From contig NZ_VISL01000001.1 in the NCBI RefSeq assembly GCF_007827465.1, positions 253,001-317,000 of the forward strand: DNA of 64,000 nt, in the 5' to 3' direction. Position 1 is the first letter of the stretch. Every line of letters starts with the position of its first letter. Made by a program: the position numbers and the translations under genes. Positions 1 through 64,000 of the stretch are shown here, piece by piece. The notes beneath the pieces were generated by a model that did not search any database, was not told where the DNA came from, and saw only the letters and a list, made by a program, of their open reading frames with translations. The stretch comes from Dokdonia sp. Hel_I_53 (GTDB lineage Bacteria > Bacteroidota > Bacteroidia > Flavobacteriales > Flavobacteriaceae).

Positions 1-601
1 CTCTTGGGATCTCACCAGTGAATGAATTACTACTTAATTGTAATTCGTTTAAGTTTTTTAAATCTGCAATAGAGCTTGGGATTTTACCTTTCATAAAATT
101 CCCATAAACACTCAACCTCTTAAGGTTTGTGAGATGGCTTAAGTCGTTTGGTAACTCTCCACTTAGTTGATTAAAAAATACATCTAAGTATTCAAGACTC
201 TTCATTTTAAATACTTCTGCAGGAATTGAGCCTATTATTTTATTAATTGATAGATTCAAAATCTTCAGTCCTTTAATTTCAGCCACACCTGGGGGGATGT
301 GACCTATTAAATTATTTTTATGGAGGTTAAGAACTTTTAAAAATTTTAAATTCTTTATGCTATTAGGTAAAGTACCACTTAAGTTATTGTCCTTTAAACC
401 AAGGGCAAGTACATGATCATTCAAAATAGTCACACCCTTCCAATCTGAAGGTTCTTTATTCAGGTCCCAAGAATTAGTCCAGTTATCTCCATTAGTAGCA
501 TTGTAAAGATCAATTAGTGCTTGTTTTTCGCTTTGTGGAATAGCAGCAAAAATAAGTGAAGTAGTAAGTACTAAAATTAAAGTAAGAGTAATTTTCTTCA
601 T
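1..601 (-). CDS. Leucine-rich-repeat secreted protein, cut by the left window edge
   Basis: The frame opens with ATG at 601-599 and runs off the left edge, so only the first 200 residues are visible. Residues 1-19 form a signal peptide (Lys-Lys, hydrophobic core, ends near IFA). Next comes a cap resembling the one in Bacteroidota LRR proteins, with LYNATNGDNWT and a Trp. About five repeats of roughly 23-24 residues then follow the plant-type pattern LxxLxLxxNxxxGxIP (for example LNLHKNNLIGHIP and LQLSSNSFTGEIP). The product is probably exported and binds a protein or glycan; a type IX sorting domain would lie outside the window. No ligand or specific function can be named. Confidence 0.85.
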   Translation of the reverse strand, partial: MKKITLTLILVLTTSLIFAAIPQSEKQALIDLYNATNGDNWTNSWDLNKEPSDWKGVTILNDHVLALGLKDNNLSGTLPNSIKNLKFLKVLNLHKNNLIGHIPPGVAEIKGLKILNLSINKIIGSIPAEVFKMKSLEYLDVFFNQLSGELPNDLSHLTNLKRLSVYGNFMKGKIPSSIADLKNLNELQLSSNSFTGEIPR

Positions 602-784
602 TTGATGGTTGATTATAATTTCATTGCTACTAATGTAGTATCAAAATCAAACCTGACAATAGTTTTATGATATTTATCGACAAAATACATTAAAAATTAA
701 CATTTAAACGTCTAAATTGTGTATTTCGTCGATGATTTTTAGCTTTCTTGAGTCAAATATTAATTTCAAACAATTTTAAAAATA

Positions 785-817
785 AAAAAACCGCCTAAAG
801 AAATCTAGACGGTTTTT
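785..817 (-). terminator. Rho-independent terminator after the OmpA-like lipoprotein gene
   Basis: AAAAACCG at the left pairs with CGGTTTTT at the right, and an inner CTA/TAG extends the stem past one C-A mismatch. The loop is about 8 nt. On the minus strand the stem ends in a T-run, which suits termination of the gene ending at 846. The A/T tails on both sides could also make it work in the other direction. Confidence 0.7.
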
Positions 818-845
818 GAACAATTGTATGTAAAAAAAAATAATA

Positions 846-1718
846 TTATTCTTTTTCTTCTGTTTCAAGATTTTTCATCTCTTCTTCGATCATTGTATAA
901 AACTGATCAATCTTAGGAAGGACATAAATTTTTGTTCTCCTATTGATAGATCTATTTTCTGCGGTACTGTTATCTACAAGCGGTACAAACTCACTACGAC
1001 CGGCTGCAATAAGCTGTGAAGGATTTGCTCCTAACTTTACCAACTCTCTTACAATAGCTGTACTACGCTTCGCACTTAAATCCCAGTTATCTAATAATAT
1101 ACCACCACTATTATAAGGTACGTTATCTGTATGACCTTCTACTAGTGCTTCAAAATTAGGTTTGCTATTAATTACTTTAGAAACCTTACCTAAAATCTCT
1201 GTTGCTCTCGGAGTAATATTGTAGCTACCACTCTTAAAGAGCATCTTATCAGAAAGTGAAATAAATACAACACCTTTTTCTACATTTATTTCTATATCCT
1301 CATCATTAAGACCTACTTCTTTCTTTAAGCTAGTGACTAATGCTAAAGTTACGCTATCCTTTTTTGTAAGTGCATCTTGAAGTCTATTAATTTTAAGATC
1401 TTTTTCTTTTAAACTCTCTAAAGATTTTTCAAGATTAGTAGCACCTTGCTGTGTCAATACAGTTAAGTCTTTAGAACTTTCAATTAAACTATTCTTATCT
1501 TTCTTGAGTTCGGCTAGTCTTTCTTCTAATGACATTACTCTAGTAGTAGCACTTGCTTTTTCTTCTAAACAAGCATTTAGTTTTACGGTAGCAGAGTTGA
1601 GTAAATCCTGTGTTTCTTGTTGTCTCGCCTCAAGTGCTGCATATTCTTTTTTAGAAACGCAAGAGGTTAGAAGTAGGGTGCCGGCGATGCCTGCGATCAA
1701 AAATCGTTTCATATTCAT
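846..1718 (-). CDS. OmpA/MotB-domain outer-membrane lipoprotein with coiled coil
   Basis: About 290 residues. The longest frame begins at 1841, but that extension overlaps the neighbouring glycosyltransferase gene and has no signal sequence. The ATG at 1718 (or 1712, two codons later) gives a clean lipoprotein signal with lipobox LLTSC near residue 21. Residues 25-130 are charged and heptad-like, probably a coiled coil. The C-terminal part is a peptidoglycan-binding OmpA domain with LVEGHTDNVPYN, LSAKRSTAIV and NRSINRRTKI. The likely role is tethering outer membrane to cell wall. The gene has its own terminator at 785-817 and lies 74 bp after the glycosyltransferase stop, on the same strand. 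Confidence 0.88.
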   Translation of the reverse strand: MNMKRFLIAGIAGTLLLTSCVSKKEYAALEARQQETQDLLNSATVKLNACLEEKASATTRVMSLEERLAELKKDKNSLIESSKDLTVLTQQGATNLEKSLESLKEKDLKINRLQDALTKKDSVTLALVTSLKKEVGLNDEDIEINVEKGVVFISLSDKMLFKSGSYNITPRATEILGKVSKVINSKPNFEALVEGHTDNVPYNSGGILLDNWDLSAKRSTAIVRELVKLGANPSQLIAAGRSEFVPLVDNSTAENRSINRRTKIYVLPKIDQFYTMIEEEMKNLETEEKE

Positions 1719-1792
1719 TGTTAATTTTGAATTAAAAAGTAAATGTATAAAAAAGCAGGACGGACCTTTTGAACTTAACACTAATTTAGGTT

Positions 1793-2788
1793 TTAAAGAA
1801 AGTCTTTGTACGTGCGCTTTTGCGAAATAAAATAGCTCCACACAATTGAAAAAATAGTGGCATACTTCATTTTGTGTTTTAGATTCACTCTATCTACCAT
1901 AAAGCTAGGTAAATAATAATAAAAACTAAGATGTGCTCTAAGAATTGCTATCATATGTTTTGGTTTGCCTTCTATTAAAAATTTAAAACCAGCTATGCCA
2001 TCTAAAACAAGCCTCGATATGACAATAAATAAGGCTTTTATCCCCTTAACATTTTTAACGATATTAAAAAGCGTATTTCTAAAATTATAAAATGTTTTTT
2101 GTGCATTTGCAGTAGCAAGCGTAGCTCCACCTACATGAAGGACTTCACTATCTCCACAAGCTATAATTTTCTTGCCACTATTTTTAATACGCCAGCAGAG
2201 GTCAATTTCCTCTTGATGAGCAAAAAAACGTTCATCGAGTCCGCCCACCTGCCAAAAATCTAATGCCCTAATAAACAAACAGGCTCCACTTGCCCATTGC
2301 ACTTCTATCGTGTCATCGTATTGTCCAAGGTCTTTTTCGCAGTAATCAAAGATTCTACCTCTACAAAAGGGATAACCAAAGCTATCTAAAAACCCACCAG
2401 CAGCTCCAGCATATTCAAAATAGCTTGGCTTTTTGTAATCTTTAATTTTTGGTTGTGCAGCGCCTATCGTCGGGTTCTTAAACAACTTTATCATAGGTTC
2501 TAACCAACCTTGTCCAACTTTTATATCACTATTAAGTAGCACGTAGACATCACTTTCTATAAAGACGAGCCCATCATTATACCCTTTTGCATACCCACCG
2601 TTTTCACTATTTTGAATCACAGTAACTGATGGGAAATGAGCATGGATATAATTTACAGAGTTATCTGTACTTGCGTTATCTATAACATAAACTTCTGCCA
2701 GAGGTTCGCTATGACTCACCACTGTACCTAGAAATTGCTCAAGTAGACTTTTTCCATTCCAATTTAGTATGACAATAGCAATTTTCAC
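1793..2788 (-). CDS. Family 2 glycosyltransferase (GT-A fold)
   Basis: 331 residues. The N-terminus shows the GT2 nucleotide-sugar fold: VILNWNG at residues 6-12, IDNASTDNS at 36-44 and LLNSD at about 84-88 (the DxD-equivalent position). Further on, GLDERFFAHQEEIDLCWR carries the usual acceptor-side acidic motif. The C-terminal 80 residues are basic and partly hydrophobic, suggesting peripheral attachment to the inner membrane. This subfamily often resembles rhamnosyltransferases acting on O-antigen or other surface glycans. The sugar and acceptor cannot be told from sequence, and no polysaccharide cluster surrounds it. Confidence 0.88.
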   Translation of the reverse strand: MKIAIVILNWNGKSLLEQFLGTVVSHSEPLAEVYVIDNASTDNSVNYIHAHFPSVTVIQNSENGGYAKGYNDGLVFIESDVYVLLNSDIKVGQGWLEPMIKLFKNPTIGAAQPKIKDYKKPSYFEYAGAAGGFLDSFGYPFCRGRIFDYCEKDLGQYDDTIEVQWASGACLFIRALDFWQVGGLDERFFAHQEEIDLCWRIKNSGKKIIACGDSEVLHVGGATLATANAQKTFYNFRNTLFNIVKNVKGIKALFIVISRLVLDGIAGFKFLIEGKPKHMIAILRAHLSFYYYLPSFMVDRVNLKHKMKYATIFSIVWSYFISQKRTYKDFL

Positions 2789-2841
2789 AATATAAATTAA
2801 AGAGTTTTTATTTAGTAATTTTAATTAGTGTATTCATATTC

Positions 2842-3291
2842 TTAAGAATGCTTAAAATCAGGTAGGCTTCTTAAAAAATGATACATTTCATGTCTATAAT
2901 TTAGTTCACAATAATAGTGTAAAAGTCCATTTGTAACCATTAAATAATCTGCATTAAGAGTTAGATTATACCTTGCAATTTGATCAAATGCTTTTTGGTC
3001 AATAGTTACACTTGGAGCCTTACATTCTACAATAAGAAATAAACTTCCATCAGGTTTATAAAGCACAATATCATAGCGCTTACGTGTAGTACCCACTTTA
3101 ATTTGTTTTTCTACATTAAGTAAACTCAAAGGATATTTTTTATCTTGTAATAAGAATTGAATTACATGTTGTCTTACCCACTCCTCTGGGGTGAGGACTA
3201 AGAATCTTTTGCGTACGACATCAAATATAAACGTTTTGTTTTCGCTATTTTTGAGCCTGAAGGAATATGCTGGAAATGCAAGTTGTTGCAT
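2842..3291 (-). CDS. HsdR N-terminal-domain (PD-(D/E)XK-like) protein
   Basis: 149 residues. This matches the stand-alone proteins with a type I restriction enzyme R-subunit N-terminal domain (HSDR_N_2) found across Bacteroidota. The candidate nuclease core is an Asp in RYDIVLYKPDG followed by LIVECKAP, giving D...ExK. No helicase domain is present and no hsdM or hsdS gene is nearby, so this is not a complete type I system. It is divergent from holA with a 37-bp gap, which hints at a link with DNA maintenance. Nuclease activity is inferred from the motif. Confidence 0.75.
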   Translation of the reverse strand: MQQLAFPAYSFRLKNSENKTFIFDVVRKRFLVLTPEEWVRQHVIQFLLQDKKYPLSLLNVEKQIKVGTTRKRYDIVLYKPDGSLFLIVECKAPSVTIDQKAFDQIARYNLTLNADYLMVTNGLLHYYCELNYRHEMYHFLRSLPDFKHS

Positions 3292-3328
3292 ACTACAATA
3301 GTACTATTTCTTATTTCAAAAGCCAAAG

Positions 3329-4333
3329 GTGGAGCACGCAAAAAACATCGTCGCAGATATTAAAAAAGGAGTTATTAAACCTATTTATTTTCTAAGTGGG
3401 GAGGAACCCTATTTTATTGACCAGATAACGAATTATATAGAGCAAAATGTTCTCTCTGAATCAGAGAAAGGTTTTAATCAGATGGTGCTCTATGGTAGAG
3501 ATGTAACTATTGACGATATTGTGAGTAATGCAAAACGTTATCCTATGATGGCAGAGCGACAAGTGATCATAGTTAAAGAAGCACAAGACCTCTCGCGTAC
3601 TATTGAAAAGCTTGTGACATATGTAGAAAACCCGCAACCTACAACAGTACTTGTACTAGCCTACAAGTATAAAAAGCTAGATAAGCGTAAAGGACTAGCA
3701 AAGTCACTAAAAAAACACGGAATACTTTACGAAAACAAAAAACTTTATGAGAATAAAGTTGGGGATTGGATTCGTAATGTTTTAATTGATCAAGGCTACC
3801 ATATTCAACCTAAGGCTGCACAAATGCTTGTTGACTACTTAGGTAATGATTTGAGCAAAGTAGTTAACGAGCTCAATAAATTAATGCTCATTCTTCCTAA
3901 GGGGAGTGACATCACTCCACAGTCCATAGAAGAAAATATCGGGATAAGTAAGGACTTTAATATTTTTGAATTACGTAAGGCAATAGGAGAGAAGGATATT
4001 GTTAAGGCACAACGTATTGCACAATATTTTTCTCAAAATCCAAAAGACAATCCATTAGTTCTTACAGTTGGACAAGTATTCAGTCTATTTTCAAACGTGA
4101 TGAAGTACCATGGACTGCCCCAAAAAGATAAGGCTACCGTAGCAAAAGTATTAGGGATATCTCCATTTTTTGTGGGAGAGTACGTAACTGCGGCTCGCAA
4201 TTATCCTATGAAAAAAGTGAGTGCTTGTATAGCTATGATTCGAGAAGTAGATGTAAAAAGCAAAGGAGTAGGGGCTAGCGCTTTTGCTAGCAATGATTTA
4301 CTCAAAGAGCTTTTAGTGAAAATAATGAATTAA
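3329..4333 (+). CDS. holA: DNA polymerase III subunit delta
   Basis: 334 residues, normal for HolA. The start is GTG at 3329; an in-frame TAG at 3299 rules out any earlier start. The N-terminal domain has PIYFLSGEEPYFIDQI, typical of delta (degenerate P-loop, AAA+-like). MVLYGRDVTIDDIVSNAKRYPMMAERQVIIV is the family's conserved block, quoted here only as a landmark in two parts: MVLYGRDV and RYPMMAERQVIIV. The C-terminal collar domain ends in the usual helical LKELLVKI. Delta opens the sliding clamp within the clamp-loader complex. The tau/gamma partner dnaX is also in this window, near 51 kb. Confidence 0.93.
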   Translation: MEHAKNIVADIKKGVIKPIYFLSGEEPYFIDQITNYIEQNVLSESEKGFNQMVLYGRDVTIDDIVSNAKRYPMMAERQVIIVKEAQDLSRTIEKLVTYVENPQPTTVLVLAYKYKKLDKRKGLAKSLKKHGILYENKKLYENKVGDWIRNVLIDQGYHIQPKAAQMLVDYLGNDLSKVVNELNKLMLILPKGSDITPQSIEENIGISKDFNIFELRKAIGEKDIVKAQRIAQYFSQNPKDNPLVLTVGQVFSLFSNVMKYHGLPQKDKATVAKVLGISPFFVGEYVTAARNYPMKKVSACIAMIREVDVKSKGVGASAFASNDLLKELLVKIMN

Positions 4334-4377
4334 GTTTCTGTACACTACACTATTTTATAGATCTGGCTTACCTATCT

Positions 4378-4758
4378 TTATTTAATTGCAATAGCCGAAA
4401 TTTCTACATTAACATATTTAGGTAAATTAGCCACTTCTACTGTCTCACGAGCAGGAGCAGTTTCTTCATTAAAATACTTACCATAAACAGTATTTATTTT
4501 GCTAAAATTTTCCATATCACTAATGAAAATAGTGGTTTTAACCACATTTTCAAAGGTCATGTCTGCTGCCGTTAATATTGCTTTCAAGCTTTCCATGACA
4601 AGTGTTGTTTCTTCAGAAATACTTCCTTTTAATAATTCTCCAGTGGCAGGGATTATAGCAATTTGGCCGCTTGTATATAATGTGCCGTTAATAAGGGTCG
4701 CTTGGTTATAAGGTCCAATAGGAGCAGGGGCATCTAGGGTGGTAATTATTTTTTTCAT
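4378..4758 (-). CDS. ridA: RidA family reactive-intermediate deaminase
   Basis: 126 residues from ATG at 4758. The longest frame starts 96 bp further upstream only because the palindrome at 4777-4794 has no stop codons; MKKIITTLDAPAPIGPYNQA is the family N-terminus. RidA hydrolyses reactive enamine and imine intermediates such as 2-aminoacrylate made by PLP enzymes. Diagnostic features are PIGPYNQA, YTSGQIAI, and the C-terminal APARETVEVANLP containing the catalytic-site Arg, with a Glu in the last strand. It lies 49 bp downstream of the lptD stop on the same strand, so the two may be cotranscribed. It converges with holA. Confidence 0.9.
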   Translation of the reverse strand: MKKIITTLDAPAPIGPYNQATLINGTLYTSGQIAIIPATGELLKGSISEETTLVMESLKAILTAADMTFENVVKTTIFISDMENFSKINTVYGKYFNEETAPARETVEVANLPKYVNVEISAIAIK

Positions 4759-4776
4759 AAGAGAAATTTTGATATC

Positions 4777-4794
4777 ACGCTTTCGCGAAAGCGT
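4777..4794. repeat. Iterated palindrome, intergenic, 18-bp symmetric form
   Basis: ACGCTTTCGCGAAAGCGT, the 14-bp core with two further symmetric bases each side. It lies between the stop of lptD and the start of ridA. Confidence 0.97.
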
Positions 4795-4807
4795 ATAAAG
4801 ATACAAT

Positions 4808-7627
4808 CTATAAACGCTGATCTGGCGTTCTACGCTTATCGTATTTAATATCACTCAATAGGTTTCCAGAAATACCAATAAAGAAGTTCCAAGAGGTACG
4901 ACTTGTATTTGCATTTACTGGCGGAACCCAGCTAAAGCGCATATTCCAACTCTGAAGATCACGTGCAAAATTTAAAGAAGTGTATGTAATGCCTGGATTT
5001 GCAAAATCGTAGCCTGTAGAGCCTCCTACAGTCCATCTATTTCCTAGTTTAATATCGCCACTCACCACTAGAGAATGGCTTGTTATTTCATCCTGCCTAG
5101 CAGTATTAGAATAGCCTACTTGATAGCCAAATCTTAAATTCCAAGGAATTTTAAATCTATAAAATTGAACTTCTTTTTCTTCTTCTTCTTTAGGGTCTCT
5201 CGTACCTATATTTTCGTTTCCAGTAATATCTACTCCCTTTCCAAACAAATCATCTGGACGTCCACCGGCGGCAAACGTTTCATTTTCTGTGCGATCTGTA
5301 TTTTCTCCAGGCTCATCTCCTCCTTTTTCAAAATCTCTACTTGAGAAACTATAACCAAAACTAGCCTGTCCAGCGGTCCACCTAAAGAGGCTACCACCAT
5401 TTTGAATATTTAATTTTTCAATACGCCTATTAGAACTGTTTAGTGCATACAAGTCTAAGGCTGCACTGAAATTAATGTCTAGCTTGTCCTGTATTATAGG
5501 GATAGATCCATTTATACCTATTGGTGATAATTTCAAACCATCGGCAGCAAAATTGTAGGATGTACGTATGTTTAAGTTATTAATGAGTTTTATCTTCTTG
5601 GGTTCTGTAGCCGTACTATCACGATCTTTTACCTTGGCCTCTAGCGTATTTGCAAGTGATAATGAGATAGAGTTAGAAATACGATTACCAGGAGCCCCAA
5701 AAAATCCATTGTCAAAACGAGAATATTCAACATCGATTGTCTCTGGATTAGTATTGTCTATTTGGGTAGGATCCAGTCTCTCATAACTTGTATAAAATTG
5801 ATCAAAAGCAGGCGTATATGACCAGCTTAGAGAAGGGCGTATCACATGGCGTATCGTTTGTATTTTACTCCCTTCTTTAAAATTAAACGTACCATAAACA
5901 GTAGTACCTAAACTTAAACCACCACGATACGTCCTAAATGCATCAAAACCGTTAATAGTATCTATCACCTCAGTTTGAGTGCGTTCGTCATAGTTTTTGT
6001 CGATCGTTTTAAACACCCAGCTCTCTTCAAAGTTTGCACTTGCTGAGGCACTGATATAGTTAAAGAGCTTAAAGTTAGTAGCAATTGGGATATTATGACG
6101 TATTCCACTTTGACCGTCTTCAAACATAGCAGCAGTAAAAAATTCGCTATCTGTAGTTCTGTATCGATTATCTGCATTTACAGAGTAACTCAGGTTTACA
6201 TTATCAATAAGCCCTTTCTTTGATCCAGATTTACCAGCAAATGGATAAATACGATCTATACTAAGTTGAGCGCTTGGTAAAGACATATTTATAGTCTCGG
6301 TTTGTGAGTTTTGACTGTGTGTTGCAGCCACGGTAAAGTTAATAGGAGTTACTCCAGGAAATGTACGAGAGTAGGATATAGAGGAACTAAAGTTGTTGTT
6401 GAGGAAATTCCCCGTGTTAGATTGATTTAAAGACTGTCTATAAAAATTACTACTTCCTAGGTTTACAGAGGCAGAAAACCTACTATTAGGACTTGATTTA
6501 GTATCTTGACTATGATTCCAACGTATATTATAGGTGTTAGTTTCACTAAAATCAGGTAGACCTCGTTCACTAAATAAAATACGCTCAGAATTAAAACTGA
6601 AGCGACCACTAAATTTATAGCGCACCTTATACTCTGTATCTGCTCTAAAGGCGTAACTGCCATTAGTATAATAATCACCTGTGAGTGCTAGATCAAAATA
6701 ATCACTTAACGCAAAATAATAGCCACCATTTTGCAGAGAATAACCGCGCTCATTTGATTCATTAAAACTTGGTATCAAAAATCCAGAAACGCTTCTTTCT
6801 TTTTCCATTGGGAAAAAAGCAAACGGAATTCCTATAGGAGTTGGAACATCTGCGATGTACATATTTGTAAGCCCTGCAACTAGCTTTTTACCTGGAACAA
6901 ATTTTACTCGGCGCGCATAAAAGTAATATTCTGGGTCATCTAGATCTTCTGCAGTTGTAATTTTTACATTACTCATAAAAACGACAGAGTCATTTACACG
7001 TTTACTACGTTCTGCTTTGAGATTAATTTGTTGTCCCCCAGCCCCTTCAACTCTGGATCCATATATAAGTGCTCGCTGTGTGTCAAAATTAAATTTAATA
7101 GAGTCTGGTTGCACTTCATTAGCACCTTGAACAAATACTGGTATTTGTGAATAATTTCCAGCAGAGTCTTTTATACCCTTTGCAAGTACTGTATTAGTTT
7201 GATAATCTAACACAATTTCACCAGCATTGATTTTCATATCTTCATAGACAACCTCTGCTTCGTTATATAAGAATATCTTTTTAAGGCGTTGTGAGATGCG
7301 TTCGTAATCTTTTGCTTTATAAGTTACTTTATCAGTAAGACGCTCTTGTTTTTTACGCGTTGAATCTTGATCTGGAGTTGATTCTGCTACTTGTAGCGAG
7401 TCTGTAGCAACATCAGAACTACCACGAGTAGCTATCAGAGAACCTTTTGCGTAGGACTGTTGTTTTAAATCTGGATTTTTATCGTTAGTGATTGCAGGCA
7501 CTACACGAGTGGTACTGGTATCTTTTTTGGCATTGTTATTGGATTCATTGTCTTGACCTAAAGCTGTTGCTTGGGTGAATAGGCATAAGCCAATGAGAAT
7601 AAGAAAAAATGCAGTTTTTGTTTGCAA
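4808..7627 (-). CDS. lptD: LPS-assembly outer-membrane translocon protein LptD
   Basis: 939 residues. An N-terminal signal peptide (hydrophobic core to about residue 24, ending near ALGQ) is followed by a low-complexity Asp/Thr/Ser-rich stretch to about 95. A periplasmic OstA/LptD-type beta-jellyroll region follows (for example YNEAEVVYEDMKINAGEIVL and QINLKAERSKRVNDS). The remaining roughly 650 residues are alternating aromatic/polar strands of a large beta-barrel (PFAFFPMEKERSVSGFLIPSF is a conserved entry point). LptD inserts LPS in the outer leaflet. The length fits Bacteroidota LptD. The gene is divergent from the amidase gene with a candidate -7 element at 7671-7678. Confidence 0.88.
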   Translation of the reverse strand: MQTKTAFFLILIGLCLFTQATALGQDNESNNNAKKDTSTTRVVPAITNDKNPDLKQQSYAKGSLIATRGSSDVATDSLQVAESTPDQDSTRKKQERLTDKVTYKAKDYERISQRLKKIFLYNEAEVVYEDMKINAGEIVLDYQTNTVLAKGIKDSAGNYSQIPVFVQGANEVQPDSIKFNFDTQRALIYGSRVEGAGGQQINLKAERSKRVNDSVVFMSNVKITTAEDLDDPEYYFYARRVKFVPGKKLVAGLTNMYIADVPTPIGIPFAFFPMEKERSVSGFLIPSFNESNERGYSLQNGGYYFALSDYFDLALTGDYYTNGSYAFRADTEYKVRYKFSGRFSFNSERILFSERGLPDFSETNTYNIRWNHSQDTKSSPNSRFSASVNLGSSNFYRQSLNQSNTGNFLNNNFSSSISYSRTFPGVTPINFTVAATHSQNSQTETINMSLPSAQLSIDRIYPFAGKSGSKKGLIDNVNLSYSVNADNRYRTTDSEFFTAAMFEDGQSGIRHNIPIATNFKLFNYISASASANFEESWVFKTIDKNYDERTQTEVIDTINGFDAFRTYRGGLSLGTTVYGTFNFKEGSKIQTIRHVIRPSLSWSYTPAFDQFYTSYERLDPTQIDNTNPETIDVEYSRFDNGFFGAPGNRISNSISLSLANTLEAKVKDRDSTATEPKKIKLINNLNIRTSYNFAADGLKLSPIGINGSIPIIQDKLDINFSAALDLYALNSSNRRIEKLNIQNGGSLFRWTAGQASFGYSFSSRDFEKGGDEPGENTDRTENETFAAGGRPDDLFGKGVDITGNENIGTRDPKEEEEKEVQFYRFKIPWNLRFGYQVGYSNTARQDEITSHSLVVSGDIKLGNRWTVGGSTGYDFANPGITYTSLNFARDLQSWNMRFSWVPPVNANTSRTSWNFFIGISGNLLSDIKYDKRRTPDQRL

Positions 7628-7638
7628 TGCGATTAGCC

Positions 7639-7646
7639 TATTTTTG
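7639..7646 (+). promoter_or_regulatory. Possible -7 element toward the amidase gene
   Basis: TATTTTTG matches TAnnTTTG on the plus strand in the 177-bp divergent region. It lies about 160 bp before the amidase start, which would give a long leader, and no -33 TTG is evident. Weak support. Confidence 0.2.
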
Positions 7647-7670
7647 TACGGAGTGCCTCAATTCAAATGC

Positions 7671-7678
7671 CAAAATTA
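7671..7678 (-). promoter_or_regulatory. Candidate -7 promoter element of lptD
   Basis: CAAAATTA on the plus strand reads TAATTTTG on the minus strand, matching the Bacteroidota -7 consensus TAnnTTTG. It sits 44 bp upstream of the lptD ATG, giving a leader of roughly 35-40 nt. No clear TTG lies at the expected -33 distance, so support is moderate. Confidence 0.35.
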
Positions 7679-7804
7679 CGTTATTTTTTTTCGGATAGAA
7701 ATGAATACACGTATTTTTAAAATTATGGAGCTATCTATTTTGCTTCATAATATTGAAACGAATTTAAAACCTAACGATCGTAAGACTAAGATTTGATATA
7801 AAGG

Positions 7805-8941
7805 ATGCGTAAAAAAAATAATTTTAATATATATTTAACTATTTTACTTCTCGCAGGAAGTTTAATTCATTCCGCTTTCGCGAAAGCGCAAACTAAGCAG
7901 CGAGAAAAGTTTAAAATTGTATTAGATGCTGGTCATGGTGGGAAAGATAGCGGAAATCGAGGTAATGGATATTATGAAAAAAACATTGCCCTCAATGTTG
8001 TTTTGGCAATAGGGGGTCAATTAGAACAACTCGATGATGTAGAAGTGATTTATACACGTAAGAAAGATGTCTTTCTAGAGTTGTGGGAACGAGCAGATAT
8101 CGCAAATAACTCTAACGCTGATCTTTTTATAAGTGTGCATTGTAACTCACATTCATCCCAAGCAAAAGGTACCGAGACCTTCGTTTTAGGTATAGGAGGA
8201 AATGCAAAGAACATGGCAATTGCAAAAAAGGAAAACTCTGTGATTTTGCTTGAGGACAATTATGAAAAGCGGTATGCTGGTTTTGATCCTAACAAGCCTG
8301 AGACTTCTATTGGCTTAGAATTGATGCAGGAAGAATATTTAGATCAGAGTATTAATCTCGCCAGTTTTATAGAAAATGAATTCACTAGCACTGTTAAGAG
8401 ATCAAGTCGAGGAGTCAAGCAGGCAATTTTTTGGGTTTTACATAGATCAGTAATGCCTAGCGTTCTTATAGAAACTGGTTTCTTAACTAATAATGAAGAA
8501 GGTAGATTTCTTAACTCTAAAAACGGTCAAGAGAAAATGGCCAGTGCTATTTCTAAAGCGGTTGTAAATTATAAGGAAAGTATACAGGCTGTAGAGCGAG
8601 TGGCTTTGATACAAAAGGAAGCACAAACCTCAATTGAGCCTATTGAAAATGAGACTGCTATCGTAGATAAACCTATTTCTACACCTGGCATTACATTTAA
8701 AGTTCAGGTCGCTGCTAGCAAGACCATGCTAGAAACGCAACCTTACAATTTTAAACAACTTATCAATGTTACCCGTGTAAGAGACAATAACTTTTATAAA
8801 TATTACTATAAGTCTACAAATGACTATGCGCAAGCTAGAAAATACTTAGAGGAGGCTAAGCTCGCGGGATATGAAGAGGCATTTATTGTTTCTTTTAATG
8901 AGCAAAATATTAAAGTCCCACTTAATCAAGTGTTAAATTAG
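7805..8941 (+). CDS. N-acetylmuramoyl-L-alanine amidase (Amidase_3) with SPOR-like tail
   Basis: 378 residues. A signal peptide ends at AFAKAQ, and those residues are encoded by the palindrome at 7873. The Amidase_3 zinc domain covers about 35-250: LDAGHGGKDSG supplies the first His, a Glu follows in GYYEKNIALN, ISVHCNSH supplies the second His, and VLIETGFLTN contains the catalytic Glu. Residues 300-378 (FKVQVAASK, then aromatic-rich segments and a final strand) look like a SPOR or SPOR-like septal peptidoglycan-binding domain. The enzyme cleaves the amide between MurNAc and the stem peptide during cell separation. The mlaD gene follows after a 66-bp gap that contains a hairpin. Confidence 0.9.
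   Translation: MRKKNNFNIYLTILLLAGSLIHSAFAKAQTKQREKFKIVLDAGHGGKDSGNRGNGYYEKNIALNVVLAIGGQLEQLDDVEVIYTRKKDVFLELWERADIANNSNADLFISVHCNSHSSQAKGTETFVLGIGGNAKNMAIAKKENSVILLEDNYEKRYAGFDPNKPETSIGLELMQEEYLDQSINLASFIENEFTSTVKRSSRGVKQAIFWVLHRSVMPSVLIETGFLTNNEEGRFLNSKNGQEKMASAISKAVVNYKESIQAVERVALIQKEAQTSIEPIENETAIVDKPISTPGITFKVQVAASKTMLETQPYNFKQLINVTRVRDNNFYKYYYKSTNDYAQARKYLEEAKLAGYEEAFIVSFNEQNIKVPLNQVLN
7874..7887. repeat. Iterated palindrome inside the amidase gene
   Basis: Exact 14-mer GCTTTCGCGAAAGC, read in frame as Ala-Phe-Ala-Lys-Ala at the end of the signal peptide. Confidence 0.97.
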
Positions 8942-8954
8942 TCTTATTCCTAAG

Positions 8955-8990
8955 GTGGACTTTTATCAGAAAGTCTACATTTGTTTTTAT
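8955..8990 (+). terminator. Hairpin with T-rich tail between the amidase and mlaD genes
   Basis: GTGGACTTT at 8955-8963 pairs with AAAGTCTAC at 8970-8978 (one G-T pair), with a 6-nt loop, followed by ATTTGTTTTT. It could terminate or attenuate amidase transcripts. A TAnnTTTG match overlaps its right arm. Confidence 0.55.
8976..8983 (+). promoter_or_regulatory. Candidate -7 promoter element of mlaD
   Basis: TACATTTG matches TAnnTTTG and ends 24 bp before the mlaD ATG. It overlaps the terminator-like stem, so terminator and promoter may be interleaved. No clear -33 element. Confidence 0.3.
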
Positions 8991-9007
8991 AACCAGAACT
9001 CTATTTG

Positions 9008-9952
9008 ATGTCTAAAGAAATCAAAACTGCCATCCTTGTAATTGCAGCACTCCTATTACTCATTTTCGGGTATAATTTTTTAAAAGGAAACAATCTTCTT
9101 GATAAAAGTAAAATCCTTTATGCAAAATATGACAACGTAGAAGGATTAGCTCCTTCTTCAAAAGTTACTATAAACGGTTTGCCTGTTGGAAGGGTTTTAG
9201 CAATCGACTTTGCAGATAAACAAGGAAAGCTTGTAGTGAAATTTGTTGTTGAAAAAGATTTTGAATTCTCTAAAAATAGTTTGGCTAGAGTTTATGGAGG
9301 AGGTCTTATAGGAGGTAAAACACTTGCTATTGTTCCATCCTATGAGGTAGGAATGGATGTTAAATCTGGTGATACCTTACCAGGTGAAACTGGATCTGGT
9401 ATCATGGAACTTGTAAATGAACGTCTTACTCCGCTTCAAAATCAAGTAGAAGGGGTGATTGTTAGTACGGATTCAGTTTTAACTAGTGTAAATGCTGTTT
9501 TAGATAGAGATACACGTGCAAATCTTAGAGATGCAATCGCAAACTTTACAACTGCGTCAAGAGAATTAAAAGGAATAACTACTTCTGTTAATAGTCTAAT
9601 GGCTGCAAACCAAGAAAAATTAGATCGCACAATAACTAATATTGATAAAATGAGCACCAATTTTGCAACATTGTCAGATTCATTATCTCAAATACAATTG
9701 GGTAGCATGGTTGCAGATTTAGAAAAAACAATAGCAGATTTTCAAGAAATCTCAAATAAATTAAATTCACCAGAAGGAACCGTTGGTAAACTTTTGAATG
9801 ATGAACAACTTTACTTAAATTTGGACCGTACAGCAAACCAAATGGGAGATCTTCTACAAGATATGAAGCTTAACCCTAAGCGTTATGTACATTTTTCGCT
9901 TTTTGGGAAAAAACCTGGAGAGTACACTGCGCCTAGCGATTCGTTACAGTAG
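9008..9952 (+). CDS. mlaD: MCE/MlaD-family lipid-transport substrate-binding protein
   Basis: 314 residues from ATG at 9008; the codon before it is TTG, which I do not use. An N-terminal membrane anchor (residues 6-22) is followed by a single MCE domain (YAKYDNVEGLAPSSKVTINGLPVGRVLAIDF and YGGGLIGGKTLAIVP are landmarks, here split for length as DNVEGLAPSSKVTINGLPVG). Residues 120-290 are long amphipathic helix, with turns that include a PEGTVGKLL motif. MCE proteins form hexameric rings that carry phospholipids between inner and outer membrane. No mlaE or mlaF (permease, ATPase) lies adjacent, so they must be elsewhere. The amidase-mlaD-FeS gene order is common in Flavobacteriaceae. Confidence 0.85.
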   Translation: MSKEIKTAILVIAALLLLIFGYNFLKGNNLLDKSKILYAKYDNVEGLAPSSKVTINGLPVGRVLAIDFADKQGKLVVKFVVEKDFEFSKNSLARVYGGGLIGGKTLAIVPSYEVGMDVKSGDTLPGETGSGIMELVNERLTPLQNQVEGVIVSTDSVLTSVNAVLDRDTRANLRDAIANFTTASRELKGITTSVNSLMAANQEKLDRTITNIDKMSTNFATLSDSLSQIQLGSMVADLEKTIADFQEISNKLNSPEGTVGKLLNDEQLYLNLDRTANQMGDLLQDMKLNPKRYVHFSLFGKKPGEYTAPSDSLQ

Positions 9953-9976
9953 GCGTAAGCTTAACTAACGAATTTT

Positions 9977-11326
9977 ATGCAATACATACCAAACATTCTG
10001 TTTCTCATTGCCCTAGCAGTAGGTGGTGGCTTTTTTGTAAAAAACATTAAAAAATTAGTACGCAACATTAACCTCGGGAAGGATGTTGATCGTTCTGATA
10101 ATAAGCCACAGCGATGGCGTAATATGGCAAAGATTGCCTTGGGTCAATATAAGATGGTGAAGCGCCCAATATCGGGAATTTTACACGTTGTTGTCTATGT
10201 AGGTTTTATAATAATAAATATAGAAGTACTTGAAATTATCATAGATGGTATTTTTGGAACTCATCGCATATTTAGCTTTTTAGGAGGCGTATACGACTTT
10301 TTAATTGCAAGCTTTGAAATACTAGCTTTCTTAGTTTTTGTTTCAGTAATTATATTTTGGCTTCGACGTAATGCTATACGCATAAAACGTTTCTTAAATC
10401 CTGAGATGAAAGGATGGCCTAAGATGGATGCCAACCTTATTTTATATTTTGAGATGGTTCTAATGGGACTGTTCTTACTAATGAACGCAGCAGATTTGCA
10501 ACTTCAAATTCTTGGTGCAGATCATTATGTCTCTGGATATGGTACTATTACGGGTTCATTTCCTATTAGCGGGTATATAGCACCACTACTTGATGGTATG
10601 TCTGTTTCTTCACTCATTATTTTAGAAAGAACCGCTTGGTGGTTGCACATCTTAGGAATTTTAGTATTCTTAAATTACCTTTATTACTCTAAACATTTAC
10701 ATATTTTACTTGCATTTCCTAACACGTGGTATGCTAAACTCAAGCCTCAAGGTGAATTTAATAACCTTCAAGCGGTTACTGACGAAGTGATGCTTATGAT
10801 GGATCCAAATGCAGACCCATTTGCGGCGCCTCCAGAAAGTGAAGATGATACATCAGAACCAGATAAATTTGGCGCAAGTGATGTCACAGACCTCAATTGG
10901 GTTCAACTAATGAACTCCTACAGCTGTACAGAATGTGGTCGCTGTACTAGTGAGTGTCCTGCAAACCAAACAGGTAAAAAATTAAGTCCTCGTAAAATAA
11001 TGATGGACACACGGGATCGACTAGAAGAAGTAGGCAAAAATATAGATGCAAATGAAAATACATTTGTACCAGATGGTAAGCAATTGCTTAATGATTATAT
11101 AACTAAAGAAGAGCTTTGGGCTTGCACCACTTGCAACGCTTGTGTAGAAGCATGTCCTATTGGCATTGATCCATTAAGTATTATTGTAGATATGCGTCGC
11201 TATATGGTGATGGAAGAAAGTAGTGCTCCAAGCGATTTAAATAATGCAATGACAAATATTGAGAATAACGGTGCACCATGGCCATTTAATCAATTAGATA
11301 GAGGAAACTGGATAAATGAAGCGTAA
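9977..11326 (+). CDS. Membrane-bound 4Fe-4S protein (HdrC/nitrate-reductase-gamma-like)
   Basis: 449 residues. The N-terminal 250 residues hold about five hydrophobic helices (first at 4-22, others in the ranges 65-85, 100-130, 155-180 and 215-240) with His residues that may bind haem, as in nitrate reductase gamma-type domains. The C-terminal part has two ferredoxin motifs: CTECGRCTSECPANQTG near 315 and CTTCNACVEACPIGIDP near 380. This is an electron-transfer subunit. The CCG-domain partner is encoded 840 bp downstream at 12166, so a two-subunit heterodisulfide-reductase-like complex is inferred. Electron donor and acceptor are unknown. It overlaps the next gene by 11 bp. Confidence 0.85.
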   Translation: MQYIPNILFLIALAVGGGFFVKNIKKLVRNINLGKDVDRSDNKPQRWRNMAKIALGQYKMVKRPISGILHVVVYVGFIIINIEVLEIIIDGIFGTHRIFSFLGGVYDFLIASFEILAFLVFVSVIIFWLRRNAIRIKRFLNPEMKGWPKMDANLILYFEMVLMGLFLLMNAADLQLQILGADHYVSGYGTITGSFPISGYIAPLLDGMSVSSLIILERTAWWLHILGILVFLNYLYYSKHLHILLAFPNTWYAKLKPQGEFNNLQAVTDEVMLMMDPNADPFAAPPESEDDTSEPDKFGASDVTDLNWVQLMNSYSCTECGRCTSECPANQTGKKLSPRKIMMDTRDRLEEVGKNIDANENTFVPDGKQLLNDYITKEELWACTTCNACVEACPIGIDPLSIIVDMRRYMVMEESSAPSDLNNAMTNIENNGAPWPFNQLDRGNWINEA

Positions 11327-11660
11327 AGCTATACTATTACTTGTGTTCTTATGCTTTTGTGCTTTCGCGAAAGCGCAAATATCTACACAAGATTATCGCA
11401 TAGACAGCTTACAGTTTAAAATGTATACACGTATTTATGTGGGGCCACAACTTCAAGTAGATAGTATAACAGTTAGAAAAATATTTTGCGATTGGTGCTC
11501 AGAATCTCAGATAGATATTTTACATCAAGAAGCGATGAGACAGTCTATGATAGAAAGATATAATCCGAAATATAGAAAACCTGGTCAACATAGATTAGCA
11601 TTGTATGTACGCTTTAGCAAAGAAGATTTTAAAAACTTAAATAGCACGGATGGATACTGA
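11316..11660 (+). CDS. Small secreted protein of unknown function between Fe-S genes
   Basis: 114 residues. The signal peptide has a hydrophobic core (ILLLVFLCFCAFAKAQ) and a cleavage region encoded by the palindrome at 11361. The mature part is about 92 residues, with a Cys pair in IFCDWCSE and a basic middle; I recognise no family. The gene overlaps both neighbours (11 bp with the Fe-S gene, 11 bp with the HAD-like gene), which indicates translational coupling. The signal peptide and both overlaps make it a real gene despite its size. Its product would be periplasmic or outer-membrane associated, opposite the membrane Fe-S protein. Confidence 0.7.
   Translation: MKRKAILLLVFLCFCAFAKAQISTQDYRIDSLQFKMYTRIYVGPQLQVDSITVRKIFCDWCSESQIDILHQEAMRQSMIERYNPKYRKPGQHRLALYVRFSKEDFKNLNSTDGY
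11361..11374. repeat. Iterated palindrome inside the small secreted protein gene
   Basis: Exact GCTTTCGCGAAAGC, read as Ala-Phe-Ala-Lys-Ala at the predicted signal-peptide cleavage region, as in the amidase gene. Confidence 0.97.
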
Positions 11661-12084
11661 AGAATTGAATAAATTACTGAGAGAGAAGTTAGAAGATGGA
11701 GGGCATGTAAGTCCAGTGCTTCCAGAAGGAGTAAAAAATTACCTAATTGATATAGATGGTACAATTACAGAAGATGTACCTAATGAAGAGCCAGAAAGAA
11801 TGGCTACTTGTGAGCCATTTCCAGACGCTTTAAAAACCCTCAATAAATGGTATGATGAAGGTCATTTAATTTGTTTTTTTACCTCACGTACAGAAGAACA
11901 TAGAGATGTTACAACAAAATGGTTAGATAAGCACGGGTTTAAATTTCATAGTCTTTTAATGGGAAAACCACGTGGAGGAAATTATCATTGGGTAGATAAC
12001 CATCTTGTGAAAGCAACTAGATATAAAGGTAAGTTTACAGACCTTGTTGAAAAGAAAGTAACCATAGAAGTATTTAAGGAATAG
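11650..12084 (+). CDS. HAD-like phosphatase-fold protein
   Basis: 144 residues. HAD motif I is YLIDIDGTITED near residue 31 (D-I-D-G-T), motif II is CFFTSRTEEH near 75, and a Lys in the LLMGKPRGGNYHWVDN stretch with a nearby Asp provides the distal half. The fold is minimal, with almost no cap domain. Similar short flavobacterial proteins carry misleading names in databases, such as phosphoheptose isomerase; nothing here supports isomerase activity. A small phosphate ester is the likely substrate but is unknown. It overlaps the upstream secreted-protein gene by 11 bp and lies 81 bp before the CCG-domain gene. Confidence 0.7.
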   Translation: MDTEELNKLLREKLEDGGHVSPVLPEGVKNYLIDIDGTITEDVPNEEPERMATCEPFPDALKTLNKWYDEGHLICFFTSRTEEHRDVTTKWLDKHGFKFHSLLMGKPRGGNYHWVDNHLVKATRYKGKFTDLVEKKVTIEVFKE

Positions 12085-12165
12085 CAAAGACTCACCTTAA
12101 TATTAAACGAGAAGAATTAGTATTTATTCAATTACGAATACACACGTAAGTATATCACAAAGAAT

Positions 12166-12957
12166 ATGAGCGAAGCATTAAGAGTACCAACGATGGCAGA
12201 GTACCTAGCCCAAGGAAAGCAACCAGAAGTATTATTTTGGGTGGGTTGTTCAGGGAGCTTTGACGATAGAGCAAAAAAGATTACAAAGGCTTTTGCAAGA
12301 ATTTTAAATAAAGCAAATGTTGACTTTGCAGTATTAGGAGCAGAAGAGAGTTGTACCGGCGACCCTGCAAAGCGAGCTGGGAATGAATTTCTTTTTCAAA
12401 TGCAAGCGGTCACAAACATTGAAGTACTCAACGGGTACGAGGTAAAAAAGATCGTTACAGCTTGTCCACACTGTTTTAATACACTAAAAAATGAATATCC
12501 ATCATTAGGAGGTAACTACGAGGTTGTGCATCACACACAGTTTCTTAAATCTCTTTTAGAAGATGGTAGGCTTACTGTTGAAGGTGGAAAGTTTAAAGGC
12601 AAGCGTATTACCTTTCATGATCCATGTTATTTAGGACGTGCAAATGGTGTTTACGAAGCACCTCGTGACCTACTACGTAAGTTAGATGTTGAGCTAGTAG
12701 AGATGCGTAAGTGTAAAACCAATGGCCTATGTTGTGGAGCTGGAGGTGCTCAAATGTTTAAGGAGCCAGAACCAGGTAATAAAGATGTAAATATCAAACG
12801 TACTGAGCAGGCACTTGAGGTTAAACCTGAAATCATAGCAGCGGGATGTCCTTTTTGCAATACAATGATGACAGATGGTGTAAAAAATAAAGAAAAAGAA
12901 GATAGTATAGAAGTTATGGATATTGCAGAAATGATAGCTAGTGCAGAGGAGCTTTAA
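12166..12957 (+). CDS. CCG-domain Fe-S protein (heterodisulfide reductase subunit B-like)
   Basis: 263 residues with two CCG domains. The first has VGCSGSFDDR, a Cys in EESCTGDPAKR, and ACPHCFNTLKNEYP. The second has FHDPCYLGRANGVYEAPRDLL, LCCGAGGAQMF and AGCPFCNTMM. These Cys-rich modules bind an unusual 4Fe-4S cluster that handles thiol/disulfide or quinone chemistry in HdrB, GlcF and LutA proteins. Together with the membrane ferredoxin protein at 9977 it probably forms one redox complex. A terminator hairpin at 12991-13026 closes this transcription unit. Confidence 0.87.
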   Translation: MSEALRVPTMAEYLAQGKQPEVLFWVGCSGSFDDRAKKITKAFARILNKANVDFAVLGAEESCTGDPAKRAGNEFLFQMQAVTNIEVLNGYEVKKIVTACPHCFNTLKNEYPSLGGNYEVVHHTQFLKSLLEDGRLTVEGGKFKGKRITFHDPCYLGRANGVYEAPRDLLRKLDVELVEMRKCKTNGLCCGAGGAQMFKEPEPGNKDVNIKRTEQALEVKPEIIAAGCPFCNTMMTDGVKNKEKEDSIEVMDIAEMIASAEEL

Positions 12958-12990
12958 TAAGATTCATCTTTTTTTTAACAAAATTACTAT

Positions 12991-13026
12991 AACAACGGTT
13001 TAATTTTATATGAACCGTTGTTTTCA
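12991..13026 (+). terminator. Rho-independent terminator after the Fe-S gene run
   Basis: AACAACGGTT at 12991-13000 pairs perfectly with AACCGTTGTT at 13013-13022, with a 12-nt AT loop, followed by TTCATTTT. It ends the unit that finishes at 12957. Confidence 0.82.
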
Positions 13027-13028
13027 TT

Positions 13029-13053
13029 TTGTGAAGTTATTAATGCTTCACAA
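13029..13053. promoter_or_regulatory. 8-bp inverted repeat upstream of the hypothetical gene at 13078
   Basis: TTGTGAAG and CTTCACAA are perfect inverted arms around a 9-nt spacer, immediately after the terminator and 24 bp before the next ATG. It could be an operator or a leader hairpin; no regulator is known. Confidence 0.35.
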
Positions 13054-13077
13054 CCATTCACTTAAATCCTAAACATA

Positions 13078-13572
13078 ATGTTAGTAGATATACAGAAGCT
13101 CCCAGATCACTCACGTATTTGGCTTTATCAATCAGATACTAAATTAACAGAAGAACAAGTTGAAAAAATCAAGAAAGATCTTGGCACGTTCCTCACCAGC
13201 TGGACGGCTCATGGAGCGAGTCTAGAGGCGGGTTTTGAGGTAAAATACAATCGATTTATTGTGATTGCTTTAGATCAATCAAAGTCTTCTGCCAGTGGTT
13301 GTTCTATTGATAGTCAGGTACGGTTTATTCAATCTCTACAAGACGAACTTGAGGTAGATTTACTCGACAAAATGAATGTGACATATTATCAGAATGAGCG
13401 TATTCATTATAAGCCTTTATTAGAATTTAAGAAAATGGCAAAAGACGGTGCCGTAGGAAAAAATACAGTGGTCTTTAATAATCTAGTTACTACACTTGGG
13501 GAATATAAGACAGATTGGGAAATTCCAGCAATGGATAGCTGGCATTCTCGATTTCTCTCTAAAAAGAAGTAA
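13078..13572 (+). CDS. Conserved Bacteroidota protein, often mislabelled ABC transporter ATPase
   Basis: 164 residues. I recognise a family conserved across Bacteroidota (start VDIQKLPDHSRIWLYQSD; later SKSSASGCSIDSQVRFIQ; end WEIPAMDSWHSRFL). Databases often call it ABC transporter ATPase, but there is no Walker A, Walker B or signature motif, so that name is unsupported. It has no signal peptide or membrane segment and is probably cytosolic. The GCSIDSQ segment has a conserved-looking Cys. It follows a terminator, so it has its own promoter. Function unknown. Confidence 0.75.
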   Translation: MLVDIQKLPDHSRIWLYQSDTKLTEEQVEKIKKDLGTFLTSWTAHGASLEAGFEVKYNRFIVIALDQSKSSASGCSIDSQVRFIQSLQDELEVDLLDKMNVTYYQNERIHYKPLLEFKKMAKDGAVGKNTVVFNNLVTTLGEYKTDWEIPAMDSWHSRFLSKKK

Positions 13573-13664
13573 TAATTCCTTGTCATACTAATTTAGTTTA
13601 TTTAAAATTCAAAAGCTACGATTTCTTCATGAACTCCCTGTGGGTCATAAGATGTTGTTAAGAT

Positions 13665-13690
13665 TTTTACGCTTTCGCGAAAGCGTAAAA
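13665..13690. repeat. Iterated palindrome, intergenic, 26-bp symmetric form
   Basis: The exact core at 13671-13684 is extended symmetrically by six bases on each side (TTTTAC on the left, GTAAAA on the right). This is the longest perfect palindrome of the series, in the gap before the GH3 fusion gene. Confidence 0.97.
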
Positions 13691-13781
13691 TAAACCCTTT
13701 ATTTTTATACCTATATTCAAAGAACGCTATTGTTGGCGTCGTTTTTGATTTATAAATTAGAACTTTAAACTCAATACTTTT

Positions 13782-16703
13782 ATGCCGTTAAGACGCATTC
13801 TCTTTATATTTTTATTTTACATATTCACAGTGTCACTCTCTGCCCAAGAAAGGTACCCATTGTATTCCAATGATATACTGGCACAACGCACTTGGGTAGA
13901 TTCTGTATATAAGGGAATGACACCTAAGGAGCGTGTGGGGCAACTATTTATGGTGGACGTCTTTTCTAGTGACCCAAAAGCAAAAATTGATAAAATTAAA
14001 AAACTCATTAAGGAGCAACATATAGGAGGTTTAATCTTTTCTAAAGGGGGTCCTATGCGCCAGGCAAAGCTAAATAATGAGTTACAAGCAATGGCAAATA
14101 CAAAATTGCTCGTGGGGATGGATGCAGAGTGGGGATTAGCTATGCGTTTAGATAGTACCTACGCCTTTCCTTGGAACATGACATTAGGAGCTATACAAGA
14201 TAATAGTATTGTTAAAAAAGTAGGGCGTAGAATAGGAGACCATTCTAAGCGGTTAGGAGTTCATATTAACTTTGCACCTGTAGTTGACATAAATATAAAT
14301 CCGGCAAATCCCATTATAGGCAATCGCTCTTTTGGTGAAGATAAAATCAATGTTACTCAAAAAGCCATTGCTTTAATGGAAGGCATGCAAGATGCTGGGG
14401 TTTTAGGAAGCGCTAAACATTTTCCAGGACATGGGGACACAGATAAGGATAGCCACAAAACACTTCCCACGCTCAATTTCTCAAAAGAGCGTCTAGAGCG
14501 TGTAGAGTTATATCCATATCAGCCTATTATAGAGAAAGGAATAGCTAGCATTATGGTGGCTCACCTCAATGTACCAGCATTAGTACCAGAAGAGGGAGTA
14601 CCTACAAGTATCTCACCTACTGTAGTGACAAAAATGCTTAAAGAAGATTTTAAATATCACGGTCTTATAATTACAGACGCACTTAATATGAAAGGTGCAG
14701 CAAATTTCAAAGAGCCTGGAGATATAGACTTAGCAGCTTTTAAGGCTGGTAATGACATTCTTTTAATAAGTGAAAACGTTCCCTCTGCAGCTGCCAAAAT
14801 TTTGACAGCTTTAAAAAATGGAGAGATCACAGAGCAACGGCTAGAACACTCTGTAAAGAAAATATTATATGCTAAGTATAAAGTAGGGTTACATCAATGG
14901 GAGCCTGTAGTCACCACAAACCTAATAAGTGATCTCAACGCTACGGTAGATGATATTGTGTATAGTGAGGCTATAGAAAATGCCCTTACAGTAACAAAGA
15001 ATGAAAACTCAGTATTGCCTATTAAAAAACTAGATCAAAAGAAAATTGCTTACTTAGCTCTAGGAGATGCTAATGGAAGTGCTTTTAAAGGGCAATTGCG
15101 CAAGTATGCTCATGTTGAAAGTATAAATGCTACGACTTTAAAAGAGGCAAAAGAGCAGTTAACACCCTTTAATTATGTGATTATAGGTTTTCATCGGTCT
15201 AATGATAATCCTTGGAAATCTTATAAATTTACTTCAAAAGAAATAAATTGGATTTCAGAAATAGCAAAAAATAAAACAGTTATTTTAGATTTATTTGTAC
15301 GTCCATATGCTATGCTTGATCTTCCTGATATTCAAAATATAGAAGGCATCATACATAGTTATCAAAATAGTAAAATAGCTCAAGAGAAAAGCGCACAACT
15401 TATTTTTGGTGCTATTCCCAGTAAAGGTAAACTGCCGGTATCTCTTGGTGATACGCCTTTTGGAACAGGTATAGAATCTGGAATCCTGAGAAGATTGCAA
15501 TATGGTTTACCTGAAGAAGTAGGTGTTGATTCTCAATTACTAAATACTAAAATTGACTCTCTCGTCAATTTAGGAATTAAAAAAGCAATGATGCCAGGGG
15601 CCCAAGTATTAGTGGCTAGGCGTGGTAAGGTTATTTATGACAAAAGCTTTGGGTATCATACTTACAATAAAAAACGTGCAGTGCTACCTGAGGATATTTA
15701 TGATATAGCCTCTATGACAAAAATTCTTGCTTCGTTACCTTTAGTTATGGAATTAGAGAGCAAAGGGAGTTTGGATCTTGATGATAAACTAGGAACTTTA
15801 ATTCCAGAGCTAGCTAATTCTAATAAGGCAAATATCTCCATTAAGAGTGCGCTATCACATTATGCACGATTTAAGGCATGGATTCCCTTTTACATATATA
15901 CTTTAGATTCTATAACTAAAAAACCGTCAGAGGACTTTTATAGCTCTAAATTTACGCGAGATTACGATATCAAAATCACAGATAAAATGTTTTTAAGAAG
16001 TGATTATAAAGACAGTATCATTGATAGAATAGCAGAAACTGATTTGCGAGACAGGCTCTCTTATAAATATAGTGATCTCCCATATTACTTAGTAAAGAAG
16101 TATTTAGAAGATTATTATAGAAAAGATCTTGACGAGCTCACAAAAACACATTTTTACAATTCACTTGGGGCAAATTTTACAGGTTACAATCCCCTTAAGC
16201 GTTTTAATAAGGATATAATTACACCTTCAGAGAATGATACTTACTGGCGTAACCAAAAAATACAAGGTACTGTTCATGATATGGGAGCAGCCATGCAAGG
16301 CAATGTAGGGGGACATGCAGGTCTTTTTTCAAATTCCAATGATGTCGCAAAGATGATGCAAATGTATTTACAAAACGGTTACTACGGCGGTAAAAGATAT
16401 TTTTCAAAAGAAACAATGTCTAGATTTAATACTTGTTATTACTGTGATAATAAAGTGAGAAGAGGCGTAGGGTTTGATAAACCACAAATTAATGGAAGTG
16501 GTCCTACATGTGGTTGTGTTCCTATGTCAAGTTTTGGGCATAGTGGTTTTACAGGAACATACACTTGGGCAGATCCAGAAAACGAGCTTATCTACGTATT
16601 CCTATCGAATCGCACGTTTCCAACTATGAATAATAGAAAACTGATTAAGTCTGGATTGAGAACTCAAATTCAAGAGGCAATATACGACGCAATAATTCAG
16701 TAA
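13782..16703 (+). CDS. GH3 beta-N-acetylhexosaminidase (NagZ-like) fused to a beta-lactamase-fold serine hydrolase
   Basis: 973 residues. A signal peptide (about 1-22) is followed by a GH3 catalytic domain (about 40-370) with the NagZ signature KHFPGHGDTDKDSH at 212-225; NagZ enzymes use the His/Asp pair of this loop for catalysis. A GH3 C-terminal domain lies at about 390-570. From about 590 to the end there is a beta-lactamase/transpeptidase-like domain with SMTK at 644-647 (SxxK nucleophile), a YSD motif and a late HSGFTG in place of KTG. The protein probably acts on peptidoglycan or muropeptides in the periplasm: GlcNAc removal plus an esterase, amidase or D-peptidase step. This fusion is known in Bacteroidota. 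It lies just before bshA. Confidence 0.88.
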   Translation: MPLRRILFIFLFYIFTVSLSAQERYPLYSNDILAQRTWVDSVYKGMTPKERVGQLFMVDVFSSDPKAKIDKIKKLIKEQHIGGLIFSKGGPMRQAKLNNELQAMANTKLLVGMDAEWGLAMRLDSTYAFPWNMTLGAIQDNSIVKKVGRRIGDHSKRLGVHINFAPVVDININPANPIIGNRSFGEDKINVTQKAIALMEGMQDAGVLGSAKHFPGHGDTDKDSHKTLPTLNFSKERLERVELYPYQPIIEKGIASIMVAHLNVPALVPEEGVPTSISPTVVTKMLKEDFKYHGLIITDALNMKGAANFKEPGDIDLAAFKAGNDILLISENVPSAAAKILTALKNGEITEQRLEHSVKKILYAKYKVGLHQWEPVVTTNLISDLNATVDDIVYSEAIENALTVTKNENSVLPIKKLDQKKIAYLALGDANGSAFKGQLRKYAHVESINATTLKEAKEQLTPFNYVIIGFHRSNDNPWKSYKFTSKEINWISEIAKNKTVILDLFVRPYAMLDLPDIQNIEGIIHSYQNSKIAQEKSAQLIFGAIPSKGKLPVSLGDTPFGTGIESGILRRLQYGLPEEVGVDSQLLNTKIDSLVNLGIKKAMMPGAQVLVARRGKVIYDKSFGYHTYNKKRAVLPEDIYDIASMTKILASLPLVMELESKGSLDLDDKLGTLIPELANSNKANISIKSALSHYARFKAWIPFYIYTLDSITKKPSEDFYSSKFTRDYDIKITDKMFLRSDYKDSIIDRIAETDLRDRLSYKYSDLPYYLVKKYLEDYYRKDLDELTKTHFYNSLGANFTGYNPLKRFNKDIITPSENDTYWRNQKIQGTVHDMGAAMQGNVGGHAGLFSNSNDVAKMMQMYLQNGYYGGKRYFSKETMSRFNTCYYCDNKVRRGVGFDKPQINGSGPTCGCVPMSSFGHSGFTGTYTWADPENELIYVFLSNRTFPTMNNRKLIKSGLRTQIQEAIYDAIIQ

Positions 16704-16712
16704 TTTTGTCTC

Positions 16713-16726
16713 GCTTTCGCGAAAGC
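16713..16726. repeat. Iterated palindrome between the GH3 fusion and bshA
   Basis: Exact GCTTTCGCGAAAGC, one further symmetric base each side, in the 46-bp gap between the two plus-strand genes. Confidence 0.97.
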
Positions 16727-16749
16727 GTATTATCATCAAAAATTTTACT

Positions 16750-17880
16750 ATGAAAATTGCAATTGTGTGTTACCCAACCTTTGGAGGAAGTGGAGTCGTA
16801 GCTACAGAGTTAGGAATCGCATTGTCCAAGCGTGGCCACGAAGTGCACTTTATTACCTATAAGCAACCTGTAAGACTTGCATTACTTAATGATAATATTC
16901 ATTACCATGAGGTAAATGTACCTGATTATGCACTTTTTCATTATCAACCTTATGAGCTTGCTCTCTCTAGTAAGTTGGTTAAAATAATCAAGAAAGAAAA
17001 TATAGATATTTTACATGTGCATTATGCAATTCCTCATGCTTATGCAGGATACATGGCTAAGGAAATTTTAAAACAAGAAGGTATTTATATACCAATGGTA
17101 ACTACTTTGCATGGTACAGATATTACACTCGTGGGCAGCCATCCTTTCTATAGACCAGCTGTGAGTTTTAGTATTAACAACAGCGATATTGTAACTTCAG
17201 TATCAGAAAGTCTTAAACAAGATACATTACGTCTATTTGAAATTACCAAGGAAATTGATGTGGTGCCTAATTTTATAGATTTTACCTCTGTAGATAACTC
17301 TTTTACAGATTGTCAAAGAGATTTAATGGCAAACGAAAATGAACGTATTGTCACCCATATTAGTAATTTCAGAAAGGTAAAGCGCATCTCAGATGTAATT
17401 GATGTGTTTTATAGATTGCAACTAGAGATTCCTTCGAAGCTATTAATGGTTGGGGAAGGTCCAGAAAGAGAACATGCAGAAGAACAAGTATCGCTGTTAG
17501 GTATTGAAGATAAGGTTAAGTTTTTAGGAAATAGTAATGAGATTGATAAAATACTTTGCTTTTCTGACTTGTTTTTACTTCCATCTGAAGCTGAGAGTTT
17601 TGGACTGGCGGCTTTAGAAGCTATGGTGAACCGAGTTCCTGTAATTTCTAGTAATGCAGGTGGGATACCAGAAGTAAACATTGATGGTGTTACTGGATAT
17701 CTTTCTAATGTAGGGAATATTGCAGATATGGCTCAGAATGCTATTAGAATTCTTCAAGATGATATAGTGCTTGAAAAGTTTAAGAATAATGCAAAAAAAG
17801 AAGCGGCAAAGTTTGATATACAAAACATTGTGCCGCTTTATGAACAGCTCTATGAGAGAGCGTTACTTCAGGTCGTCTAG
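16750..17880 (+). CDS. bshA: N-acetyl-alpha-D-glucosaminyl L-malate synthase
   Basis: 376 residues, typical for BshA. This GT4 retaining glycosyltransferase joins UDP-GlcNAc and L-malate in the first step of bacillithiol synthesis. The N-terminus MKIAIVCYPTFGGSGVVATE is nearly diagnostic. The acceptor-side TTLHGTDITLVGSHP follows near 118, and the C-terminal Rossmann domain has the GT4 EX7E motif in PSEAESFGLAALEAM near 280. bshB and bshC are not in the window. It overlaps the convergent outer-membrane protein gene by four bases, with stop codons sharing CTAG. The bacillithiol thiol pool fits with the OhrR-like regulator at 36405. Confidence 0.93.
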   Translation: MKIAIVCYPTFGGSGVVATELGIALSKRGHEVHFITYKQPVRLALLNDNIHYHEVNVPDYALFHYQPYELALSSKLVKIIKKENIDILHVHYAIPHAYAGYMAKEILKQEGIYIPMVTTLHGTDITLVGSHPFYRPAVSFSINNSDIVTSVSESLKQDTLRLFEITKEIDVVPNFIDFTSVDNSFTDCQRDLMANENERIVTHISNFRKVKRISDVIDVFYRLQLEIPSKLLMVGEGPEREHAEEQVSLLGIEDKVKFLGNSNEIDKILCFSDLFLLPSEAESFGLAALEAMVNRVPVISSNAGGIPEVNIDGVTGYLSNVGNIADMAQNAIRILQDDIVLEKFKNNAKKEAAKFDIQNIVPLYEQLYERALLQVV

Positions 17881-18371
17881 AACGTATATCTTATACCTAG
17901 AGCAATATCAAATTCTAAATCATCATCGTAGTCATTAAGAAGACCTACTTCTGGTCTAAAGTCAAGTGATAACTGGAGTGGTATATCAAAAACGTATTCT
18001 ATACCTATGTCTCCAGCAGCATTTATAAATAGGTCACTATTATCATTGTCAAACCCGTTAAAATCATTATCAACGTCAAATGCTCCTACGGCCGCTCCTA
18101 CACCAGCATACCAATTAAAACCTCCATCAATATTCCATATCCATTGATAAAGACCTACCGCTTTTACAGCATCAAAGTCATTAGCACTTCTCCAACTCAG
18201 ACCTAATTCAAGCCTATTATTATCACCAAGTGCTCTTTGGTAGTTTACTTCTGTGCTAAAACCATCGTTATCGCCAAGTCTTAAACCTATTGCATTAGAA
18301 GGTATTGATTGTGCTGTTGCAGTAACTCCAAATATGAGCGCTATCACAGTGGTAAAAAGAATTTTTTTCAT
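17877..18371 (-). CDS. Small outer-membrane beta-barrel-like protein
   Basis: 164 residues with a signal peptide (1-20, ending ATAQ). The rest alternates polar and aromatic residues in short strands (GLRLGDNDGFSTEVNYQRAL, WYAGVGAAVGAF, IGIEYVFDIPLQLSLDFRPE) and ends in IALGIRYTF, an outer-membrane C-terminal signature with terminal Phe. About eight strands are likely. Asp/Asn-rich turns fit surface loops. No specific function can be assigned. It is convergent with bshA, overlapping by four bases, and divergent from the FAD/Fe-S gene. Confidence 0.8.
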   Translation of the reverse strand: MKKILFTTVIALIFGVTATAQSIPSNAIGLRLGDNDGFSTEVNYQRALGDNNRLELGLSWRSANDFDAVKAVGLYQWIWNIDGGFNWYAGVGAAVGAFDVDNDFNGFDNDNSDLFINAAGDIGIEYVFDIPLQLSLDFRPEVGLLNDYDDDLEFDIALGIRYTF

Positions 18372-18438
18372 GTTATAGTTTTATTTTAAAAGATAAAATT
18401 ATCAGTATATAACATAACAAAACGTTAATCAGCCCCTA

Positions 18439-21351
18439 ATGTTTTCTTATTTTTATATAATGAATTTAAAGCTTCTTGCCTTACAGAAAATACTTGAAGG
18501 TAAACTACATTATGATACTTTACACAAAGTGATATATGCCACTGATGCGTCTGTTTACCGTAAGATTCCTTTAGCAGTTGCATATCCAAAATCTGTTAAT
18601 GACATAAAGAAGTTATGCCACTTTGCAAGAGTTAATAAAACATCACTTATTCCTAGAACTGCTGGAACATCACTAGCGGGTCAATGTGTCGGTGATGGTA
18701 TTGTGGTAGATGTTTCAAAGCATTTTACGGAGATACTAAGTTTTGATAAAGAGAAAGCTCAAATTACCGTTCAACCTGGAGTTGTAAGAGATGAGTTAAA
18801 TGCTTTCTTAAAACCTTACGGCTTATTTTTTGGTCCCAATACCTCTACAGCAAATAGATGTATGATAGGTGGTATGGTGGGCAATAACTCTTCTGGAACT
18901 ACGAGTATTCAGTATGGAGTAACACGAGATAAGCTTATCAAACTAAAAACGATTTTATCAGATGGGAGTGAAGCAACTTTTGAGTCTTTAGACGAAGACC
19001 GCTTTCGCGAAAAATTGAAACAGAAAAACTTAGAAGGGATAATTTATAATCGAATCAATGATGAATTAAAGAATTCTGATACTCGAAAAAATATTCATTC
19101 TCAATTTCCAAAACCAAAAATCCATAGAAGGAATACTGGATATGCCTTGGACACACTTACAACAGCAATTCCTTTTCAAAATGGAGGTAAGCCTTTTAAT
19201 ATGTGTACACTACTCTCGGGTAGTGAAGGTACACTGGCTTTTACCACAGAAATCACATTACAACTAGACCTTTTACCTCCAAGTCAGCGTGTAATGGTAG
19301 CAGCGCATTTTGATAGTTTAACTGCCTGTTTAAAGGCAGTAGTGCCAGCTATGAATCACAATCTATATACTTGTGAGATGATGGACAAAGTCATTCTAGA
19401 CTGCACAAAAAATAATAGAGAGCAACTCAAGAATCGTTTTTTTATAGAAGGAGATCCTGCAGCCATCCTAATGTTTGAACTACGCGATAACACATTAGAA
19501 GGATCTAGATATCAGGCACAAAAACTTATAACTACTCTCATTAATGAAAATATAGGTTATGCTTATCCAATGCTGGAAGGTTTTGAAATTGATCAAGCCA
19601 TGGAACTTCGTAAAGCAGGATTAGGGCTTTTAGGCAATTTAGTAGGTGATCATAAGGCTGTAGCTTGTATAGAAGACACAGCAGTAGCAATAGAAGATCT
19701 AGCGAGCTATATTGACGAGTTTACATCAATCATGGACCGTTTTGATCAAAAAGCGGTGTATTATGCGCACGCAGGTGCTGGCGAGATTCACCTTAGACCA
19801 ATACTTAATCTAAAAAAGCTTAATGATGTAGCACTCTTTAGAAAAATCACAACGGAAGTTGCTACATTGGTAAAGAAGTATAGAGGGTCTATGAGTGGTG
19901 AGCATGGCGATGGTATTGTAAGAGCAGAGTTTATCGAGATGATGGTTGGTAAACAGAATTTTCAAATAATGAAACAGATTAAAACTGCTTTTGATCCTCA
20001 AAACATTTTTAATCCAGGTAAGATTATTGATCCGTTACCTATGGATAAAAATTTACGTTATGAAGTAGATCGTACAGAACCAGAAGTAAAGACACTACTT
20101 AATTTTGATGATAATCATGGGATCCTCCGATTAGCTGAAAAATGTAATGGTAGTGGCGATTGCAGAAAACCATCTAATGTTGGTGGAACTATGTGTCCTA
20201 GTTATCGTGCGACCCGTGATGAAAAAGATACTACACGTGCTAGAGCAAATGCATTACGTGAATTTTTAACCACATCAGAGAAAGCTAATAAATATGATCA
20301 CGTAGAGCTAAAAGAAGTATTTGATTTATGTTTAAGCTGTAAGGCTTGTGCCAGCGAGTGTCCCAGTAATGTAGATGTAGCTTCTCTCAAAGCAGAATTT
20401 GAGTATCAATATCAAAAATCTAATGGTTCTAGTCTTAGAACGAAGTTGTTTGCTCATGCGACTAAAATTAACAAAATAGCTGCAAGCTTACCTAAAGGCT
20501 ATAATTTTTTACTCAAAACTACTGGAAGTGTTTTAAAATTTTCTATGGGAATTGCTAGTAAACGTAGCTTGCCATTGCTTGATGTGTTTAAAGGTAAAAT
20601 GGATACTAAACTATCTGAAAATAGAATCAAAACTGTCTATTTATATGTTGATGAATTTTCAGAATATTTAGATGGGTCAATTGCTGAAGATGCAATGTAT
20701 TTATTAGATAAACTCCACTATAAAGTAAAAATTTTAAAAGGATTAGAAAGTGGACGGTCTTACATATCAAAGGGGTTTCTTGATCAAGCAAAAAAATTGG
20801 CAAATAAAAATATTAAAACCGTTCAATCTATATCAGATAATTCAGCACCAATTATTGGAATAGAGCCATCTGCATTATTAACTTTTAGAGATGAGTACCT
20901 GCGTTTAGCAGATGATCTGGAAGCAGCAAAGTCTATCTCAAATAGATCATTTTTGATAGAAGAGTTTCTAGATAAAGAGGTAGCACTGGGAAATATAAAA
21001 GCAGATCAATTTTCTGCAAAAGCAAAGAAAATTAAAATTCACGCCCACTGTCATCAAAAGGCGTTATCATCGGTTTCTCCCACATTTAAAATTTTGAATC
21101 TACCTATTAATTATTCACCCACAATCATTCCTTCTGGGTGCTGTGGGATGGCGGGTAGTTTTGGATATGAAAAAGAACATTATGCCGTTAGTATGAATGT
21201 AGGTGAACAAACACTTTTTCCGGCTATAAGAAAGGCAGATTCTAGTACAATAATTGTTGCAAATGGTACAAGTTGCCGTCATCAAATCAAAGATGGTACT
21301 GCTATAACTGCCTTACATCCAGTGACTATTTTAAGGGAGGCACTACTATAG
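18439..21351 (+). CDS. FAD-linked oxidase fused to Fe-S/CCG protein (D-lactate/2-hydroxyacid dehydrogenase type)
   Basis: 970 residues, starting at ATG 18439 or the in-frame ATG at 18460. The FAD_binding_4 domain (about 40-270) has PRTAGTSLAGQCVGDGIVVD and GGMVGNNSSGTTS. The FAD-oxidase C-terminal domain follows, with HAGAGEIHLRP and SGEHGDGIVRAEF (catalytic His). Residues from about 555 hold a ferredoxin-type module with CNGSGDCRK, MCPSYRATRDE and CLSCKACASECPSNVD. The end has CCG features HCHQKAL and GCCGMAGSFGYE. The architecture is that of YdiJ/Dld-II-like proteins oxidising D-lactate or D-2-hydroxyglutarate and passing electrons to quinone. Substrate not decidable. Confidence 0.88.
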   Translation: MFSYFYIMNLKLLALQKILEGKLHYDTLHKVIYATDASVYRKIPLAVAYPKSVNDIKKLCHFARVNKTSLIPRTAGTSLAGQCVGDGIVVDVSKHFTEILSFDKEKAQITVQPGVVRDELNAFLKPYGLFFGPNTSTANRCMIGGMVGNNSSGTTSIQYGVTRDKLIKLKTILSDGSEATFESLDEDRFREKLKQKNLEGIIYNRINDELKNSDTRKNIHSQFPKPKIHRRNTGYALDTLTTAIPFQNGGKPFNMCTLLSGSEGTLAFTTEITLQLDLLPPSQRVMVAAHFDSLTACLKAVVPAMNHNLYTCEMMDKVILDCTKNNREQLKNRFFIEGDPAAILMFELRDNTLEGSRYQAQKLITTLINENIGYAYPMLEGFEIDQAMELRKAGLGLLGNLVGDHKAVACIEDTAVAIEDLASYIDEFTSIMDRFDQKAVYYAHAGAGEIHLRPILNLKKLNDVALFRKITTEVATLVKKYRGSMSGEHGDGIVRAEFIEMMVGKQNFQIMKQIKTAFDPQNIFNPGKIIDPLPMDKNLRYEVDRTEPEVKTLLNFDDNHGILRLAEKCNGSGDCRKPSNVGGTMCPSYRATRDEKDTTRARANALREFLTTSEKANKYDHVELKEVFDLCLSCKACASECPSNVDVASLKAEFEYQYQKSNGSSLRTKLFAHATKINKIAASLPKGYNFLLKTTGSVLKFSMGIASKRSLPLLDVFKGKMDTKLSENRIKTVYLYVDEFSEYLDGSIAEDAMYLLDKLHYKVKILKGLESGRSYISKGFLDQAKKLANKNIKTVQSISDNSAPIIGIEPSALLTFRDEYLRLADDLEAAKSISNRSFLIEEFLDKEVALGNIKADQFSAKAKKIKIHAHCHQKALSSVSPTFKILNLPINYSPTIIPSGCCGMAGSFGYEKEHYAVSMNVGEQTLFPAIRKADSSTIIVANGTSCRHQIKDGTAITALHPVTILREALL
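19001..19014. repeat. Degenerate copy of the iterated palindrome in the FAD/Fe-S gene
   Basis: GCTTTCGCGAAAAA: left arm and centre intact, last two bases changed. Read in a different frame from most copies (Arg-Phe-Arg-Glu-Lys). Confidence 0.7.
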
Positions 21352-21453
21352 ATAATATAAGGAGTATCACTAATATTATTTGACTTTTAATTAATAAGTG
21401 TTGAAATTTGATTCTGTGATCTTTTCCATATACATTTGTTTGAAAACGCGACA

Positions 21454-22518
21454 ATGGCTGGTAACACTTACGGCACACTATTTAATCTTACAACATACGG
21501 TGAGTCTCACGGTAAAGCTATAGGAGGTATACTAGATGGATGTCCTGCTGGTTTAGAAATAGACTTTAAAGCGATACAACGTGACTTAGATCGTCGTAAA
21601 CCAGGACAATCTAAAATTGTGACCCAGCGCAAGGAACCTGACACGGTAGATTTTCATTCTGGAATATTTGAAGGAAAAACTACAGGAACTCCCATAGGAT
21701 TTCAGATTGTAAACACCAATCAAAAATCTAAAGACTATAGTCATATTAAAGATACCTACAGACCTAGTCATGCAGATTATACCTATGATAAAAAGTATGG
21801 AAACCGTGATTATCGAGGAGGTGGGCGCTCTTCTGCTAGAGAAACAGCATCTAGAGTTGTTGCAGGAGCGATCGCAAAACAATTCTTAAAAAATATAAAC
21901 TTCTTTGCTTTTACCAGTGCGGTAGGAGATTTAGTGATGGACACTCCTTATCAAGAGTTAGATTTTTCTCAAATTGAAAAAAATGAGGTAAGATGTGCTG
22001 ATCCCGCTTTCGCGAAAGCGTGTAAAGAAAAAATAAAACTTATCAAAAAGGAGGGAGATACCATTGGAGGAGTAATCACCTGTGTCATTCAGAATGTACC
22101 AATTGGTCTTGGAGAGCCTGTGTTTGATAAGTTGCATGCAGAACTTGGAAAAGCGATGCTTTCTATTAATGCAGTTAAAGGCTTTGAATACGGAAGCGGT
22201 TTTGCAGGTGCACAAATGAAAGGTAGTGCTCACAATGACCACTTTAATACAGATGGATCTACAAAAACAAACCTTAGCGGAGGTGTGCAGGGTGGAATTT
22301 CTAATGGAATGGACATTTACTTTAATGTAGCTTTTAAGCCTGTTGCAACAGTTATGCAAAAACAAGAAACTATTAATGCAACAGGAGAAAAGGTTGTGAT
22401 GCAAGGTAAAGGACGTCACGATCCTTGTGTAGTGCCTCGAGCTGTACCTATTGTAGAGGCTATGGCAGCGCTCGTCATTGCAGATTTTGTACTTCGTGAC
22501 AAAACTGCTAGATTGTAA
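21454..22518 (+). CDS. aroC: Chorismate synthase
   Basis: 354 residues from ATG at 21454, the usual length; the longer frame starts at TTG six codons earlier and I reject it. The enzyme converts EPSP to chorismate with reduced FMN, the last shared step of aromatic amino acid synthesis. Diagnostic blocks are [19 protein letters not shown] at the N-terminus, [14 protein letters not shown] near 125, HNDHFN in the central loop, and [20 protein letters not shown] near the end. A palindrome copy inserts Ala-Phe-Ala-Lys-Ala near residue 185. It stands alone between two unrelated genes; no other aro gene is adjacent. Confidence 0.95.
22006..22019. repeat. Iterated palindrome inside aroC
   Basis: Exact GCTTTCGCGAAAGC, read as Ala-Phe-Ala-Lys-Ala in the variable region between two conserved blocks, where an insertion would be tolerated. 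Confidence 0.97.
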
Positions 22519-22611
22519 TTTTTTTAAAAACTATTAACTATATACTTCTTATTTTTAATTATTCATTAAGTGAGGTTTTATTCTCCTTGTTGAACAGATA
22601 CTTAATTCATT

Positions 22612-24054
22612 ATGAAAATAGCACTACATTGGAAGATAATCATTGGTTTAATTTTAGGCGTCATATGGGCTTTGGTCTCATCTTCTCTTGGTTGGAGTCA
22701 GTTTACTATCGATTGGATTTCGCCCTTTGGTACTATTTTCATTAATCTCTTAAAGCTTATTGCAGTACCTCTTGTATTATTTTCTATCATCGCTGGAGTT
22801 GCTGGTATAGGAGATCCTTCTAGCCTTGGACGTATGGGTGGTAAAACGTTACTGGCTTATTTAATTACAACTTTATTAGCTGTAGGTTTAGGGCTTACAC
22901 TTGTAAATATAATTAAGCCAGGAGCTCTAGTTGATCAAGAAAGCCGCATTGATAATCGTATAAGTTATGAGCTGTGGGCACAGGAACAAAGTGTCGAAAT
23001 AAAAGATGGTATTAATTATTTACAAGACCCTGCCTTTATGGAGCGTGCGGGGCGCGTTAATGAACTAGTAAAATATAAAGGGGAAGATGCTACGGTTGCA
23101 GAAAAAATGAAAACTGCAAACGAAACTACGAGTGCTGGACCTCTCCAACCACTTATTGACCTCGTTCCGCAAAACTTTTTCAAAGCATTGACGGATAATG
23201 GATTGATGCTTCAGATTATTTTCTTTGCTATTTTCTTTGGAGTGAGCTTATTGTTTATTCCGACAGAAAAATCTGCTCCCGTGATCAAAATTGTAGATAG
23301 TATTATGGAGGTGTTCCTAAAGATGGTAGACTTTGTAATGCAAGCATCTCCATTCTTTGTATTTGCTTTATTAGCAGGTGTTATTAGTAAAATGGCAGGG
23401 GATGATATAGGTAAAGTGGTAGAAATATTTAAAGGACTCTCGTGGTATTCCCTTACTGTATTTTTAGGCTTGGTGTTAATGATATTTGTCGTATATCCTC
23501 TTATCGTAAAATTGATCGTTCGTTCAATACCATATAATGGTTTCTTTAAGGCAATGGGACTAGCTCAAACAACTGCTTTTTCTACTTCTAGTAGTGCAGC
23601 GACATTACCTGTTACGATGGAGTGTGTAGAAGATAATCTAGGTGTAGATAAGAAAATTACCAGTTTTGTACTGCCTATAGGTGCCACAGTCAATATGGAC
23701 GGAACAGTTCTATATCAAGCAGTAGCTGTAGTTTTTCTAGCGCAATTACACATGATAGATCTCACCATAGCACAACAACTTACTATTGTTCTTACGGCAA
23801 CTTTAGCTTCCATTGGTTCTGCTGCGGTTCCAAGTGCGGGACTGGTAATGCTCATCATAGTTCTCGGATCTGTAGATTTAAATCCAGCTTGGATTGCCAT
23901 TATTTTTCCAGTAGATAGAATATTAGATATGTGTCGCACGGTCGTGAATGTAACTGGAGATGCAACTGTTTCTTCAGTGATTGCAAAAACTGAGGGTATG
24001 ATTCATTATGATCCTACTAAAAATCCTGATGATGCCTTTGATCCTGAAAAATAA
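22612..24054 (+). CDS. Dicarboxylate/amino-acid:cation symporter (DAACS family)
   Basis: 480 residues with about eight membrane helices and the two re-entrant hairpins of the GltP/GltPh/DctA fold. The serine-rich hairpin motif is FSTSSSAATLPVT (about 322-334), followed by GATVNMDGTVLYQ (the NMDGT Na+/substrate motif) and SAAVPSAG in hairpin 2. It takes up glutamate, aspartate or C4-dicarboxylates using Na+ or H+. A polar insert of about 90 residues between helices 3 and 4 (from about 110) is longer than in GltPh. A strong terminator follows at 24071, so this is a single-gene unit or the end of one. Confidence 0.92.
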   Translation: MKIALHWKIIIGLILGVIWALVSSSLGWSQFTIDWISPFGTIFINLLKLIAVPLVLFSIIAGVAGIGDPSSLGRMGGKTLLAYLITTLLAVGLGLTLVNIIKPGALVDQESRIDNRISYELWAQEQSVEIKDGINYLQDPAFMERAGRVNELVKYKGEDATVAEKMKTANETTSAGPLQPLIDLVPQNFFKALTDNGLMLQIIFFAIFFGVSLLFIPTEKSAPVIKIVDSIMEVFLKMVDFVMQASPFFVFALLAGVISKMAGDDIGKVVEIFKGLSWYSLTVFLGLVLMIFVVYPLIVKLIVRSIPYNGFFKAMGLAQTTAFSTSSSAATLPVTMECVEDNLGVDKKITSFVLPIGATVNMDGTVLYQAVAVVFLAQLHMIDLTIAQQLTIVLTATLASIGSAAVPSAGLVMLIIVLGSVDLNPAWIAIIFPVDRILDMCRTVVNVTGDATVSSVIAKTEGMIHYDPTKNPDDAFDPEK

Positions 24055-24070
24055 TTTCTAATTGTTTATA

Positions 24071-24105
24071 AAAAAAAGAGGCTTCTTATAGCCTCTTTTT
24101 TTTTA
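24071..24105 (+). terminator. Strong rho-independent terminator after the symporter gene
   Basis: An AAAAAAGAGGC arm pairs with GCCTCTTTTTT around an 8-nt loop (TTCTTATA), with a run of nine T on the plus strand and an A-run on the other side, so it may be bidirectional. Confidence 0.93.
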
Positions 24106-24189
24106 TGTGATCAGCTTAAAGGATTTTATAAATGTTTTAAGAAGATGTTAAACCGTTTTCTGTAATTTACTCCTGCTAAAAACCAACGA

Positions 24190-25221
24190 ATGAATATTTG
24201 CTTTATCATGTATCCTTGGGAAGATATGGATCCCGAAAATGACACTACATTATCCCTTATACACGAGTGTGTAAAACGCAATCACGGAGTAGCAATCACC
24301 ACTCCCGCAAATTTGACCATACGCGATAGTGAGACATTTGCTTTTTGTCGAGCCATTAAACGCATGGAAAAGGCTCCTAGTAATCTCAAATCTTTTCATA
24401 AGAAAGTAGAATTACGTGAGGAAATGTTACCACTTGCGGGCTTTGATGTAATTGTATTACGCAGTAACCCGCCGCTTGATATGATTATGCTTAACTTCTT
24501 AGATTCTGTAAAGGACGATGTTTTCATAATGAATGATATTGACGGAATACGTAGAGCAAATAATAAATTATATACTGCTGCTTTTGAAGATAACACACGT
24601 GAATTTATACCAAGAACACACGTAACTAAGAATAAAGATTACTTAATTAAAATGATTAAGGAGTCTGAGGAAGATAAAATGATTTTAAAACCACTTAATG
24701 GTTTTGGAGGGTCTGGCGTTATCCTAATTGAAAAGCGTGCAATGTCTAGCATAAGATCATTATTAGATTTTTATATCGATAACAAAGATGGAACTACTAA
24801 TTATGTCATCCTTCAAGACTATATCCCAGGTGCAGATCAAGGAGATGTACGTATTCTCATTCTTAATGGTAAACCTATTGGAGCCATGAAGCGTGTGCCA
24901 GGAGATGACGATCACCGATCTAATGTCTCTGCAGGTGGCTCTGTTCAAAAGCATACACTGTCTAAACAAGAGAAAGAGCTTTGTAGAAGAATAGGACCAA
25001 AACTTGTTAAGGATGGACTCTATTTTGTGGGAATTGATGTAATTAATGGAATGCTCGTTGAGGTTAACGTGATGAGCCCGGGTGGTATTACCTACATTAA
25101 CAAAGTTTATAAAACTAGATTACAAGAGAAAGTTATTAATTTTATTGAAGATAAAGTACTGGAGCGTGTTGCTAGAATAGAGCGTCGAGCAAAACTTCGT
25201 AAAGCTGTTGAGGATGTTTAA
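24190..25221 (+). CDS. ATP-grasp ligase resembling glutathione synthetase/RimK
   Basis: 343 residues. It has the GshB/RimK-type ATP-grasp layout: an N-terminal domain to about 120 (IVLRSNPPLDM), the nucleotide-binding lysine block MILKPLNGFGGSGVILIE near 162, ILQDYIPGADQGDVRILI near 205, the basic SNVSAGGSVQKH loop near 250, and the metal-binding end LVEVNVMSPGGI near 287. Such enzymes form an amide or peptide bond through an acyl phosphate. No gamma-glutamylcysteine ligase is nearby, and the organism probably uses bacillithiol (bshA), so true glutathione synthesis is doubtful. It overlaps the next gene by 8 bp and belongs with 25214 and 26106. Confidence 0.85.
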   Translation: MNICFIMYPWEDMDPENDTTLSLIHECVKRNHGVAITTPANLTIRDSETFAFCRAIKRMEKAPSNLKSFHKKVELREEMLPLAGFDVIVLRSNPPLDMIMLNFLDSVKDDVFIMNDIDGIRRANNKLYTAAFEDNTREFIPRTHVTKNKDYLIKMIKESEEDKMILKPLNGFGGSGVILIEKRAMSSIRSLLDFYIDNKDGTTNYVILQDYIPGADQGDVRILILNGKPIGAMKRVPGDDDHRSNVSAGGSVQKHTLSKQEKELCRRIGPKLVKDGLYFVGIDVINGMLVEVNVMSPGGITYINKVYKTRLQEKVINFIEDKVLERVARIERRAKLRKAVEDV

Positions 25222-26065
25222 ACTTACTATTGCAGAGATGATTGCCAAAATAGGTAAAGAAGAGCCTTTTGAGGCTGTTGCTCACGACTATTCATTCACC
25301 TTAAAAATAGAGGAGTATACACATTTTTTATGTGCTGCCGTACATGACGGACATCAATTTAGAAAAGAATTGTGGGATAATTGTTTACATACAGCATATG
25401 ATAGATGGTACGAAGAGGATCCATGTACAGGTCAAATGATTCAAACAATGCCTATGGTTTTAGTAGGCTGCGATAGTCGTTTTGAGTACGATCTTAATCG
25501 AGCACCAGACGTAGCTATCTACGAAGACGCGTGGGGCAAAAAACTATGGAAGAACCCACTTTCTTCAGAAGAGAAAGAGAGGAGTTTATCTAAGCATCGG
25601 GAGTTCTATTATGTGGTAGAGGCACTACTATCAAAGATGGAAGAAAAATTTGGCGCCGCGATTGTTTTTGATATGCATTCATATAATTGGAAGCGATGGG
25701 ATAGGCCGGTTCCTGTTATTAATCTTGGAACAGAAAATATTGATAACGATCGCTTTTCTGCTTTCGCGAAAGCGTGGAGAGATTCATTGGCATCCATCGA
25801 ATTACCAAATGATATTCAGACCACTGCGGACATAAATGATACCTTCCAAGGAAATGGATATTTTCTAAAATTTATCACAGAGCATTTTAAACAAACACTT
25901 GTTCTTGCTACAGAGTTTTCTAAAATCTATTGTGATGAGTTGACGCAAATTGTATACCCTGAGATAGTGGCAGCTATTGAGGAACAATTGAAAGTAAAGC
26001 TGCGTAACCAAGCAACCCTTTTTTATAATGAATATATAGTCAAGAATAGTTTACTCCCAGAGTGA
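25214..26065 (+). CDS. N-formylglutamate amidohydrolase-like protein
   Basis: 283 residues from ATG at 25214, overlapping the ATP-grasp gene by 8 bp (the longest frame starts at TTG two codons earlier). The family carries a zinc-dependent carboxypeptidase-like fold. Visible landmarks are a His/Asp pair in AAVHDGHQFR, CDSRFEYDLNRAPD (the conserved DLNR box) and IVFDMHSYNW (putative metal-ligand His). The protein is longer than classical HutG, and no histidine-degradation genes accompany it. Its substrate is probably the amide or peptide product of the neighbouring ligase. A palindrome copy inserts Ala-Phe-Ala-Lys-Ala near residue 184. Confidence 0.82.
   Translation: MFKLTIAEMIAKIGKEEPFEAVAHDYSFTLKIEEYTHFLCAAVHDGHQFRKELWDNCLHTAYDRWYEEDPCTGQMIQTMPMVLVGCDSRFEYDLNRAPDVAIYEDAWGKKLWKNPLSSEEKERSLSKHREFYYVVEALLSKMEEKFGAAIVFDMHSYNWKRWDRPVPVINLGTENIDNDRFSAFAKAWRDSLASIELPNDIQTTADINDTFQGNGYFLKFITEHFKQTLVLATEFSKIYCDELTQIVYPEIVAAIEEQLKVKLRNQATLFYNEYIVKNSLLPE
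25760..25773. repeat. Iterated palindrome inside the N-formylglutamate amidohydrolase-like gene
   Basis: Exact GCTTTCGCGAAAGC, read as Ala-Phe-Ala-Lys-Ala (SAFAKAW). Confidence 0.97.
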
Positions 26066-26105
26066 TTTATCCAGTATTGGCTATTTTTGCACTTAAATTC
26101 ATATA

Positions 26106-27263
26106 ATGCCTTTGCAAACATTAGACACCAACACCGCACTTTTTGAAATAGATCAAAATATTAATAAATTAGTGCGTGATATTGAGTTGCTTACGTACCT
26201 TAACCCTATCAACATTGAGAATGAGAAAAAACGTTTTTTTGCGTCAAAATATTCTGAGAACCCAATATTTAAATACCGAAAGCTCAAATTCAGTCCTTAT
26301 AAATTACAGCGCAAGTTTTTTAATCAAAGATTAGAGCATATAGAAGATGAGGAGATACGATTACTATATCGAGATATTATCTATGAATATTCTGGATTAA
26401 TACAGTGTATAGAATCTATAGGTAAGGGTAAACAATTTTATTATAATTCGCTCAGAGTCTTTGGAACTCCAAAAGAAAAAGATGTTGAGAATGCAAGATT
26501 TATATTACACTTTGGAGATGATGATGGTGATGCAGATTTTGTAGCACAATATAGTGCAGACGATGCGCAATCGTATTTTGAAGACTTTGGTAAGCGTTAT
26601 GACTTTGATTTTAATATAAAACAAAGCACTAATATCGCAGCTGCGGCCATGGTGCTTAACTCTTCAGACACTTTGGTTCTTAAAAAATTTCATAAATATT
26701 CTGATAATCAAATCAAGGTATTAGCAAATCATGAAATAGGCGTACATGTAGTAACAACAAAAAATGGTAAAAGTCAACCCTTAAAAATTTTTTCAAACGG
26801 GTTTGTAAACAACACAGAAACCCAAGAAGGCCTTGCAGTTCTTAGTGAATATATGAGTAATAATCTCACGATGCGTCGTATGAAAGAACTAGCGCACCGA
26901 GTAATCGCTGCAGATAGTCTTATTAAGGGATATAACTTTGCAGATACATTTGACTTATTGTTCAATCAATACAAGGTAGATCGAGATACTGCCTGGCAAA
27001 TAACATTAAGAGTACATCGTGGAGGTGGTTTTACAAAAGATTTTTTATACCTCACAGGTTTAAAAAAAGTATATGATTTTTATCAAGAAGGTCAAGATCT
27101 TGGGGTTTTACTTACAGGAAAAGTATCTTTAGAAAACGCATCTATTATTGACAAAATGATAGCGATGGGGCTTGCTAGGCCCAGTCAATTTATAACTGAT
27201 TCATTTAGTGAAAATTTAAACACTAATAAGAAACTAGATTTTATACTCCGTAACCTCAAATAG
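26106..27263 (+). CDS. QEGLA-motif (DUF1704) zincin-like metallopeptidase
   Basis: 385 residues. HEIGVH at 209-214 is the HExxxH zinc motif of this family, and QEGLA at 240-244 supplies the third ligand Glu. These proteins are called flavohemoglobin expression-modulating QEGLA motif proteins; their fold is related to eukaryotic tyrosine carboxypeptidases of the MATCAP type (known of the family, not visible here). It has no signal peptide, so it is probably cytosolic. It follows the N-formylglutamate amidohydrolase-like gene by 40 bp, completing a run of one bond-forming and two bond-breaking enzymes. The HAD gene follows 7 bp later. Confidence 0.85.
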   Translation: MPLQTLDTNTALFEIDQNINKLVRDIELLTYLNPINIENEKKRFFASKYSENPIFKYRKLKFSPYKLQRKFFNQRLEHIEDEEIRLLYRDIIYEYSGLIQCIESIGKGKQFYYNSLRVFGTPKEKDVENARFILHFGDDDGDADFVAQYSADDAQSYFEDFGKRYDFDFNIKQSTNIAAAAMVLNSSDTLVLKKFHKYSDNQIKVLANHEIGVHVVTTKNGKSQPLKIFSNGFVNNTETQEGLAVLSEYMSNNLTMRRMKELAHRVIAADSLIKGYNFADTFDLLFNQYKVDRDTAWQITLRVHRGGGFTKDFLYLTGLKKVYDFYQEGQDLGVLLTGKVSLENASIIDKMIAMGLARPSQFITDSFSENLNTNKKLDFILRNLK

Positions 27264-27270
27264 ACAATAA

Positions 27271-27954
27271 ATGATCAAAACGATAGCATTTGATGCAGAT
27301 GATACACTTTGGGTTAACGAGACCTATTTTAGAGATGCAGAAGATCAATTTTGTAATTTACTGACAGAATATATTTCGTTTGAAGAGTGTCAAAAGCGAC
27401 TTTTTGAAATGGAATTACGCAACCTTCCATTATATGGATATGGTATTAAACCCTTCTCATTATCACTAATAGAATGTGCCATAGAACTTACAGAGGGTGA
27501 CGTCTCCACAGAGATAATAAGTGAGATAATTGAGATAGGAAAGGCCATGCTCAATGCACCAGTAAATACGCTTGACGGTATTGAAAATGTTTTACAACAA
27601 CTTTCTAAGAAATTTAAACTCGTAGTGGCAACAAAAGGTGACTTACTAGATCAAGAGCGTAAACTTAAAAAATCTGGGCTGGCATCTTACTTTCATCATA
27701 TAGAAGTAATGTCAGATAAACAACCAGAAAATTATACTAAACTTGTAAATCATTTAGACATAGAGCCCTCATCTTTTTTGATGATTGGGAATTCACTCAA
27801 ATCAGATGTAATTCCGGTACTTGAAATTGGTGCACATGCGTTTCATATTCCATTTCATACCACTTGGGCACACGAGACAGTAGATTTTGAAGTTAAGCAC
27901 GAGCTTTTTAAATCCTTTGATAGTGTAGAGGATATTTTAAATGATTTAATGTGA
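27271..27954 (+). CDS. HAD-superfamily hydrolase
   Basis: 227 residues. Motif I is IAFDADDTLW at 5-14 (Asp nucleophile and Asp two residues on), motif II is VVATKGD near 123, and motif III/IV is a Lys followed by MIGNSLKSDVIP near 171. The helical cap between about 17 and 95 places it in the type C1 phosphoglycolate phosphatase/haloacid dehalogenase-like group. The AFDADDTLW form is common to a flavobacterial subgroup of unknown substrate. It starts 7 bp after the QEGLA gene, so it may share that transcript. Confidence 0.85.
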   Translation: MIKTIAFDADDTLWVNETYFRDAEDQFCNLLTEYISFEECQKRLFEMELRNLPLYGYGIKPFSLSLIECAIELTEGDVSTEIISEIIEIGKAMLNAPVNTLDGIENVLQQLSKKFKLVVATKGDLLDQERKLKKSGLASYFHHIEVMSDKQPENYTKLVNHLDIEPSSFLMIGNSLKSDVIPVLEIGAHAFHIPFHTTWAHETVDFEVKHELFKSFDSVEDILNDLM

Positions 27955-27962
27955 CTTACAAG

Positions 27963-27982
27963 TACGCTTTCGCGAAAGCGTA
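27963..27982. repeat. Iterated palindrome, intergenic, 20-bp symmetric form
   Basis: TACGCTTTCGCGAAAGCGTA, located 8 bp after the HAD stop and 24 bp before the thioesterase start. Confidence 0.97.
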
Positions 27983-28006
27983 TCACCCTATATTAAAATA
28001 ACAGCT

Positions 28007-28399
28007 ATGAACTTTCACACGAGAAAATGGATTAAACCAGAAGATTTAAACCCAAATGGAACACTATTTGGCGGTCGATTGTTACAATGGATAGATGAAG
28101 AAGCAGCATTGTATGCTATCATACAATTAGAAAACCCGCGTACGGTAACTAAATATATGAGCGAGATTGATTTCCGTGCCAGCGCAAAGAAAGGTGATAT
28201 TATTGAAATAGGTATAGAAGTCACAAAATGGGGAACGGCATCATTAACTTTAAAGTGTGAGGTTCGAAATAAGATGACTCGCGAAATTATTATCACTGTA
28301 GATCGTATTGTTATGGTGGGTCTTGATGAGAAGGGTAACTCTAAACCACATGGTAAAACACAAGTTGAGTTTGTGCGTGATCGCTTAGGGGAATCCTAA
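28007..28399 (+). CDS. Acyl-CoA thioesterase, hotdog fold (YciA/BFIT-like)
   Basis: 130 residues. The hotdog signature is PNGTLFGGRLLQWIDEEAAL (residues 17-36), where the Asp/Glu in the central helix acts in catalysis. SEIDFRASAKKGDIIEIG follows as the central strand. Such enzymes hydrolyse acyl-CoA esters in the cytosol, controlling free CoA and acyl-CoA levels. The chain-length preference is not visible. It follows the HAD gene with only a palindrome copy in the gap. Confidence 0.88.
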   Translation: MNFHTRKWIKPEDLNPNGTLFGGRLLQWIDEEAALYAIIQLENPRTVTKYMSEIDFRASAKKGDIIEIGIEVTKWGTASLTLKCEVRNKMTREIIITVDRIVMVGLDEKGNSKPHGKTQVEFVRDRLGES

Positions 28400-28439
28400 G
28401 ATGTGATTACTTTATATTATACTTTACTACTAGAAATTC

Positions 28440-28447
28440 TAATTTTG
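28440..28447 (+). promoter_or_regulatory. Candidate -7 promoter element of the zinc metalloprotease gene
   Basis: TAATTTTG matches TAnnTTTG, 81 bp before the ATG at 28529, which implies a leader of about 75 nt. No clear TTG at -33. Confidence 0.3.
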
Positions 28448-28528
28448 ACTCACAATGTTAACATTATCTAAATCTCAAGTAGCTAGCAGTACCAATTATT
28501 ACTTTCTAAACAATTGATATCAAATTTT

Positions 28529-31024
28529 ATGAGACATCTACTTACTTTAAGCTTACTGGTTCTTTTTTTAGTCCCTAATTATACCTTAGCGCAACGTAAA
28601 AAGAAAAGAAACAAAGAAAATACAAAGGCTGAGGTATTAACCAATAAAAAGGACATAAGTAAAGATGCAATACAACCTTACGGTAAGGTAATCACAAAGG
28701 AAGCAGTATCTGATTCTGGTTTATTTATTGTTCATAAAATAAAAAATAATTTTTTCTACGAAATTCCATTTTCTCACCTTCAAAAAGATATGCTGTGGGT
28801 AACCCGTATTGCTCAGATCCAAAATGGTCTAGGTGGAGGGTACTTAAACGCTGGATCCAAAACAAATGAACAAGTAGTGCAATGGAAACGTTTTCAAGAT
28901 AAAATTTTATTAAAAATTAAATCTTATGCTAATATTGCAGATAGTACTAAGGCTATACGTACTTCCGTAAATGTAAATAATTACGAGCCTACTCTATTTG
29001 CATTTGACATAAAAGCATTTAACAATGATTCAACCTCTGCGGTTATTAAGGTCACAAAACTTTTTAACACAGATGTGAAGGCTATAAGTGGTTTAACAGC
29101 TCGTGTACGGAAAGAATACAAAGTAAAGAAACTAGATGCCTCACGGAGTTTTATTCATTCTGTAAAATCTTTCCCTCAGAATATAGAAGTAAAACAAGAT
29201 TTTACATATCAGGCTTCAGAACCTCCTACAGAAAGAAATGCAGAGAGTATTAGTTTACAAATTAATCAATCAATGGTTTTATTACCAGAAGAACCGATGC
29301 AGCCTAGATTGTATGATCCGAGGGTTGGATTCTTTACCGTAAATCAATATGATTATGGAAGCGACGCTTTAAAAGCAGATAAAAAAACGTACATCCGTCG
29401 TTGGCGATTAGAACCTAAAGATAAAGAGGCCTATAGAAGAGGTGAGTTAGTAGAACCTATAAAACCCATTGTTTATTATTTAGATCCAGGAACTCCAGAA
29501 AACCTTAAAGAATATATCAAGCAGGGCATTGAAGACTGGCAAAAACCTTTTGAAACAGCAGGGTTTAAAAATGCTATTATAGCAAAAGATGCTCCAACTC
29601 TTGAAGATGATCCAGATTTTAGTCCTGAAGATATTCGATATTCTGTAGTACGCTATGTAGCAAGCACTACTCGTAACGCTGTAGGTCCAAGTGTATCTGA
29701 TCCTAGGAGTGGAGAAATTATAGAAAGCGATATTATTTGGTATCATAACCATTTGCGCAGCTATAGAAACAGGTATCTTTTAGAAACAGGGGCTGCAAAC
29801 CCTAGTGCACGCACCTTAGATACTCCAGCAGAAGAAATAGGGGAGATGATGCGTATGGTTATTGCACACGAAGTAGGGCATGCCTTAGGTTTCCCTCATA
29901 ATATGGCAGCCAGCTACGCTTATGATGTTGAGTCTTATAGGGACGGAGCATTTACACAAGAAAACGGAATTGCCGCTAGCATTATGGATTATGCACGGTA
30001 CAATTATATTGCGCAGCCAGAAGACACAAATATTAGGTTTATTAGACAGATGGGACCTTATGATCACTACGCAACAAACTGGGGCTATCGCTGGATTCCT
30101 GGAGCAATGACAGCAGCTTCAGAGGAGAAAACTCTCAACCAATGGATACTTGAAAAGCAAGGAGATCCTAAATTTATATTCGGCAGGCAGTCCAGTAGTT
30201 TTGACCCTCAGTCTCAAACAGAGGCAATAGGGGATGACCCTATTAAAGCGAGCACTTATGGAATAAAAAACTTAAGATATGTTGCACAGAATTTAACTAA
30301 ATGGACTTCTGATAAGACAAATGATTATCAAGATTTAGAAGAGCTTTATGGAGAACTTTTGAGTGTATATAGTAGATATATAGGTCACGTAGTTGCTAAT
30401 GTAGGGGGAATTTATGAAAATTTAAAATCACCATCTCAAGAGGGAGTCATCTATAGGCACCAAGATAAAGAAGTTCAAAAAGCTTCCATACAGTGGTTAC
30501 GTAATAATCTTTTTGAAACACCAAACTGGTTAGTGGATCCATCAATTCTACAAAATATAGATCACGCTGGTTATTTTGAAGATGTTCGTCGTATACAATC
30601 TAGATACTTAAATAGATTATTGTCTTTTGATAGAATAGGAAGACTTATAGATGCAGAGACTACTCAATCTCATTTCTATAGTGCTTTAGATATGTTTTCA
30701 GATCTTCGTAAAAGTATTTGGTCAGAAATTAATATAGCCACTTCAGTCGATGTATATCGTCGTAATTTACAAAGATCATATCTCAATAGAATGGAGCATC
30801 TTATGAAAGATGATGGCCCTGAAAGTCGTAGATCGAGACCAGGCTTTGAAGGAAGACTTAATTATGATGTTGCTGCTTCTGATGTGAGACCTATCGTTAG
30901 GGGTGAATTAAAGGTACTCCGTAATCAATTGAGGTCTGCTCGTAATACGTCAGTTAATACAATTACAAAGTACCACTATAGTGATGCTATAGCAAGAATA
31001 GATCGCTTATTAGATCCCAAATAA
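28529..31024 (+). CDS. Secreted zinc-dependent metalloprotease (DUF5117/DUF5118 type)
   Basis: 831 residues from ATG at 28529; the frame extends to a TTG five codons earlier, which I reject because the Met-Arg-His start gives a proper signal peptide (core LLTLSLLVLFLVP, cleaved near LAQ). The zinc motif HEVGHALGFPHN starts at residue 447 and matches HExxHxxGxxH of metzincins, with a following SIMDYARYNYIAQ Met-turn. The preceding YYLDPGTPENLKEYIKQGI block and the N-terminal beta-domain are typical of this large Bacteroidota family. It is exported to the periplasm or outside; substrate unknown. Confidence 0.9.
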   Translation: MRHLLTLSLLVLFLVPNYTLAQRKKKRNKENTKAEVLTNKKDISKDAIQPYGKVITKEAVSDSGLFIVHKIKNNFFYEIPFSHLQKDMLWVTRIAQIQNGLGGGYLNAGSKTNEQVVQWKRFQDKILLKIKSYANIADSTKAIRTSVNVNNYEPTLFAFDIKAFNNDSTSAVIKVTKLFNTDVKAISGLTARVRKEYKVKKLDASRSFIHSVKSFPQNIEVKQDFTYQASEPPTERNAESISLQINQSMVLLPEEPMQPRLYDPRVGFFTVNQYDYGSDALKADKKTYIRRWRLEPKDKEAYRRGELVEPIKPIVYYLDPGTPENLKEYIKQGIEDWQKPFETAGFKNAIIAKDAPTLEDDPDFSPEDIRYSVVRYVASTTRNAVGPSVSDPRSGEIIESDIIWYHNHLRSYRNRYLLETGAANPSARTLDTPAEEIGEMMRMVIAHEVGHALGFPHNMAASYAYDVESYRDGAFTQENGIAASIMDYARYNYIAQPEDTNIRFIRQMGPYDHYATNWGYRWIPGAMTAASEEKTLNQWILEKQGDPKFIFGRQSSSFDPQSQTEAIGDDPIKASTYGIKNLRYVAQNLTKWTSDKTNDYQDLEELYGELLSVYSRYIGHVVANVGGIYENLKSPSQEGVIYRHQDKEVQKASIQWLRNNLFETPNWLVDPSILQNIDHAGYFEDVRRIQSRYLNRLLSFDRIGRLIDAETTQSHFYSALDMFSDLRKSIWSEINIATSVDVYRRNLQRSYLNRMEHLMKDDGPESRRSRPGFEGRLNYDVAASDVRPIVRGELKVLRNQLRSARNTSVNTITKYHYSDAIARIDRLLDPK

Positions 31025-31148
31025 ATCATCTAATTTCAACAAATCAAATTCCGTTATAGAGAAGATGTTTTTATCTTGAGGGATTTCAAGATAGAGAACA
31101 AGACAAAGCATAATTATTAATCGAAGAATCATCCTAAAGGTGACGCAA

Positions 31149-31184
31149 AAAAAATACCGATCACAACGTGGATCGGTATTTTGA
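31149..31184. terminator. Bidirectional terminator between the metalloprotease and BNR genes
   Basis: AAAATACCGATC at 31151-31162 pairs perfectly with GATCGGTATTTT at 31171-31182 around an 8-nt loop. Its A-run on the left gives a T-run for the minus-strand gene ending at 31204; it may also serve the plus-strand protease gene. Confidence 0.9.
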
Positions 31185-31203
31185 TAAGTAATAGTTATTT
31201 ATA

Positions 31204-34200
31204 CTATTCTTGACTATCGATAAAGGATTCTTTGGTTTTGAATTGAACTTTTTCTAGTTCATTTTTATTAAGATACTTTTGGAATTTAGCAAGCGGTTTC
31301 GATTTTATTTTTTCAAATTCTTCTTTTGCCTTAACAAATCTTTGCGTTAAGAGATTAATATTATCTCTTTGGGCGGCACTAGGCGCTTCGAAATTAGAGG
31401 CAACATCACTGTAGATTGTACTTAATTTCTCTCTTAATTGTGGTGGTGCTGTTCCTACATAATTATCGCCAGTAGTGACAACTAATGTATTTTTAAGAGC
31501 CGTAAGTTCATTAATAAGTGGCTGTGCAGTCTTTATAGCTTTGGTATTATTTTTAATCGCATTTGTGGCTTTCTCATTAATATGATCAATTTGATATACC
31601 ATATATGCCAGATCTTCTTGAATCTCAAACAATTCCTTGCTGGTTTTGTATTGTTCTATGCGCTCTGTATCTGTAATGAATGATTTTGGATCATTTTTAA
31701 TCTCAAAGGTAGTCTCATAAGTGTCTTTTCCTTTTTTGAGAACAGCTTTATACATTCCCGCAGGAGCTCTTACGGAAGTAAATCCTCCAAAAGCAAATGT
31801 TTTTGCAGCTGCAAGCTTTGGGCTTTTGGTAGTATAGTTCCATGAAACTATGTTAATACCCTTTGATTTACCAGGAGCTAAACTCGTGACTGTATTTCCA
31901 TCCATATCTTGAATTTCTAAAGTCATTTTGCCAAAGGTGTGACGCTTTTTAAGATAATACTTAATCTTAGCCGCTGTTCCTGGATTAGGACCTACAAATT
32001 CCAATTCTGTTGCATTACTACCAAATCCACCTTCTTCTACCATTACACCAGTTTTTGTGTCAAAGAAGTAAACATCCTTTTCTAAAATTTCTGGTTTAAT
32101 AGCTCTAAGAATACTAATGTCATCAATAATAATAACACCGCGACCGTGAGTTCCAGCTACAAGATCATTAGTTTTCTTTTGTAAATCAAGAAAATGAACC
32201 GCGGTAGGAGGAAAGTTGTTTGTAAACTGAGACCAGTTTGCACCTCCGTCTACTGTGATATATAATCCCTTTTCTGTTCCTAAAAACAATAGATTTTCAT
32301 TTTTATAATCTTCTTGAAGATTACGCGCAAATATTGGAATGTCTTCAGTTACGATACTCTTCCAGCTTGCTCCATAATCTGTAGTTTTATAGACATAAGG
32401 TTTCATATCTCCGCGTGCGTGTCCTTCAAAAACTGCATATGCGGTTCCCTCACCATGAACAGAAGCTTCAATATGATACACCCATGTGTTTGCTGGAAGT
32501 TCTGGCACGTTTGTGACTACATTATCCCAGGTAAGACCACCGTCTTTTGTTACTTGGACGTTACCATCATCAGTTCCTACCCAAATAACATTTTCATTGA
32601 CTGGAGATTCTGCAATCGTGAAAATAGTTGTATGTGTTTCTGCTCCAGAATTATCTGCGCTAAGACCACCAGAATTTTTTTCTTGCTTTGCAGGGTCATT
32701 TGTCGTTAAGTCTGGAGAAATTACCTTCCAAGTATCTCCCATGTTTTCACTTACATGTAAAAACTGGCTACCCATATAAAAGCGATCTGGCTGGTGTACA
32801 CTAGTAGCCATAGGAGGATTCCAGTTAAAACGTAAATCTGCACTTCCTTTTGCAGGTAATGGTTTTACATTCTTAGTATAATTGCGCTCCATATCATAAC
32901 GCCAGACGTTATCTGCACCTTGCATTTCAGAATACAAAATCTCTTTTGTAGGGTGGGGTAATACACGGAAACCATCACCTACTCCTACACGCACCCAGTC
33001 CCGTGCCTCTATACCTCCTGGAGAAGCAGAAGGTCCGTACCAAGAACCATTATCTTGCAGTCCGCCATATATTCTATATGGTTCTGCATTATCAACACTT
33101 ATTTGATAAAACTGCGAAAGTGGAAGGTTAGAAACAATTTCCATTGTAGTACCACCATTCCAAGTACGATATACTCCTCCATCTGTTCCTACATGCATAA
33201 CGTCAGAATTATTGATATCAAAGACAATATCATGTATGTCTGAGTGCATATTCCCTAAACTTTTAAAAGTGTTACCACCATCCCTTGAGATAGAACCACT
33301 TAATCCACCTTTTACAATGACATCAGGATTTCGGGGATCTACAACGATTCTTGAAAAATAAAATGGACGTACTGTTAAAGAAAAATCTCCATTGGTTTTT
33401 ACCCAGTTAGCTCCACCATCTTCAGATCGATAGAGACCTTTATCCTCATCTTGTTCTGATTCTATTACTGCATACACAATATTTGGACTCGAGGGAGCAA
33501 CGGCTACCCCTATACGCCCTAATTTTCCAGAAGGAAAACCATTATGAATTTTTTTCCAATTAGCCCCACCATCTAGCGATTTGTAGAGTCCAGAATTGAT
33601 ACCTCCAGAATTAAAGTCCCAAGCTGTACGTCTATGCTCCCACATAGAGGCATATAGAATATCTGGGTTTGATGGATCCATTAAAAGATCTGCAACTCCA
33701 GTTTTTTCATTTACGTATAAAATTTTATTCCATGTCTTACCTCCATCTATGGTTTTGTATACCCCACGGTCTTCGCTATCACTCCAAAGTGCTCCTAACA
33801 CCCCAACATATACAATATTTCCGTCTTTAGGATGTATTTCGATACTTGCAATGCGTTCACTATTTTCAAACCCTTCAATTTTCTCCCAGTTAGACCCGCC
33901 GTCGGTAGTGCGATATAATCCATCTCCTACAGAAACAGAGTTACGAGTCCATATTTCACCTGTACCGACCCAGATTGTCTGGTCAGGATCATTAGGATCT
34001 ACAGCCACTTGTCCTATGGACTGTATATAGTCATCAAAGATAGGCGAGTAGCTGGCCCCACCATCTTGTGATTTCCAAACACCGCCACCCGCAGTACCAG
34101 TGTAAATAATTTGGGAATTTGTAGGATGTGTTTCCATATCGATAATACGTCCAGACATTAATGCAGGCCCAATCTGCCTAGCGGTGATATCACCAAATAG

Positions 34201-34290
34201 TTCTTTACCCTTAAGCGCAATCTCTTGTGCCTGTAGGGGAATTGATAATGATGCCATGCATAAGCATAGCCACAGATGTTTTGTTTTCAT
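31204..34290 (-). CDS. Secreted BNR/Asp-box (sortilin/VPS10-like) beta-propeller protein
   Basis: 1028 residues. The signal peptide (1-21) ends at LQAQ. From about 30 to 720 there are many Asp-box repeats of the form S-x-D-G-G-x-x-W, for example KSQDGGASY, RTTDGGSNW, KTIDGGKTW, KSLDGGANW and RSEDGGANW, building one or two beta-propellers as in sortilin/VPS10 and BNR sialidase-like proteins. The sialidase catalytic Arg/Glu/Tyr set is not obvious, so a glycosidase name would be over-annotation. The C-terminal 300 residues hold a beta-sandwich and an alpha-helical tail rich in Lys/Glu. Probably a surface or periplasmic binding scaffold. Confidence 0.83.
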   Translation of the reverse strand: MKTKHLWLCLCMASLSIPLQAQEIALKGKELFGDITARQIGPALMSGRIIDMETHPTNSQIIYTGTAGGGVWKSQDGGASYSPIFDDYIQSIGQVAVDPNDPDQTIWVGTGEIWTRNSVSVGDGLYRTTDGGSNWEKIEGFENSERIASIEIHPKDGNIVYVGVLGALWSDSEDRGVYKTIDGGKTWNKILYVNEKTGVADLLMDPSNPDILYASMWEHRRTAWDFNSGGINSGLYKSLDGGANWKKIHNGFPSGKLGRIGVAVAPSSPNIVYAVIESEQDEDKGLYRSEDGGANWVKTNGDFSLTVRPFYFSRIVVDPRNPDVIVKGGLSGSISRDGGNTFKSLGNMHSDIHDIVFDINNSDVMHVGTDGGVYRTWNGGTTMEIVSNLPLSQFYQISVDNAEPYRIYGGLQDNGSWYGPSASPGGIEARDWVRVGVGDGFRVLPHPTKEILYSEMQGADNVWRYDMERNYTKNVKPLPAKGSADLRFNWNPPMATSVHQPDRFYMGSQFLHVSENMGDTWKVISPDLTTNDPAKQEKNSGGLSADNSGAETHTTIFTIAESPVNENVIWVGTDDGNVQVTKDGGLTWDNVVTNVPELPANTWVYHIEASVHGEGTAYAVFEGHARGDMKPYVYKTTDYGASWKSIVTEDIPIFARNLQEDYKNENLLFLGTEKGLYITVDGGANWSQFTNNFPPTAVHFLDLQKKTNDLVAGTHGRGVIIIDDISILRAIKPEILEKDVYFFDTKTGVMVEEGGFGSNATELEFVGPNPGTAAKIKYYLKKRHTFGKMTLEIQDMDGNTVTSLAPGKSKGINIVSWNYTTKSPKLAAAKTFAFGGFTSVRAPAGMYKAVLKKGKDTYETTFEIKNDPKSFITDTERIEQYKTSKELFEIQEDLAYMVYQIDHINEKATNAIKNNTKAIKTAQPLINELTALKNTLVVTTGDNYVGTAPPQLREKLSTIYSDVASNFEAPSAAQRDNINLLTQRFVKAKEEFEKIKSKPLAKFQKYLNKNELEKVQFKTKESFIDSQE

Positions 34291-34385
34291 AAATGTTGGT
34301 TTAAAGATCTAAATATCAGTTATTTAATTGTGCTGTCTTAATTTAATGTTCTTTAGATAACTCTAAGTATTTTCATATAAGAGCC

Positions 34386-34415
34386 AAAAAAATCCCCAGG
34401 TTATGGGGATTTTAC
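34386..34415 (-). terminator. Rho-independent terminator after the LolA-like gene
   Basis: AAAATCCCC pairs with GGGGATTTT around a 7-nt loop; on the minus strand it ends in a T-run and lies 13 bp past the stop at 34428. Confidence 0.85.
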
Positions 34416-34427
34416 TTTTGTTGTGAG

Positions 34428-35183
34428 TTATTGTTTCTCAGGAAACGCAAACATATCATCTGTTACTTCTGGATTAATCTCTATAGATTTAATCATAATC
34501 TCCTGCCCACCAGGCTGACCTTTTGCACCTGCAGTAATTGACATAGGGAAGTAGATACCCTCTACTTCTTGATAATCACTAAGTTTTGTTTGAGAAACCA
34601 TACCTTTCATTGGACCAGAAGAAACCTCTTGCTCTACTACAATAGGTACAAAATTCTCTGTATCAAAATAATAAGTTCCTACAGAAGGTGTTTCTTTCCC
34701 GTCAACCATAATAGGCTCCTTAGTTAATCTAATTTTATAAGTCTCTGTTCCTTCAACTGTTTCTTTTCCTACTAACTCTACTGTATATCCTTTATCTAGA
34801 TAATTTAAAAATGGATCTGCAAAATCATTCATTTCCAATTTTGCATTCGCAGTTGTTTCTGCATCACTTTTTTCGGCAGCCATGGTCATTTGATTGGTAT
34901 TCCACATAGTCTCACCATCAAAAACGCCTTGATAGAACTTCATTCCTTGAAATTCTGCCATTGTCATTTGTTTACCCTCTTTGGTCTGTACCATAGTCAT
35001 AGGAAGTTCCATTCCTTGAACTTTTACAGCCCCTTCAAATTTCAAAGCTTCTAGAGAATTCCAAGCATCAAGACCACCGGTATTTTCAAAATAGTTAGCA
35101 ATAATCTCTTCAGCAGTTTGTGCTTGTGTTGTTGCTACAAATGAGAATATCATTGCAACAACCATAAATTTAATTGTTTTCAT
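34428..35183 (-). CDS. LolA-like outer-membrane lipoprotein-sorting-related protein
   Basis: 251 residues from ATG at 35183. The longest frame extends 57 bp further, but MKTIKFMVVAMIFSFVATTQ gives a normal signal peptide and the extension does not. The mature protein starts with AEEIIANYFENTGGLDAWNS, typical of flavobacterial proteins related to the LolA/LolB fold. It continues as an antiparallel beta-sheet: TMVQTKEGKQMTMAEFQGMK, YTVELVGKETVEGTETYKIR, TYYFDTENFVPIV. A periplasmic hydrophobic-ligand-binding role is inferred from the fold. Its true ligand is unknown and the lipoprotein-sorting label is generic. Confidence 0.72.
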   Translation of the reverse strand: MKTIKFMVVAMIFSFVATTQAQTAEEIIANYFENTGGLDAWNSLEALKFEGAVKVQGMELPMTMVQTKEGKQMTMAEFQGMKFYQGVFDGETMWNTNQMTMAAEKSDAETTANAKLEMNDFADPFLNYLDKGYTVELVGKETVEGTETYKIRLTKEPIMVDGKETPSVGTYYFDTENFVPIVVEQEVSSGPMKGMVSQTKLSDYQEVEGIYFPMSITAGAKGQPGGQEIMIKSIEINPEVTDDMFAFPEKQ

Positions 35184-35337
35184 AGTATTTTTTGTTAATG
35201 TTATATTCTTATGGTTAATTGTAAGACGATTGAAGTCCATGTTTGTTACAAAAAAATATATGAAATTTTAAAAACATGAAAATGAGTATTAAACCTATTT
35301 GTTATATTTTTAATAATTCATCTTTGATTGGAAATTT

Positions 35338-36240
35338 ATGAAATTCGGCGTAGTAGATAATCCACAGCAAATAGATTTTACTTTACCTCCTGATCATCCT
35401 GATACGGAGCGTGTTTTGAGGGACGCTTTCGCGAAAGCAAAAAATAAAAATCTTCAACTATACGTAGGCTGCGCAAAATGGAATAAAGCAGAGCTCAAAG
35501 GATTTTATCCAAAAGGGGTGAAAGATGAGTTGACTTATTATACGAGTCAATTTAATAGTATTGAACTTAATGCTACTTTCTATAGGCTATTTCCAAAGGA
35601 GCAATTTGTAAAATGGTATGATAAAGCCCCAGAGGGTTTTAAATTTTTTCCTAAAATCACAAATATAATCAGCCACCGAAAGCGGTTGATTGATGCTCAA
35701 GAATTTATTCCAGAATATGTGGACCATGTTTCTATGTTGCAAGAAAAACTAGGCACGGTGTTTTTACAAATGCACAATAATTTTCAACCTAAAGATTTTG
35801 ATCGGGTAGATAATTTTGTAAATCACTGGCCAGAAAATTTACCTATTGCATTAGAATTTCGTCATACAGACTGGTTTAATAATCCAGAAGTAGCCGAAAG
35901 ATTATACCATTTACTTGAAGAGCATCATATGGCAAATGTGATTGTTGATACCGCAGGTCGTCGCGATATTATGCATATGCGTTTAACTAATGGAGAGGCA
36001 TTTATTAGATACGTTGGTGCAAACCATCCAAGTGACTACGCACGGCTTGATGCTTGGATAGAGCGTCTCCAATATTGGGTTGACTTAGGATTAAGAAAGA
36101 TTAATTTTTTTGTACATCAAAATGTAGAGCAAGAAAGTACAGTATTATCTGCTTACTTTATTAAAAAAATGAACTCTACATTAGGAACAAATCTTCATGT
36201 TCCTCATAGCGCTCATACAGGAGAACAAACATTGTTTTAA
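35338..36240 (+). CDS. DUF72 family protein (YecE-like TIM barrel)
   Basis: 300 residues. It shows the DUF72 pattern: LYVGCAKWNKAELKGFYP near residue 40, YYTSQFNSIELNATFYRL near 66, FKFFPKITNIISHRKRL near 101, LGTVFLQMHNNF near 140 and PIALEFRHTDWF near 170. The family has a TIM-barrel fold related to endonuclease IV/xylose isomerase-like proteins, and no reaction is established. A palindrome copy lies in its N-terminal region and encodes AFAKAK. It is divergent from the LolA-like gene. Confidence 0.85.
   Translation: MKFGVVDNPQQIDFTLPPDHPDTERVLRDAFAKAKNKNLQLYVGCAKWNKAELKGFYPKGVKDELTYYTSQFNSIELNATFYRLFPKEQFVKWYDKAPEGFKFFPKITNIISHRKRLIDAQEFIPEYVDHVSMLQEKLGTVFLQMHNNFQPKDFDRVDNFVNHWPENLPIALEFRHTDWFNNPEVAERLYHLLEEHHMANVIVDTAGRRDIMHMRLTNGEAFIRYVGANHPSDYARLDAWIERLQYWVDLGLRKINFFVHQNVEQESTVLSAYFIKKMNSTLGTNLHVPHSAHTGEQTLF
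35425..35438. repeat. Iterated palindrome inside the DUF72 gene
   Basis: Exact GCTTTCGCGAAAGC, read as Ala-Phe-Ala-Lys-Ala before the conserved domain begins. Confidence 0.97.
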
Positions 36241-36370
36241 TTATTAATTAACCTCATTAGATTGGGTTTCGATAAATCGATTCTACAATATAATATTGAA
36301 ACATTGATTTTAAAATACGATGAACCCTTAAAGTATTCTTAATAGGCTTAAGTAAGAATCAAATGTCTTT

Positions 36371-36390
36371 TATATTTGTGTCGTGCACGA
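36371..36390 (+). promoter_or_regulatory. Promoter -7 element with adjoining operator palindrome of the OhrR-like operon
   Basis: TATATTTG at 36371-36378 matches TAnnTTTG exactly. It is followed at 36381-36390 by the perfect 10-bp palindrome TCGTGCACGA, with weaker symmetry extending outward (6 of 10 further bases on each arm). The predicted transcription start falls in or next to the palindrome, 15-24 bp before the ATG at 36405. A bound MarR-type dimer here would block initiation, so autorepression is inferred. Confidence 0.6.
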
Positions 36391-36404
36391 TATAATTACA
36401 ATGG

Positions 36405-36863
36405 ATGGATAACAAAAATAAATTGCATTTAGACAATCAGGTGTGTTTTCCTCTCTATTCTGTCTCAAGATTACTAACTCAAGCATATAAACCTTATTTG
36501 GATAAGTGGGGTATTACATATCCTCAATATTTAGTTTTGATGGTTTTGTGGGAAACAGATATGGTATCAGTTAAGCATATCTCTAAAACCTTAATGCTTA
36601 ATACAAATACAATCTCTCCTCTATTAAGAAGGATGGAGAATCTTGATTTAATTAAACGTACGCGAAGTAAAAATGATGAACGTAGTATTCTTATTTCGCT
36701 ATCGCAAAAAGGAAGGACAATAAAGAAAAGAGCAGCACATATCCCTGAAAATTTACTTAAAACCTTGTGTAGTGACACTATTGAGCTAGAGGATATAAAC
36801 CGATTAAAAAAGACAGTAGAGGCACTAATCTACACTTTGTCTACAAACGATAATAAAGATTAA
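36405..36863 (+). CDS. OhrR-like MarR family redox regulator
   Basis: 152 residues, winged-helix MarR fold. VCFPLYSVSRLLTQAYKPYL near the N-terminus matches the OhrR pattern, in which the Cys (here C14) senses organic hydroperoxides and a pair of Tyr residues hydrogen-bonds to it. The recognition region is KHISKTLMLNTNTISPLLRR and the wing has RTRSKNDERSILISLS. I start at ATG 36405; an out-of-frame ATG lies four bases earlier. The regulated genes are probably itself plus the nitroreductase (13 bp downstream) and DJ-1-like gene. No ohr peroxiredoxin gene is adjacent, which is unusual for OhrR. Confidence 0.85.
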   Translation: MDNKNKLHLDNQVCFPLYSVSRLLTQAYKPYLDKWGITYPQYLVLMVLWETDMVSVKHISKTLMLNTNTISPLLRRMENLDLIKRTRSKNDERSILISLSQKGRTIKKRAAHIPENLLKTLCSDTIELEDINRLKKTVEALIYTLSTNDNKD

Positions 36864-36876
36864 TTTAAAAAAATAT

Positions 36877-37509
36877 ATGGATTTACTAGAGAATTTAGAA
36901 TGGAGATACGCTGCTAAAGCAATGAATGGTAATAAAATTCCGCAAGAAAAAATAGATAAAATTTTAGAAGCAATAAGATTAGCACCTACTTCTAGCGGGT
37001 TACAACCTTTTGAAGTTTTTGTTATAACAAATGATAGCGTAAAACAAAAAATTAAAGCGGTAGCTTGGGACCAGCAGGTTGTAACACAATGTTCTCATTT
37101 ATTAGTTTTTACTGCTTGGGATACCTATACTGAAGATCGTATAAATTACATGTTTGATCTTACAAATGAAAAACGTGGTTTTGAAAATGAAGGTTGGGAA
37201 AATTATAGACAGCAACTATTAAACTCTTATCCTCAAAAGAGTGATGAAGAAAACCTTAATCATGCAGCACGACAGGCATATATTGCATTTGCACATGCGA
37301 TAATGGCAGCTGCAAATGAAAAAGTTGACGCCACCCCAATGGAAGGGTTTGATCCGAATGCAGTAGATGAAATTTTAGGATTGCCATCAAAAGGTCTTAA
37401 AAGTTGTGTTTTACTACCATTAGGTTATAGAGATGTTTCAGAAGACTGGCTTGTAAATTTAGAGAAAGTGAGAAAACCTATGGATAAGATGGTGACCATC
37501 ATATCATAG
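36877..37509 (+). CDS. NAD(P)H-dependent nitroreductase-family flavoprotein
   Basis: 210 residues of the NfsB/DrgA-like fold binding FMN. Landmarks are WRYAAKAMNGNKIP at the N-terminus (FMN phosphate-binding Arg and Lys), LAPTSSGLQPFEVFVI near 37, the AFAHAIMAAANEKVDATPMEGF region, and ILGLPSKGLKSCVLLPLGYR at the end. The enzyme reduces quinones, nitro compounds or other electrophiles. Placed between an OhrR-like regulator and a DJ-1-like gene, it fits an electrophile/organic-peroxide stress response. Confidence 0.9.
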   Translation: MDLLENLEWRYAAKAMNGNKIPQEKIDKILEAIRLAPTSSGLQPFEVFVITNDSVKQKIKAVAWDQQVVTQCSHLLVFTAWDTYTEDRINYMFDLTNEKRGFENEGWENYRQQLLNSYPQKSDEENLNHAARQAYIAFAHAIMAAANEKVDATPMEGFDPNAVDEILGLPSKGLKSCVLLPLGYRDVSEDWLVNLEKVRKPMDKMVTIIS

Positions 37510-37543
37510 TAAATAAATTGAATATTAATTAAAAATTATAATT

Positions 37544-38224
37544 ATGAATGTATTATTTGTATTAACATCACACGATGAACTCGGAGATACGGGTGAAAAA
37601 ACTGGATTTTGGGTAGAAGAATTTGCCGGCCCATATTATACACTAAGAGATAAAGGTGTTAATATTACTCTAGCTACACCTAAAGGTGGTAAAGCCCCTA
37701 TTGACCCTAGCAGTGATACTGAGGATGCTGCGACTAAATTTACCAAGCGTTTTGATAAAGATCCAGAAGCACAAGAGCGTATTAATAACACTGCTGTGTT
37801 ATCTACAATGGATGCGTCAGATTTTGATGCTGTTTTTTATCCAGGAGGACACGGCCCGCTATGGGACCTGGCAAATGATAAGACATCCATAGCATTGATT
37901 GAAACTTTTAATAAGCAAGAAAAACCTGTCGCATTTGTATGTCATGCACCAGCAGCTTTAAAAGATGTATCTGGTACTGACGGAGAGCCTCTAGTAAAAG
38001 GGAAGAAAGTTACTGGATTTACAAATTCAGAAGAAGAGGCTGTACAACTTAAAGATGTTGTTCCGTTTTTAGTTGAGGATATGCTCAAGAAAAATGGAGG
38101 AATCTACTCTAAAGCAGATGACTGGGCTGAGTATGCGTTACAGGATGGTAATCTTATAACAGGTCAAAATCCAGCATCATCAGTATTAGTAGCAAACAAA
38201 CTATATGATTCTCTAAGTTCATAA
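37544..38224 (+). CDS. DJ-1/PfpI family protein (class I glutamine-amidotransferase-like, Hsp31-type)
   Basis: 226 residues. The nucleophile elbow is VAFVCHAPAAL near residue 130 (Cys followed by His). Upstream are FYPGGHGPLWDLAND and an N-terminal TGFWVEEFAGPY containing the Glu that partners the Cys. This is the Hsp31/YajL-like group, reported as glyoxalase III or deglycase and chaperone (known of the family). It is last in the OhrR-like operon, and a bidirectional terminator follows. Confidence 0.88.
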   Translation: MNVLFVLTSHDELGDTGEKTGFWVEEFAGPYYTLRDKGVNITLATPKGGKAPIDPSSDTEDAATKFTKRFDKDPEAQERINNTAVLSTMDASDFDAVFYPGGHGPLWDLANDKTSIALIETFNKQEKPVAFVCHAPAALKDVSGTDGEPLVKGKKVTGFTNSEEEAVQLKDVVPFLVEDMLKKNGGIYSKADDWAEYALQDGNLITGQNPASSVLVANKLYDSLSS

Positions 38225-38241
38225 AGTCTATTATACAAAAA

Positions 38242-38280
38242 ACAGCGGCTACTCTTACTAAAGAAGTAGTCGCTGTATTT
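38242..38280. terminator. Bidirectional terminator between the DJ-1-like gene and purB
   Basis: ACAGCGGCTACT at 38242-38253 pairs with AGTAGTCGCTGT at 38265-38276 (one G-T pair) around an 11-nt loop, with A-rich left and T-rich right flanks; it serves two converging genes. Confidence 0.88.
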
Positions 38281-38300
38281 ATATAGTAAACTTTTTAAAA

Positions 38301-39644
38301 TTATATGCCAGTATAATTTTCTGGAGTAATTGCTTTTAATTCTGTTTTTATTTCATCGCTCACGTGAAGTGTATCAATAAATTCAGCTATTGAAATACGA
38401 GTGATTTTGCTGTTTACACGAGTTAGTTCTTTGAGTGTTTCGTAAGGATTAGGATAAGCCTCACGTCGTAATATCGTCTGTATAGCTTCTGCCACCACTG
38501 CCCAGTTATTTTCAAGATCTGCAGCTATTTTTTCTTCATTGATTAGCAATTTGTTTAATCCTTTTGAAGTAGACTGTAAACCAATTAGTGTATGACCAAT
38601 AGGCACACCTATATTTCTTAATACAGTACTATCTGTAAGGTCACGCTGTAGACGAGAAATAGGCAATTTGGCTGAAAGATGTTCAAAAATAGCATTTGCT
38701 ATTCCTAGATTACCTTCACTATTTTCAAAATCTATTGGGTTTACTTTGTGAGGCATTGCACTGGACCCTACTTCCCCTTTTTTAATTTTTTGTTTGAAGT
38801 AATCCATAGATACATAGGTCCAGAAATCACGATCTAAATCAATTAAGATCGTATTTATACGTTTCATTCCATCAAATAATGCTGCCATGTGGTCATAATG
38901 CTCAATTTGTGTTGTAGGAAAAGAATGCTGCATCTTAAGAGTACCGTGTACAAATGATTTTCCAAAAGCTCGCCAATCTATTTGGGGATAAGCTACATGA
39001 TGGGCATTAAAGTTTCCAGTCGCACCGCCAAATTTTGCTGCGCTAGGGATATCATTCAACAAATTAATTTGCTCTTCTAAGCGCACTACAAATACTTGAA
39101 TTTCTTTCCCTAAACGTGTAGGAGATGCTGGTTGACCGTGTGTACGAGCAAGAAGAGGTATACTTCCCCACTCATCAACTAGCTGTCGCAAGTGATCTAC
39201 AACTTCAAGAAGTTGCGGTATGTACACTTGATTCATAGCATCCTTTAATGATAAGGGAATGGCCGTATTGTTAATATCTTGAGAGGTAAGACCAAAATGG
39301 ATAAATTCTTTATACTCAGATAAGTTTAAAGCATCAAATTTTTCCTTTATAAAATACTCAACAGCCTTGACGTCGTGGTTGGTTACTTTCTCTATCTCTT
39401 TGATAGCTTGTGCATCGTCGGTAGTAAAATCTGAGTAAATTTCGCGTAAAGCGATAAAAGATTTTGTAGTTACATCATTGAGTTGAGGAAGTGGTAGTTC
39501 ACAAAGTGCAATAAAATACTCGATCTCTACTTTTACTCTATATTTTATGAGTGCTTCTTCAGAAAAGAAAGGTACAAGACTATCTGTTTTTGAAGCATAA
39601 CGACCATCAATAGGAGAAATGGCTTTAAGTGGTGACAGCGACAT
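38301..39644 (-). CDS. purB: Adenylosuccinate lyase
   Basis: 447 residues. It belongs to the fumarase/aspartase superfamily: the signature GSSAMPHKVNPIDFENSEG (about 282-300) holds the mobile catalytic Ser loop, HFGLTSQDINNTA (about 118-130) and ARTHGQPASPTRLGKE (about 167-182) supply the catalytic His residues. PurB acts twice, cleaving SAICAR and adenylosuccinate in purine synthesis. The length and start (SLSPLKAISPIDGRYASKT) fit the E. coli-like PurB group. A TAnnTTTG element on the minus strand sits just upstream. Confidence 0.95.
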   Translation of the reverse strand: MSLSPLKAISPIDGRYASKTDSLVPFFSEEALIKYRVKVEIEYFIALCELPLPQLNDVTTKSFIALREIYSDFTTDDAQAIKEIEKVTNHDVKAVEYFIKEKFDALNLSEYKEFIHFGLTSQDINNTAIPLSLKDAMNQVYIPQLLEVVDHLRQLVDEWGSIPLLARTHGQPASPTRLGKEIQVFVVRLEEQINLLNDIPSAAKFGGATGNFNAHHVAYPQIDWRAFGKSFVHGTLKMQHSFPTTQIEHYDHMAALFDGMKRINTILIDLDRDFWTYVSMDYFKQKIKKGEVGSSAMPHKVNPIDFENSEGNLGIANAIFEHLSAKLPISRLQRDLTDSTVLRNIGVPIGHTLIGLQSTSKGLNKLLINEEKIAADLENNWAVVAEAIQTILRREAYPNPYETLKELTRVNSKITRISIAEFIDTLHVSDEIKTELKAITPENYTGI

Positions 39645-39667
39645 ATGGCGTGTTTTGATTAAGGAAG

Positions 39668-39675
39668 CAAATATA
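39668..39675 (-). promoter_or_regulatory. Candidate -7 promoter element of purB
   Basis: CAAATATA on the plus strand is TATATTTG on the minus strand, an exact TAnnTTTG match 24 bp upstream of the ATG, giving a leader under 20 nt. The -33 TTG is not clear. Confidence 0.45.
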
Positions 39676-39709
39676 AAAAGAAGAGATGGCTTGACCGAAT
39701 TTAAAGTGA

Positions 39710-41071
39710 TTATAAAAGTCCTCGCGCTTTAATTTCTAAATACTTATTAATGGTATTTACCGTAAGATCATCAGGCTTCGTAAGTATAGTTTGGATACCA
39801 TATTTTTCTAAGGTTGCTACCATTACTTTTTTATCATAGTAAGATTTTTCTGCAATTGTTTTATGGTATACTTCGGGAAGGGTATGTGCTTTTTTATGGA
39901 TAAGATTTTCGAGTTCTGTGTTTTGAAAAAAGATCACCACGAGAACATGCTTTCGCGAAAGCGCTTTTAAATAAGGAAGCTGTCTTTCTAAAGCAGAGAT
40001 GTGCTCAAAATTAGTATATAAGAGTAATAAACTACGCTGTGTGATTTTGCGTTTAACTTGCGTATACAATGCGCCAAAATCGCTATCTAAAAACTTTGTA
40101 TTAACACTATATAGCACTTCTAGAATAGTTTGTAAGTGTGTTTTTTTACTACTTGCAGGCAGCTGATTTATGATGGTATTTGCAAAAGTAACCATTCCTA
40201 CTTTATCCTTCTTTTTAAGCGCAATATTTGAAAAAGCTAGTGTGCTGTTTATGGCATAGTCTAATAGTGAAAGCCCATTAAAAGGCATTTTCATTACCCT
40301 ACTTGCATCAATGATAGCATATACGGGCTGTGCCTTTTCATCTTGAAACTGATTTACCATTAAACTAGCACGCTTTGCTGTAGCTTTCCAATTAATAGTA
40401 CGGGCATCATCACCTATCACATAATCTTTGATTTGTTCAAACTCCATCGTATGGCCTATACGTCGTAATTTTTTCATTCCGTGTAGAGTAAGTCTATTGT
40501 CTAGCGCCAGAAATGCATATCGCTTCATCTGGATAAATGACGGATACACTTTAACCATCTGATCATTTTCAAATCTATATCTCCTTCTAATTAATGCGAT
40601 TTTAGAACTCACATAGAGGTTGAGGTGGCCAAATATATATTCACCTCTTTCTGTGGGTCTTAGGTAGTAAGAAAAATCCTTTGATGATTTTGCAGGAATA
40701 AAAAGCGTTTTAGAAAAATCTCGTTTTTGGAATTGAACGGGTATTTCATCAATGATAGCTATATTGACCTTAAAAGGGTATTTATTTTCAACTCTTATGA
40801 TCAATTCATTTGCATCGCTATTTGAAAATTTTTCTGGGAGAGCTCTTACCGCATTAATTTTTCCGCTTTCGCGAAAGAGTACTAAGGCATCTATAAAAAC
40901 AAATACAACTAATAATAGCAACAAGACATTTGCCACACCAAAAAAGCTGTTGAAAAAATAGGAGACTATATAACACACCCCGATGCTTCCTAAGCAATAA
41001 AATAGTCGCTCATGAACAAAAAAGCCTTTTATGAATTTGATTATGCCCAATTTTTTATCTTGGAATTTCAA
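39710..41071 (-). CDS. DUF58 (vWA-like) membrane protein
   Basis: 453 residues. Two N-terminal membrane helices (about 20-65) are followed by an extracytoplasmic/beta region and a DUF58 core: EFEQIKDYVIGDDARTINWK with R-T-I-N-W-K, then a vWA-like domain (VYAIIDASRVM, LDYAINSTLAFSNIALKKKDKVGMVTF). DUF58 proteins partner MoxR ATPases, and the MoxR gene overlaps this one by 17 bp. One exact and one degenerate palindrome copy lie in the gene, read as Leu-Ser-Arg-Lys and Phe-Arg-Glu-Ser. A chaperone or metal-insertion role is inferred from other MoxR systems. Confidence 0.87.
   Translation of the reverse strand: MKFQDKKLGIIKFIKGFFVHERLFYCLGSIGVCYIVSYFFNSFFGVANVLLLLLVVFVFIDALVLFRESGKINAVRALPEKFSNSDANELIIRVENKYPFKVNIAIIDEIPVQFQKRDFSKTLFIPAKSSKDFSYYLRPTERGEYIFGHLNLYVSSKIALIRRRYRFENDQMVKVYPSFIQMKRYAFLALDNRLTLHGMKKLRRIGHTMEFEQIKDYVIGDDARTINWKATAKRASLMVNQFQDEKAQPVYAIIDASRVMKMPFNGLSLLDYAINSTLAFSNIALKKKDKVGMVTFANTIINQLPASSKKTHLQTILEVLYSVNTKFLDSDFGALYTQVKRKITQRSLLLLYTNFEHISALERQLPYLKALSRKHVLVVIFFQNTELENLIHKKAHTLPEVYHKTIAEKSYYDKKVMVATLEKYGIQTILTKPDDLTVNTINKYLEIKARGLL
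39949..39962. repeat. Iterated palindrome inside the DUF58 gene
   Basis: Exact GCTTTCGCGAAAGC; the only exact genic copy not read in the AFAKA frame (here Leu-Ser-Arg-Lys). Confidence 0.97.
40865..40878. repeat. Degenerate copy of the palindrome inside the DUF58 gene
   Basis: GCTTTCGCGAAAGA on the plus strand: one mismatch at the last base. Read on the minus strand as Phe-Arg-Glu-Ser. Confidence 0.85.
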
Positions 41072-42125
41072 CAGATTGTACGATCATATCTATTACTTGC
41101 TCTGTGGTCATTCCTTCCATTTCACGCTCTGGAGAAAGTATAAGACGATGACGTAGTACAGGAGTTACAGCCCTCTTAACATCTTCTGGAATTACAAAAT
41201 CTCTACCTCCAATCGCTGCAAATGCTTTAGAAGCATTCATTATGGCAAGAGATGCACGAGGAGATCCTCCTAAGTATAGGTGAGGATGTGTACGGGTTTT
41301 TACAACAACCTCTGCTACGTATTTTACTACTTTTTCTTCTATAAGAACCTCTTGAGTTTGCTTTCTAAAGAGCGCTAATTTCTCAGGAGTGATTACAGGT
41401 TCAATTGATCCTTGAGGGTTACTGCCCTTGCGGTCATGATGTGTTTGCAATATTGAGATTTCTTCCTCTAGAGAAGGGTAATCTACTCTAATTTTAAATA
41501 AAAACCGATCTAATTGTGCTTCTGGTAGGGCGTAGGTTCCTTCTTGTTCTACAGGGTTTTGAGTGGCTAGTACCATAAATGGAGGTTCCATTTTGTACTT
41601 TGTACCATCAATAGTTATTTGCCGTTCTTCCATCACTTCAAAAAGTGCAGCTTGCGTCTTTGCAGGAGCACGATTGATTTCATCTATGAGAACTATATTT
41701 GAAAAAATTGGACCCTTCTTAAATTCAAACTCACTGGTTTTCATATTTAGAATGGATGTGCCTAATACATCACTAGGCATCAAATCTGGAGTGAATTGTA
41801 ACCTGCCAAATTCTGTTTGTAATGTTTTTGCAAATAATTTTGCAGTCACTGTTTTTGCAATACCAGGGACCCCTTCAATCAGAACGTGTCCGTCTGATAA
41901 TAAAGCTACTATTAATAACTCCACAAACTCACTCTGGCCTATTATAATTTTTCCTAACTCTTCCCTTATGGCATTTGCTGCGGTGCGTAATTCCTCTAAT
42001 GGAATTCTATTTTGAAAAGAAATAGAATCATCACTACTATTAAGATTCTCAGGAGTAGGAGGCGTGTTTATCTTACCGTCTATGTTTGATTGATTCTCTG
42101 AGTTTTGAGGTATATTCTCTTCCAT
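41055..42125 (-). CDS. MoxR family AAA+ ATPase
   Basis: 356 residues. An N-terminal polar extension of about 45 residues precedes the AAA+ core. Walker A region is LIEGVPGIAKTVTAKLFA (G-x-x-G-x-A-K-T), Walker B is NIVLIDEINRAPAKTQAALFE, sensor 1 is LATQNPVEQEGTYALPEAQ, and the arginine finger region is QLDRFLF. The lid domain has LGGSPRASLAIMNASKAFA. MoxR proteins remodel or activate partner complexes, here probably the DUF58, DUF4350 and DUF4129 proteins of the same operon. Its start shares one base with the upstream gene's stop (TAATG). Confidence 0.93.
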   Translation of the reverse strand: MEENIPQNSENQSNIDGKINTPPTPENLNSSDDSISFQNRIPLEELRTAANAIREELGKIIIGQSEFVELLIVALLSDGHVLIEGVPGIAKTVTAKLFAKTLQTEFGRLQFTPDLMPSDVLGTSILNMKTSEFEFKKGPIFSNIVLIDEINRAPAKTQAALFEVMEERQITIDGTKYKMEPPFMVLATQNPVEQEGTYALPEAQLDRFLFKIRVDYPSLEEEISILQTHHDRKGSNPQGSIEPVITPEKLALFRKQTQEVLIEEKVVKYVAEVVVKTRTHPHLYLGGSPRASLAIMNASKAFAAIGGRDFVIPEDVKRAVTPVLRHRLILSPEREMEGMTTEQVIDMIVQSVEIPR

Positions 42126-43342
42126 TATTTTAAAATTTTAAAATCTTCAATTCTTCTATTAAGCTCTAATAATTCCTCTTTGCTTACATTTTCATTGTTG
42201 CGTAAAGAAACTATGTAATTAACAAGTGACCTTGTTTCTTCAACGGTATTATTACTTTTTACCGCCAAGGTTAAGATAAATTCTTCATTAATTCTTGCAG
42301 TGTTAAGTAAATAAGTACTTCGTATATATTCTAGAAAATAATTTATTTGGTGGGAGGTAATACTTTTGTGATCTTTTTTATCAAGGTACATGCCAGCAAT
42401 TGTCTTTGTAAAAGCTAACGTCTGGTTAGGTAATGGTTTAATTATAGGGATAGCTCGCTGTTTTCTTCGCCCTTCAAAAATCACCCATAGTAGAGTGCTT
42501 ACAATAAGCATGTAATATGCCCACCGGAGATAGCGGTTATTAAGGAATACATAAAGCGGACTTATATATTGTGTTTTTCCATTTTTATAATGATTATCCC
42601 AAAAAATTGTTTGATCATCATTAATATACGACAGTGCATCTTGTGTATATGTAAAATTATTCTCGCGTAATATGAAGTAATTTGTAAATGTGCTAGGCAT
42701 TAAATGAATGAAGATATCTCCTTTTCCAAATCTCTGCTTTACAAAATTTACTTCAGGTTGATGTACTGTTATAGTGTCTTTACTTTTTGAAAAGCTAAAC
42801 TCTCCTAGAACTTTAGTCTTTAACGTGTCTACCTCTGTAAAATATCCTGCGAGTGTCTCAATATCCAAGTAATACGGTATAGAGCGTTTTAATTCAGGGT
42901 TTACAAGGTTAACCAAAGGTTTTCTCTCAAAGTTGTCATAGTCATAGAAGACCTCTGTTTCTAGATTTAATGTATCAAGAATTGTGCTCCCTATCCCTCT
43001 AGATGCGATAAATAAATTATTCCCCTTTGACACCCAACTAAGAAGTTTTTTTGCTTCGGCTTCATCAAAACTTATATACTCATTTACAAAAAAATAAGTT
43101 CCATTTTGAGTACTACTATCCGTAAGAAACTCAAAAGGGGGACGGTTTACTTCTTTAAAACTTGAAGAATTACGGCTCTCTTTTAAAACGTCATGCAAGA
43201 CAAAGGTCCCAAATGGAATTTTATCTGATTTTGAGTAGCTAGAATACCAATTAATAGGTTCTTCTTTACCAGACTCCATGTAAATTATTAGCGCAATAGC
43301 TACTAATAAAAATCCTGTAATTACCTTAAATTTAGAACTCAT
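42125..43342 (-). CDS. DUF4350 domain membrane protein
   Basis: 405 residues. An N-terminal helix (about 6-22) is followed by an extracytoplasmic region resembling a glutamine-amidotransferase-like DUF4350 fold (FGTFVLHDVL, YFFVNEYISFDEAEAKKLLSWVSKGNNLFIA in part, then beta-strands). A second membrane helix lies at about 268-286 (WAYYMLIVSTLLWVIFEG), then a basic cytoplasmic tail of about 115 residues that is helical. It overlaps both neighbours (1 and 4 bp), so it is translated with the MoxR and DUF4129 genes. No catalytic residues can be assigned. Confidence 0.8.
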   Translation of the reverse strand: MSSKFKVITGFLLVAIALIIYMESGKEEPINWYSSYSKSDKIPFGTFVLHDVLKESRNSSSFKEVNRPPFEFLTDSSTQNGTYFFVNEYISFDEAEAKKLLSWVSKGNNLFIASRGIGSTILDTLNLETEVFYDYDNFERKPLVNLVNPELKRSIPYYLDIETLAGYFTEVDTLKTKVLGEFSFSKSKDTITVHQPEVNFVKQRFGKGDIFIHLMPSTFTNYFILRENNFTYTQDALSYINDDQTIFWDNHYKNGKTQYISPLYVFLNNRYLRWAYYMLIVSTLLWVIFEGRRKQRAIPIIKPLPNQTLAFTKTIAGMYLDKKDHKSITSHQINYFLEYIRSTYLLNTARINEEFILTLAVKSNNTVEETRSLVNYIVSLRNNENVSKEELLELNRRIEDFKILK

Positions 43343-44142
43343 AGTGAACTATATAAGGTTTTAAATGAGGATTCTGCTTTCGCGAAAGCGTTCACATCAA
43401 CTTCAAAATTTCCATACCAGATATAATCGTAAATGGCAGTTACCTTGCTAAATTGGTTTTTTGTGTTTTGATTTTGAATTTCATTGATATAATCGTGGTT
43501 TGTTTTTTGTACCTCCCAGTTAATAAGATCATTACTACTCATTTTTTGAAGAGTCATGAGGTAATAGTAACGAACGGCTATGCGATACTTTTTATTACGT
43601 ATAGCTTGATCTAATAGTTTTTGTAAATCTGATCTTTGTATTAAAAGTTCATCATCAGAAAGCAATGTTTCTGGCACCTTTATTTTTTCCATGAGAAGAT
43701 TACCACTATCCAATTTAAGAAATAGCCAGACAATTAGCGTCACTACTGCCACTATTAAGAGATAGGGTAGAGCTTTCACAATCATTGCCCATATCCCAAC
43801 AGCTTCTTTACCATCTAGTAACCAATGAATGAATTTATGGTAAAGGTCATTTAATTTTTGCTTTAAGCGTGTCCACCAGTTATCTTCTGGTAAAGCTTCT
43901 TTATAATTAAAATCCTCGTTTACTTGGTATGCTTCTATACTTTTCTGATCAATGGGCACTCTAACAATGCTACTTTTGTCGTATTCTAAAGATTTACGTG
44001 GGTTTTGGTAAGACTCATCGATTGTAATTGTATCCTGTACAAGAATTGCTTTCTCTGCAATTGCTAAATTTTGAGCTATAGCAGCTCCATTTGCATAAAG
44101 CGAACTTATAAAAATTAGTAAGACAAAAGGAATTTTATTCAT
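43339..44142 (-). CDS. DUF4129-type membrane protein
   Basis: 267 residues. A signal-like helix (1-22), a polar region with the PEDNWWTRLKQKLNDLYHKF helix, a membrane helix near 122-143 (LPYLLIVAVVTLIVWLFL), and a C-terminal cytoplasmic helical domain with IRNKKYRIAVRYYYLMTLQK and INEIQNQNTK, the usual DUF4129 end. A palindrome encodes NAFAKAES near the C-terminus. DUF4129 domains commonly accompany MoxR/DUF58 pairs and, in other bacteria, transglutaminase-like proteins. It overlaps its neighbours by 4 and 8 bp. Confidence 0.75.
   Translation of the reverse strand: MNKIPFVLLIFISSLYANGAAIAQNLAIAEKAILVQDTITIDESYQNPRKSLEYDKSSIVRVPIDQKSIEAYQVNEDFNYKEALPEDNWWTRLKQKLNDLYHKFIHWLLDGKEAVGIWAMIVKALPYLLIVAVVTLIVWLFLKLDSGNLLMEKIKVPETLLSDDELLIQRSDLQKLLDQAIRNKKYRIAVRYYYLMTLQKMSSNDLINWEVQKTNHDYINEIQNQNTKNQFSKVTAIYDYIWYGNFEVDVNAFAKAESSFKTLYSSL
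43376..43389. repeat. Iterated palindrome inside the DUF4129 gene
   Basis: Exact GCTTTCGCGAAAGC, read on the minus strand as Ala-Phe-Ala-Lys-Ala near the C-terminus. Confidence 0.97.
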
Positions 44143-45076
44143 TTTTGCTCCCTATCTGGTCTATTTGATCAAGGCTGCCTGACTGATTTTTACGTTCATT
44201 TAGATTGAAATAAATGAAATTAACACAAATGGCTAAAATTACGTATAGTAGATAGTTTACTGAAGAAGCGATGATTTGTAATACAAGATATACGCCATCA
44301 AATAGTTCTTTTGGGTTACTCATACTTCCAGACTGCATAGAGGTGAAGGTCTTTATGAAAGTATAAATAGCCACAGGTATTTGAAAGACAAAACCTATTA
44401 TTCCGATTAAAATTGCAATGATAAAAATTGTGATGAATGTCATCCACCATTCGCCTTTTACCAACTGTCCACTTAGAGAAAATGTTTCTGTTGTAGAAGT
44501 TTCTTGATTTGAGATAGTAGGATAAATTACACTAAATCGTACATATAAATAGAGTACTGGAAAAAAAGAAAGAAATAGTAATAGTATCCCTAAAGATTCT
44601 GATCCTGATGCAAATAAGTAACTCCCAAGTGCTGCTGGAATTAGGATAGCCGCTAGAAATATGAGCAAATTGACAAATCCAAGCCCAATGAATGATCCTG
44701 TTTTTTTCTTTATTTCATTAACAACAGCGGCCTTGTTAGGTTTATCTCCAGTAGCAATATATGCTTTAATATATTCTGAAACACTTCCATAAAGCATAGC
44801 ATTATAAATAATACCTGTTGTACCTAGAGCTATAATGGCTATAATAAAACTACCAACATCTTGTCCCATATTTTCTACTGAAAAGAAATCTAGACCTGCA
44901 GATATTTTTGTGTAAAACCCTACTGCAATTATTAGTAATAAAAATGGGATGCTACATGTTTTTGCTAGGACTTTAAAGAGAGGTTTGAGGTTACGTCTTA
45001 AAAAAACAAAAGTATCACTAACGATTTGTCCTAATTCGCGTTGTTTTTTAAATATAATGTAGTTAGAGGTATTCAT
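44135..45076 (-). CDS. Multi-pass membrane protein of the MoxR operon
   Basis: 313 residues with about six membrane helices (first at 41-58 SIPFLLLIIAVGFYT, then at about 80-105, 135-155, 160-185, 210-235 and 265-285). A cytoplasmic N-terminus begins IIFKKQRELGQIVSDTFVFLRRNLKP, a start seen in Bacteroidota membrane proteins that resemble the membrane domain of glycerophosphodiester phosphodiesterases. I see no catalytic motif. Overlaps of 8 and 4 bp with its neighbours place it in the operon. Role unknown; a scaffold or transporter partner of the MoxR-DUF58 set is inferred. Confidence 0.75.
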   Translation of the reverse strand: MNTSNYIIFKKQRELGQIVSDTFVFLRRNLKPLFKVLAKTCSIPFLLLIIAVGFYTKISAGLDFFSVENMGQDVGSFIIAIIALGTTGIIYNAMLYGSVSEYIKAYIATGDKPNKAAVVNEIKKKTGSFIGLGFVNLLIFLAAILIPAALGSYLFASGSESLGILLLFLSFFPVLYLYVRFSVIYPTISNQETSTTETFSLSGQLVKGEWWMTFITIFIIAILIGIIGFVFQIPVAIYTFIKTFTSMQSGSMSNPKELFDGVYLVLQIIASSVNYLLYVILAICVNFIYFNLNERKNQSGSLDQIDQIGSKNE

Positions 45077-46071
45077 TTATATAATTCTTCAATGTTTGGA
45101 ATAAGTGAAAGTCTTTTGAATTGATCTTTATGTTTTTTTATGGGGTAGTACACATAATAAAAAAATATTATGGATAATGAGCAACTAATTATAACTATTG
45201 CTAGCCAGTCTGGCATTTCTGTATGTCTAGTAACAAAGCCTTCTAAGAACCCAGCAATTATAAATAGCGGTACTGTACTTACCACTATTTTTAGTCCATT
45301 TTTCATGCCTTTTTTAAATGATTCTAATCTCGTGTAGGTGCCTGGAAAAAGGATAGAGTTCCCTAAAACCATTCCTGCACAACCCGCAATTATTATTACT
45401 GAAATTTCGATAGTCCCGTGAATCCAAATAGTTCTTACAGATTCCCAGCCGACACCTTGATCAAAGAAAAAATATTGAAAACTACCCAGCATGATTGCGT
45501 TTCTCATGATAATATATAGGGATCCTATGGTGAGAAGCATTCCGTACACAAATGCAAAAAAAGCAACTTTTATGTTGTTTATAGTGATTCCTAAAAACAT
45601 ATTAAGTTCACCTTGCTCTTTATAGACTCCCATGGGATCACCTTTTTCTATATTATCGAGTGTCATATTCACATAACCGTCTCCCATTATAGCTCTTACA
45701 AAGGTACTATCATTTGCTGCGCTATAGGCACCTATGAGGCTAAATAGCAAAAAGGTCAGAAAAGCAATTAAAAGCTGCTTTTGATAACGATACATAATAA
45801 GTGGGAACTCCTCTGTAAAAAATGTGATAAATCTTTTACTAGACTCTCTCTTAGTTTTGTAAATGATTAAGTGTGATTGTGATGCAAGATAATTGAGATA
45901 CTCTAGGGTTTTAGATTGAGGATAAAATGTTTGTGCATAGCTTAAGTGATCTGTTATCTCCATATATAAATTAGATAACTTATCTGGATGCATATGATCT
46001 TTGTTGATCAAAACACTTTCAAAAGTTAACCATTTATCCTTATTTTGCTTGACAAAAGCTGCTTCGCGCAT
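45073..46071 (-). CDS. SpoIIM-like (stage II sporulation protein M) membrane protein
   Basis: 332 residues. An N-terminal cytoplasmic helical domain (1-100) precedes about six membrane helices. The region NMFLGITINNIKVAFFAFVYGM and the IWIHGTIEISVIIIAGCAGM block are characteristic of the SpoIIM/DUF95 family found in many non-sporulating bacteria. It starts 34 bp from the divergent RDD gene and is the first gene of the minus-strand operon that continues to DUF58. In sporulating bacteria SpoIIM recruits peptidoglycan hydrolases; in this setting the role is unknown. Confidence 0.85.
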   Translation of the reverse strand: MREAAFVKQNKDKWLTFESVLINKDHMHPDKLSNLYMEITDHLSYAQTFYPQSKTLEYLNYLASQSHLIIYKTKRESSKRFITFFTEEFPLIMYRYQKQLLIAFLTFLLFSLIGAYSAANDSTFVRAIMGDGYVNMTLDNIEKGDPMGVYKEQGELNMFLGITINNIKVAFFAFVYGMLLTIGSLYIIMRNAIMLGSFQYFFFDQGVGWESVRTIWIHGTIEISVIIIAGCAGMVLGNSILFPGTYTRLESFKKGMKNGLKIVVSTVPLFIIAGFLEGFVTRHTEMPDWLAIVIISCSLSIIFFYYVYYPIKKHKDQFKRLSLIPNIEELYK

Positions 46072-46105
46072 TCTTCAAAATTCTAGAGGTAAAGAAAAAG
46101 AATAT

Positions 46106-46828
46106 ATGGATAACTTTCAAATAGAAACCGCTCAAAATGTTAGTATTTATCAGAATGTGTCTGGTATAGGTGAACGTATTGTAGCATTTATCATAGACGG
46201 AATTATTTTAATTGCTTACTGGATAGTATCGTTACTTTTATTAGCAAAATTTGGTTTAGAGAGCCAAAATTTTAGGGATATATGGGTTTTCTATCTAATC
46301 ATAGGCTTGCCTGTTTTTTTATATTACCTCCTCTTTGAAACTTTTTGGAATGGAAAAACACCAGGGAAAGCTGCCATGAAGCTCAAAGTTGTAAAGTTAG
46401 ATGGTTCAAAACCAGGCTTTGGAAGTTTTTTTGTAAGATGGATAATGCGCATAGTTGATATATCTATCACATCTGGAGGAATAGCAGTTGTAAGTATATT
46501 AATGACAGAGAGAGGACAGCGTCTGGGGGATATGGCAGCAGGAACAACTGTAATTACAGAACGGAAACGTGTGCGACTTTCAGATAGTTTAATGATTGAT
46601 ATACCTGATGATTATAAGCCCTTATATCCACAAGTAACCGTTTTTAATGATAAAGATGTCCAGTTAATAAAAACATTGTTTGTAGATGCTAGAAAAAATG
46701 CAAATCATAATGTTATAGTAAAGCTGGCTGAGAAACTTCAAGCTAAAATGGGAGTCACTCCGGAAGAAACAAATATTGATTTTATAGAACGTGTACTAGC
46801 AGATTATAATTATTATACACAACAGTAA
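46106..46828 (+). CDS. RDD family membrane protein
   Basis: 240 residues from ATG at 46106. The longest frame extends into the SpoIIM gene, so I reject that start. The RDD domain has three membrane helices; the motif RIVAFIIDGIILIAYW (Arg, Asp) is in helix 1, and NGKTPGKAAMKLKVVKLDG and RGQRLGDMAAGTTVI are the conserved loops. The C-terminal 70 residues are cytoplasmic. It is divergent from SpoIIM and linked by function in many Bacteroidota MoxR clusters. It ends by sharing a base with the next start (TAATG). Confidence 0.88.
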   Translation: MDNFQIETAQNVSIYQNVSGIGERIVAFIIDGIILIAYWIVSLLLLAKFGLESQNFRDIWVFYLIIGLPVFLYYLLFETFWNGKTPGKAAMKLKVVKLDGSKPGFGSFFVRWIMRIVDISITSGGIAVVSILMTERGQRLGDMAAGTTVITERKRVRLSDSLMIDIPDDYKPLYPQVTVFNDKDVQLIKTLFVDARKNANHNVIVKLAEKLQAKMGVTPEETNIDFIERVLADYNYYTQQ

Positions 46829-47439
46829 TGGATATAAGTACTATAATAGATATTCTCGGAACGATATCATTCGCAATTTCTGGAGCACTTACAGCAATGC
46901 GTAAGAAACTTGATCTTTTTGGTATACTAATAATTGCTTTAGTTACTTCAGTAGGAGGAGGGACATTGCGAGATATACTCATTGGTAAAACTCCAGTGAG
47001 CTGGATGCTCAACATGACTTTTGTATATGTAATTTTTGGCGCTACGATGATTGCAATTATATTCAGAAGTTATTTAAAGTATGTACGAAGATCTTTGTTT
47101 TTATTTGATACTATCGGTATAGCTTTATATACAATGGCAGGTGTACAGATTGCTACGGCAGCTGGATTGTCGCCAGTGATTTGCGTCATCATTGGCACCA
47201 TTTCAGCATGTTTTGGTGGAGTAATACGTGACATTTTATGTAATGAAATTCCCATTATTTTTCATAAAGAAATTTATGCAACTACTTGTATTTTGGGAGC
47301 AAGCATCTTTTTGATGCTTACGCATTATGGCTTGCAAACATCGTGGTCGATGGTAATTGCAGGGAGTATTATAATTACAATTAGAACATTAGCTGTGGTA
47401 AAGGGATGGAGTTTACCTTCTGTATACAAAAATCCTTAA
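46828..47439 (+). CDS. TRIC-type cation channel family protein (YadS/YicG-like)
   Basis: 203 residues with about six or seven membrane helices. It contains two internal repeats, each with a glycine-rich motif followed by Arg-Asp: VTSVGGGTLRDILIGKTPV near 32-50 and ISACFGGVIRDILCNEIP near 118-135. This matches the bacterial trimeric intracellular cation channel (formerly UPF0126) family, which conducts K+ or other monovalent ions. It follows the RDD gene with a one-base overlap, so both are on one transcript. Confidence 0.87.
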   Translation: MDISTIIDILGTISFAISGALTAMRKKLDLFGILIIALVTSVGGGTLRDILIGKTPVSWMLNMTFVYVIFGATMIAIIFRSYLKYVRRSLFLFDTIGIALYTMAGVQIATAAGLSPVICVIIGTISACFGGVIRDILCNEIPIIFHKEIYATTCILGASIFLMLTHYGLQTSWSMVIAGSIIITIRTLAVVKGWSLPSVYKNP

Positions 47440-47444
47440 AAATT

Positions 47445-47476
47445 AATAAGGTTCCCGTTAAAGCGAGAACCTTATT
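47445..47476 (+). terminator. Terminator-like hairpin after the TRIC-type gene
   Basis: AATAAGGTTC at 47445-47454 pairs with GAACCTTATT at 47467-47476. A short inner CG/CG pair extends it, and the loop is small. No long T-run follows on the plus strand, but the site lies 5 bp after the stop, so termination of the RDD-TRIC unit is likely. Confidence 0.7.
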
Positions 47477-47656
47477 AAAATAGTCTTCAGTAAAAGTTTT
47501 AAAAATTTTAAAGGCTAATTCAAATAATTTACAAAACTGATTTAATAAAAAGTAGAAGTCTATTGTGTAATAATCGTTTTTTTTCTTAAATAATTACACT
47601 TTTTTAGGTTAATTAACTGTATTTTAACGAATTATACAATAATCTAATATTTTTTT

Positions 47657-47690
47657 AAATCCCGAGACTCGAGTTCTCGGGATTTTCTTG
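47657..47690 (+). terminator. Orphan rho-independent terminator
   Basis: AAATCCCGAGA at 47657-47667 pairs perfectly with TCTCGGGATTT at 47675-47685 around the loop CTCGAGT, followed by TTCTTG. The nearest upstream gene ends at 47439 and already has its own hairpin, so this one may end an unannotated RNA. Confidence 0.75.
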
Positions 47691-47761
47691 TTAGTCATAG
47701 CTTCTAACACTAACCATCAAAGTGTTCCCAGTAAAATGAGAACTAAAACACTGACTAACAA
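47688..47761. promoter_or_regulatory. Nested inverted repeats with alternative pairings
   Basis: An outer perfect 10-bp pair, TTGTTAGTCA at 47688-47697 and TGACTAACAA at 47752-47761, encloses AGTGTT at 47721-47726. AGTGTT can pair with AACACT at 47706-47711 or with AACACT at 47747-47752. Such exclusive pairings suggest a regulatory leader of the CoA-binding gene 74 bp further on. Confidence 0.4.
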
Positions 47762-47834
47762 TTAAGTTAACTTATCTTATAGACGGAAAGAAATAAGAAT
47801 AGTTACATCAATATTAAATTTTTAACTTTACCTT

Positions 47835-48218
47835 ATGTTAAAACCTACTTTAGTTATAGGGGCGTCACTTAAACCCAACCGATATTCTCATAGAGCGATT
47901 ATACGTTTAAACGCACAAAATCATCCTGTTATGGCTGTAGGCCTTAGGGGAGGATTGGTTGGGAATGTAAAAATTATTGACTTTACAACTGCAATCGCTT
48001 CTCAAAGTTTTGCAGAAAATAATATTGATACCGTGACATTATATCTAAACCCTACACGTCAAGAGGCATATTATGATTTTATTAAAAAACTTAGCCCTAA
48101 GAGAGTGATTTTTAATCCAGGAACAGAAAACCCTGATTTTTATGAAATACTTAAAAATGAAGCAATAGAGGTGGAGGTTGCTTGTACATTAGTATTATTA
48201 GCTACTAATAATTACTAG
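47835..48218 (+). CDS. CoA-binding domain protein (YccU-like)
   Basis: 127 residues. A stand-alone CoA-binding Rossmann domain: VIGASLKPNRYSHRAIIRL at the N-terminus (the nucleotide loop, G-A-S-x-K-P-x-R), then NIDTVTLYLNPTRQEAYYDF and RVIFNPGTENPDFYEILK. These small proteins resemble the CoA-binding domain of succinyl-CoA synthetase and bind CoA. No enzyme activity is established. It has its own promoter region downstream of the structured leader. Confidence 0.87.
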   Translation: MLKPTLVIGASLKPNRYSHRAIIRLNAQNHPVMAVGLRGGLVGNVKIIDFTTAIASQSFAENNIDTVTLYLNPTRQEAYYDFIKKLSPKRVIFNPGTENPDFYEILKNEAIEVEVACTLVLLATNNY

Positions 48219-48351
48219 TTTTTAGATAAAGTGCTTAATCTAAGTTTGTGATACTCTTCGAAATCGCAGCTTCTTTTTTAGAATGTATTGATGCGGGAGT
48301 TGTGATAACTGGTATTAAAAATTCATAGCACATTTTCTTCTTAAAGAGTAC

Positions 48352-48365
48352 GCTTTCGCGAAAGC
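48352..48365. repeat. Iterated palindrome between the CoA-binding and TlpA-like genes
   Basis: Exact GCTTTCGCGAAAGC, with no symmetric extension because the right flank reads AT rather than GT. Confidence 0.97.
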
Positions 48366-48407
48366 ATATACACCACACATTAGAAATCAAGCTTTATTTT
48401 TATTATC

Positions 48408-48983
48408 ATGAAAGTAAAAAGTAAAAAATTTAATTGGAAAAATTTAGCATTCATAATCTCGATACTTCTGCTTATTATACCACAAACTCGTACCCCTATT
48501 CAGATTGTAGTTAATCAAATAAAGGCAGCATTGTTTTCTCCATCTGCAATAAGTCAGTCTAGACAAATTAATATAGAACCATTCTCATATAAGCTACAAA
48601 CGTTAGATGGAGGTCAGAGAGATATATTGGTAGGTGATGGCAGTGTTGTATTTTTAAGTTATTGGGCAACATGGTGCCCTCCATGTATTGCAGAATTACC
48701 TTCAATTGAGAAACTGTATGAAGATTATAATAACAAAGTAACGTTTTTATTAATTACTGATGAAGATCCTAAGATTGTAAAAAAATTCCTAGATAAAAAG
48801 GGATACAGTCTACCTGTTTACATGCCTTTGATAAAAACACCGCCTATATTATTTGAACGGACGATACCTACAAATTATGTTATTGATCAAAATGGCAAAA
48901 TTATAATTAAAGAACAAGGTGCGTCTAATTGGAATAGTGAACAGGTTAGAGAGGTTTTTGATAATTTACTAGTCACTGACTAG
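48408..48983 (+). CDS. TlpA-like membrane-anchored thioredoxin
   Basis: 191 residues. One N-terminal membrane helix (about 11-25) anchors a periplasmic thioredoxin domain. The active site is WATWCPPCIAELP (C90 and C93), followed by LLITDEDPKIVKKFLDKKG and a cis-Pro region TIPTNYVIDQNGKI. TlpA/ResA-type proteins reduce disulfides outside the cytoplasm, for example in cytochrome c maturation. No ccm or ccs gene is nearby, so a general redox role is as likely. The next gene is convergent with a one-base gap. Confidence 0.87.
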   Translation: MKVKSKKFNWKNLAFIISILLLIIPQTRTPIQIVVNQIKAALFSPSAISQSRQINIEPFSYKLQTLDGGQRDILVGDGSVVFLSYWATWCPPCIAELPSIEKLYEDYNNKVTFLLITDEDPKIVKKFLDKKGYSLPVYMPLIKTPPILFERTIPTNYVIDQNGKIIIKEQGASNWNSEQVREVFDNLLVTD

Positions 48984-48984
48984 A

Positions 48985-49437
48985 CTAATTTTGTATTCTC
49001 CAGAATATAAATGAGATGTTGGTTGAATCTGATGAAATTTTTGCAGTGAGAACATCATCAAAATAGGAGTACTTTATTTTTTTTGGAAATTCATTTTCGG
49101 GATTTTCAGCTACAAATGAAGATTTATCCATTTTTGTAATTTCAAAATCAGTTGGTGTTTCGTTAGGTCCACTTATGCTTAAACTCCATTCATTATCTTT
49201 TCTTCTTAAAGTCATACGCTCACTAAAAGCAGTATCGTTACCTACTAGCGTGTAACCGTGACCTCTAAGCTCAAAATTGCTAATTGATTTCCAATGTTCT
49301 TTGGTCACTCTTCCATCAGGTTGGTTCGTTCGCTCCCAGTCACCCAAGAGGAAGTTGAAAGGAGTGACTGTTTTTGGCTGTTCATTTTTACAACTTAAAA
49401 GAATCACACTTAATATGAATAGAAGACTAACTTTCAT
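48985..49437 (-). CDS. Lipoprotein with DUF6265-like domain
   Basis: 150 residues. Lipobox LLSCKN gives a lipid-modified Cys at about residue 16. The mature part starts FNFLLGDWERTNQPDGRVTKEHW, which resembles DUF6265 (a small lipocalin-like beta-barrel), and continues ELRGHGYTLV, RMTLRRKDNEWSLS and TAKISSDSTNISFIF. The family appears in Bacteroidota and Proteobacteria lipoproteins and has no known function. It is convergent with the TlpA-like gene. Confidence 0.75.
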   Translation of the reverse strand: MKVSLLFILSVILLSCKNEQPKTVTPFNFLLGDWERTNQPDGRVTKEHWKSISNFELRGHGYTLVGNDTAFSERMTLRRKDNEWSLSISGPNETPTDFEITKMDKSSFVAENPENEFPKKIKYSYFDDVLTAKISSDSTNISFIFWRIQN

Positions 49438-49506
49438 AAGAGATTTGTTTTAAAGTTGGTTTCTCAACAAGGTGGGTAAGGATACCATAAATAAAATAGC
49501 TTTAGA

Positions 49507-50112
49507 TTACCCGTGCATTGTTTCTTTTACACTAAGCTCTTTCATAACTTGTTTTTCAAAATCTAAGAGCTCTTGCCATTTTTCATCCACTTTTTTACGA
49601 TCTCCATATTTTCTGGCAAAATTTAAGAACATCGTATAATGACCAGCTTCACTTATCATGAGCTTTCTGTAAAACTTAGCCAATTTCTTATCTTCCAATT
49701 CTTCGGATAATAAGCGAAAGCGTTCACAACTCCTTCCTTCAATAAGTGCTGCAACTAATAGTCTGTTAATTAGACTCTCTACACGAGAACCTCCCTTTGG
49801 GAAATAAAATCTTAGTTTATGAACATATTCGTCCTTACGCTCACGGCCTAAGTGTAGACCACGTTCTACCATAAGATCATGGACCATTTTAAAATGGCTC
49901 ATTTCTTCTATCGCAAGGTCACTCATCGCGCTCACAAGTTCAGAATACTCTGGAAATCCAATTATAAAAGAAATAGCACTGGATGCAGCTTTTTGCTCAC
50001 AATATGCATGGTCAGTTAGAATTTCTTCTATATTTTTTTCTACAATATTAACCCACCTAGGATCTGTAGGTAATTTAAGGTGTAGCATTTGTATTGCTTC
50101 TTTATTTTCCAT
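49507..50112 (-). CDS. miaE: tRNA-(ms2io6A)-hydroxylase
   Basis: 201 residues, typical for the Bacteroidota MiaE. The ferritin-like di-iron site is seen as a first Glu near EILTDHAYCEQKAA, LAIEEMSHFKMVHDLM (E and ExxH), and RKLMISEAGHYTMFLNFA (ExxH). The enzyme hydroxylates the isopentenyl side chain of ms2i6A at tRNA position 37, using O2. MENKEAIQ may be the native start; an alternative Met nine residues later begins MLHLKLP. It lies 11 bp downstream of dnaX on the same strand. Confidence 0.9.
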   Translation of the reverse strand: MENKEAIQMLHLKLPTDPRWVNIVEKNIEEILTDHAYCEQKAASSAISFIIGFPEYSELVSAMSDLAIEEMSHFKMVHDLMVERGLHLGRERKDEYVHKLRFYFPKGGSRVESLINRLLVAALIEGRSCERFRLLSEELEDKKLAKFYRKLMISEAGHYTMFLNFARKYGDRKKVDEKWQELLDFEKQVMKELSVKETMHG

Positions 50113-50123
50113 AACAGTAAATT

Positions 50124-51923
50124 TTATAAGTCGAGATCAAAAGTTTTTCTAAGTGTATCGAGTGCAGGATTTTGCTCAAGCAATTTATCATATTTCTCTT
50201 GAGGAGTGTATGCATATTTGCGTTGTACTTCTTCATTAACGGAGATCTCTAAGGTAATGTCATAATTTTGCAGCGTTCTTTTAAGAAATTCTAGCAAAGG
50301 CCCTTGCGCACGCTCAACTTCAACCTTCATAGTTTCATTTGGATACTCTAACAGTATGCTTGTTCCATTTAAAGTAGGTTGGTCTGCCTCTAGATTTGAA
50401 GCAATTATTTTTTCACCTTTTTGTATAAGTTTAGATACATAATCACTCCAAGCTGCTTGCATTGCAATTTCAGAAAAAGGTTCTGAAGGAAGATTTTCTA
50501 TATCTACTTTTTTGTTTGCACGTTTTTCTTCTAACTCTTTTTTCTTCTGTAGTCCTTTGAGTGAGAGTCCAGAAACTCTGTCTTTTCTTAATGCAAGGTT
50601 AGGTACAGCTGTTGTTGTAGGAGAGGGTAGTGGTTTAACAGGATTACCTTCAGTAACTCCTGAGCTAAAATTCACAGGTGCTGTACCTTTGGTAACCGAA
50701 TTATCTTGAATGTTTTCCTTTAGATTATCTGGCGCTGGAGAATTAGATATCTCTCCACGTTCTTTTTTTAAGTCAGAATCAGAAGTGCTTAATTCCTCAA
50801 GTTTAGAACTATTAACTTTATAATATGATGGAGGTATTAAGAAGGGTTTATTCTTTTTTTTTTCTCCATCAAATGTGATAGAGGCGAGCTGCATTAAAGA
50901 TAGTTCAACAAGTAATCGTTGATTTCGACTAGTTCTATATTTTAGATCACAAGTATTAGCAATCTCAATGGCTTCCATTAAAAAGGACATATCTGTTTGC
51001 TGTGATTGCTCGTAGTATTTCTTCTTTGTGGTATCACCTACTTCTAAAAGGTGTATTGTGGGTGGATTTTTGCAAACCATTAAGTCCCTAAAATGTGATG
51101 CTAATCCTGCAATAAAATGATGTCCATCAAAACCGCGAGAAAGGATGTCATTAAATTGTACAAGAAGCTGAGGAATATCGTTTACTAGAATTAAATCTAC
51201 ACATTTAAAATAGGTGTCGTAGTCTAAAACATTTAAATTCTCAGTGACCGCTTTTCGCGAAAGCGTTTTACCACTAAAACTTACTACCCTATCAAAAATG
51301 GAAAGTGCATCACGCATCGCACCATCAGCCTTTTGCGCGATAATGTGTAGTGCTTCTTCATCTGCTTCAATACCTTCCTCTTCCGCTATCAGAACAAGGT
51401 GTTTACGTGCGTCTGTAACTGTAATTCTTTTAAAATCAAAGATTTGACATCGCGATAGTATGGTTGGTATTATTTTATGTTTCTCTGTGGTTGCGAGTAT
51501 GAAAATAGCATGCTTAGGAGGCTCCTCTAGTGTTTTAAGAAAAGCATTAAACGCTGCAGCTGAGAGCATGTGAACCTCATCTATAATATAGACTTTATAT
51601 TTTCCTACTTGGGGAGGTATACGTACCTGATCAATCAAGCTACGTATATCATCTACAGAGTTGTTTGAGGCAGCATCTAACTCAAATACATTAAAAGCAA
51701 AGTCTTCATCAGGACTTGTATGTTCATCTGTATTTATTTGCTTTGCTAGTATGCGAGCACAACTCGTCTTACCCACTCCTCGGGGTCCGCAAAAGAGTAA
51801 TGCCTGTGCCAAGTGGTTATTAGCAATTGCATTTTCAAGCGTATTTGTAATAGCCTGCTGTCCTACAACATCTTTAAATGTAGTAGGACGATATTTACGG
51901 GCAGATACTATAAAAGGTTCCAT
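50124..51923 (-). CDS. dnaX: DNA polymerase III subunit tau/gamma
   Basis: 599 residues. The AAA+ clamp-loader core is clear: Walker A CGPRGVGKTSCARILA at 45-60, VYIIDEVHMLSAAAFNAFLK Walker B, the conserved LEEPPKHAIFILATTEKHKI, and SRCQIFDFKRI. The usual CX8CX2CX2C zinc module between Walker A and ELDAASNN is absent: only C45 and C55 lie in that region. A Pro/Ser/Thr-rich linker (about 360-450) leads to a C-terminal tau-like domain that should bind the polymerase. miaE follows. A degenerate palindrome copy lies near residue 222. Confidence 0.95.
   Translation of the reverse strand: MEPFIVSARKYRPTTFKDVVGQQAITNTLENAIANNHLAQALLFCGPRGVGKTSCARILAKQINTDEHTSPDEDFAFNVFELDAASNNSVDDIRSLIDQVRIPPQVGKYKVYIIDEVHMLSAAAFNAFLKTLEEPPKHAIFILATTEKHKIIPTILSRCQIFDFKRITVTDARKHLVLIAEEEGIEADEEALHIIAQKADGAMRDALSIFDRVVSFSGKTLSRKAVTENLNVLDYDTYFKCVDLILVNDIPQLLVQFNDILSRGFDGHHFIAGLASHFRDLMVCKNPPTIHLLEVGDTTKKKYYEQSQQTDMSFLMEAIEIANTCDLKYRTSRNQRLLVELSLMQLASITFDGEKKKNKPFLIPPSYYKVNSSKLEELSTSDSDLKKERGEISNSPAPDNLKENIQDNSVTKGTAPVNFSSGVTEGNPVKPLPSPTTTAVPNLALRKDRVSGLSLKGLQKKKELEEKRANKKVDIENLPSEPFSEIAMQAAWSDYVSKLIQKGEKIIASNLEADQPTLNGTSILLEYPNETMKVEVERAQGPLLEFLKRTLQNYDITLEISVNEEVQRKYAYTPQEKYDKLLEQNPALDTLRKTFDLDL
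51250..51264. repeat. Degenerate copy of the palindrome inside dnaX
   Basis: GCTTTTCGCGAAAGC: one inserted T compared with the 14-mer. It keeps the dnaX frame (Leu-Ser-Arg-Lys), which suggests it arose before or independently of later drift. Confidence 0.8.
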
Positions 51924-51928
51924 AACTA

Positions 51929-51936
51929 CAAATATA
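51929..51936 (-). promoter_or_regulatory. Candidate -7 promoter element immediately before dnaX
   Basis: CAAATATA on the plus strand is TATATTTG on the minus strand, an exact TAnnTTTG match only 5 bp before the dnaX ATG. If used, the transcript would be leaderless or nearly so. No -33 TTG seen. Confidence 0.3.
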
Positions 51937-51982
51937 AAAGTAGGGTTGCTATTATAGCATACTGTGGCTTGACTTTCTTGTC

Positions 51983-52159
51983 TTATTTATTAACAGCAAG
52001 TGTTGCTAGCTTTTTATCTATGACATCAATCATAATTTTATAGCTATGCGTTGCCATGGGATCTTGAGTGCTAATTTTTTTTAGATTTTGAAGCGTTTTT
52101 CTACGCATGATTTTGAGGCGTGCCAGTTTATGGCAAGAATAAAAAAGGGGGATAATCAT
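51983..52159 (-). CDS. Possible 58-residue small protein
   Basis: A minus-strand frame from ATG at 52159 to TAA at 51983, with a possible internal start at MRRKTLQNL (41 residues). The C-terminal part (QDPMATHSYKIMIDVIDKKL) looks like a compact helix, and its composition is ordinary. It lies just upstream of dnaX in the same direction, in a region that would otherwise be empty. No family is recognised and no ribosome-binding site is obvious, so this stays tentative. Confidence 0.3.
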   Translation of the reverse strand: MIIPLFYSCHKLARLKIMRRKTLQNLKKISTQDPMATHSYKIMIDVIDKKLATLAVNK

Positions 52160-52218
52160 TCTTGGTTGATTTATAATTATCTACCGAAAATAGATAAAAA
52201 ATATCTTTTAAGAAAATT

Positions 52219-52383
52219 TTAAGATATGGAGCTTAACTTTTTTTCTAGATCTGCAGCTTTTACATAAAGAGCATCACTAGCTGCTCTGTCAGTTTTTGAT
52301 AGTACATAGGCTTCTTCTAATACTTTTTTGTGTTGAATCTGTAATTTTTCTAAAGCTGATTTCTTTTTAAACATTCCAAACAT
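52219..52383 (-). CDS. Lacal_2735-family small helical protein
   Basis: 54 residues. MFGMFKKKSALEKLQ followed by VLEEAYVLSKTDRAASDALY and a final helix ending LEKKLSSI matches the short flavobacterial family named after Lacal_2735. It is charged, helical and cytosolic, with a conserved S-x-x-D/N-R-x-A-S-D-A core. No function is known. It is divergent from the 2TM genes across a 152-bp region holding the LytTR-type site, so its expression could respond to the same regulator. Confidence 0.8.
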   Translation of the reverse strand: MFGMFKKKSALEKLQIQHKKVLEEAYVLSKTDRAASDALYVKAADLEKKLSSIS

Positions 52384-52437
52384 AGTTTTCTTTTAAAGAT
52401 ACAACTCAAAAAGGTAAGAAATTGCTTTTGAGACTAA

Positions 52438-52470
52438 TTTACAATTCAGGATTGTTATTTTACAATTCAG
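52438..52470 (+). promoter_or_regulatory. Predicted LytTR-type binding site (two direct repeats, 21-bp spacing)
   Basis: TTTACAATTCAG occurs at 52438-52449 and again at 52459-52470. Its core ACAATTCAG is repeated with a 12-bp gap, so the centres are 21 bp (two helical turns) apart. This geometry and the core resemble sites of LytTR-domain regulators such as AgrA (ACAGTTAAG, 12-bp gap) and ComE. It ends 65 bp before the first 2TM gene, whose cluster ends with a LytTR regulator gene, so autoregulation is inferred. Confidence 0.65.
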
Positions 52471-52535
52471 TCATTAAAGGTTTTAAAGTGAAGGATTAGA
52501 ATAGATATTTACATCAAAATAAAAAACAATCTATT

Positions 52536-52811
52536 ATGGAAACATCAAGAGAAAAATACCAGAGAGCTCAAAAAAGAGTAGATGAGATCAAAGAGTTTTA
52601 TAATCACTTAGGGATGTATATTATTTTCGTATGTATATTTATAGGGCTCAATATCTATACAAGTAATTTCTTTTGGGCTATTTTTCCTATCCTAGGATGG
52701 GGAATAGGTATTTTAAGTCACGCATCAAAAGTATATCGATGGAATCCGCTTTTCTCGAAAGACTGGGAAAGACGTAAAATAGATCAATTCATGAATAATG
52801 AAGAGCTTTAA
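52536..52811 (+). CDS. 2TM-domain protein (first of three)
   Basis: 91 residues. The 2TM domain pattern is clear: an N-terminal helix REKYQRAQKRVDEIKEFYNHL, two membrane helices (about 26-42 and 47-66, MYIIFVCIFIGLNIYTS and FFWAIFPILGWGIGILSH), and a C-terminal DWERRKIDQF motif. In many flavobacterial proteins this module is fused to or neighbours LytS-type histidine kinases. It lies 65 bp after the LytTR-type site and is followed by two related genes, overlapping the second frame. Confidence 0.87.
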   Translation: METSREKYQRAQKRVDEIKEFYNHLGMYIIFVCIFIGLNIYTSNFFWAIFPILGWGIGILSHASKVYRWNPLFSKDWERRKIDQFMNNEEL

Positions 52812-52821
52812 TCCTAACAGT

Positions 52822-53130
52822 ATGGAAACAAATCAAGAAAAATACCTGAGAGCTTTAGATCGCGTTAAGCAGATTAAGAAATTATATAGCAAAATTATAA
52901 ATTCGCTCATTTTAGTAGCCCTCATTGCTGGTGTTAATTATTATGTGAATGAATTAAGGAATCCTTGGTTTCTTTGGGTAGCTGGCTTTTCCTTTTTAGG
53001 AATTGTTATAGAAACTTTTAAAGTTTACGGTACTTCTTTATTTTTAGGTAAAGGATGGGAACGGCGTAAGATCAAAGAGCAAATGGAAAAAGAGGACCAG
53101 GATACTAAAACAAATTTTATAAGGAAATAA
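52822..53130 (+). CDS. 2TM-domain protein (second of three)
   Basis: 102 residues from ATG at 52822. The longest frame starts 24 bp earlier inside the first 2TM gene. METNQEKYLRALDRVKQIKK parallels the other two copies. Two membrane segments (about 22-40 and 47-66) and a C-terminal GWERRKIKEQMEKE follow. The copy is the most diverged in its first membrane segment. It ends sharing one base with the third gene's ATG (TAATG), which indicates coupling. Confidence 0.83.
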   Translation: METNQEKYLRALDRVKQIKKLYSKIINSLILVALIAGVNYYVNELRNPWFLWVAGFSFLGIVIETFKVYGTSLFLGKGWERRKIKEQMEKEDQDTKTNFIRK

Positions 53131-53468
53131 TGAACAGTCAAGATCAAAAATATCAACGTGCAAAAAAGCGCATTGCAGATGAAAAAGGTTTTTATTCCCA
53201 CCTTTTTGTTTATGTAGTTATTAATATACTACTACAACTATTCTATGCAGGATTCTTTATAGATAAAGGATTTTTTGGGGACATGCCTTGGTGGGTACAG
53301 TTTACAACACCCTTTTTTTGGGGCTTGTCTTTACTTTTTCACTGGTTTTGGGTTTTTAAAAACTTCAAGTTTTTTGGGTACATTAAGACTTGGGAAGAAC
53401 GTAAAATCAAGCAGTTTATGGAAGAGGAGGAAAAAATATATAACACTAAATTTACAAAAGATAATTAG
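53130..53468 (+). CDS. 2TM-domain protein (third of three)
   Basis: 112 residues. It starts NSQDQKYQRAKKRIADEKGF, has two membrane segments (about 24-45 and 60-82) with a tryptophan-rich centre (MPWWVQFTTPFFWGLSLLFH), and ends TWEERKIKQFMEEEEK. All three copies share YxRAxxRVxxxK at the start and WExRKIxQF at the end, showing tandem duplication. The LytTR regulator gene starts 48 bp later. No histidine kinase is encoded in this locus. Confidence 0.87.
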   Translation: MNSQDQKYQRAKKRIADEKGFYSHLFVYVVINILLQLFYAGFFIDKGFFGDMPWWVQFTTPFFWGLSLLFHWFWVFKNFKFFGYIKTWEERKIKQFMEEEEKIYNTKFTKDN

Positions 53469-53516
53469 AGAAAATCTATTCACTTTTTTAGGGCCTAACT
53501 ATAATAATTTTAGAAT

Positions 53517-54275
53517 ATGAATGTACTTATCATTGAAGATGAAAAGCCTTCTGCAAGACGTTTAAATAGAATGCTAGGAGAAATAAATATTACTGTAAAT
53601 GAAATGTTACACTCTGTAGAGGAGGCTATAGTTTGGTTTAAAAAAAATAAACATCCAGATTTAATATTTCTTGACATTCAGCTTTCTGACGGTCTATCAT
53701 TTGAGATATTTGATCAAGTAGAGGTAAAGAGTGCTATTATTTTTACTACCGCCTTTGATGAATATGCACTGCAAGCTTTTAAATTAAATAGCGTAGATTA
53801 TTTGTTAAAACCTATAGATGATGAAGATTTAGCTAACGCTGTAAAAAAGTTTAAAGAACGTACTCCTGCCACTCAAAATGTAGCTCTCAATTTTGATGAT
53901 ATAAGAAAACTACTAGGCGCGACTCCAGTAGATAGAGAATATAAAAAGCGATTTACAACAAAGATAGGATCTCATATAAAAATGATTCCCATAGATGAAA
54001 TTGAGTGTTTTTATAGTGAAAATAAAGGAACTTATGCTGCTACTATTGATGGTCGTAATTACCTCTTAGACACCACGCTAGAGTTATTAGAAAATGACTT
54101 AGAGCCAGAAGTTTTTTTTAGAGTAAGTAGAAAGTATTATATAAATATAAACGCTATAAAAGATATTATTTCCTACACAAATTCTCGACTTAAAATCAAA
54201 TTAAACCATTGGAATGAACATGAGATTATCGTGAGTCGTGAGCGCGTAAAAGACTTCAAAACATGGATTGCATAA
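53517..54275 (+). CDS. LytTR-family response regulator
   Basis: 252 residues. The receiver domain (1-120) starts VLIIEDEKPSARRL, has the phospho-acceptor Asp in DLIFLDIQLSDG (D55-57 region), the Thr in IIFTTAFDEYALQAFKLN and the Lys in SVDYLLKPIDDED. The DNA-binding LytTR domain (about 145-250) has KIGSHIKMIPIDEIECFYSENKG and FFRVSRKYYININAIK. Such regulators usually pair with a LytS-type kinase, but none lies here. The candidate binding site at 52438-52470 suggests it controls its own 2TM genes. Confidence 0.93.
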   Translation: MNVLIIEDEKPSARRLNRMLGEINITVNEMLHSVEEAIVWFKKNKHPDLIFLDIQLSDGLSFEIFDQVEVKSAIIFTTAFDEYALQAFKLNSVDYLLKPIDDEDLANAVKKFKERTPATQNVALNFDDIRKLLGATPVDREYKKRFTTKIGSHIKMIPIDEIECFYSENKGTYAATIDGRNYLLDTTLELLENDLEPEVFFRVSRKYYININAIKDIISYTNSRLKIKLNHWNEHEIIVSRERVKDFKTWIA

Positions 54276-54313
54276 ATCAATGCTTTTATTTCTAAATTAA
54301 TAATTGGTTATTA

Positions 54314-54331
54314 TCGCTTTCGCGAAAGCGA
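54314..54331. repeat. Iterated palindrome, intergenic, 18-bp symmetric form
   Basis: TCGCTTTCGCGAAAGCGA, in the 77-bp gap between the convergent LytTR and LETM1-related genes. No T-run follows, so it is not a standard terminator. Confidence 0.97.
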
Positions 54332-54352
54332 AGTAAAAGTTTCAAGCAGAAA

Positions 54353-55546
54353 TTAATCTTCTAGATTTTCATTAAATGCACTTGGTAACATTTTTGGAAT
54401 AAATTTTATCAAAAGAGGAAGCAGAATGCCACCGCCAGGTAAAAGAAAAATGGCAAGTGAAGGAATACTTTTACAAATATCCAATAGTTGATTTTTAACT
54501 AGCTTTCGTTCTTCTTTAGATAAATCTCGTACAGTTGATTGGGTCAGTAATTTTACGAGCGTGCCACTCTCACTAATTTCTTGCGCTAAACGTTTGCTAT
54601 TTCTACTTATCAAATTTTTCACGGTAGCTGTGGTTTGATTGTAGAAATGTTTTACAGGATTACTGTAGTTGAGATATGAGATGTCTTCACTATGTGCTTT
54701 TAAAAAATCTTTTACAGCCGTTATTGATAATTGATACGAATTTTCGTTAAGTTCTAAGGACTTACATAAGTCCATTAAAAATACTTTTTCGTGTGGATCT
54801 ACCGTTTGATCGTCCCACAATGATAAACTACATAAATCTAGGAGATACTTTTTTTCCAAAGGCTCTTGTATGCTTGATAGATCAATTTGGTCAATAGTAG
54901 TATGTGTTTCTTTTACTAGCGTGTTGTAGCGTACAGAACTTTCAAATAATTTAATAAGCAGTTGGTTATATAAATGTTTTTCCTCTTTTTGACGTAAGGC
55001 AACCCATATAGATTGGGTAAGGATAGATTCTAGATTTTTTGCGTAGTGATAGGGGTCTTCTTGCGTGAGTAAATAATGTTCAAAACTTAGAATATCTATA
55101 TATGCTAAGGCATTTGTAATGAGATGACTAAAGTTTTTTTGCAACGTAGATTCATTAGTTTGCACACGCTGATGAATTATTTTTTCTAATCGAGACTGTG
55201 GAGAATCTGAACCGATTTTAATATTTATAAAGTAATTTTCTCTTTTGTCAAGTAAAAGATAAAAATTAACGATAGACTGTATACAGTCTGTTTGAGTAGC
55301 GCTTTCAATGGTGTCATAATAGGTGAAGGATAATGCATCAAACAGGTTAATTTTTGTTTTCTCTTGAGTGGTCCATTTGAGTTGCTTAGAGGTACTTACT
55401 ATTAAAGTGTCAACAGAATGTCCATAAATAAAACCAATACTCCCCAAAGCTTTATAAAAAGCTTCATCATCCATAGGATACTTTTCTAAATAACTTAGAA
55501 AATTAGGGAAATGCTTTTGTATCCAGCCAGGAGCAGATGGGTTCAC
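54353..55546 (-). CDS. LETM1-related biofilm-associated-type protein
   Basis: 397 residues. It matches a flavobacterial family whose C-terminus resembles the ribosome-binding-like domain of mitochondrial LETM1: LSKEERKLVKNQLLDICKSI, then SLAIFLLPGGGILLPLLIKF and IPKMLPSAF, with the Gly-Gly-Gly hydrophobic helix near 367-385. The N-terminal 300 residues are helical and soluble, with a TerB-like acidic helix region (DDQTVDPHEKVFLMDLCKSL). Only one hydrophobic helix is present. Direct function in biofilm is known only as a name, so I treat it as uncharacterised. Confidence 0.75.
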   Translation of the reverse strand: MNPSAPGWIQKHFPNFLSYLEKYPMDDEAFYKALGSIGFIYGHSVDTLIVSTSKQLKWTTQEKTKINLFDALSFTYYDTIESATQTDCIQSIVNFYLLLDKRENYFINIKIGSDSPQSRLEKIIHQRVQTNESTLQKNFSHLITNALAYIDILSFEHYLLTQEDPYHYAKNLESILTQSIWVALRQKEEKHLYNQLLIKLFESSVRYNTLVKETHTTIDQIDLSSIQEPLEKKYLLDLCSLSLWDDQTVDPHEKVFLMDLCKSLELNENSYQLSITAVKDFLKAHSEDISYLNYSNPVKHFYNQTTATVKNLISRNSKRLAQEISESGTLVKLLTQSTVRDLSKEERKLVKNQLLDICKSIPSLAIFLLPGGGILLPLLIKFIPKMLPSAFNENLED

Positions 55547-55557
55547 GGTAGTATTTT

Positions 55558-56799
55558 TTATTTACTGCGTTGAGCTGTAATTTCTGTAATTTTTACAATC
55601 ACCTCAACTGCGCGTACCATACTTTCGAGGGGCACATATTCATAACGCCCATGAAAGTTATGACCTCCTGCAAAAATATTAGGACACGGCAATCCCATAA
55701 ATGATAATTGTGAACCGTCTGTACCACCGCGTATAGGTTTAATTAATGGTGCTATATTTAATGATTTCATAGCTTCTTCTGCAATATCTACAATGTGCAT
55801 TACCGGTTCTACTTTCTCACGCATATTGAAGTATTGATCTTTGATTTCAACAGTCACAAGTTCCTTCCCTAGTTGACTATTAAGTTCTTCAGCTAGTTTA
55901 ATCATCATTTCTTTGCGAGCTTCAAAATGCCCTTTGTCATGATCCCTTATAATATACTCTAATCGTGTGTTGTCTACACCACCATCAATATCATACAAAT
56001 GGAAGAAGCCTTCACGACCAGAGGTGTGTTCTGGAGTTTCTAATCTCGGTAAGCTATTAATATAGTCTGTAGCGATGTACATACTGTTCACCATTTTTCC
56101 TTTTGCGTACCCAGGGTGTACAATTTTACCTTCAATAGTGACTATAGCGCCTGCTGCATTAAAGTTTTCGTATTCTAACTCACCTATCTGACTCCCATCC
56201 ATGGTGTAAGCCCACTCTGCACCAAATTTCTCAACGTCAAATTTATGTGCGCCTCTTCCTATCTCTTCATCTGGAGTAAATCCAACACGTATTTTACCGT
56301 GTTTTAGCTCTGGGTGCGCAATGAGGTATTGCATCGCCTCCATAATTTCTGTAATTCCTGCTTTATCATCAGCACCTAATAATGTGGTACCATCAGTTGT
56401 AATAATAGTCTGACCTCTGTATTGTTTGAGATCGTCAAAATAATCTGGAGAGAGAACGATGTTTTGTTCTTTATTAAGCATTAAATCACCACCATCATAA
56501 TTTTTCCAAATCTGTGGTTGCACATTTTTTCCAGTAAAATCTGGAGTTGTATCAAAGTGAGCAACAAAACCAATAACAGGTACCTCATGTGATACATTAC
56601 TAGGTAACGTTGCCATTACATAAGCATTCTCATCAATAGAAACCTCTTCCATTCCCATTAATTCTAGCTCTTGTTTTAGCTTGTTTGCGAGATCCCATTG
56701 TTTTTCGGTACTTGGTGTGGTCTCACTAGCTGGATCACTTTCTGTGTCTATAGTAACGTAGCTTATAAATCTGTTGAGTAATGCTTCTTTATTGATCAT
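55558..56799 (-). CDS. pepT: Peptidase T (tripeptidase)
   Basis: 413 residues from ATG at 56799. The longest frame extends another 45 bp through the start of the palindrome region; MINKEALLNRFISYVTIDTE is the family start. The M20 zinc ligands are seen as FVAHFDTTPDF (first His, Asp), LLGADDKAGITEIMEA (bridging Asp), FTPDEEIGRGAHKFD (catalytic Glu pair) and, near the end, AGGHNFHGRYEYVPLESM. The enzyme removes N-terminal residues from tripeptides in the cytosol. It stands alone, divergent from pyrD. Confidence 0.94.
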   Translation of the reverse strand: MINKEALLNRFISYVTIDTESDPASETTPSTEKQWDLANKLKQELELMGMEEVSIDENAYVMATLPSNVSHEVPVIGFVAHFDTTPDFTGKNVQPQIWKNYDGGDLMLNKEQNIVLSPDYFDDLKQYRGQTIITTDGTTLLGADDKAGITEIMEAMQYLIAHPELKHGKIRVGFTPDEEIGRGAHKFDVEKFGAEWAYTMDGSQIGELEYENFNAAGAIVTIEGKIVHPGYAKGKMVNSMYIATDYINSLPRLETPEHTSGREGFFHLYDIDGGVDNTRLEYIIRDHDKGHFEARKEMMIKLAEELNSQLGKELVTVEIKDQYFNMREKVEPVMHIVDIAEEAMKSLNIAPLIKPIRGGTDGSQLSFMGLPCPNIFAGGHNFHGRYEYVPLESMVRAVEVIVKITEITAQRSK

Positions 56800-56815
56800 A
56801 ATGGGTTGGTATGGG

Positions 56816-56837
56816 TTACGCTTTCGCGAAAGCGTAA
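56816..56837. repeat. Iterated palindrome, intergenic, 22-bp symmetric form
   Basis: The exact core at 56820-56833 is extended by four symmetric bases each side (TTAC left, GTAA right). It lies in the divergent pepT/pyrD region. Confidence 0.97.
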
Positions 56838-56881
56838 TTATCATCCTTTCTTAAGTACTTCAAAAATACCGCTTTTTGGAC

Positions 56882-56889
56882 TATTTTTG
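56882..56889 (+). promoter_or_regulatory. Candidate -7 promoter element of pyrD
   Basis: TATTTTTG matches TAnnTTTG, ending 19 bp before the pyrD ATG at 56909. A palindrome copy lies about 45 bp upstream of it. No -33 TTG is visible. Confidence 0.4.
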
Positions 56890-56908
56890 TACAACCGAAA
56901 ACTGCAAA

Positions 56909-57961
56909 ATGTACAAACAACTCATCCGTCCACTATTATTTTCTTTTGATCCAGAGAAAGTTCACTACTTTACCTTTAGTTGGATCAAGCGACTGCATAG
57001 ACTAGGGTTGTCTGGGTTATTAAATAAACTAGGAAACATAGAAGACAGCAGACTTGAGCGTGAAGTATTTGGTCTAAAATTTCGCAACCCCGTGGGGCTT
57101 GCAGCTGGATTTGATAAAGATGCAAAGTTATATGATGAATTAGGAGATCTAGGTTTTGGTTTTGTAGAGATAGGGACCCTTACTCCAAAAGCACAAGAGG
57201 GAAATCCCAAAAAAAGACTTTTTAGACTTAAAGAAGATCAAGGCTTGATCAATAGGATGGGATTTAATAATGAAGGCGTGTATACAGCAACGCATAGACT
57301 TACAAAAGTCTCTCAACGTGTATCTAAGAAAAATAGACTCATTATAGGTGGAAACATAGGTAAGAATACCGCCACATCACCAGAAGATTACACAGCAGAT
57401 TATCTTGAGTGTTTCATGGCGTTGCATCCCTATGTAGATTATTTTGTGTTGAATGTGAGTTGCCCCAATGTCTCAAGTCACGCAAAATTAAACGACAAAG
57501 ATTATTTAATTGAATTGATCAATGCTGTTCAAGAGGCAAATAAAGGTTTTGAAGAACAACGGCCTATTCTATTAAAAATAGCACCAGATCTTAATACTAT
57601 TCAACTGGACGAAATTATTGATTTAGTAAAAGGTACTGAACTTGACGGTGTGATAGCTAGCAATACTTCTATGAACCGTGAAGATCTCAAGGTTTCTAAT
57701 AATAGACTTGAGGAAATTGGGAATGGTGGTTTAAGTGGTAAACCTATCACAGATCGCTCTACTCAAGTTATAAAATACCTCTTTGATAAAAGTAACGGTT
57801 CTTTTCCAATTATAGGTGTAGGTGGTATACATAGCGCACAAGATGCATTAGATAAACTAGATGCTGGTGCCTCTTTAGTACAATTATACACTGGCTTTGT
57901 GTATGAAGGACCAAGTTTGATAAAGAAAATCAACAAATCTATTCTCAATAAAAATTTATAA
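56909..57961 (+). CDS. pyrD: Dihydroorotate dehydrogenase (class 2, quinone type)
   Basis: 350 residues from ATG at 56909; the longest frame starts at TTG eleven codons earlier and I reject it. The amphipathic N-terminal helix region [20 protein letters not shown] is typical of class 2 membrane-associated enzymes. The FMN barrel has [39 protein letters not shown] and [11 protein letters not shown]. The catalytic loop reads [10 protein letters not shown] with Cys185 where class 2 enzymes usually have Ser, a class 1-like residue. The enzyme oxidises dihydroorotate in pyrimidine synthesis. pyrR and pyrB are 3.7 kb away. Confidence 0.93.
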
Positions 57962-57998
57962 AATTATTATTTATCAATAAGTCTCAAACTCACTCTTA

Positions 57999-58160
57999 AT
58001 GCGTAACTCACATAAAATAATATTTGCTTCTATTTTAGTAATGTTATTTGCCTTAAAACCTGATGTTGCTAGCTTTATACCACAATGGTTAAAATTAGCA
58101 GTAGCTGGTGTTCTATTAGTTTTGGGGCTATTTATGATGTGGAAAGAAAAACAATGGTAG
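57999..58160 (+). CDS. Small hydrophobic membrane protein (53 residues)
   Basis: ATG at 57999, TAG at 58158-58160. The protein has two hydrophobic stretches (about 7-18, IIFASILVMLFA, and 33-47, LAVAGVLLVLGLFM) separated by a short polar loop with a Pro, and ends in WKEKQW. This looks like a small two-helix inner-membrane protein, a type common after other genes in Bacteroidota. It lies 37 bp after pyrD on the same strand, so it may be on the pyrD transcript. No family is recognised. Confidence 0.6.
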   Translation: MRNSHKIIFASILVMLFALKPDVASFIPQWLKLAVAGVLLVLGLFMMWKEKQW

Positions 58161-58248
58161 TGCATTTGAACTAATAGTTTTGCTAAATTTTGATAATCAA
58201 TTACTTGTAAATTAATAATTTCTTCAATCCAAATAGCATGTATATACT

Positions 58249-58860
58249 GTGACGGAATCAATTTTAGCTTTTATAGCCGCGACAGCAATTTTAGCTTTTT
58301 CACCAGGGCCTGATAATATTTATGTGTTGACTCAAAGCGTTGTTAATGGAAGTCGGTCTGGACTTGCCACAACGGCTGGTCTGATTACTGGGTGTATTGT
58401 ACACACAACATTGGTTGCTTTTGGGATTTCTGCTGTAATAGCAACATCTCCTCACTTATTTCTAGCCATCAAGATAGCTGGGGCTGCCTATCTTTTATAC
58501 ATTGCTTATAAAGTATACGGTGCAGATGCACATATAACCCTAGCAGAAGGTGCTCCAAAAAAATCCTATAGTGCACTCTTTAAACAAGGAATTATTATGA
58601 ATATTTTAAACCCCAAGGTGACCATATTCTTTCTAGCTTTTTTTCCAGGTTTTTTGTGGGATCCAAATGATAACACAGTGTATCAATTTTATACTTTAGG
58701 ATTCATCTTTATGCTAGAGTCCTTTATAATTTTTGGAGGAATTGCATTAGTAGCCGGTAGAATAGCCCCTGTCTTAAAGAGAAACGATACTGCAGGTATT
58801 TTATTAAAATGGTTGCAAATTTTTGTTTTTATAGGGATAGCTATCTTTATTTTATTTTAA
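58249..58860 (+). CDS. LysE/RhtB-family amino-acid exporter
   Basis: 203 residues. The start is GTG at 58249; an in-frame TAG 15 bp upstream excludes earlier starts and the next Met is too far in. Six membrane helices are expected, starting with SILAFIAATAILAFSPGPDNI; the SPGPDN motif and GIIMNILNPKVTIFFLAFFP block are characteristic of the family. It exports amino acids such as threonine, homoserine lactone or others. Its stop overlaps the convergent GH13 gene by 4 bp. It follows the small membrane protein with an 88-bp gap. Confidence 0.92.
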   Translation: MTESILAFIAATAILAFSPGPDNIYVLTQSVVNGSRSGLATTAGLITGCIVHTTLVAFGISAVIATSPHLFLAIKIAGAAYLLYIAYKVYGADAHITLAEGAPKKSYSALFKQGIIMNILNPKVTIFFLAFFPGFLWDPNDNTVYQFYTLGFIFMLESFIIFGGIALVAGRIAPVLKRNDTAGILLKWLQIFVFIGIAIFILF

Positions 58861-60551
58861 GTTTCTAGTTTATATACAATAGCTTGCCAGGGCCTAAGAG
58901 CAAATTCCTTAAACGTTTTGTCGTCGAGAATTTTATCATTGGATATAAGTTTTATTTTACGGTTGTAGGATATGTCTATTGGTAGAGAAAACCGCAAGAG
59001 ATCATCAGAAAAATTTAATAATATCAAAAACCTTTGATCATCTTCTTGTCGTGTATACGCATACACTTGTTCATGTGCTGGTTTTATAATTTTATACTTT
59101 CCATAAACTAACGCCTTATTTGACTTACGAATCGCTACCATCTTTTTAAAATAAGAAAGTACAGAATTTTTTTCTTTAATTTGTTGGGCTACGTTGACGC
59201 CATTTTTATAATTTGAATTGAGTTTTATCCATGGAGTTGCTGTAGAGAAGCCTGCGTTTTCTGAAGTACTCCACTGCATAGGTGTTCTTGCATTATCTCT
59301 AGCAGCATACTTCTCGTTTTCTAAAAATGCCTCAAGATCACCTCCTTGGTTTTTTACTCCTTCATACCTGTTAAATGTATTAATATCTCTATACTCATCA
59401 ATGTTTGAAAACTGCACATTAGTCATCCCTATCTCATCTCCTTGATAAATGTAAGGAGTACCTCTCATGGTAAGCAAAAACGTATGTAAAAGAGTAGCGC
59501 TGTTTTTCCAATGTTCTTTTGAGTCATTACCCCAGCGACTTACGGCTCTTGGGAAATCGTGATTTGCCAAGAATAGTGATCCCCATCCTGCATTTGCAAA
59601 AGCTGCATCCCAATCTGTAAAAATTTTCTTAAACTCAGATAAGTTCCATTTGTGGTCTTTCATTTTAAAAACTTCACCTGGGGCACGGTCTAAACTCATT
59701 AAATCAAAATGAAAAAACATATCCATTTCTTTTCGGTCTTCATTTACAAAATCTAATGCCTGATCTATTGCAATACCCGGACCTTCACCTACGGTGAAGG
59801 CATCATATTTAGAAATCACCTCGCGATTCATCTCGTTTAGATATTCATGCACTTTAGGCCCGTTTGCATAATAAGCGATAAATTCATGGGGTTCATTTGC
59901 ATTGATTTCTGGATAACTAATGTCCTTGCTTATAAACGGGATTACATCCATCCGAAATCCATCCACCCCTTTTTGAAACCAAAAATGCATCATTTGGAAG
60001 ATTTCTTGTCTCACTAATGGGTTTTCCCATTTGAGATCTGGTTGTTTTTCAGAAAAATAATGAAGATAGTATGCGTCTGTATTTGCATCATATTTCCAAG
60101 CGTTTTCCTTTACATCAAAATAGCTCCATCTTTTGGGGGGATTTCCTTTTTCTGCAGGCCACCAGTGAAAATAATCTCTATAAAGATTTTCTCTAGATTT
60201 TCTACTCTCTGTAAACCATCGATGTTCATCACTACAATGATTTACCACTAAGTCCATAATTAAGCGTAGTCCGCGTGATTTCATCGCTCTGATGAGATTG
60301 TCGAAGTCTTCCATGGTACCAAATTCAGCCATGATTTTTCGATAATCATTAATGTCATACCCATTGTCGTCATTAGGAGAATCATATATCGGATTTAACC
60401 ATATAATATCTACCCCTAGGCTTTCTATATAATCTAGTTTATCGATAATACCCTTTAAATCTCCTACGCCATTACCAGATGTATCTTTAAAGGATCTGGG
60501 GTAAATTTGATAAACAATTCCCTCTTTCCACCAGCTTTGCAATTGACTCAT
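58857..60551 (-). CDS. GH13 alpha-glucosidase / oligo-1,6-glucosidase type
   Basis: 564 residues, right for the oligo-1,6-glucosidase/trehalose-6-phosphate hydrolase group. GH13 regions: I LIMDLVVNHCSDEH, II GFRMDVIPFIS (catalytic Asp nucleophile), III FTVGEGPG (acid/base Glu) and IV FLANHDFPRAVSRWG. The first barrel strand has WWKEGIVYQIYPRSFKDTSG. There is no signal peptide, so it is cytosolic. The substrate is likely an alpha-glucoside such as isomaltose, sucrose or trehalose; GH13 subfamily cannot be fixed by eye. No transporter or regulator gene is nearby. It is divergent from pyrR. Confidence 0.92.
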   Translation of the reverse strand: MSQLQSWWKEGIVYQIYPRSFKDTSGNGVGDLKGIIDKLDYIESLGVDIIWLNPIYDSPNDDNGYDINDYRKIMAEFGTMEDFDNLIRAMKSRGLRLIMDLVVNHCSDEHRWFTESRKSRENLYRDYFHWWPAEKGNPPKRWSYFDVKENAWKYDANTDAYYLHYFSEKQPDLKWENPLVRQEIFQMMHFWFQKGVDGFRMDVIPFISKDISYPEINANEPHEFIAYYANGPKVHEYLNEMNREVISKYDAFTVGEGPGIAIDQALDFVNEDRKEMDMFFHFDLMSLDRAPGEVFKMKDHKWNLSEFKKIFTDWDAAFANAGWGSLFLANHDFPRAVSRWGNDSKEHWKNSATLLHTFLLTMRGTPYIYQGDEIGMTNVQFSNIDEYRDINTFNRYEGVKNQGGDLEAFLENEKYAARDNARTPMQWSTSENAGFSTATPWIKLNSNYKNGVNVAQQIKEKNSVLSYFKKMVAIRKSNKALVYGKYKIIKPAHEQVYAYTRQEDDQRFLILLNFSDDLLRFSLPIDISYNRKIKLISNDKILDDKTFKEFALRPWQAIVYKLET

Positions 60552-60589
60552 ATATAAAGTATTTGAAGTAAAGCTAAGTTAGAAATAGA

Positions 60590-60609
60590 TACGCTTTCGC
60601 GAAAGCGTA
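60590..60609. repeat. Iterated palindrome, intergenic, 20-bp symmetric form
   Basis: TACGCTTTCGCGAAAGCGTA in the divergent region between the GH13 gene and pyrR, about 30 bp upstream of the predicted pyrR -7 element. Confidence 0.97.
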
Positions 60610-60638
60610 ATTCTCCCCAAAAAAATATCTAAATTATG

Positions 60639-60646
60639 TACATTTG
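60639..60646 (+). promoter_or_regulatory. Candidate -7 promoter element of the pyrR operon
   Basis: TACATTTG matches TAnnTTTG and ends 26 bp before the pyrR ATG. The leader is too short for the attenuator hairpins used by Bacillus PyrR, so RNA attenuation by that mechanism is not supported here. Confidence 0.45.
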
Positions 60647-60672
60647 TATCCCGAACACACCTCGGAACTTCT

Positions 60673-61212
60673 ATGAGCCAAAAAGTACTTCTTAATGCTA
60701 CAGAGATTACCATTATTCTCAATCGGCTGGCTTGTCAATTAATAGAAAATCATACTGATTTTAAGGAAACAGTTCTCATAGGCATACAACCCCGTGGAGT
60801 ATATCTAGCAGAACGTATGAAACAATTACTTGTTTCAGAATACAGGATTGATGACGTAAAACTGGGGTATCTCGATATTACATTTTATAGAGATGATTTT
60901 AGGCGTAATGAAAAAACTTTAGAAGCAAATAAAACTAAAATTGACTTTATTGTAGAAAATAAAAAAGTTGTATTTATAGATGATGTATTGTATACAGGAA
61001 GAAGTATTAATGCTGCTCTTACTGCAGTACAAAGTTTTGGAAGGCCTCTAGAAGTTGAGTTACTATGTCTAATTGATAGACGTTTTTCTAGACATTTACC
61101 TATTCAGCCTGATTATAAAGGGCGACAGGTAGATGCAATTAATGATGAAAAAGTAAAAGTTTGCTGGATGGAAAATGAAGGAGAAGACACTGTTTATCTA
61201 GTTAAAAGTTAA
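60673..61212 (+). CDS. pyrR: PyrR: pyrimidine operon regulator / uracil phosphoribosyltransferase
   Basis: 179 residues. The PRPP loop is VVFIDDVLYTGRSINAAL near residue 101-118 (D-D-V-x-Y-T-G-R), the N-terminal GIQPRGVYLAERM region binds nucleotide, and the C-terminal RRFSRHLPIQPDYKGRQVDA matches PyrR. The protein has phosphoribosyltransferase activity in addition to RNA binding in Bacillus. As the first gene of the pyrB operon (5 bp to pyrB) it probably serves pyrimidine salvage. Regulation by RNA binding is not shown by the short leader. Confidence 0.93.
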   Translation: MSQKVLLNATEITIILNRLACQLIENHTDFKETVLIGIQPRGVYLAERMKQLLVSEYRIDDVKLGYLDITFYRDDFRRNEKTLEANKTKIDFIVENKKVVFIDDVLYTGRSINAALTAVQSFGRPLEVELLCLIDRRFSRHLPIQPDYKGRQVDAINDEKVKVCWMENEGEDTVYLVKS

Positions 61213-61217
61213 TTAAT

Positions 61218-62147
61218 ATGAGCGAGTTAAGTGTCAATCATTTGCTAGGGATAAAATATATTAATGAAGCAGATATTGATCTTATTTTTAAAACTGCAGA
61301 TCACTTTAAAGAGGTGATCAATAGACCTATTAAAAAGGTTCCTTCCTTACGTGATATTACCATCGCAAATCTTTTTTTTGAAAATAGTACCCGTACTAAA
61401 CTTTCTTTTGAGCTTGCCGAAAAAAGATTAAGTGCAGATGTAATAAACTTTAGTGCAGCAGCTTCTTCAGTAAAAAAAGGAGAGACTCTTATTGATACGG
61501 TTAATAATATCTTATCCATGAAGGTGGATATGGTTGTAATGCGCCACCCTAATCCAGGAGCGGGTGTATTTTTGTCAAAACACATAAAAGCCAGCATTGT
61601 AAATGCTGGAGATGGCGCCCACGAACACCCTACACAAGCATTACTAGATAGTTATTCTATAAGAGAAAAGTTAGGTGATGTAGCAGGTAAAAATGTGGTT
61701 ATTGTAGGCGATATTTTACATAGTAGGGTTGCTTTATCAAACATTTATGCCTTAAAACTTCAAGGAGCAAATGTAAAAGTGTGTGGTCCAAAAACCTTAC
61801 TTCCAAAATATATAGAATCGCTAGGAGTTGAGGTAGAGCTTAACTTACGTAAAGCTCTAGAGTGGTGTGATGTAGCAAATATGTTGCGGGTACAGAATGA
61901 ACGAATGGATATTAGTTATTTTCCTTCTACCAGAGAGTACACACAACAGTATGGCGTTACTAAAGAAATTTTAGAATCCTTAGATAAGGAGATTGTTATC
62001 ATGCACCCAGGGCCCATTAATAGGGGGGTCGAAATCACAAGTGATGTGGCAGATTCAGAACACGCAATCATTTTAGATCAAGTCCAAAATGGTGTAGCTG
62101 TAAGAATGGCTGTGATATATCTATTAGCATCAAAAATTAAACAATAA
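61218..62147 (+). CDS. pyrB: Aspartate carbamoyltransferase catalytic subunit
   Basis: 309 residues, standard length. Carbamoyl-phosphate binding is shown by LFFENSTRTKLSFELAEKRL (the STRT motif) and a Lys/Ser loop SSVKKGETLIDTV; RHPNPGAG and HEHPTQALLDSYSI follow, then GDILHSRVALSNIYAL and IMHPGPINRGVEI for aspartate binding. It makes carbamoyl-aspartate in pyrimidine synthesis. No pyrI regulatory subunit or pyrC is adjacent, so the enzyme is probably the free trimer. It is coupled to pyrR (5 bp) and to the next gene (2 bp). Confidence 0.95.
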   Translation: MSELSVNHLLGIKYINEADIDLIFKTADHFKEVINRPIKKVPSLRDITIANLFFENSTRTKLSFELAEKRLSADVINFSAAASSVKKGETLIDTVNNILSMKVDMVVMRHPNPGAGVFLSKHIKASIVNAGDGAHEHPTQALLDSYSIREKLGDVAGKNVVIVGDILHSRVALSNIYALKLQGANVKVCGPKTLLPKYIESLGVEVELNLRKALEWCDVANMLRVQNERMDISYFPSTREYTQQYGVTKEILESLDKEIVIMHPGPINRGVEITSDVADSEHAIILDQVQNGVAVRMAVIYLLASKIKQ

Positions 62148-62149
62148 AA

Positions 62150-62485
62150 ATGAAGATTACCTCAAAAGATAAGTATACGATCTTAGCAGACGATCGTGGT
62201 AGCGTAGCAGATTTTGCAACACATTTAGAGTTTATAGTGCCTAAACATTATGATCAATATAACTTAATAATTGATTTATTAAAATATGAAGATCTGTCTT
62301 TAGAGCAATTAATTGCATTCTTAAAACTCTCTAACTACCAGCGAGCAGATAAAAAATCATTTGTGATTGTTAATAAAAATATCAATTACGATTTTATTCC
62401 TGATGAAATGGTTGTGGTTCCTACAATACAAGAAGCAATAGATGTGATTGAAATGGAAGAGATAGAGCGAGATCTCGGTTTATAA
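62150..62485 (+). CDS. STAS-like small protein between pyrB and rnz
   Basis: 111 residues. The pattern DRGSVADFATHLEFIVPKHY, LIIDLLKYEDLSLEQLIAFL, SFVIVNKNINYDFIPDEM and TIQEAIDVIEMEEI resembles a STAS/anti-sigma-factor-antagonist fold, with a long second helix and terminal helices. Databases often label it ribonuclease Z because of its neighbour; it has none of the metal motifs. It sits 2 bp after pyrB and 7 bp before rnz, a conserved order in Flavobacteria. No serine site for phosphorylation is evident by eye. Function unknown. Confidence 0.72.
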   Translation: MKITSKDKYTILADDRGSVADFATHLEFIVPKHYDQYNLIIDLLKYEDLSLEQLIAFLKLSNYQRADKKSFVIVNKNINYDFIPDEMVVVPTIQEAIDVIEMEEIERDLGL

Positions 62486-62492
62486 TTTTACA

Positions 62493-63410
62493 ATGGCTAG
62501 CAATCTACACGTTACTATTTTAGGTTGTTATGCAGCAGCACCTGGAAGTTTTAAAAACCCTACTTCTCAAGTGTTAGAAATTAGGAATCATCTATTTCTA
62601 ATAGATTGCGGTGAGGGAACTCAAGTTGCTTTGCGTAAAAACAAAATTAAGTTTGCCCGCATAAAACATATCTTTATTTCTCATTTGCATGGTGATCATT
62701 TTTTTGGGTTAATGGGGATAGTTACCACCTTTAGTCTACTAAAACGTACCGCACCACTTACAATATATGGTCCTAAAGGAATCAAAGAAATAGTTTTATT
62801 GCAACTTAAACTCACAAAAGGATTTACGAGCTATCCTTTACAGTTTAGGGAATTAGACAACAAAGAGCCTGAATTACTTTTTGAGGACGAAAAGGTAACA
62901 GTAACAACCATCCCACTTAAACATCGGGTATATACTAATGGTTTTTTATTTCGTGAAAAGGAAGGCGAGCGTACCTTGAATATTAACGCTTGTCTCAATT
63001 TAGAAATAGATAAAGTTTATTATTCAAAAATAAAACAAGGAGGAAATATTACGCTAGAGGATGGAACGATCATTAATAATAGAGAGATCACGTATGATCC
63101 TCCACCTCCTAAGAGCTATGCTTACTGTAGCGACACAGCTTATAAAGAAGAGATAGTTAGACAAATAAAAGAAGTAACGGCTCTATATCATGAAAGTACA
63201 TTTTTAAATAGTCATATAAACTTATGTAAACCTACAGGTCATAGTACAGCGGCTCAAGCAGCACAAATTGCTGCACAGGCAAATGTAGGTCACTTGCTTT
63301 TGGGACATTATAGCATACGTTATGGTGACCTAAATTTGTTTTTAGAAGAAGCAAGTCCATTTTTTGATAATGTACATTTGACAGATGACGGTAAGACCTT
63401 TACATTTTAG
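62493..63410 (+). CDS. rnz: Ribonuclease Z
   Basis: 305 residues, usual for bacterial RNase Z. The beta-lactamase-fold metal motif is IFISHLHGDHFFGLMG (HxHxDH at about 64-69), CSDTAYKEEIV holds the bridging Asp, LYHESTFLNS supplies a His, and LLLGHYSIRYGD the final His. The exosite region for tRNA lies at about 150-190 (LFREKEGERTLNIN). The enzyme cuts precursor tRNAs just 3' of the discriminator base. It is the fourth gene of the pyrR-pyrB operon, and the 137-residue gene follows after 14 bp. Confidence 0.94.
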   Translation: MASNLHVTILGCYAAAPGSFKNPTSQVLEIRNHLFLIDCGEGTQVALRKNKIKFARIKHIFISHLHGDHFFGLMGIVTTFSLLKRTAPLTIYGPKGIKEIVLLQLKLTKGFTSYPLQFRELDNKEPELLFEDEKVTVTTIPLKHRVYTNGFLFREKEGERTLNINACLNLEIDKVYYSKIKQGGNITLEDGTIINNREITYDPPPPKSYAYCSDTAYKEEIVRQIKEVTALYHESTFLNSHINLCKPTGHSTAAQAAQIAAQANVGHLLLGHYSIRYGDLNLFLEEASPFFDNVHLTDDGKTFTF

Positions 63411-63424
63411 AAAAAAAAGCTCCA

Positions 63425-63838
63425 ATGGAAGAAGAAATAAAAAGAATTGCAAAACCTATATTAGGACGTTTACAAGAGCATTTTGATAGATTGATACCTC
63501 GCAATTTGTTTTTGGTAAATCCAGATGTTAGATTAAAAAAAGTGCACAAAACCTACGGGTCAACTTCTGTAAAAGATAACATAAGTATTTCTTTTAAAAT
63601 AGTTCTTTTTGAAGATCAATATATTTGTGAGTACTTCTTAGACGCAGATGGATATACTGAGCATAGGAGATATAATATCTCAACAGATCAAACAGAAATG
63701 TTAGAGAATTTTGAAGGTCAATTTGGTGCTGCAGCTCTTGAAGATGATGACATGTCATATGAGGAGTTTACACGTATTCGTAAGCACAATGACTCAGTTA
63801 GGAAACTTTTAATAAAGAAAGGATTCATGAAAAAATAG
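63425..63838 (+). CDS. Conserved hypothetical protein (137 residues)
   Basis: Starts MEEEIKRIAKPILGRLQEHF and has a helical N-terminus, then a beta-rich middle (NISISFKIVLFEDQYICEYF), an acidic loop (ALEDDDMSYEEFTRIR) and a basic C-terminal helix ending IKKGFMKK. It has no signal peptide, membrane segment or recognised catalytic motif. It follows rnz after 14 bp and is probably the last gene of the operon. A helical/beta nucleic-acid- or protein-binding role is possible, but I cannot name a family. Confidence 0.7.
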   Translation: MEEEIKRIAKPILGRLQEHFDRLIPRNLFLVNPDVRLKKVHKTYGSTSVKDNISISFKIVLFEDQYICEYFLDADGYTEHRRYNISTDQTEMLENFEGQFGAAALEDDDMSYEEFTRIRKHNDSVRKLLIKKGFMKK

Positions 63839-63847
63839 GTGAAGATC

Positions 63848-63861
63848 GCTTTCGCGAAAGC
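63848..63861. repeat. Iterated palindrome after the last gene of the window
   Basis: Exact GCTTTCGCGAAAGC, 9 bp after the stop at 63838, without symmetric extension (flanks C and A). Confidence 0.97.
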
Positions 63862-63932
63862 AAAAAATCTATACCGTATTTTCATAGTTGCACTAATAAA
63901 CCCTTGCAGAACAATATATTTTAGAATTTTTT

Positions 63933-63960
63933 AAGACTCACTTGTGGTGAGTTTCTTTTA
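63933..63960 (+). terminator. Possible rho-independent terminator
   Basis: AGACTCAC pairs with GTGAGTTT (with one G-T pair) around a 5-nt loop, followed by CTTTTATCTTC. It lies 95 bp after the last operon gene and ends its transcript if functional. Confidence 0.55.
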
Positions 63961-64000
63961 TCTTCATATTCGTCTTCGTACATTAGCTAGAATGAACAGG

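Follow-up and report, generated by a model that had tools for sequence, protein, structure and literature searches.

Introduction

Marks of the MatP, Noc and SlmA type are confined to the terminus region of the chromosome or kept out of it, and REP elements are accompanied by a RAYT transposase in the same genome. For iterated palindromes of the HIP1 type we know of no accepted function, and to our knowledge no genome-wide, spaced, sequence-specific scaffold has been described in bacteria. HIP1 occurs about once per 1 kb, and some HIP1 genomes lack a CGATCG enzyme (PMC4390886, in the passages available). REP elements seldom overlap coding DNA (PMC12306157, likewise in part). Known uptake sequences, as the accessible portion of PMC1939737 describes them, are non-palindromic, mostly show no downstream bias and have a spacing less regular than one would expect of compaction sites.

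Here we analyze an exact 14-bp palindrome that occurs 16 times in a 64-kb stretch of Dokdonia sp. Hel_I_53 (the window, meaning the whole stretch analyzed). The 14-mer was absent from the literature searched, which left most subscription papers and all preprints outside, and, judging by titles and the beginnings of abstracts, the papers that contain its 10-mer core do not concern an iterated repeat of bacteria. Searches for HIP with Flavobacteri, or for over-represented palindrom with Bacteroidetes and uptake sequence, gave no match. For Dokdonia with palindrom, the retrieved passages of one of five papers use the word for CRISPR only. Related literature contained no report of such an iterated palindrome among the matches listed, nor do the passages of the PRO95 genome paper retrieved for repeat, motif, methyl, competence or transformation describe such a repeat.

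Results

The earlier note had reported 16 exact copies in the window, and all 16 were recovered at the starts it gave. Its expectation of about 0.0001 copies, made at an assumed 36% G+C, is close to the value of about 0.00006 that we computed by hand as a product of the window base frequencies (34.8% G+C). When up to two mismatches were allowed, the window held 19 matches, compared with a mean of 0.13 and a maximum of 2 in dinucleotide shuffles. The excess over chance also holds outside the window, as the whole genome carries 700 exact copies in 2.93 Mb and 0 copies of the reversed, uncomplemented control pattern; the gross genome-wide excess of one palindrome by which HIP sequences are recognized is therefore found here. 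Across 464 kb of this genome the palindrome was present in 110 exact copies, and 209 other palindromes of equal half-site composition totaled 0. The mismatch profile was steep, with 191 exact and 27 one-mismatch sites (controls, 0 and 0.1).

The flanks of the copies are unrelated to each other. In this genome the palindrome, which has perfect dyad symmetry, is the core of a site of about 20–22 bp, (T)TACGCTTTCGCGAAAGCGTA(A), whose flanking extension is symmetric in part. Rfam and tRNA scans of the 64-kb window returned nothing. No other iterated palindrome of similar scale (k = 8, 10, 12) was detected in loci of Winogradskyella, Salegentibacter, Flagellimonas and Arenibacter, a result that is weak for any single genome because about 20 kb represented each.

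Abundance of the palindrome is clade-restricted in the samples. All 17 sampled Dokdonia congeners carry 369–905 copies each, three genomes of a second genus (g11) carry 578–664 and one genome of a third genus carries 408; every remaining sampled genome has at most 19. In a one-gene tree, the carriers make up one side of a branch.

Within the window, the copies at 7874..7887 and 22006..22019 lie in the genes for N-acetylmuramoyl-L-alanine amidase (AFAKA close to the N terminus) and chorismate synthase (codons AFAKA), respectively, and that at 25760..25773 in an N-formylglutamate amidohydrolase-like gene. Further copies occupy a DUF72 gene (35425..35438), the minus-strand ORF 39710-41071 (39949..39962) and a place close to the 3' end of the minus-strand ORF 43339-44142 (43376..43389). 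Intergenic copies lie just beyond the stop of an LptD-like gene (4779..4792; gene 4808-7627, minus strand), of the gene 13782-16703 (16713..16726) and of ORF 63425-63838 (63848..63861), as well as at 13671..13684, 27966..27979 and 48352..48365. The site at 54316..54329 is flanked by convergent and that at 60593..60606 by divergent genes. Two assignments depend on the gene model: 11361..11374 is intergenic by our gene caller but falls within ORF 11316-11660 if plain ORFs are listed, and 56820..56833 lies between divergent genes by the gene caller and is included in the longest form of ORF 55558-56844. Near copies are found at 40865..40878 (one mismatch), 19001..19014 and 51251..51264 (two mismatches each).

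The earlier note had named absence of the sites at orthologous loci of sister species, combined with clear descent from one recent insertion, as an outcome that would count against it; we found them mostly kept. Between Dokdonia species at 75–78% identity, 21 of 25 aligned sites were exact from the window to four congeners, and 47 of 59 from G016 to three congeners. Random 14-mer controls in the Dokdonia alignments were exact in 2–6% of cases. The sites at 4779 and 7874 are exact in all four aligned Dokdonia relatives (the former not in G230), and those at 11361 and 13671 in three of four, with one mismatch in the fourth relative at 11361 and replacement in G016 at 13671. At 16713 all four relatives have a copy in the same gap, with adjacent indels. 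The place aligned to 27966 is empty in G016, and the unaligned same gap of G005, G007 and G008 has a copy; the site at 25760 aligned exactly in L005, L006 and G230, the four Dokdonia relatives being unaligned there. One- or two-base variants are among the non-exact aligned sites. Thus, within the genus, aligned sites are conserved beyond their surroundings. They stand at orthologous loci in related species, and the view that the copies are not one mobile element holds. Across genera, aligned genic sites were shared in 1 of 6 cases from this genome to g11 and 1 of 4 to g210, and in 1 of 7 (g11) and 1 of 3 (g210) in the reverse comparison; in this deep orthologue comparison pairs were few and the sites mostly absent.

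The chorismate synthase site is exact in 15 of the 16 congeners that cover these codons and in G230, and is missing from all three g11 genomes and from 7 + 74 non-carrier sequences. The palindrome took the place of codons there and left the length of the gene unchanged. We conclude that in this one gene the site is kept at the expense of an altered protein. Comparison of chorismate synthase with phages gave no match.

At position -2 of the extension, g11 has C or T where Dokdonia has A, and the core is unchanged. A was present at this position in 62% of intergenic half-sites, against 15% in g11 (Fisher p 2e-12, on rounded counts in which every site enters with its two arms). Such a shift of the flank around a constant core fits a co-evolving recognition protein.

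The copies had been described as lying in unrelated genes and gaps. This is correct, but it overlooks an intergenic bias, as 98 of 186 classified copies are intergenic, in DNA of which our gene caller leaves 11% between genes. The other 88 fall within coding sequences. Divergent genes flank 22 copies, and among same-strand intergenic copies the center lies at most 30 bp from the upstream stop codon in 29 of 58.

The copies mutually exclude each other within about 1 kb. Only 5 of 171 gaps were shorter than 1 kb, compared with 33.4 under a gene-structured null in which the intergenic/CDS split was held equal, and none of 2000 simulations went as low. Against a uniform null the same was seen in G016 (2 of 66 gaps, 16.4 expected), g11 (0 of 87, 17.2 expected) and g210 (0 of 60, 8.1 expected). 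The pair correlation climbs to about 1 at 2.5–3 kb, and no lattice-like signal was detected further out.

Over 41 stretches, copy density did not change systematically as one moves away from parB or the GC-skew switch, taken as proxies for the true origin and terminus. On this flat density an ori- or ter-linked distribution was rejected, and a mark bound to a single chromosome region is not supported; neither the terminus restriction nor the exclusion of MatP-, Noc- or SlmA-type marks is seen. Among the sampled stretches with at most two copies each, five (L203, L204, L219, L274 and L278; L209, with two copies, was left out) were inspected by eye and seen to contain polysaccharide, mobile/defence-like and repeated surface-protein-like genes.

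Discussion

Several hundred well-separated, largely kept copies, together with the protein change in one gene, point to a chromosome-wide DNA-binding system. We give a probability of roughly one half to the reading that the palindrome is the site of a hypothetical homodimeric DNA-binding protein that works over the full length of the chromosome, its most likely role being to organize or compact it. We infer this protein and its organizing role, as well as its dimeric state, the last from the symmetry of the site. A dimer bound to the 20–22 bp site could bridge DNA or load a spreading factor. If each site served the surrounding 1–2 kb, one copy per 1–2 kb would be enough, so a second copy nearby would add little and would be neither built nor kept, and long stretches without sites would be filled over time. 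More tentatively, this clade of marine flavobacteria may possibly have evolved a sequence-specific organizer, in which a putative dimer occupies several hundred mutually spaced sites throughout the chromosome, selection overrides protein sequence in places and flank preference shifts between genera along with the protein.

For the binder, a ParB/Noc paralogue was considered and rejected, as none is carrier-specific. In the ParB family (PF17762), the one family of chromosome organizers examined, a single match was found in 14 of 15 carriers and G010 has a second, weak one, and two matches occur in 3 of 19 non-carriers; an extra chromosomal ParB-family protein marking the carriers was thus not found in this comparison. 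The four ParB loci compared looked ordinary, and by eye no binding gene stood out beside the closest site pairs. The ParB results count against the binding reading, as does the small number of aligned genic sites that different genera share.

An even spacing and a symmetric site are no proof that the role is intracellular, and the chief rival is a DNA uptake signal, rather unlikely in our judgment, for which competent cells would prefer site-bearing DNA and uptake with recombination would spread the copies, as for USS and DUS. Such a signal would agree with specificity at the scale of the genus, the steep mismatch profile, the gain in chorismate synthase without a change of length, the one- and two-base variants at non-exact sites and the scarcity of copies where the DNA, judged by eye, seems foreign. 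ComEC (PF03772) is present in all 15 carriers examined; it does not discriminate, because it is equally present in all 8 non-carriers examined. The Dokdonia palindrome is symmetric, biased to gene ends and strongly spaced, and so lacks the non-palindromic form and general absence of downstream bias of known uptake sequences (PMC1939737, as far as its accessible text goes; their spacing is taken from description, and our own spacing method was applied to the Dokdonia-clade palindrome). Weakly against uptake, Dokdonia is unmentioned in the 12 literature matches listed of 848, and the retrieved PRO95 passages do not mention competence or transformation.

The palindrome also has the look of HIP1, a clade-restricted, iterated, GC-rich palindrome, and could have arisen as a side effect of DNA methyltransferase action and methyl-directed repair, as in Elhai's model for GCGATCGC. 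We find this improbable. With 14 fixed bases the palindrome is longer than the recognition site of any methyltransferase known to us, which counts against methylation. PF00145 is absent from 9 of 15 carriers, this genome among them, PF01555 exceeds the cut-off in just 2 of 15, PF02086 is absent from 6 of 15 (the weak match in this genome overlaps a gene that is rsmD-like by eye), and PF02384 is absent from G230 among the 15 examined. None of the four families is therefore common to all 15 carriers, which weakens the methylase among the functions listed in the earlier note, though one and the same site could be served by different enzymes. Of the 158 TCGCGA in 464 kb, 134 lie inside TTCGCGAA, and the other 24 fall below the Markov expectation of 36.8, which also counts against this model. 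The exclusion scale of 1–2 kb does resemble the repair range of about 1000 nt in Elhai's model (PMC4390886, in the part available).

An RNA-level element, either a terminator or a hairpin at the mRNA end, is very improbable: copies cluster behind stop codons and the 22-nt form has a folding energy of -8.3 kcal/mol (z -2.3), but the 14-mer alone (-1.9 kcal/mol) folds no better than its own shuffles, 88 of the classified copies are in genes and 22 between divergent genes, and a T-run is missing after 63 gene-end copies, which speaks against a terminator. Spread of a mobile or REP-like repeat by a transposase is scarcely credible despite the many copies and their intergenic preference, given the unrelated flanks, the length-neutral replacement of chorismate synthase codons, the 88 of 186 copies in coding sequence, where REP elements seldom reach (PMC12306157, in part), and the absence of the REP transposase family PF01797 from 11 of 15 carriers including this genome, although all three g11 genomes have it; with this family in 4 of 15 carriers, RAYT-driven spread was rejected.

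Taken together, our results partly support the earlier interpretation. A chromosome scaffold, if confirmed, would mean that a bacterial nucleoid can be built in a way not seen before; an uptake signal would be the first palindromic one known to us. The palindrome may also tag DNA that has passed through the clade, and copper-efflux clusters found in other genera could be an example. Cultured strains of Dokdonia exist (PMC3587595), and since the site is long and its copies are spaced and, within the genus, conserved one by one, the question is directly testable. The length of the site suffices to fish for a binding protein in a single pull-down.

Like the sites of Noc, SlmA and MatP, the palindrome would be a palindromic protein site distributed over a chromosome, but its copies are far more numerous than in those systems, it follows no chromosomal trend and its carriers have no specific second ParB. 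REP/BIME elements are likewise palindromic, numerous and near gene ends, whereas this palindrome is exact, lies about half in genes and is without PF01797 in 11 of 15 carriers. As the earlier note held, it is a highly iterated palindrome whose sequence differs from that of cyanobacterial HIP1. The two share an exact GC-rich palindrome in very many copies, placement in genes and gaps, and clade restriction; the Dokdonia palindrome is set apart by 14 bp rather than 8, about 1 copy per 4 kb rather than 1 per 1 kb (PMC4390886, in part), and no common methyltransferase among the four families tested. Strong mutual exclusion is a feature measured here for the Dokdonia palindrome. The USS and DUS of Pasteurellaceae and Neisseriaceae are likewise clade-specific, held to one near-exact form and gained by substitution, and from these the Dokdonia palindrome differs in its perfect dyad symmetry and its gene-end bias (contrast drawn from the accessible part of PMC1939737).

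Iteration across the genome

All 16 exact copies of GCTTTCGCGAAAGC that the earlier note had reported in the window were recovered, each in its place, together with 3 near copies, in DNA of 34.8% G+C. The excess that it had described held genome-wide, with 700 exact copies in the single 2.93 Mb contig of the Hel_I_53 genome (window, C1:253001-317000) against 0 copies of a reversed control pattern across that whole genome. In 854 kb of this genome, the 29% of its sequence that was read, 191 exact copies were accompanied by 27 one-mismatch and 41 two-mismatch forms; 100 composition-matched palindromes averaged 0, 0.10 and 1.27 occurrences, respectively. The window also contains an ORF (13782-16703) in which a glycosyl hydrolase family 3 domain is fused to a beta-lactamase-type domain.

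Distribution and origin

All 17 Dokdonia congeners sampled carry 369-905 copies. In the 12 Dokdonia genomes that are at least 99% complete, larger genomes did not have significantly more copies (Spearman 0.32, p 0.31). Evenly sampling 397 genomes of the family revealed bulk copies in two further genera, g11 (578, 664 and 609 copies in three genomes) and g210 (408 in one), every genome outside these and genus g1 having 0-19; in the phylum sample (395 genomes), none except Hel_I_53 exceeded 6. Among the 80 listed matches to the window chorismate synthase, the top 6 are Dokdonia-labelled loci (83-92% identity) with 2-6 palindrome copies each within 9-21 kb, and the inner 10-mer is found in 0 of the remaining 74. 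Judged by these matches, g1 is Dokdonia. A chorismate synthase phylogeny with 108 rows, in which several named loci probably duplicate sampled genomes, placed all 27 carrier rows to one side of a branch that has 83/80 support and is present in 82% of bootstrap trees; G433 and G230, the latter a carrier outside Dokdonia, sit on long branches. Judged by this one gene, the palindrome likely arose once. A different palindrome, AATATAGCTATATT, was counted 19 times across 74 loci (L007-L080, including Arenibacter and Flagellimonas) against 0.03 expected, and may represent a single orthologous site conserved close to chorismate synthase.

Twelve stretches were fetched around copies in 6 non-clade genomes (G029, G118, G127, G141, G254 and G376). 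Ten have gene clusters in common, aligning at 66-99% identity; alignment of L257 to other low-count stretches is limited to 591 bp, and L260 has none. In four genomes (stretches L249, L250, L252 and L253) one gene of ~406 codons holds two copies separated by 933 bp, a spacing also seen for a pair in genome G200. The L249 gene encodes an outer-membrane efflux protein, with RND efflux, multicopper oxidase and heavy-metal ATPase genes as neighbours. Related metal-efflux clusters bearing the palindrome occupy L249-L256, L258 and L259, from these six genomes of several other flavobacterial genera; they may be islands that once passed through the carrier clade. Among the matches listed, low-GC IMG/VR contigs with at least 2 copies were L102/L119/L124 (one viral contig of 38 kb), L123/L127, L086/L133 and L132. 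Since several such contigs hold at least 2 copies, phages or prophages of the carrier clade may bear the palindrome as well.

Conservation of individual sites

The earlier note had proposed testing related strains for conservation of single sites, and within the genus most aligned sites proved conserved: across four syntenic congeners (~75% nucleotide identity), 21 of 25 aligned window sites are exact (5/7, 5/6, 6/6 and 5/6) versus 2-3% of random aligned 14-mers. This count and those for G016 and G230 below exclude sites only partly within an alignment, and 8 window sites (35425 to 63848) lie beyond the aligned region in all relatives. Sites of the congener G016 were exact in 47 of 59 cases in three congeners at 78% identity (14/20, 17/20 and 16/19; control, 5-6%), and the reverse comparison into G016 gave 14/19 for G005, 17/22 for G007 and 16/20 for G008. 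One or two point changes account for 9 of the 12 non-exact G016 cases; of 14 such cases found on comparing into G016, they account for 2, and the others are replacements or gapped alignments. Two of three aligned window sites are exact in G230 (69% identity; control, 0.4%). Between genera, aligned genic sites were shared in 1/6 cases from Hel_I_53 to g11 and 1/4 to g210, and in 1/7 and 1/3 in reverse. One site in the G007 region syntenic to the window reads GCTTTTGCAAAAGC, with both arms altered and palindromy retained.

In chorismate synthase the palindrome encodes AFAKA. Sixteen congeners have a match spanning these codons, and 15 of them carry the exact site, with 1 mismatch in G008; the match of G015 does not reach the codons. 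The site is also exact in G230, despite a locus G+C of 48.8%, and is absent from 3/3 g11 genomes, 7/7 other non-carriers and 74/74 named loci among the matches listed. Genomes without it have other residues at that place, mostly adjoining methionine. On this comparison, the DNA site rewrote the protein while leaving its length unchanged.

Placement, flanks and spacing

With our own simple codon-score gene caller, 186 of the 191 copies in 854 kb were classified (5 at stretch ends were dropped): 98 are intergenic and 88 lie in CDS, in DNA that is 88.8% coding. In g210 only 11 of 61 copies are intergenic. The AFAKA frame is used by 55 of the 88 CDS copies, and requires TTC and GCG, which make up 16% and 10% of the respective amino acids' codons. 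Counting both arms of each site, 62 intergenic copies prefer C at -1 (78%, G never), A at -2 (62%), T at -3 (79%) and T at -4 (59%); for 44 intergenic copies of g11 the preferences are C at -1 (97%), C (44%) or T (39%) at -2, T at -3 (64%) and T at -4 (84%), a change at -2. Within same-strand gaps, copies tend to sit nearer the stop codon of the upstream gene (mean fractional position 0.36 versus 0.50 at random, n=58); 22 other intergenic copies lie between divergent genes. No T-run follows the 63 gene-end copies examined; in RNA folding the 14-mer did no better than its own shuffles, and the 22-mer did better (z -2.3).

Copies avoid one another: over the initial 437 kb of Hel_I_53, 2 of 99 gaps are below 1 kb versus 20 expected at random, and 2 of 66 in G016 versus 16. 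Over 171 gaps, 5, 17 and 29 fell below 1, 1.5 and 2 kb versus 33, 50 and 65 in a null that preserves the intergenic/genic split, and 0 of 2000 simulations were as low as observed. No gap below 1 kb was found among 87 in g11 (CV 0.45 versus 0.98 at random) or 60 in g210 (CV 0.72). Close pairs of 124, 223 and 433 bp nevertheless occur in Hel_I_53. Pair correlation indicates exclusion up to ~1 kb and a partial deficit up to ~2.5 kb, with no lattice-like signal beyond; copy density neither rises nor falls systematically away from parB or the GC-skew switch. The only sampled stretch without the palindrome was L274 (20 kb, G000:C1:520001-540000 of Hel_I_53), polysaccharide biosynthesis-like by eye.

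Candidate functions

We favor a putative structural protein that would bind along the whole chromosome, at a probability of about one half. The palindrome and its symmetric, genus-specific extension favor a protein that would bind as a homodimer; that genic as well as intergenic copies are conserved among Dokdonia species favors a function of the DNA itself; the exclusion zone suggests that the local benefit of a site would saturate; and site turnover suggests that individual sites would be dispensable. Together these arguments favor the structural protein. The nearest rival, an uptake signal, is rather unlikely: Bakkali 2007 (PMC1939737) ascribes to uptake sequences some features not seen in this palindrome, and the competence protein ComEC, universal among the genomes examined, does not discriminate either way. 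Because none of four methyltransferase families searched is common to all 15 carriers examined (G230 matches PF01555 only, and the genome G281 PF02384 only), a model with a methyltransferase, as for the iterated palindrome HIP1 of cyanobacteria, is weakened.
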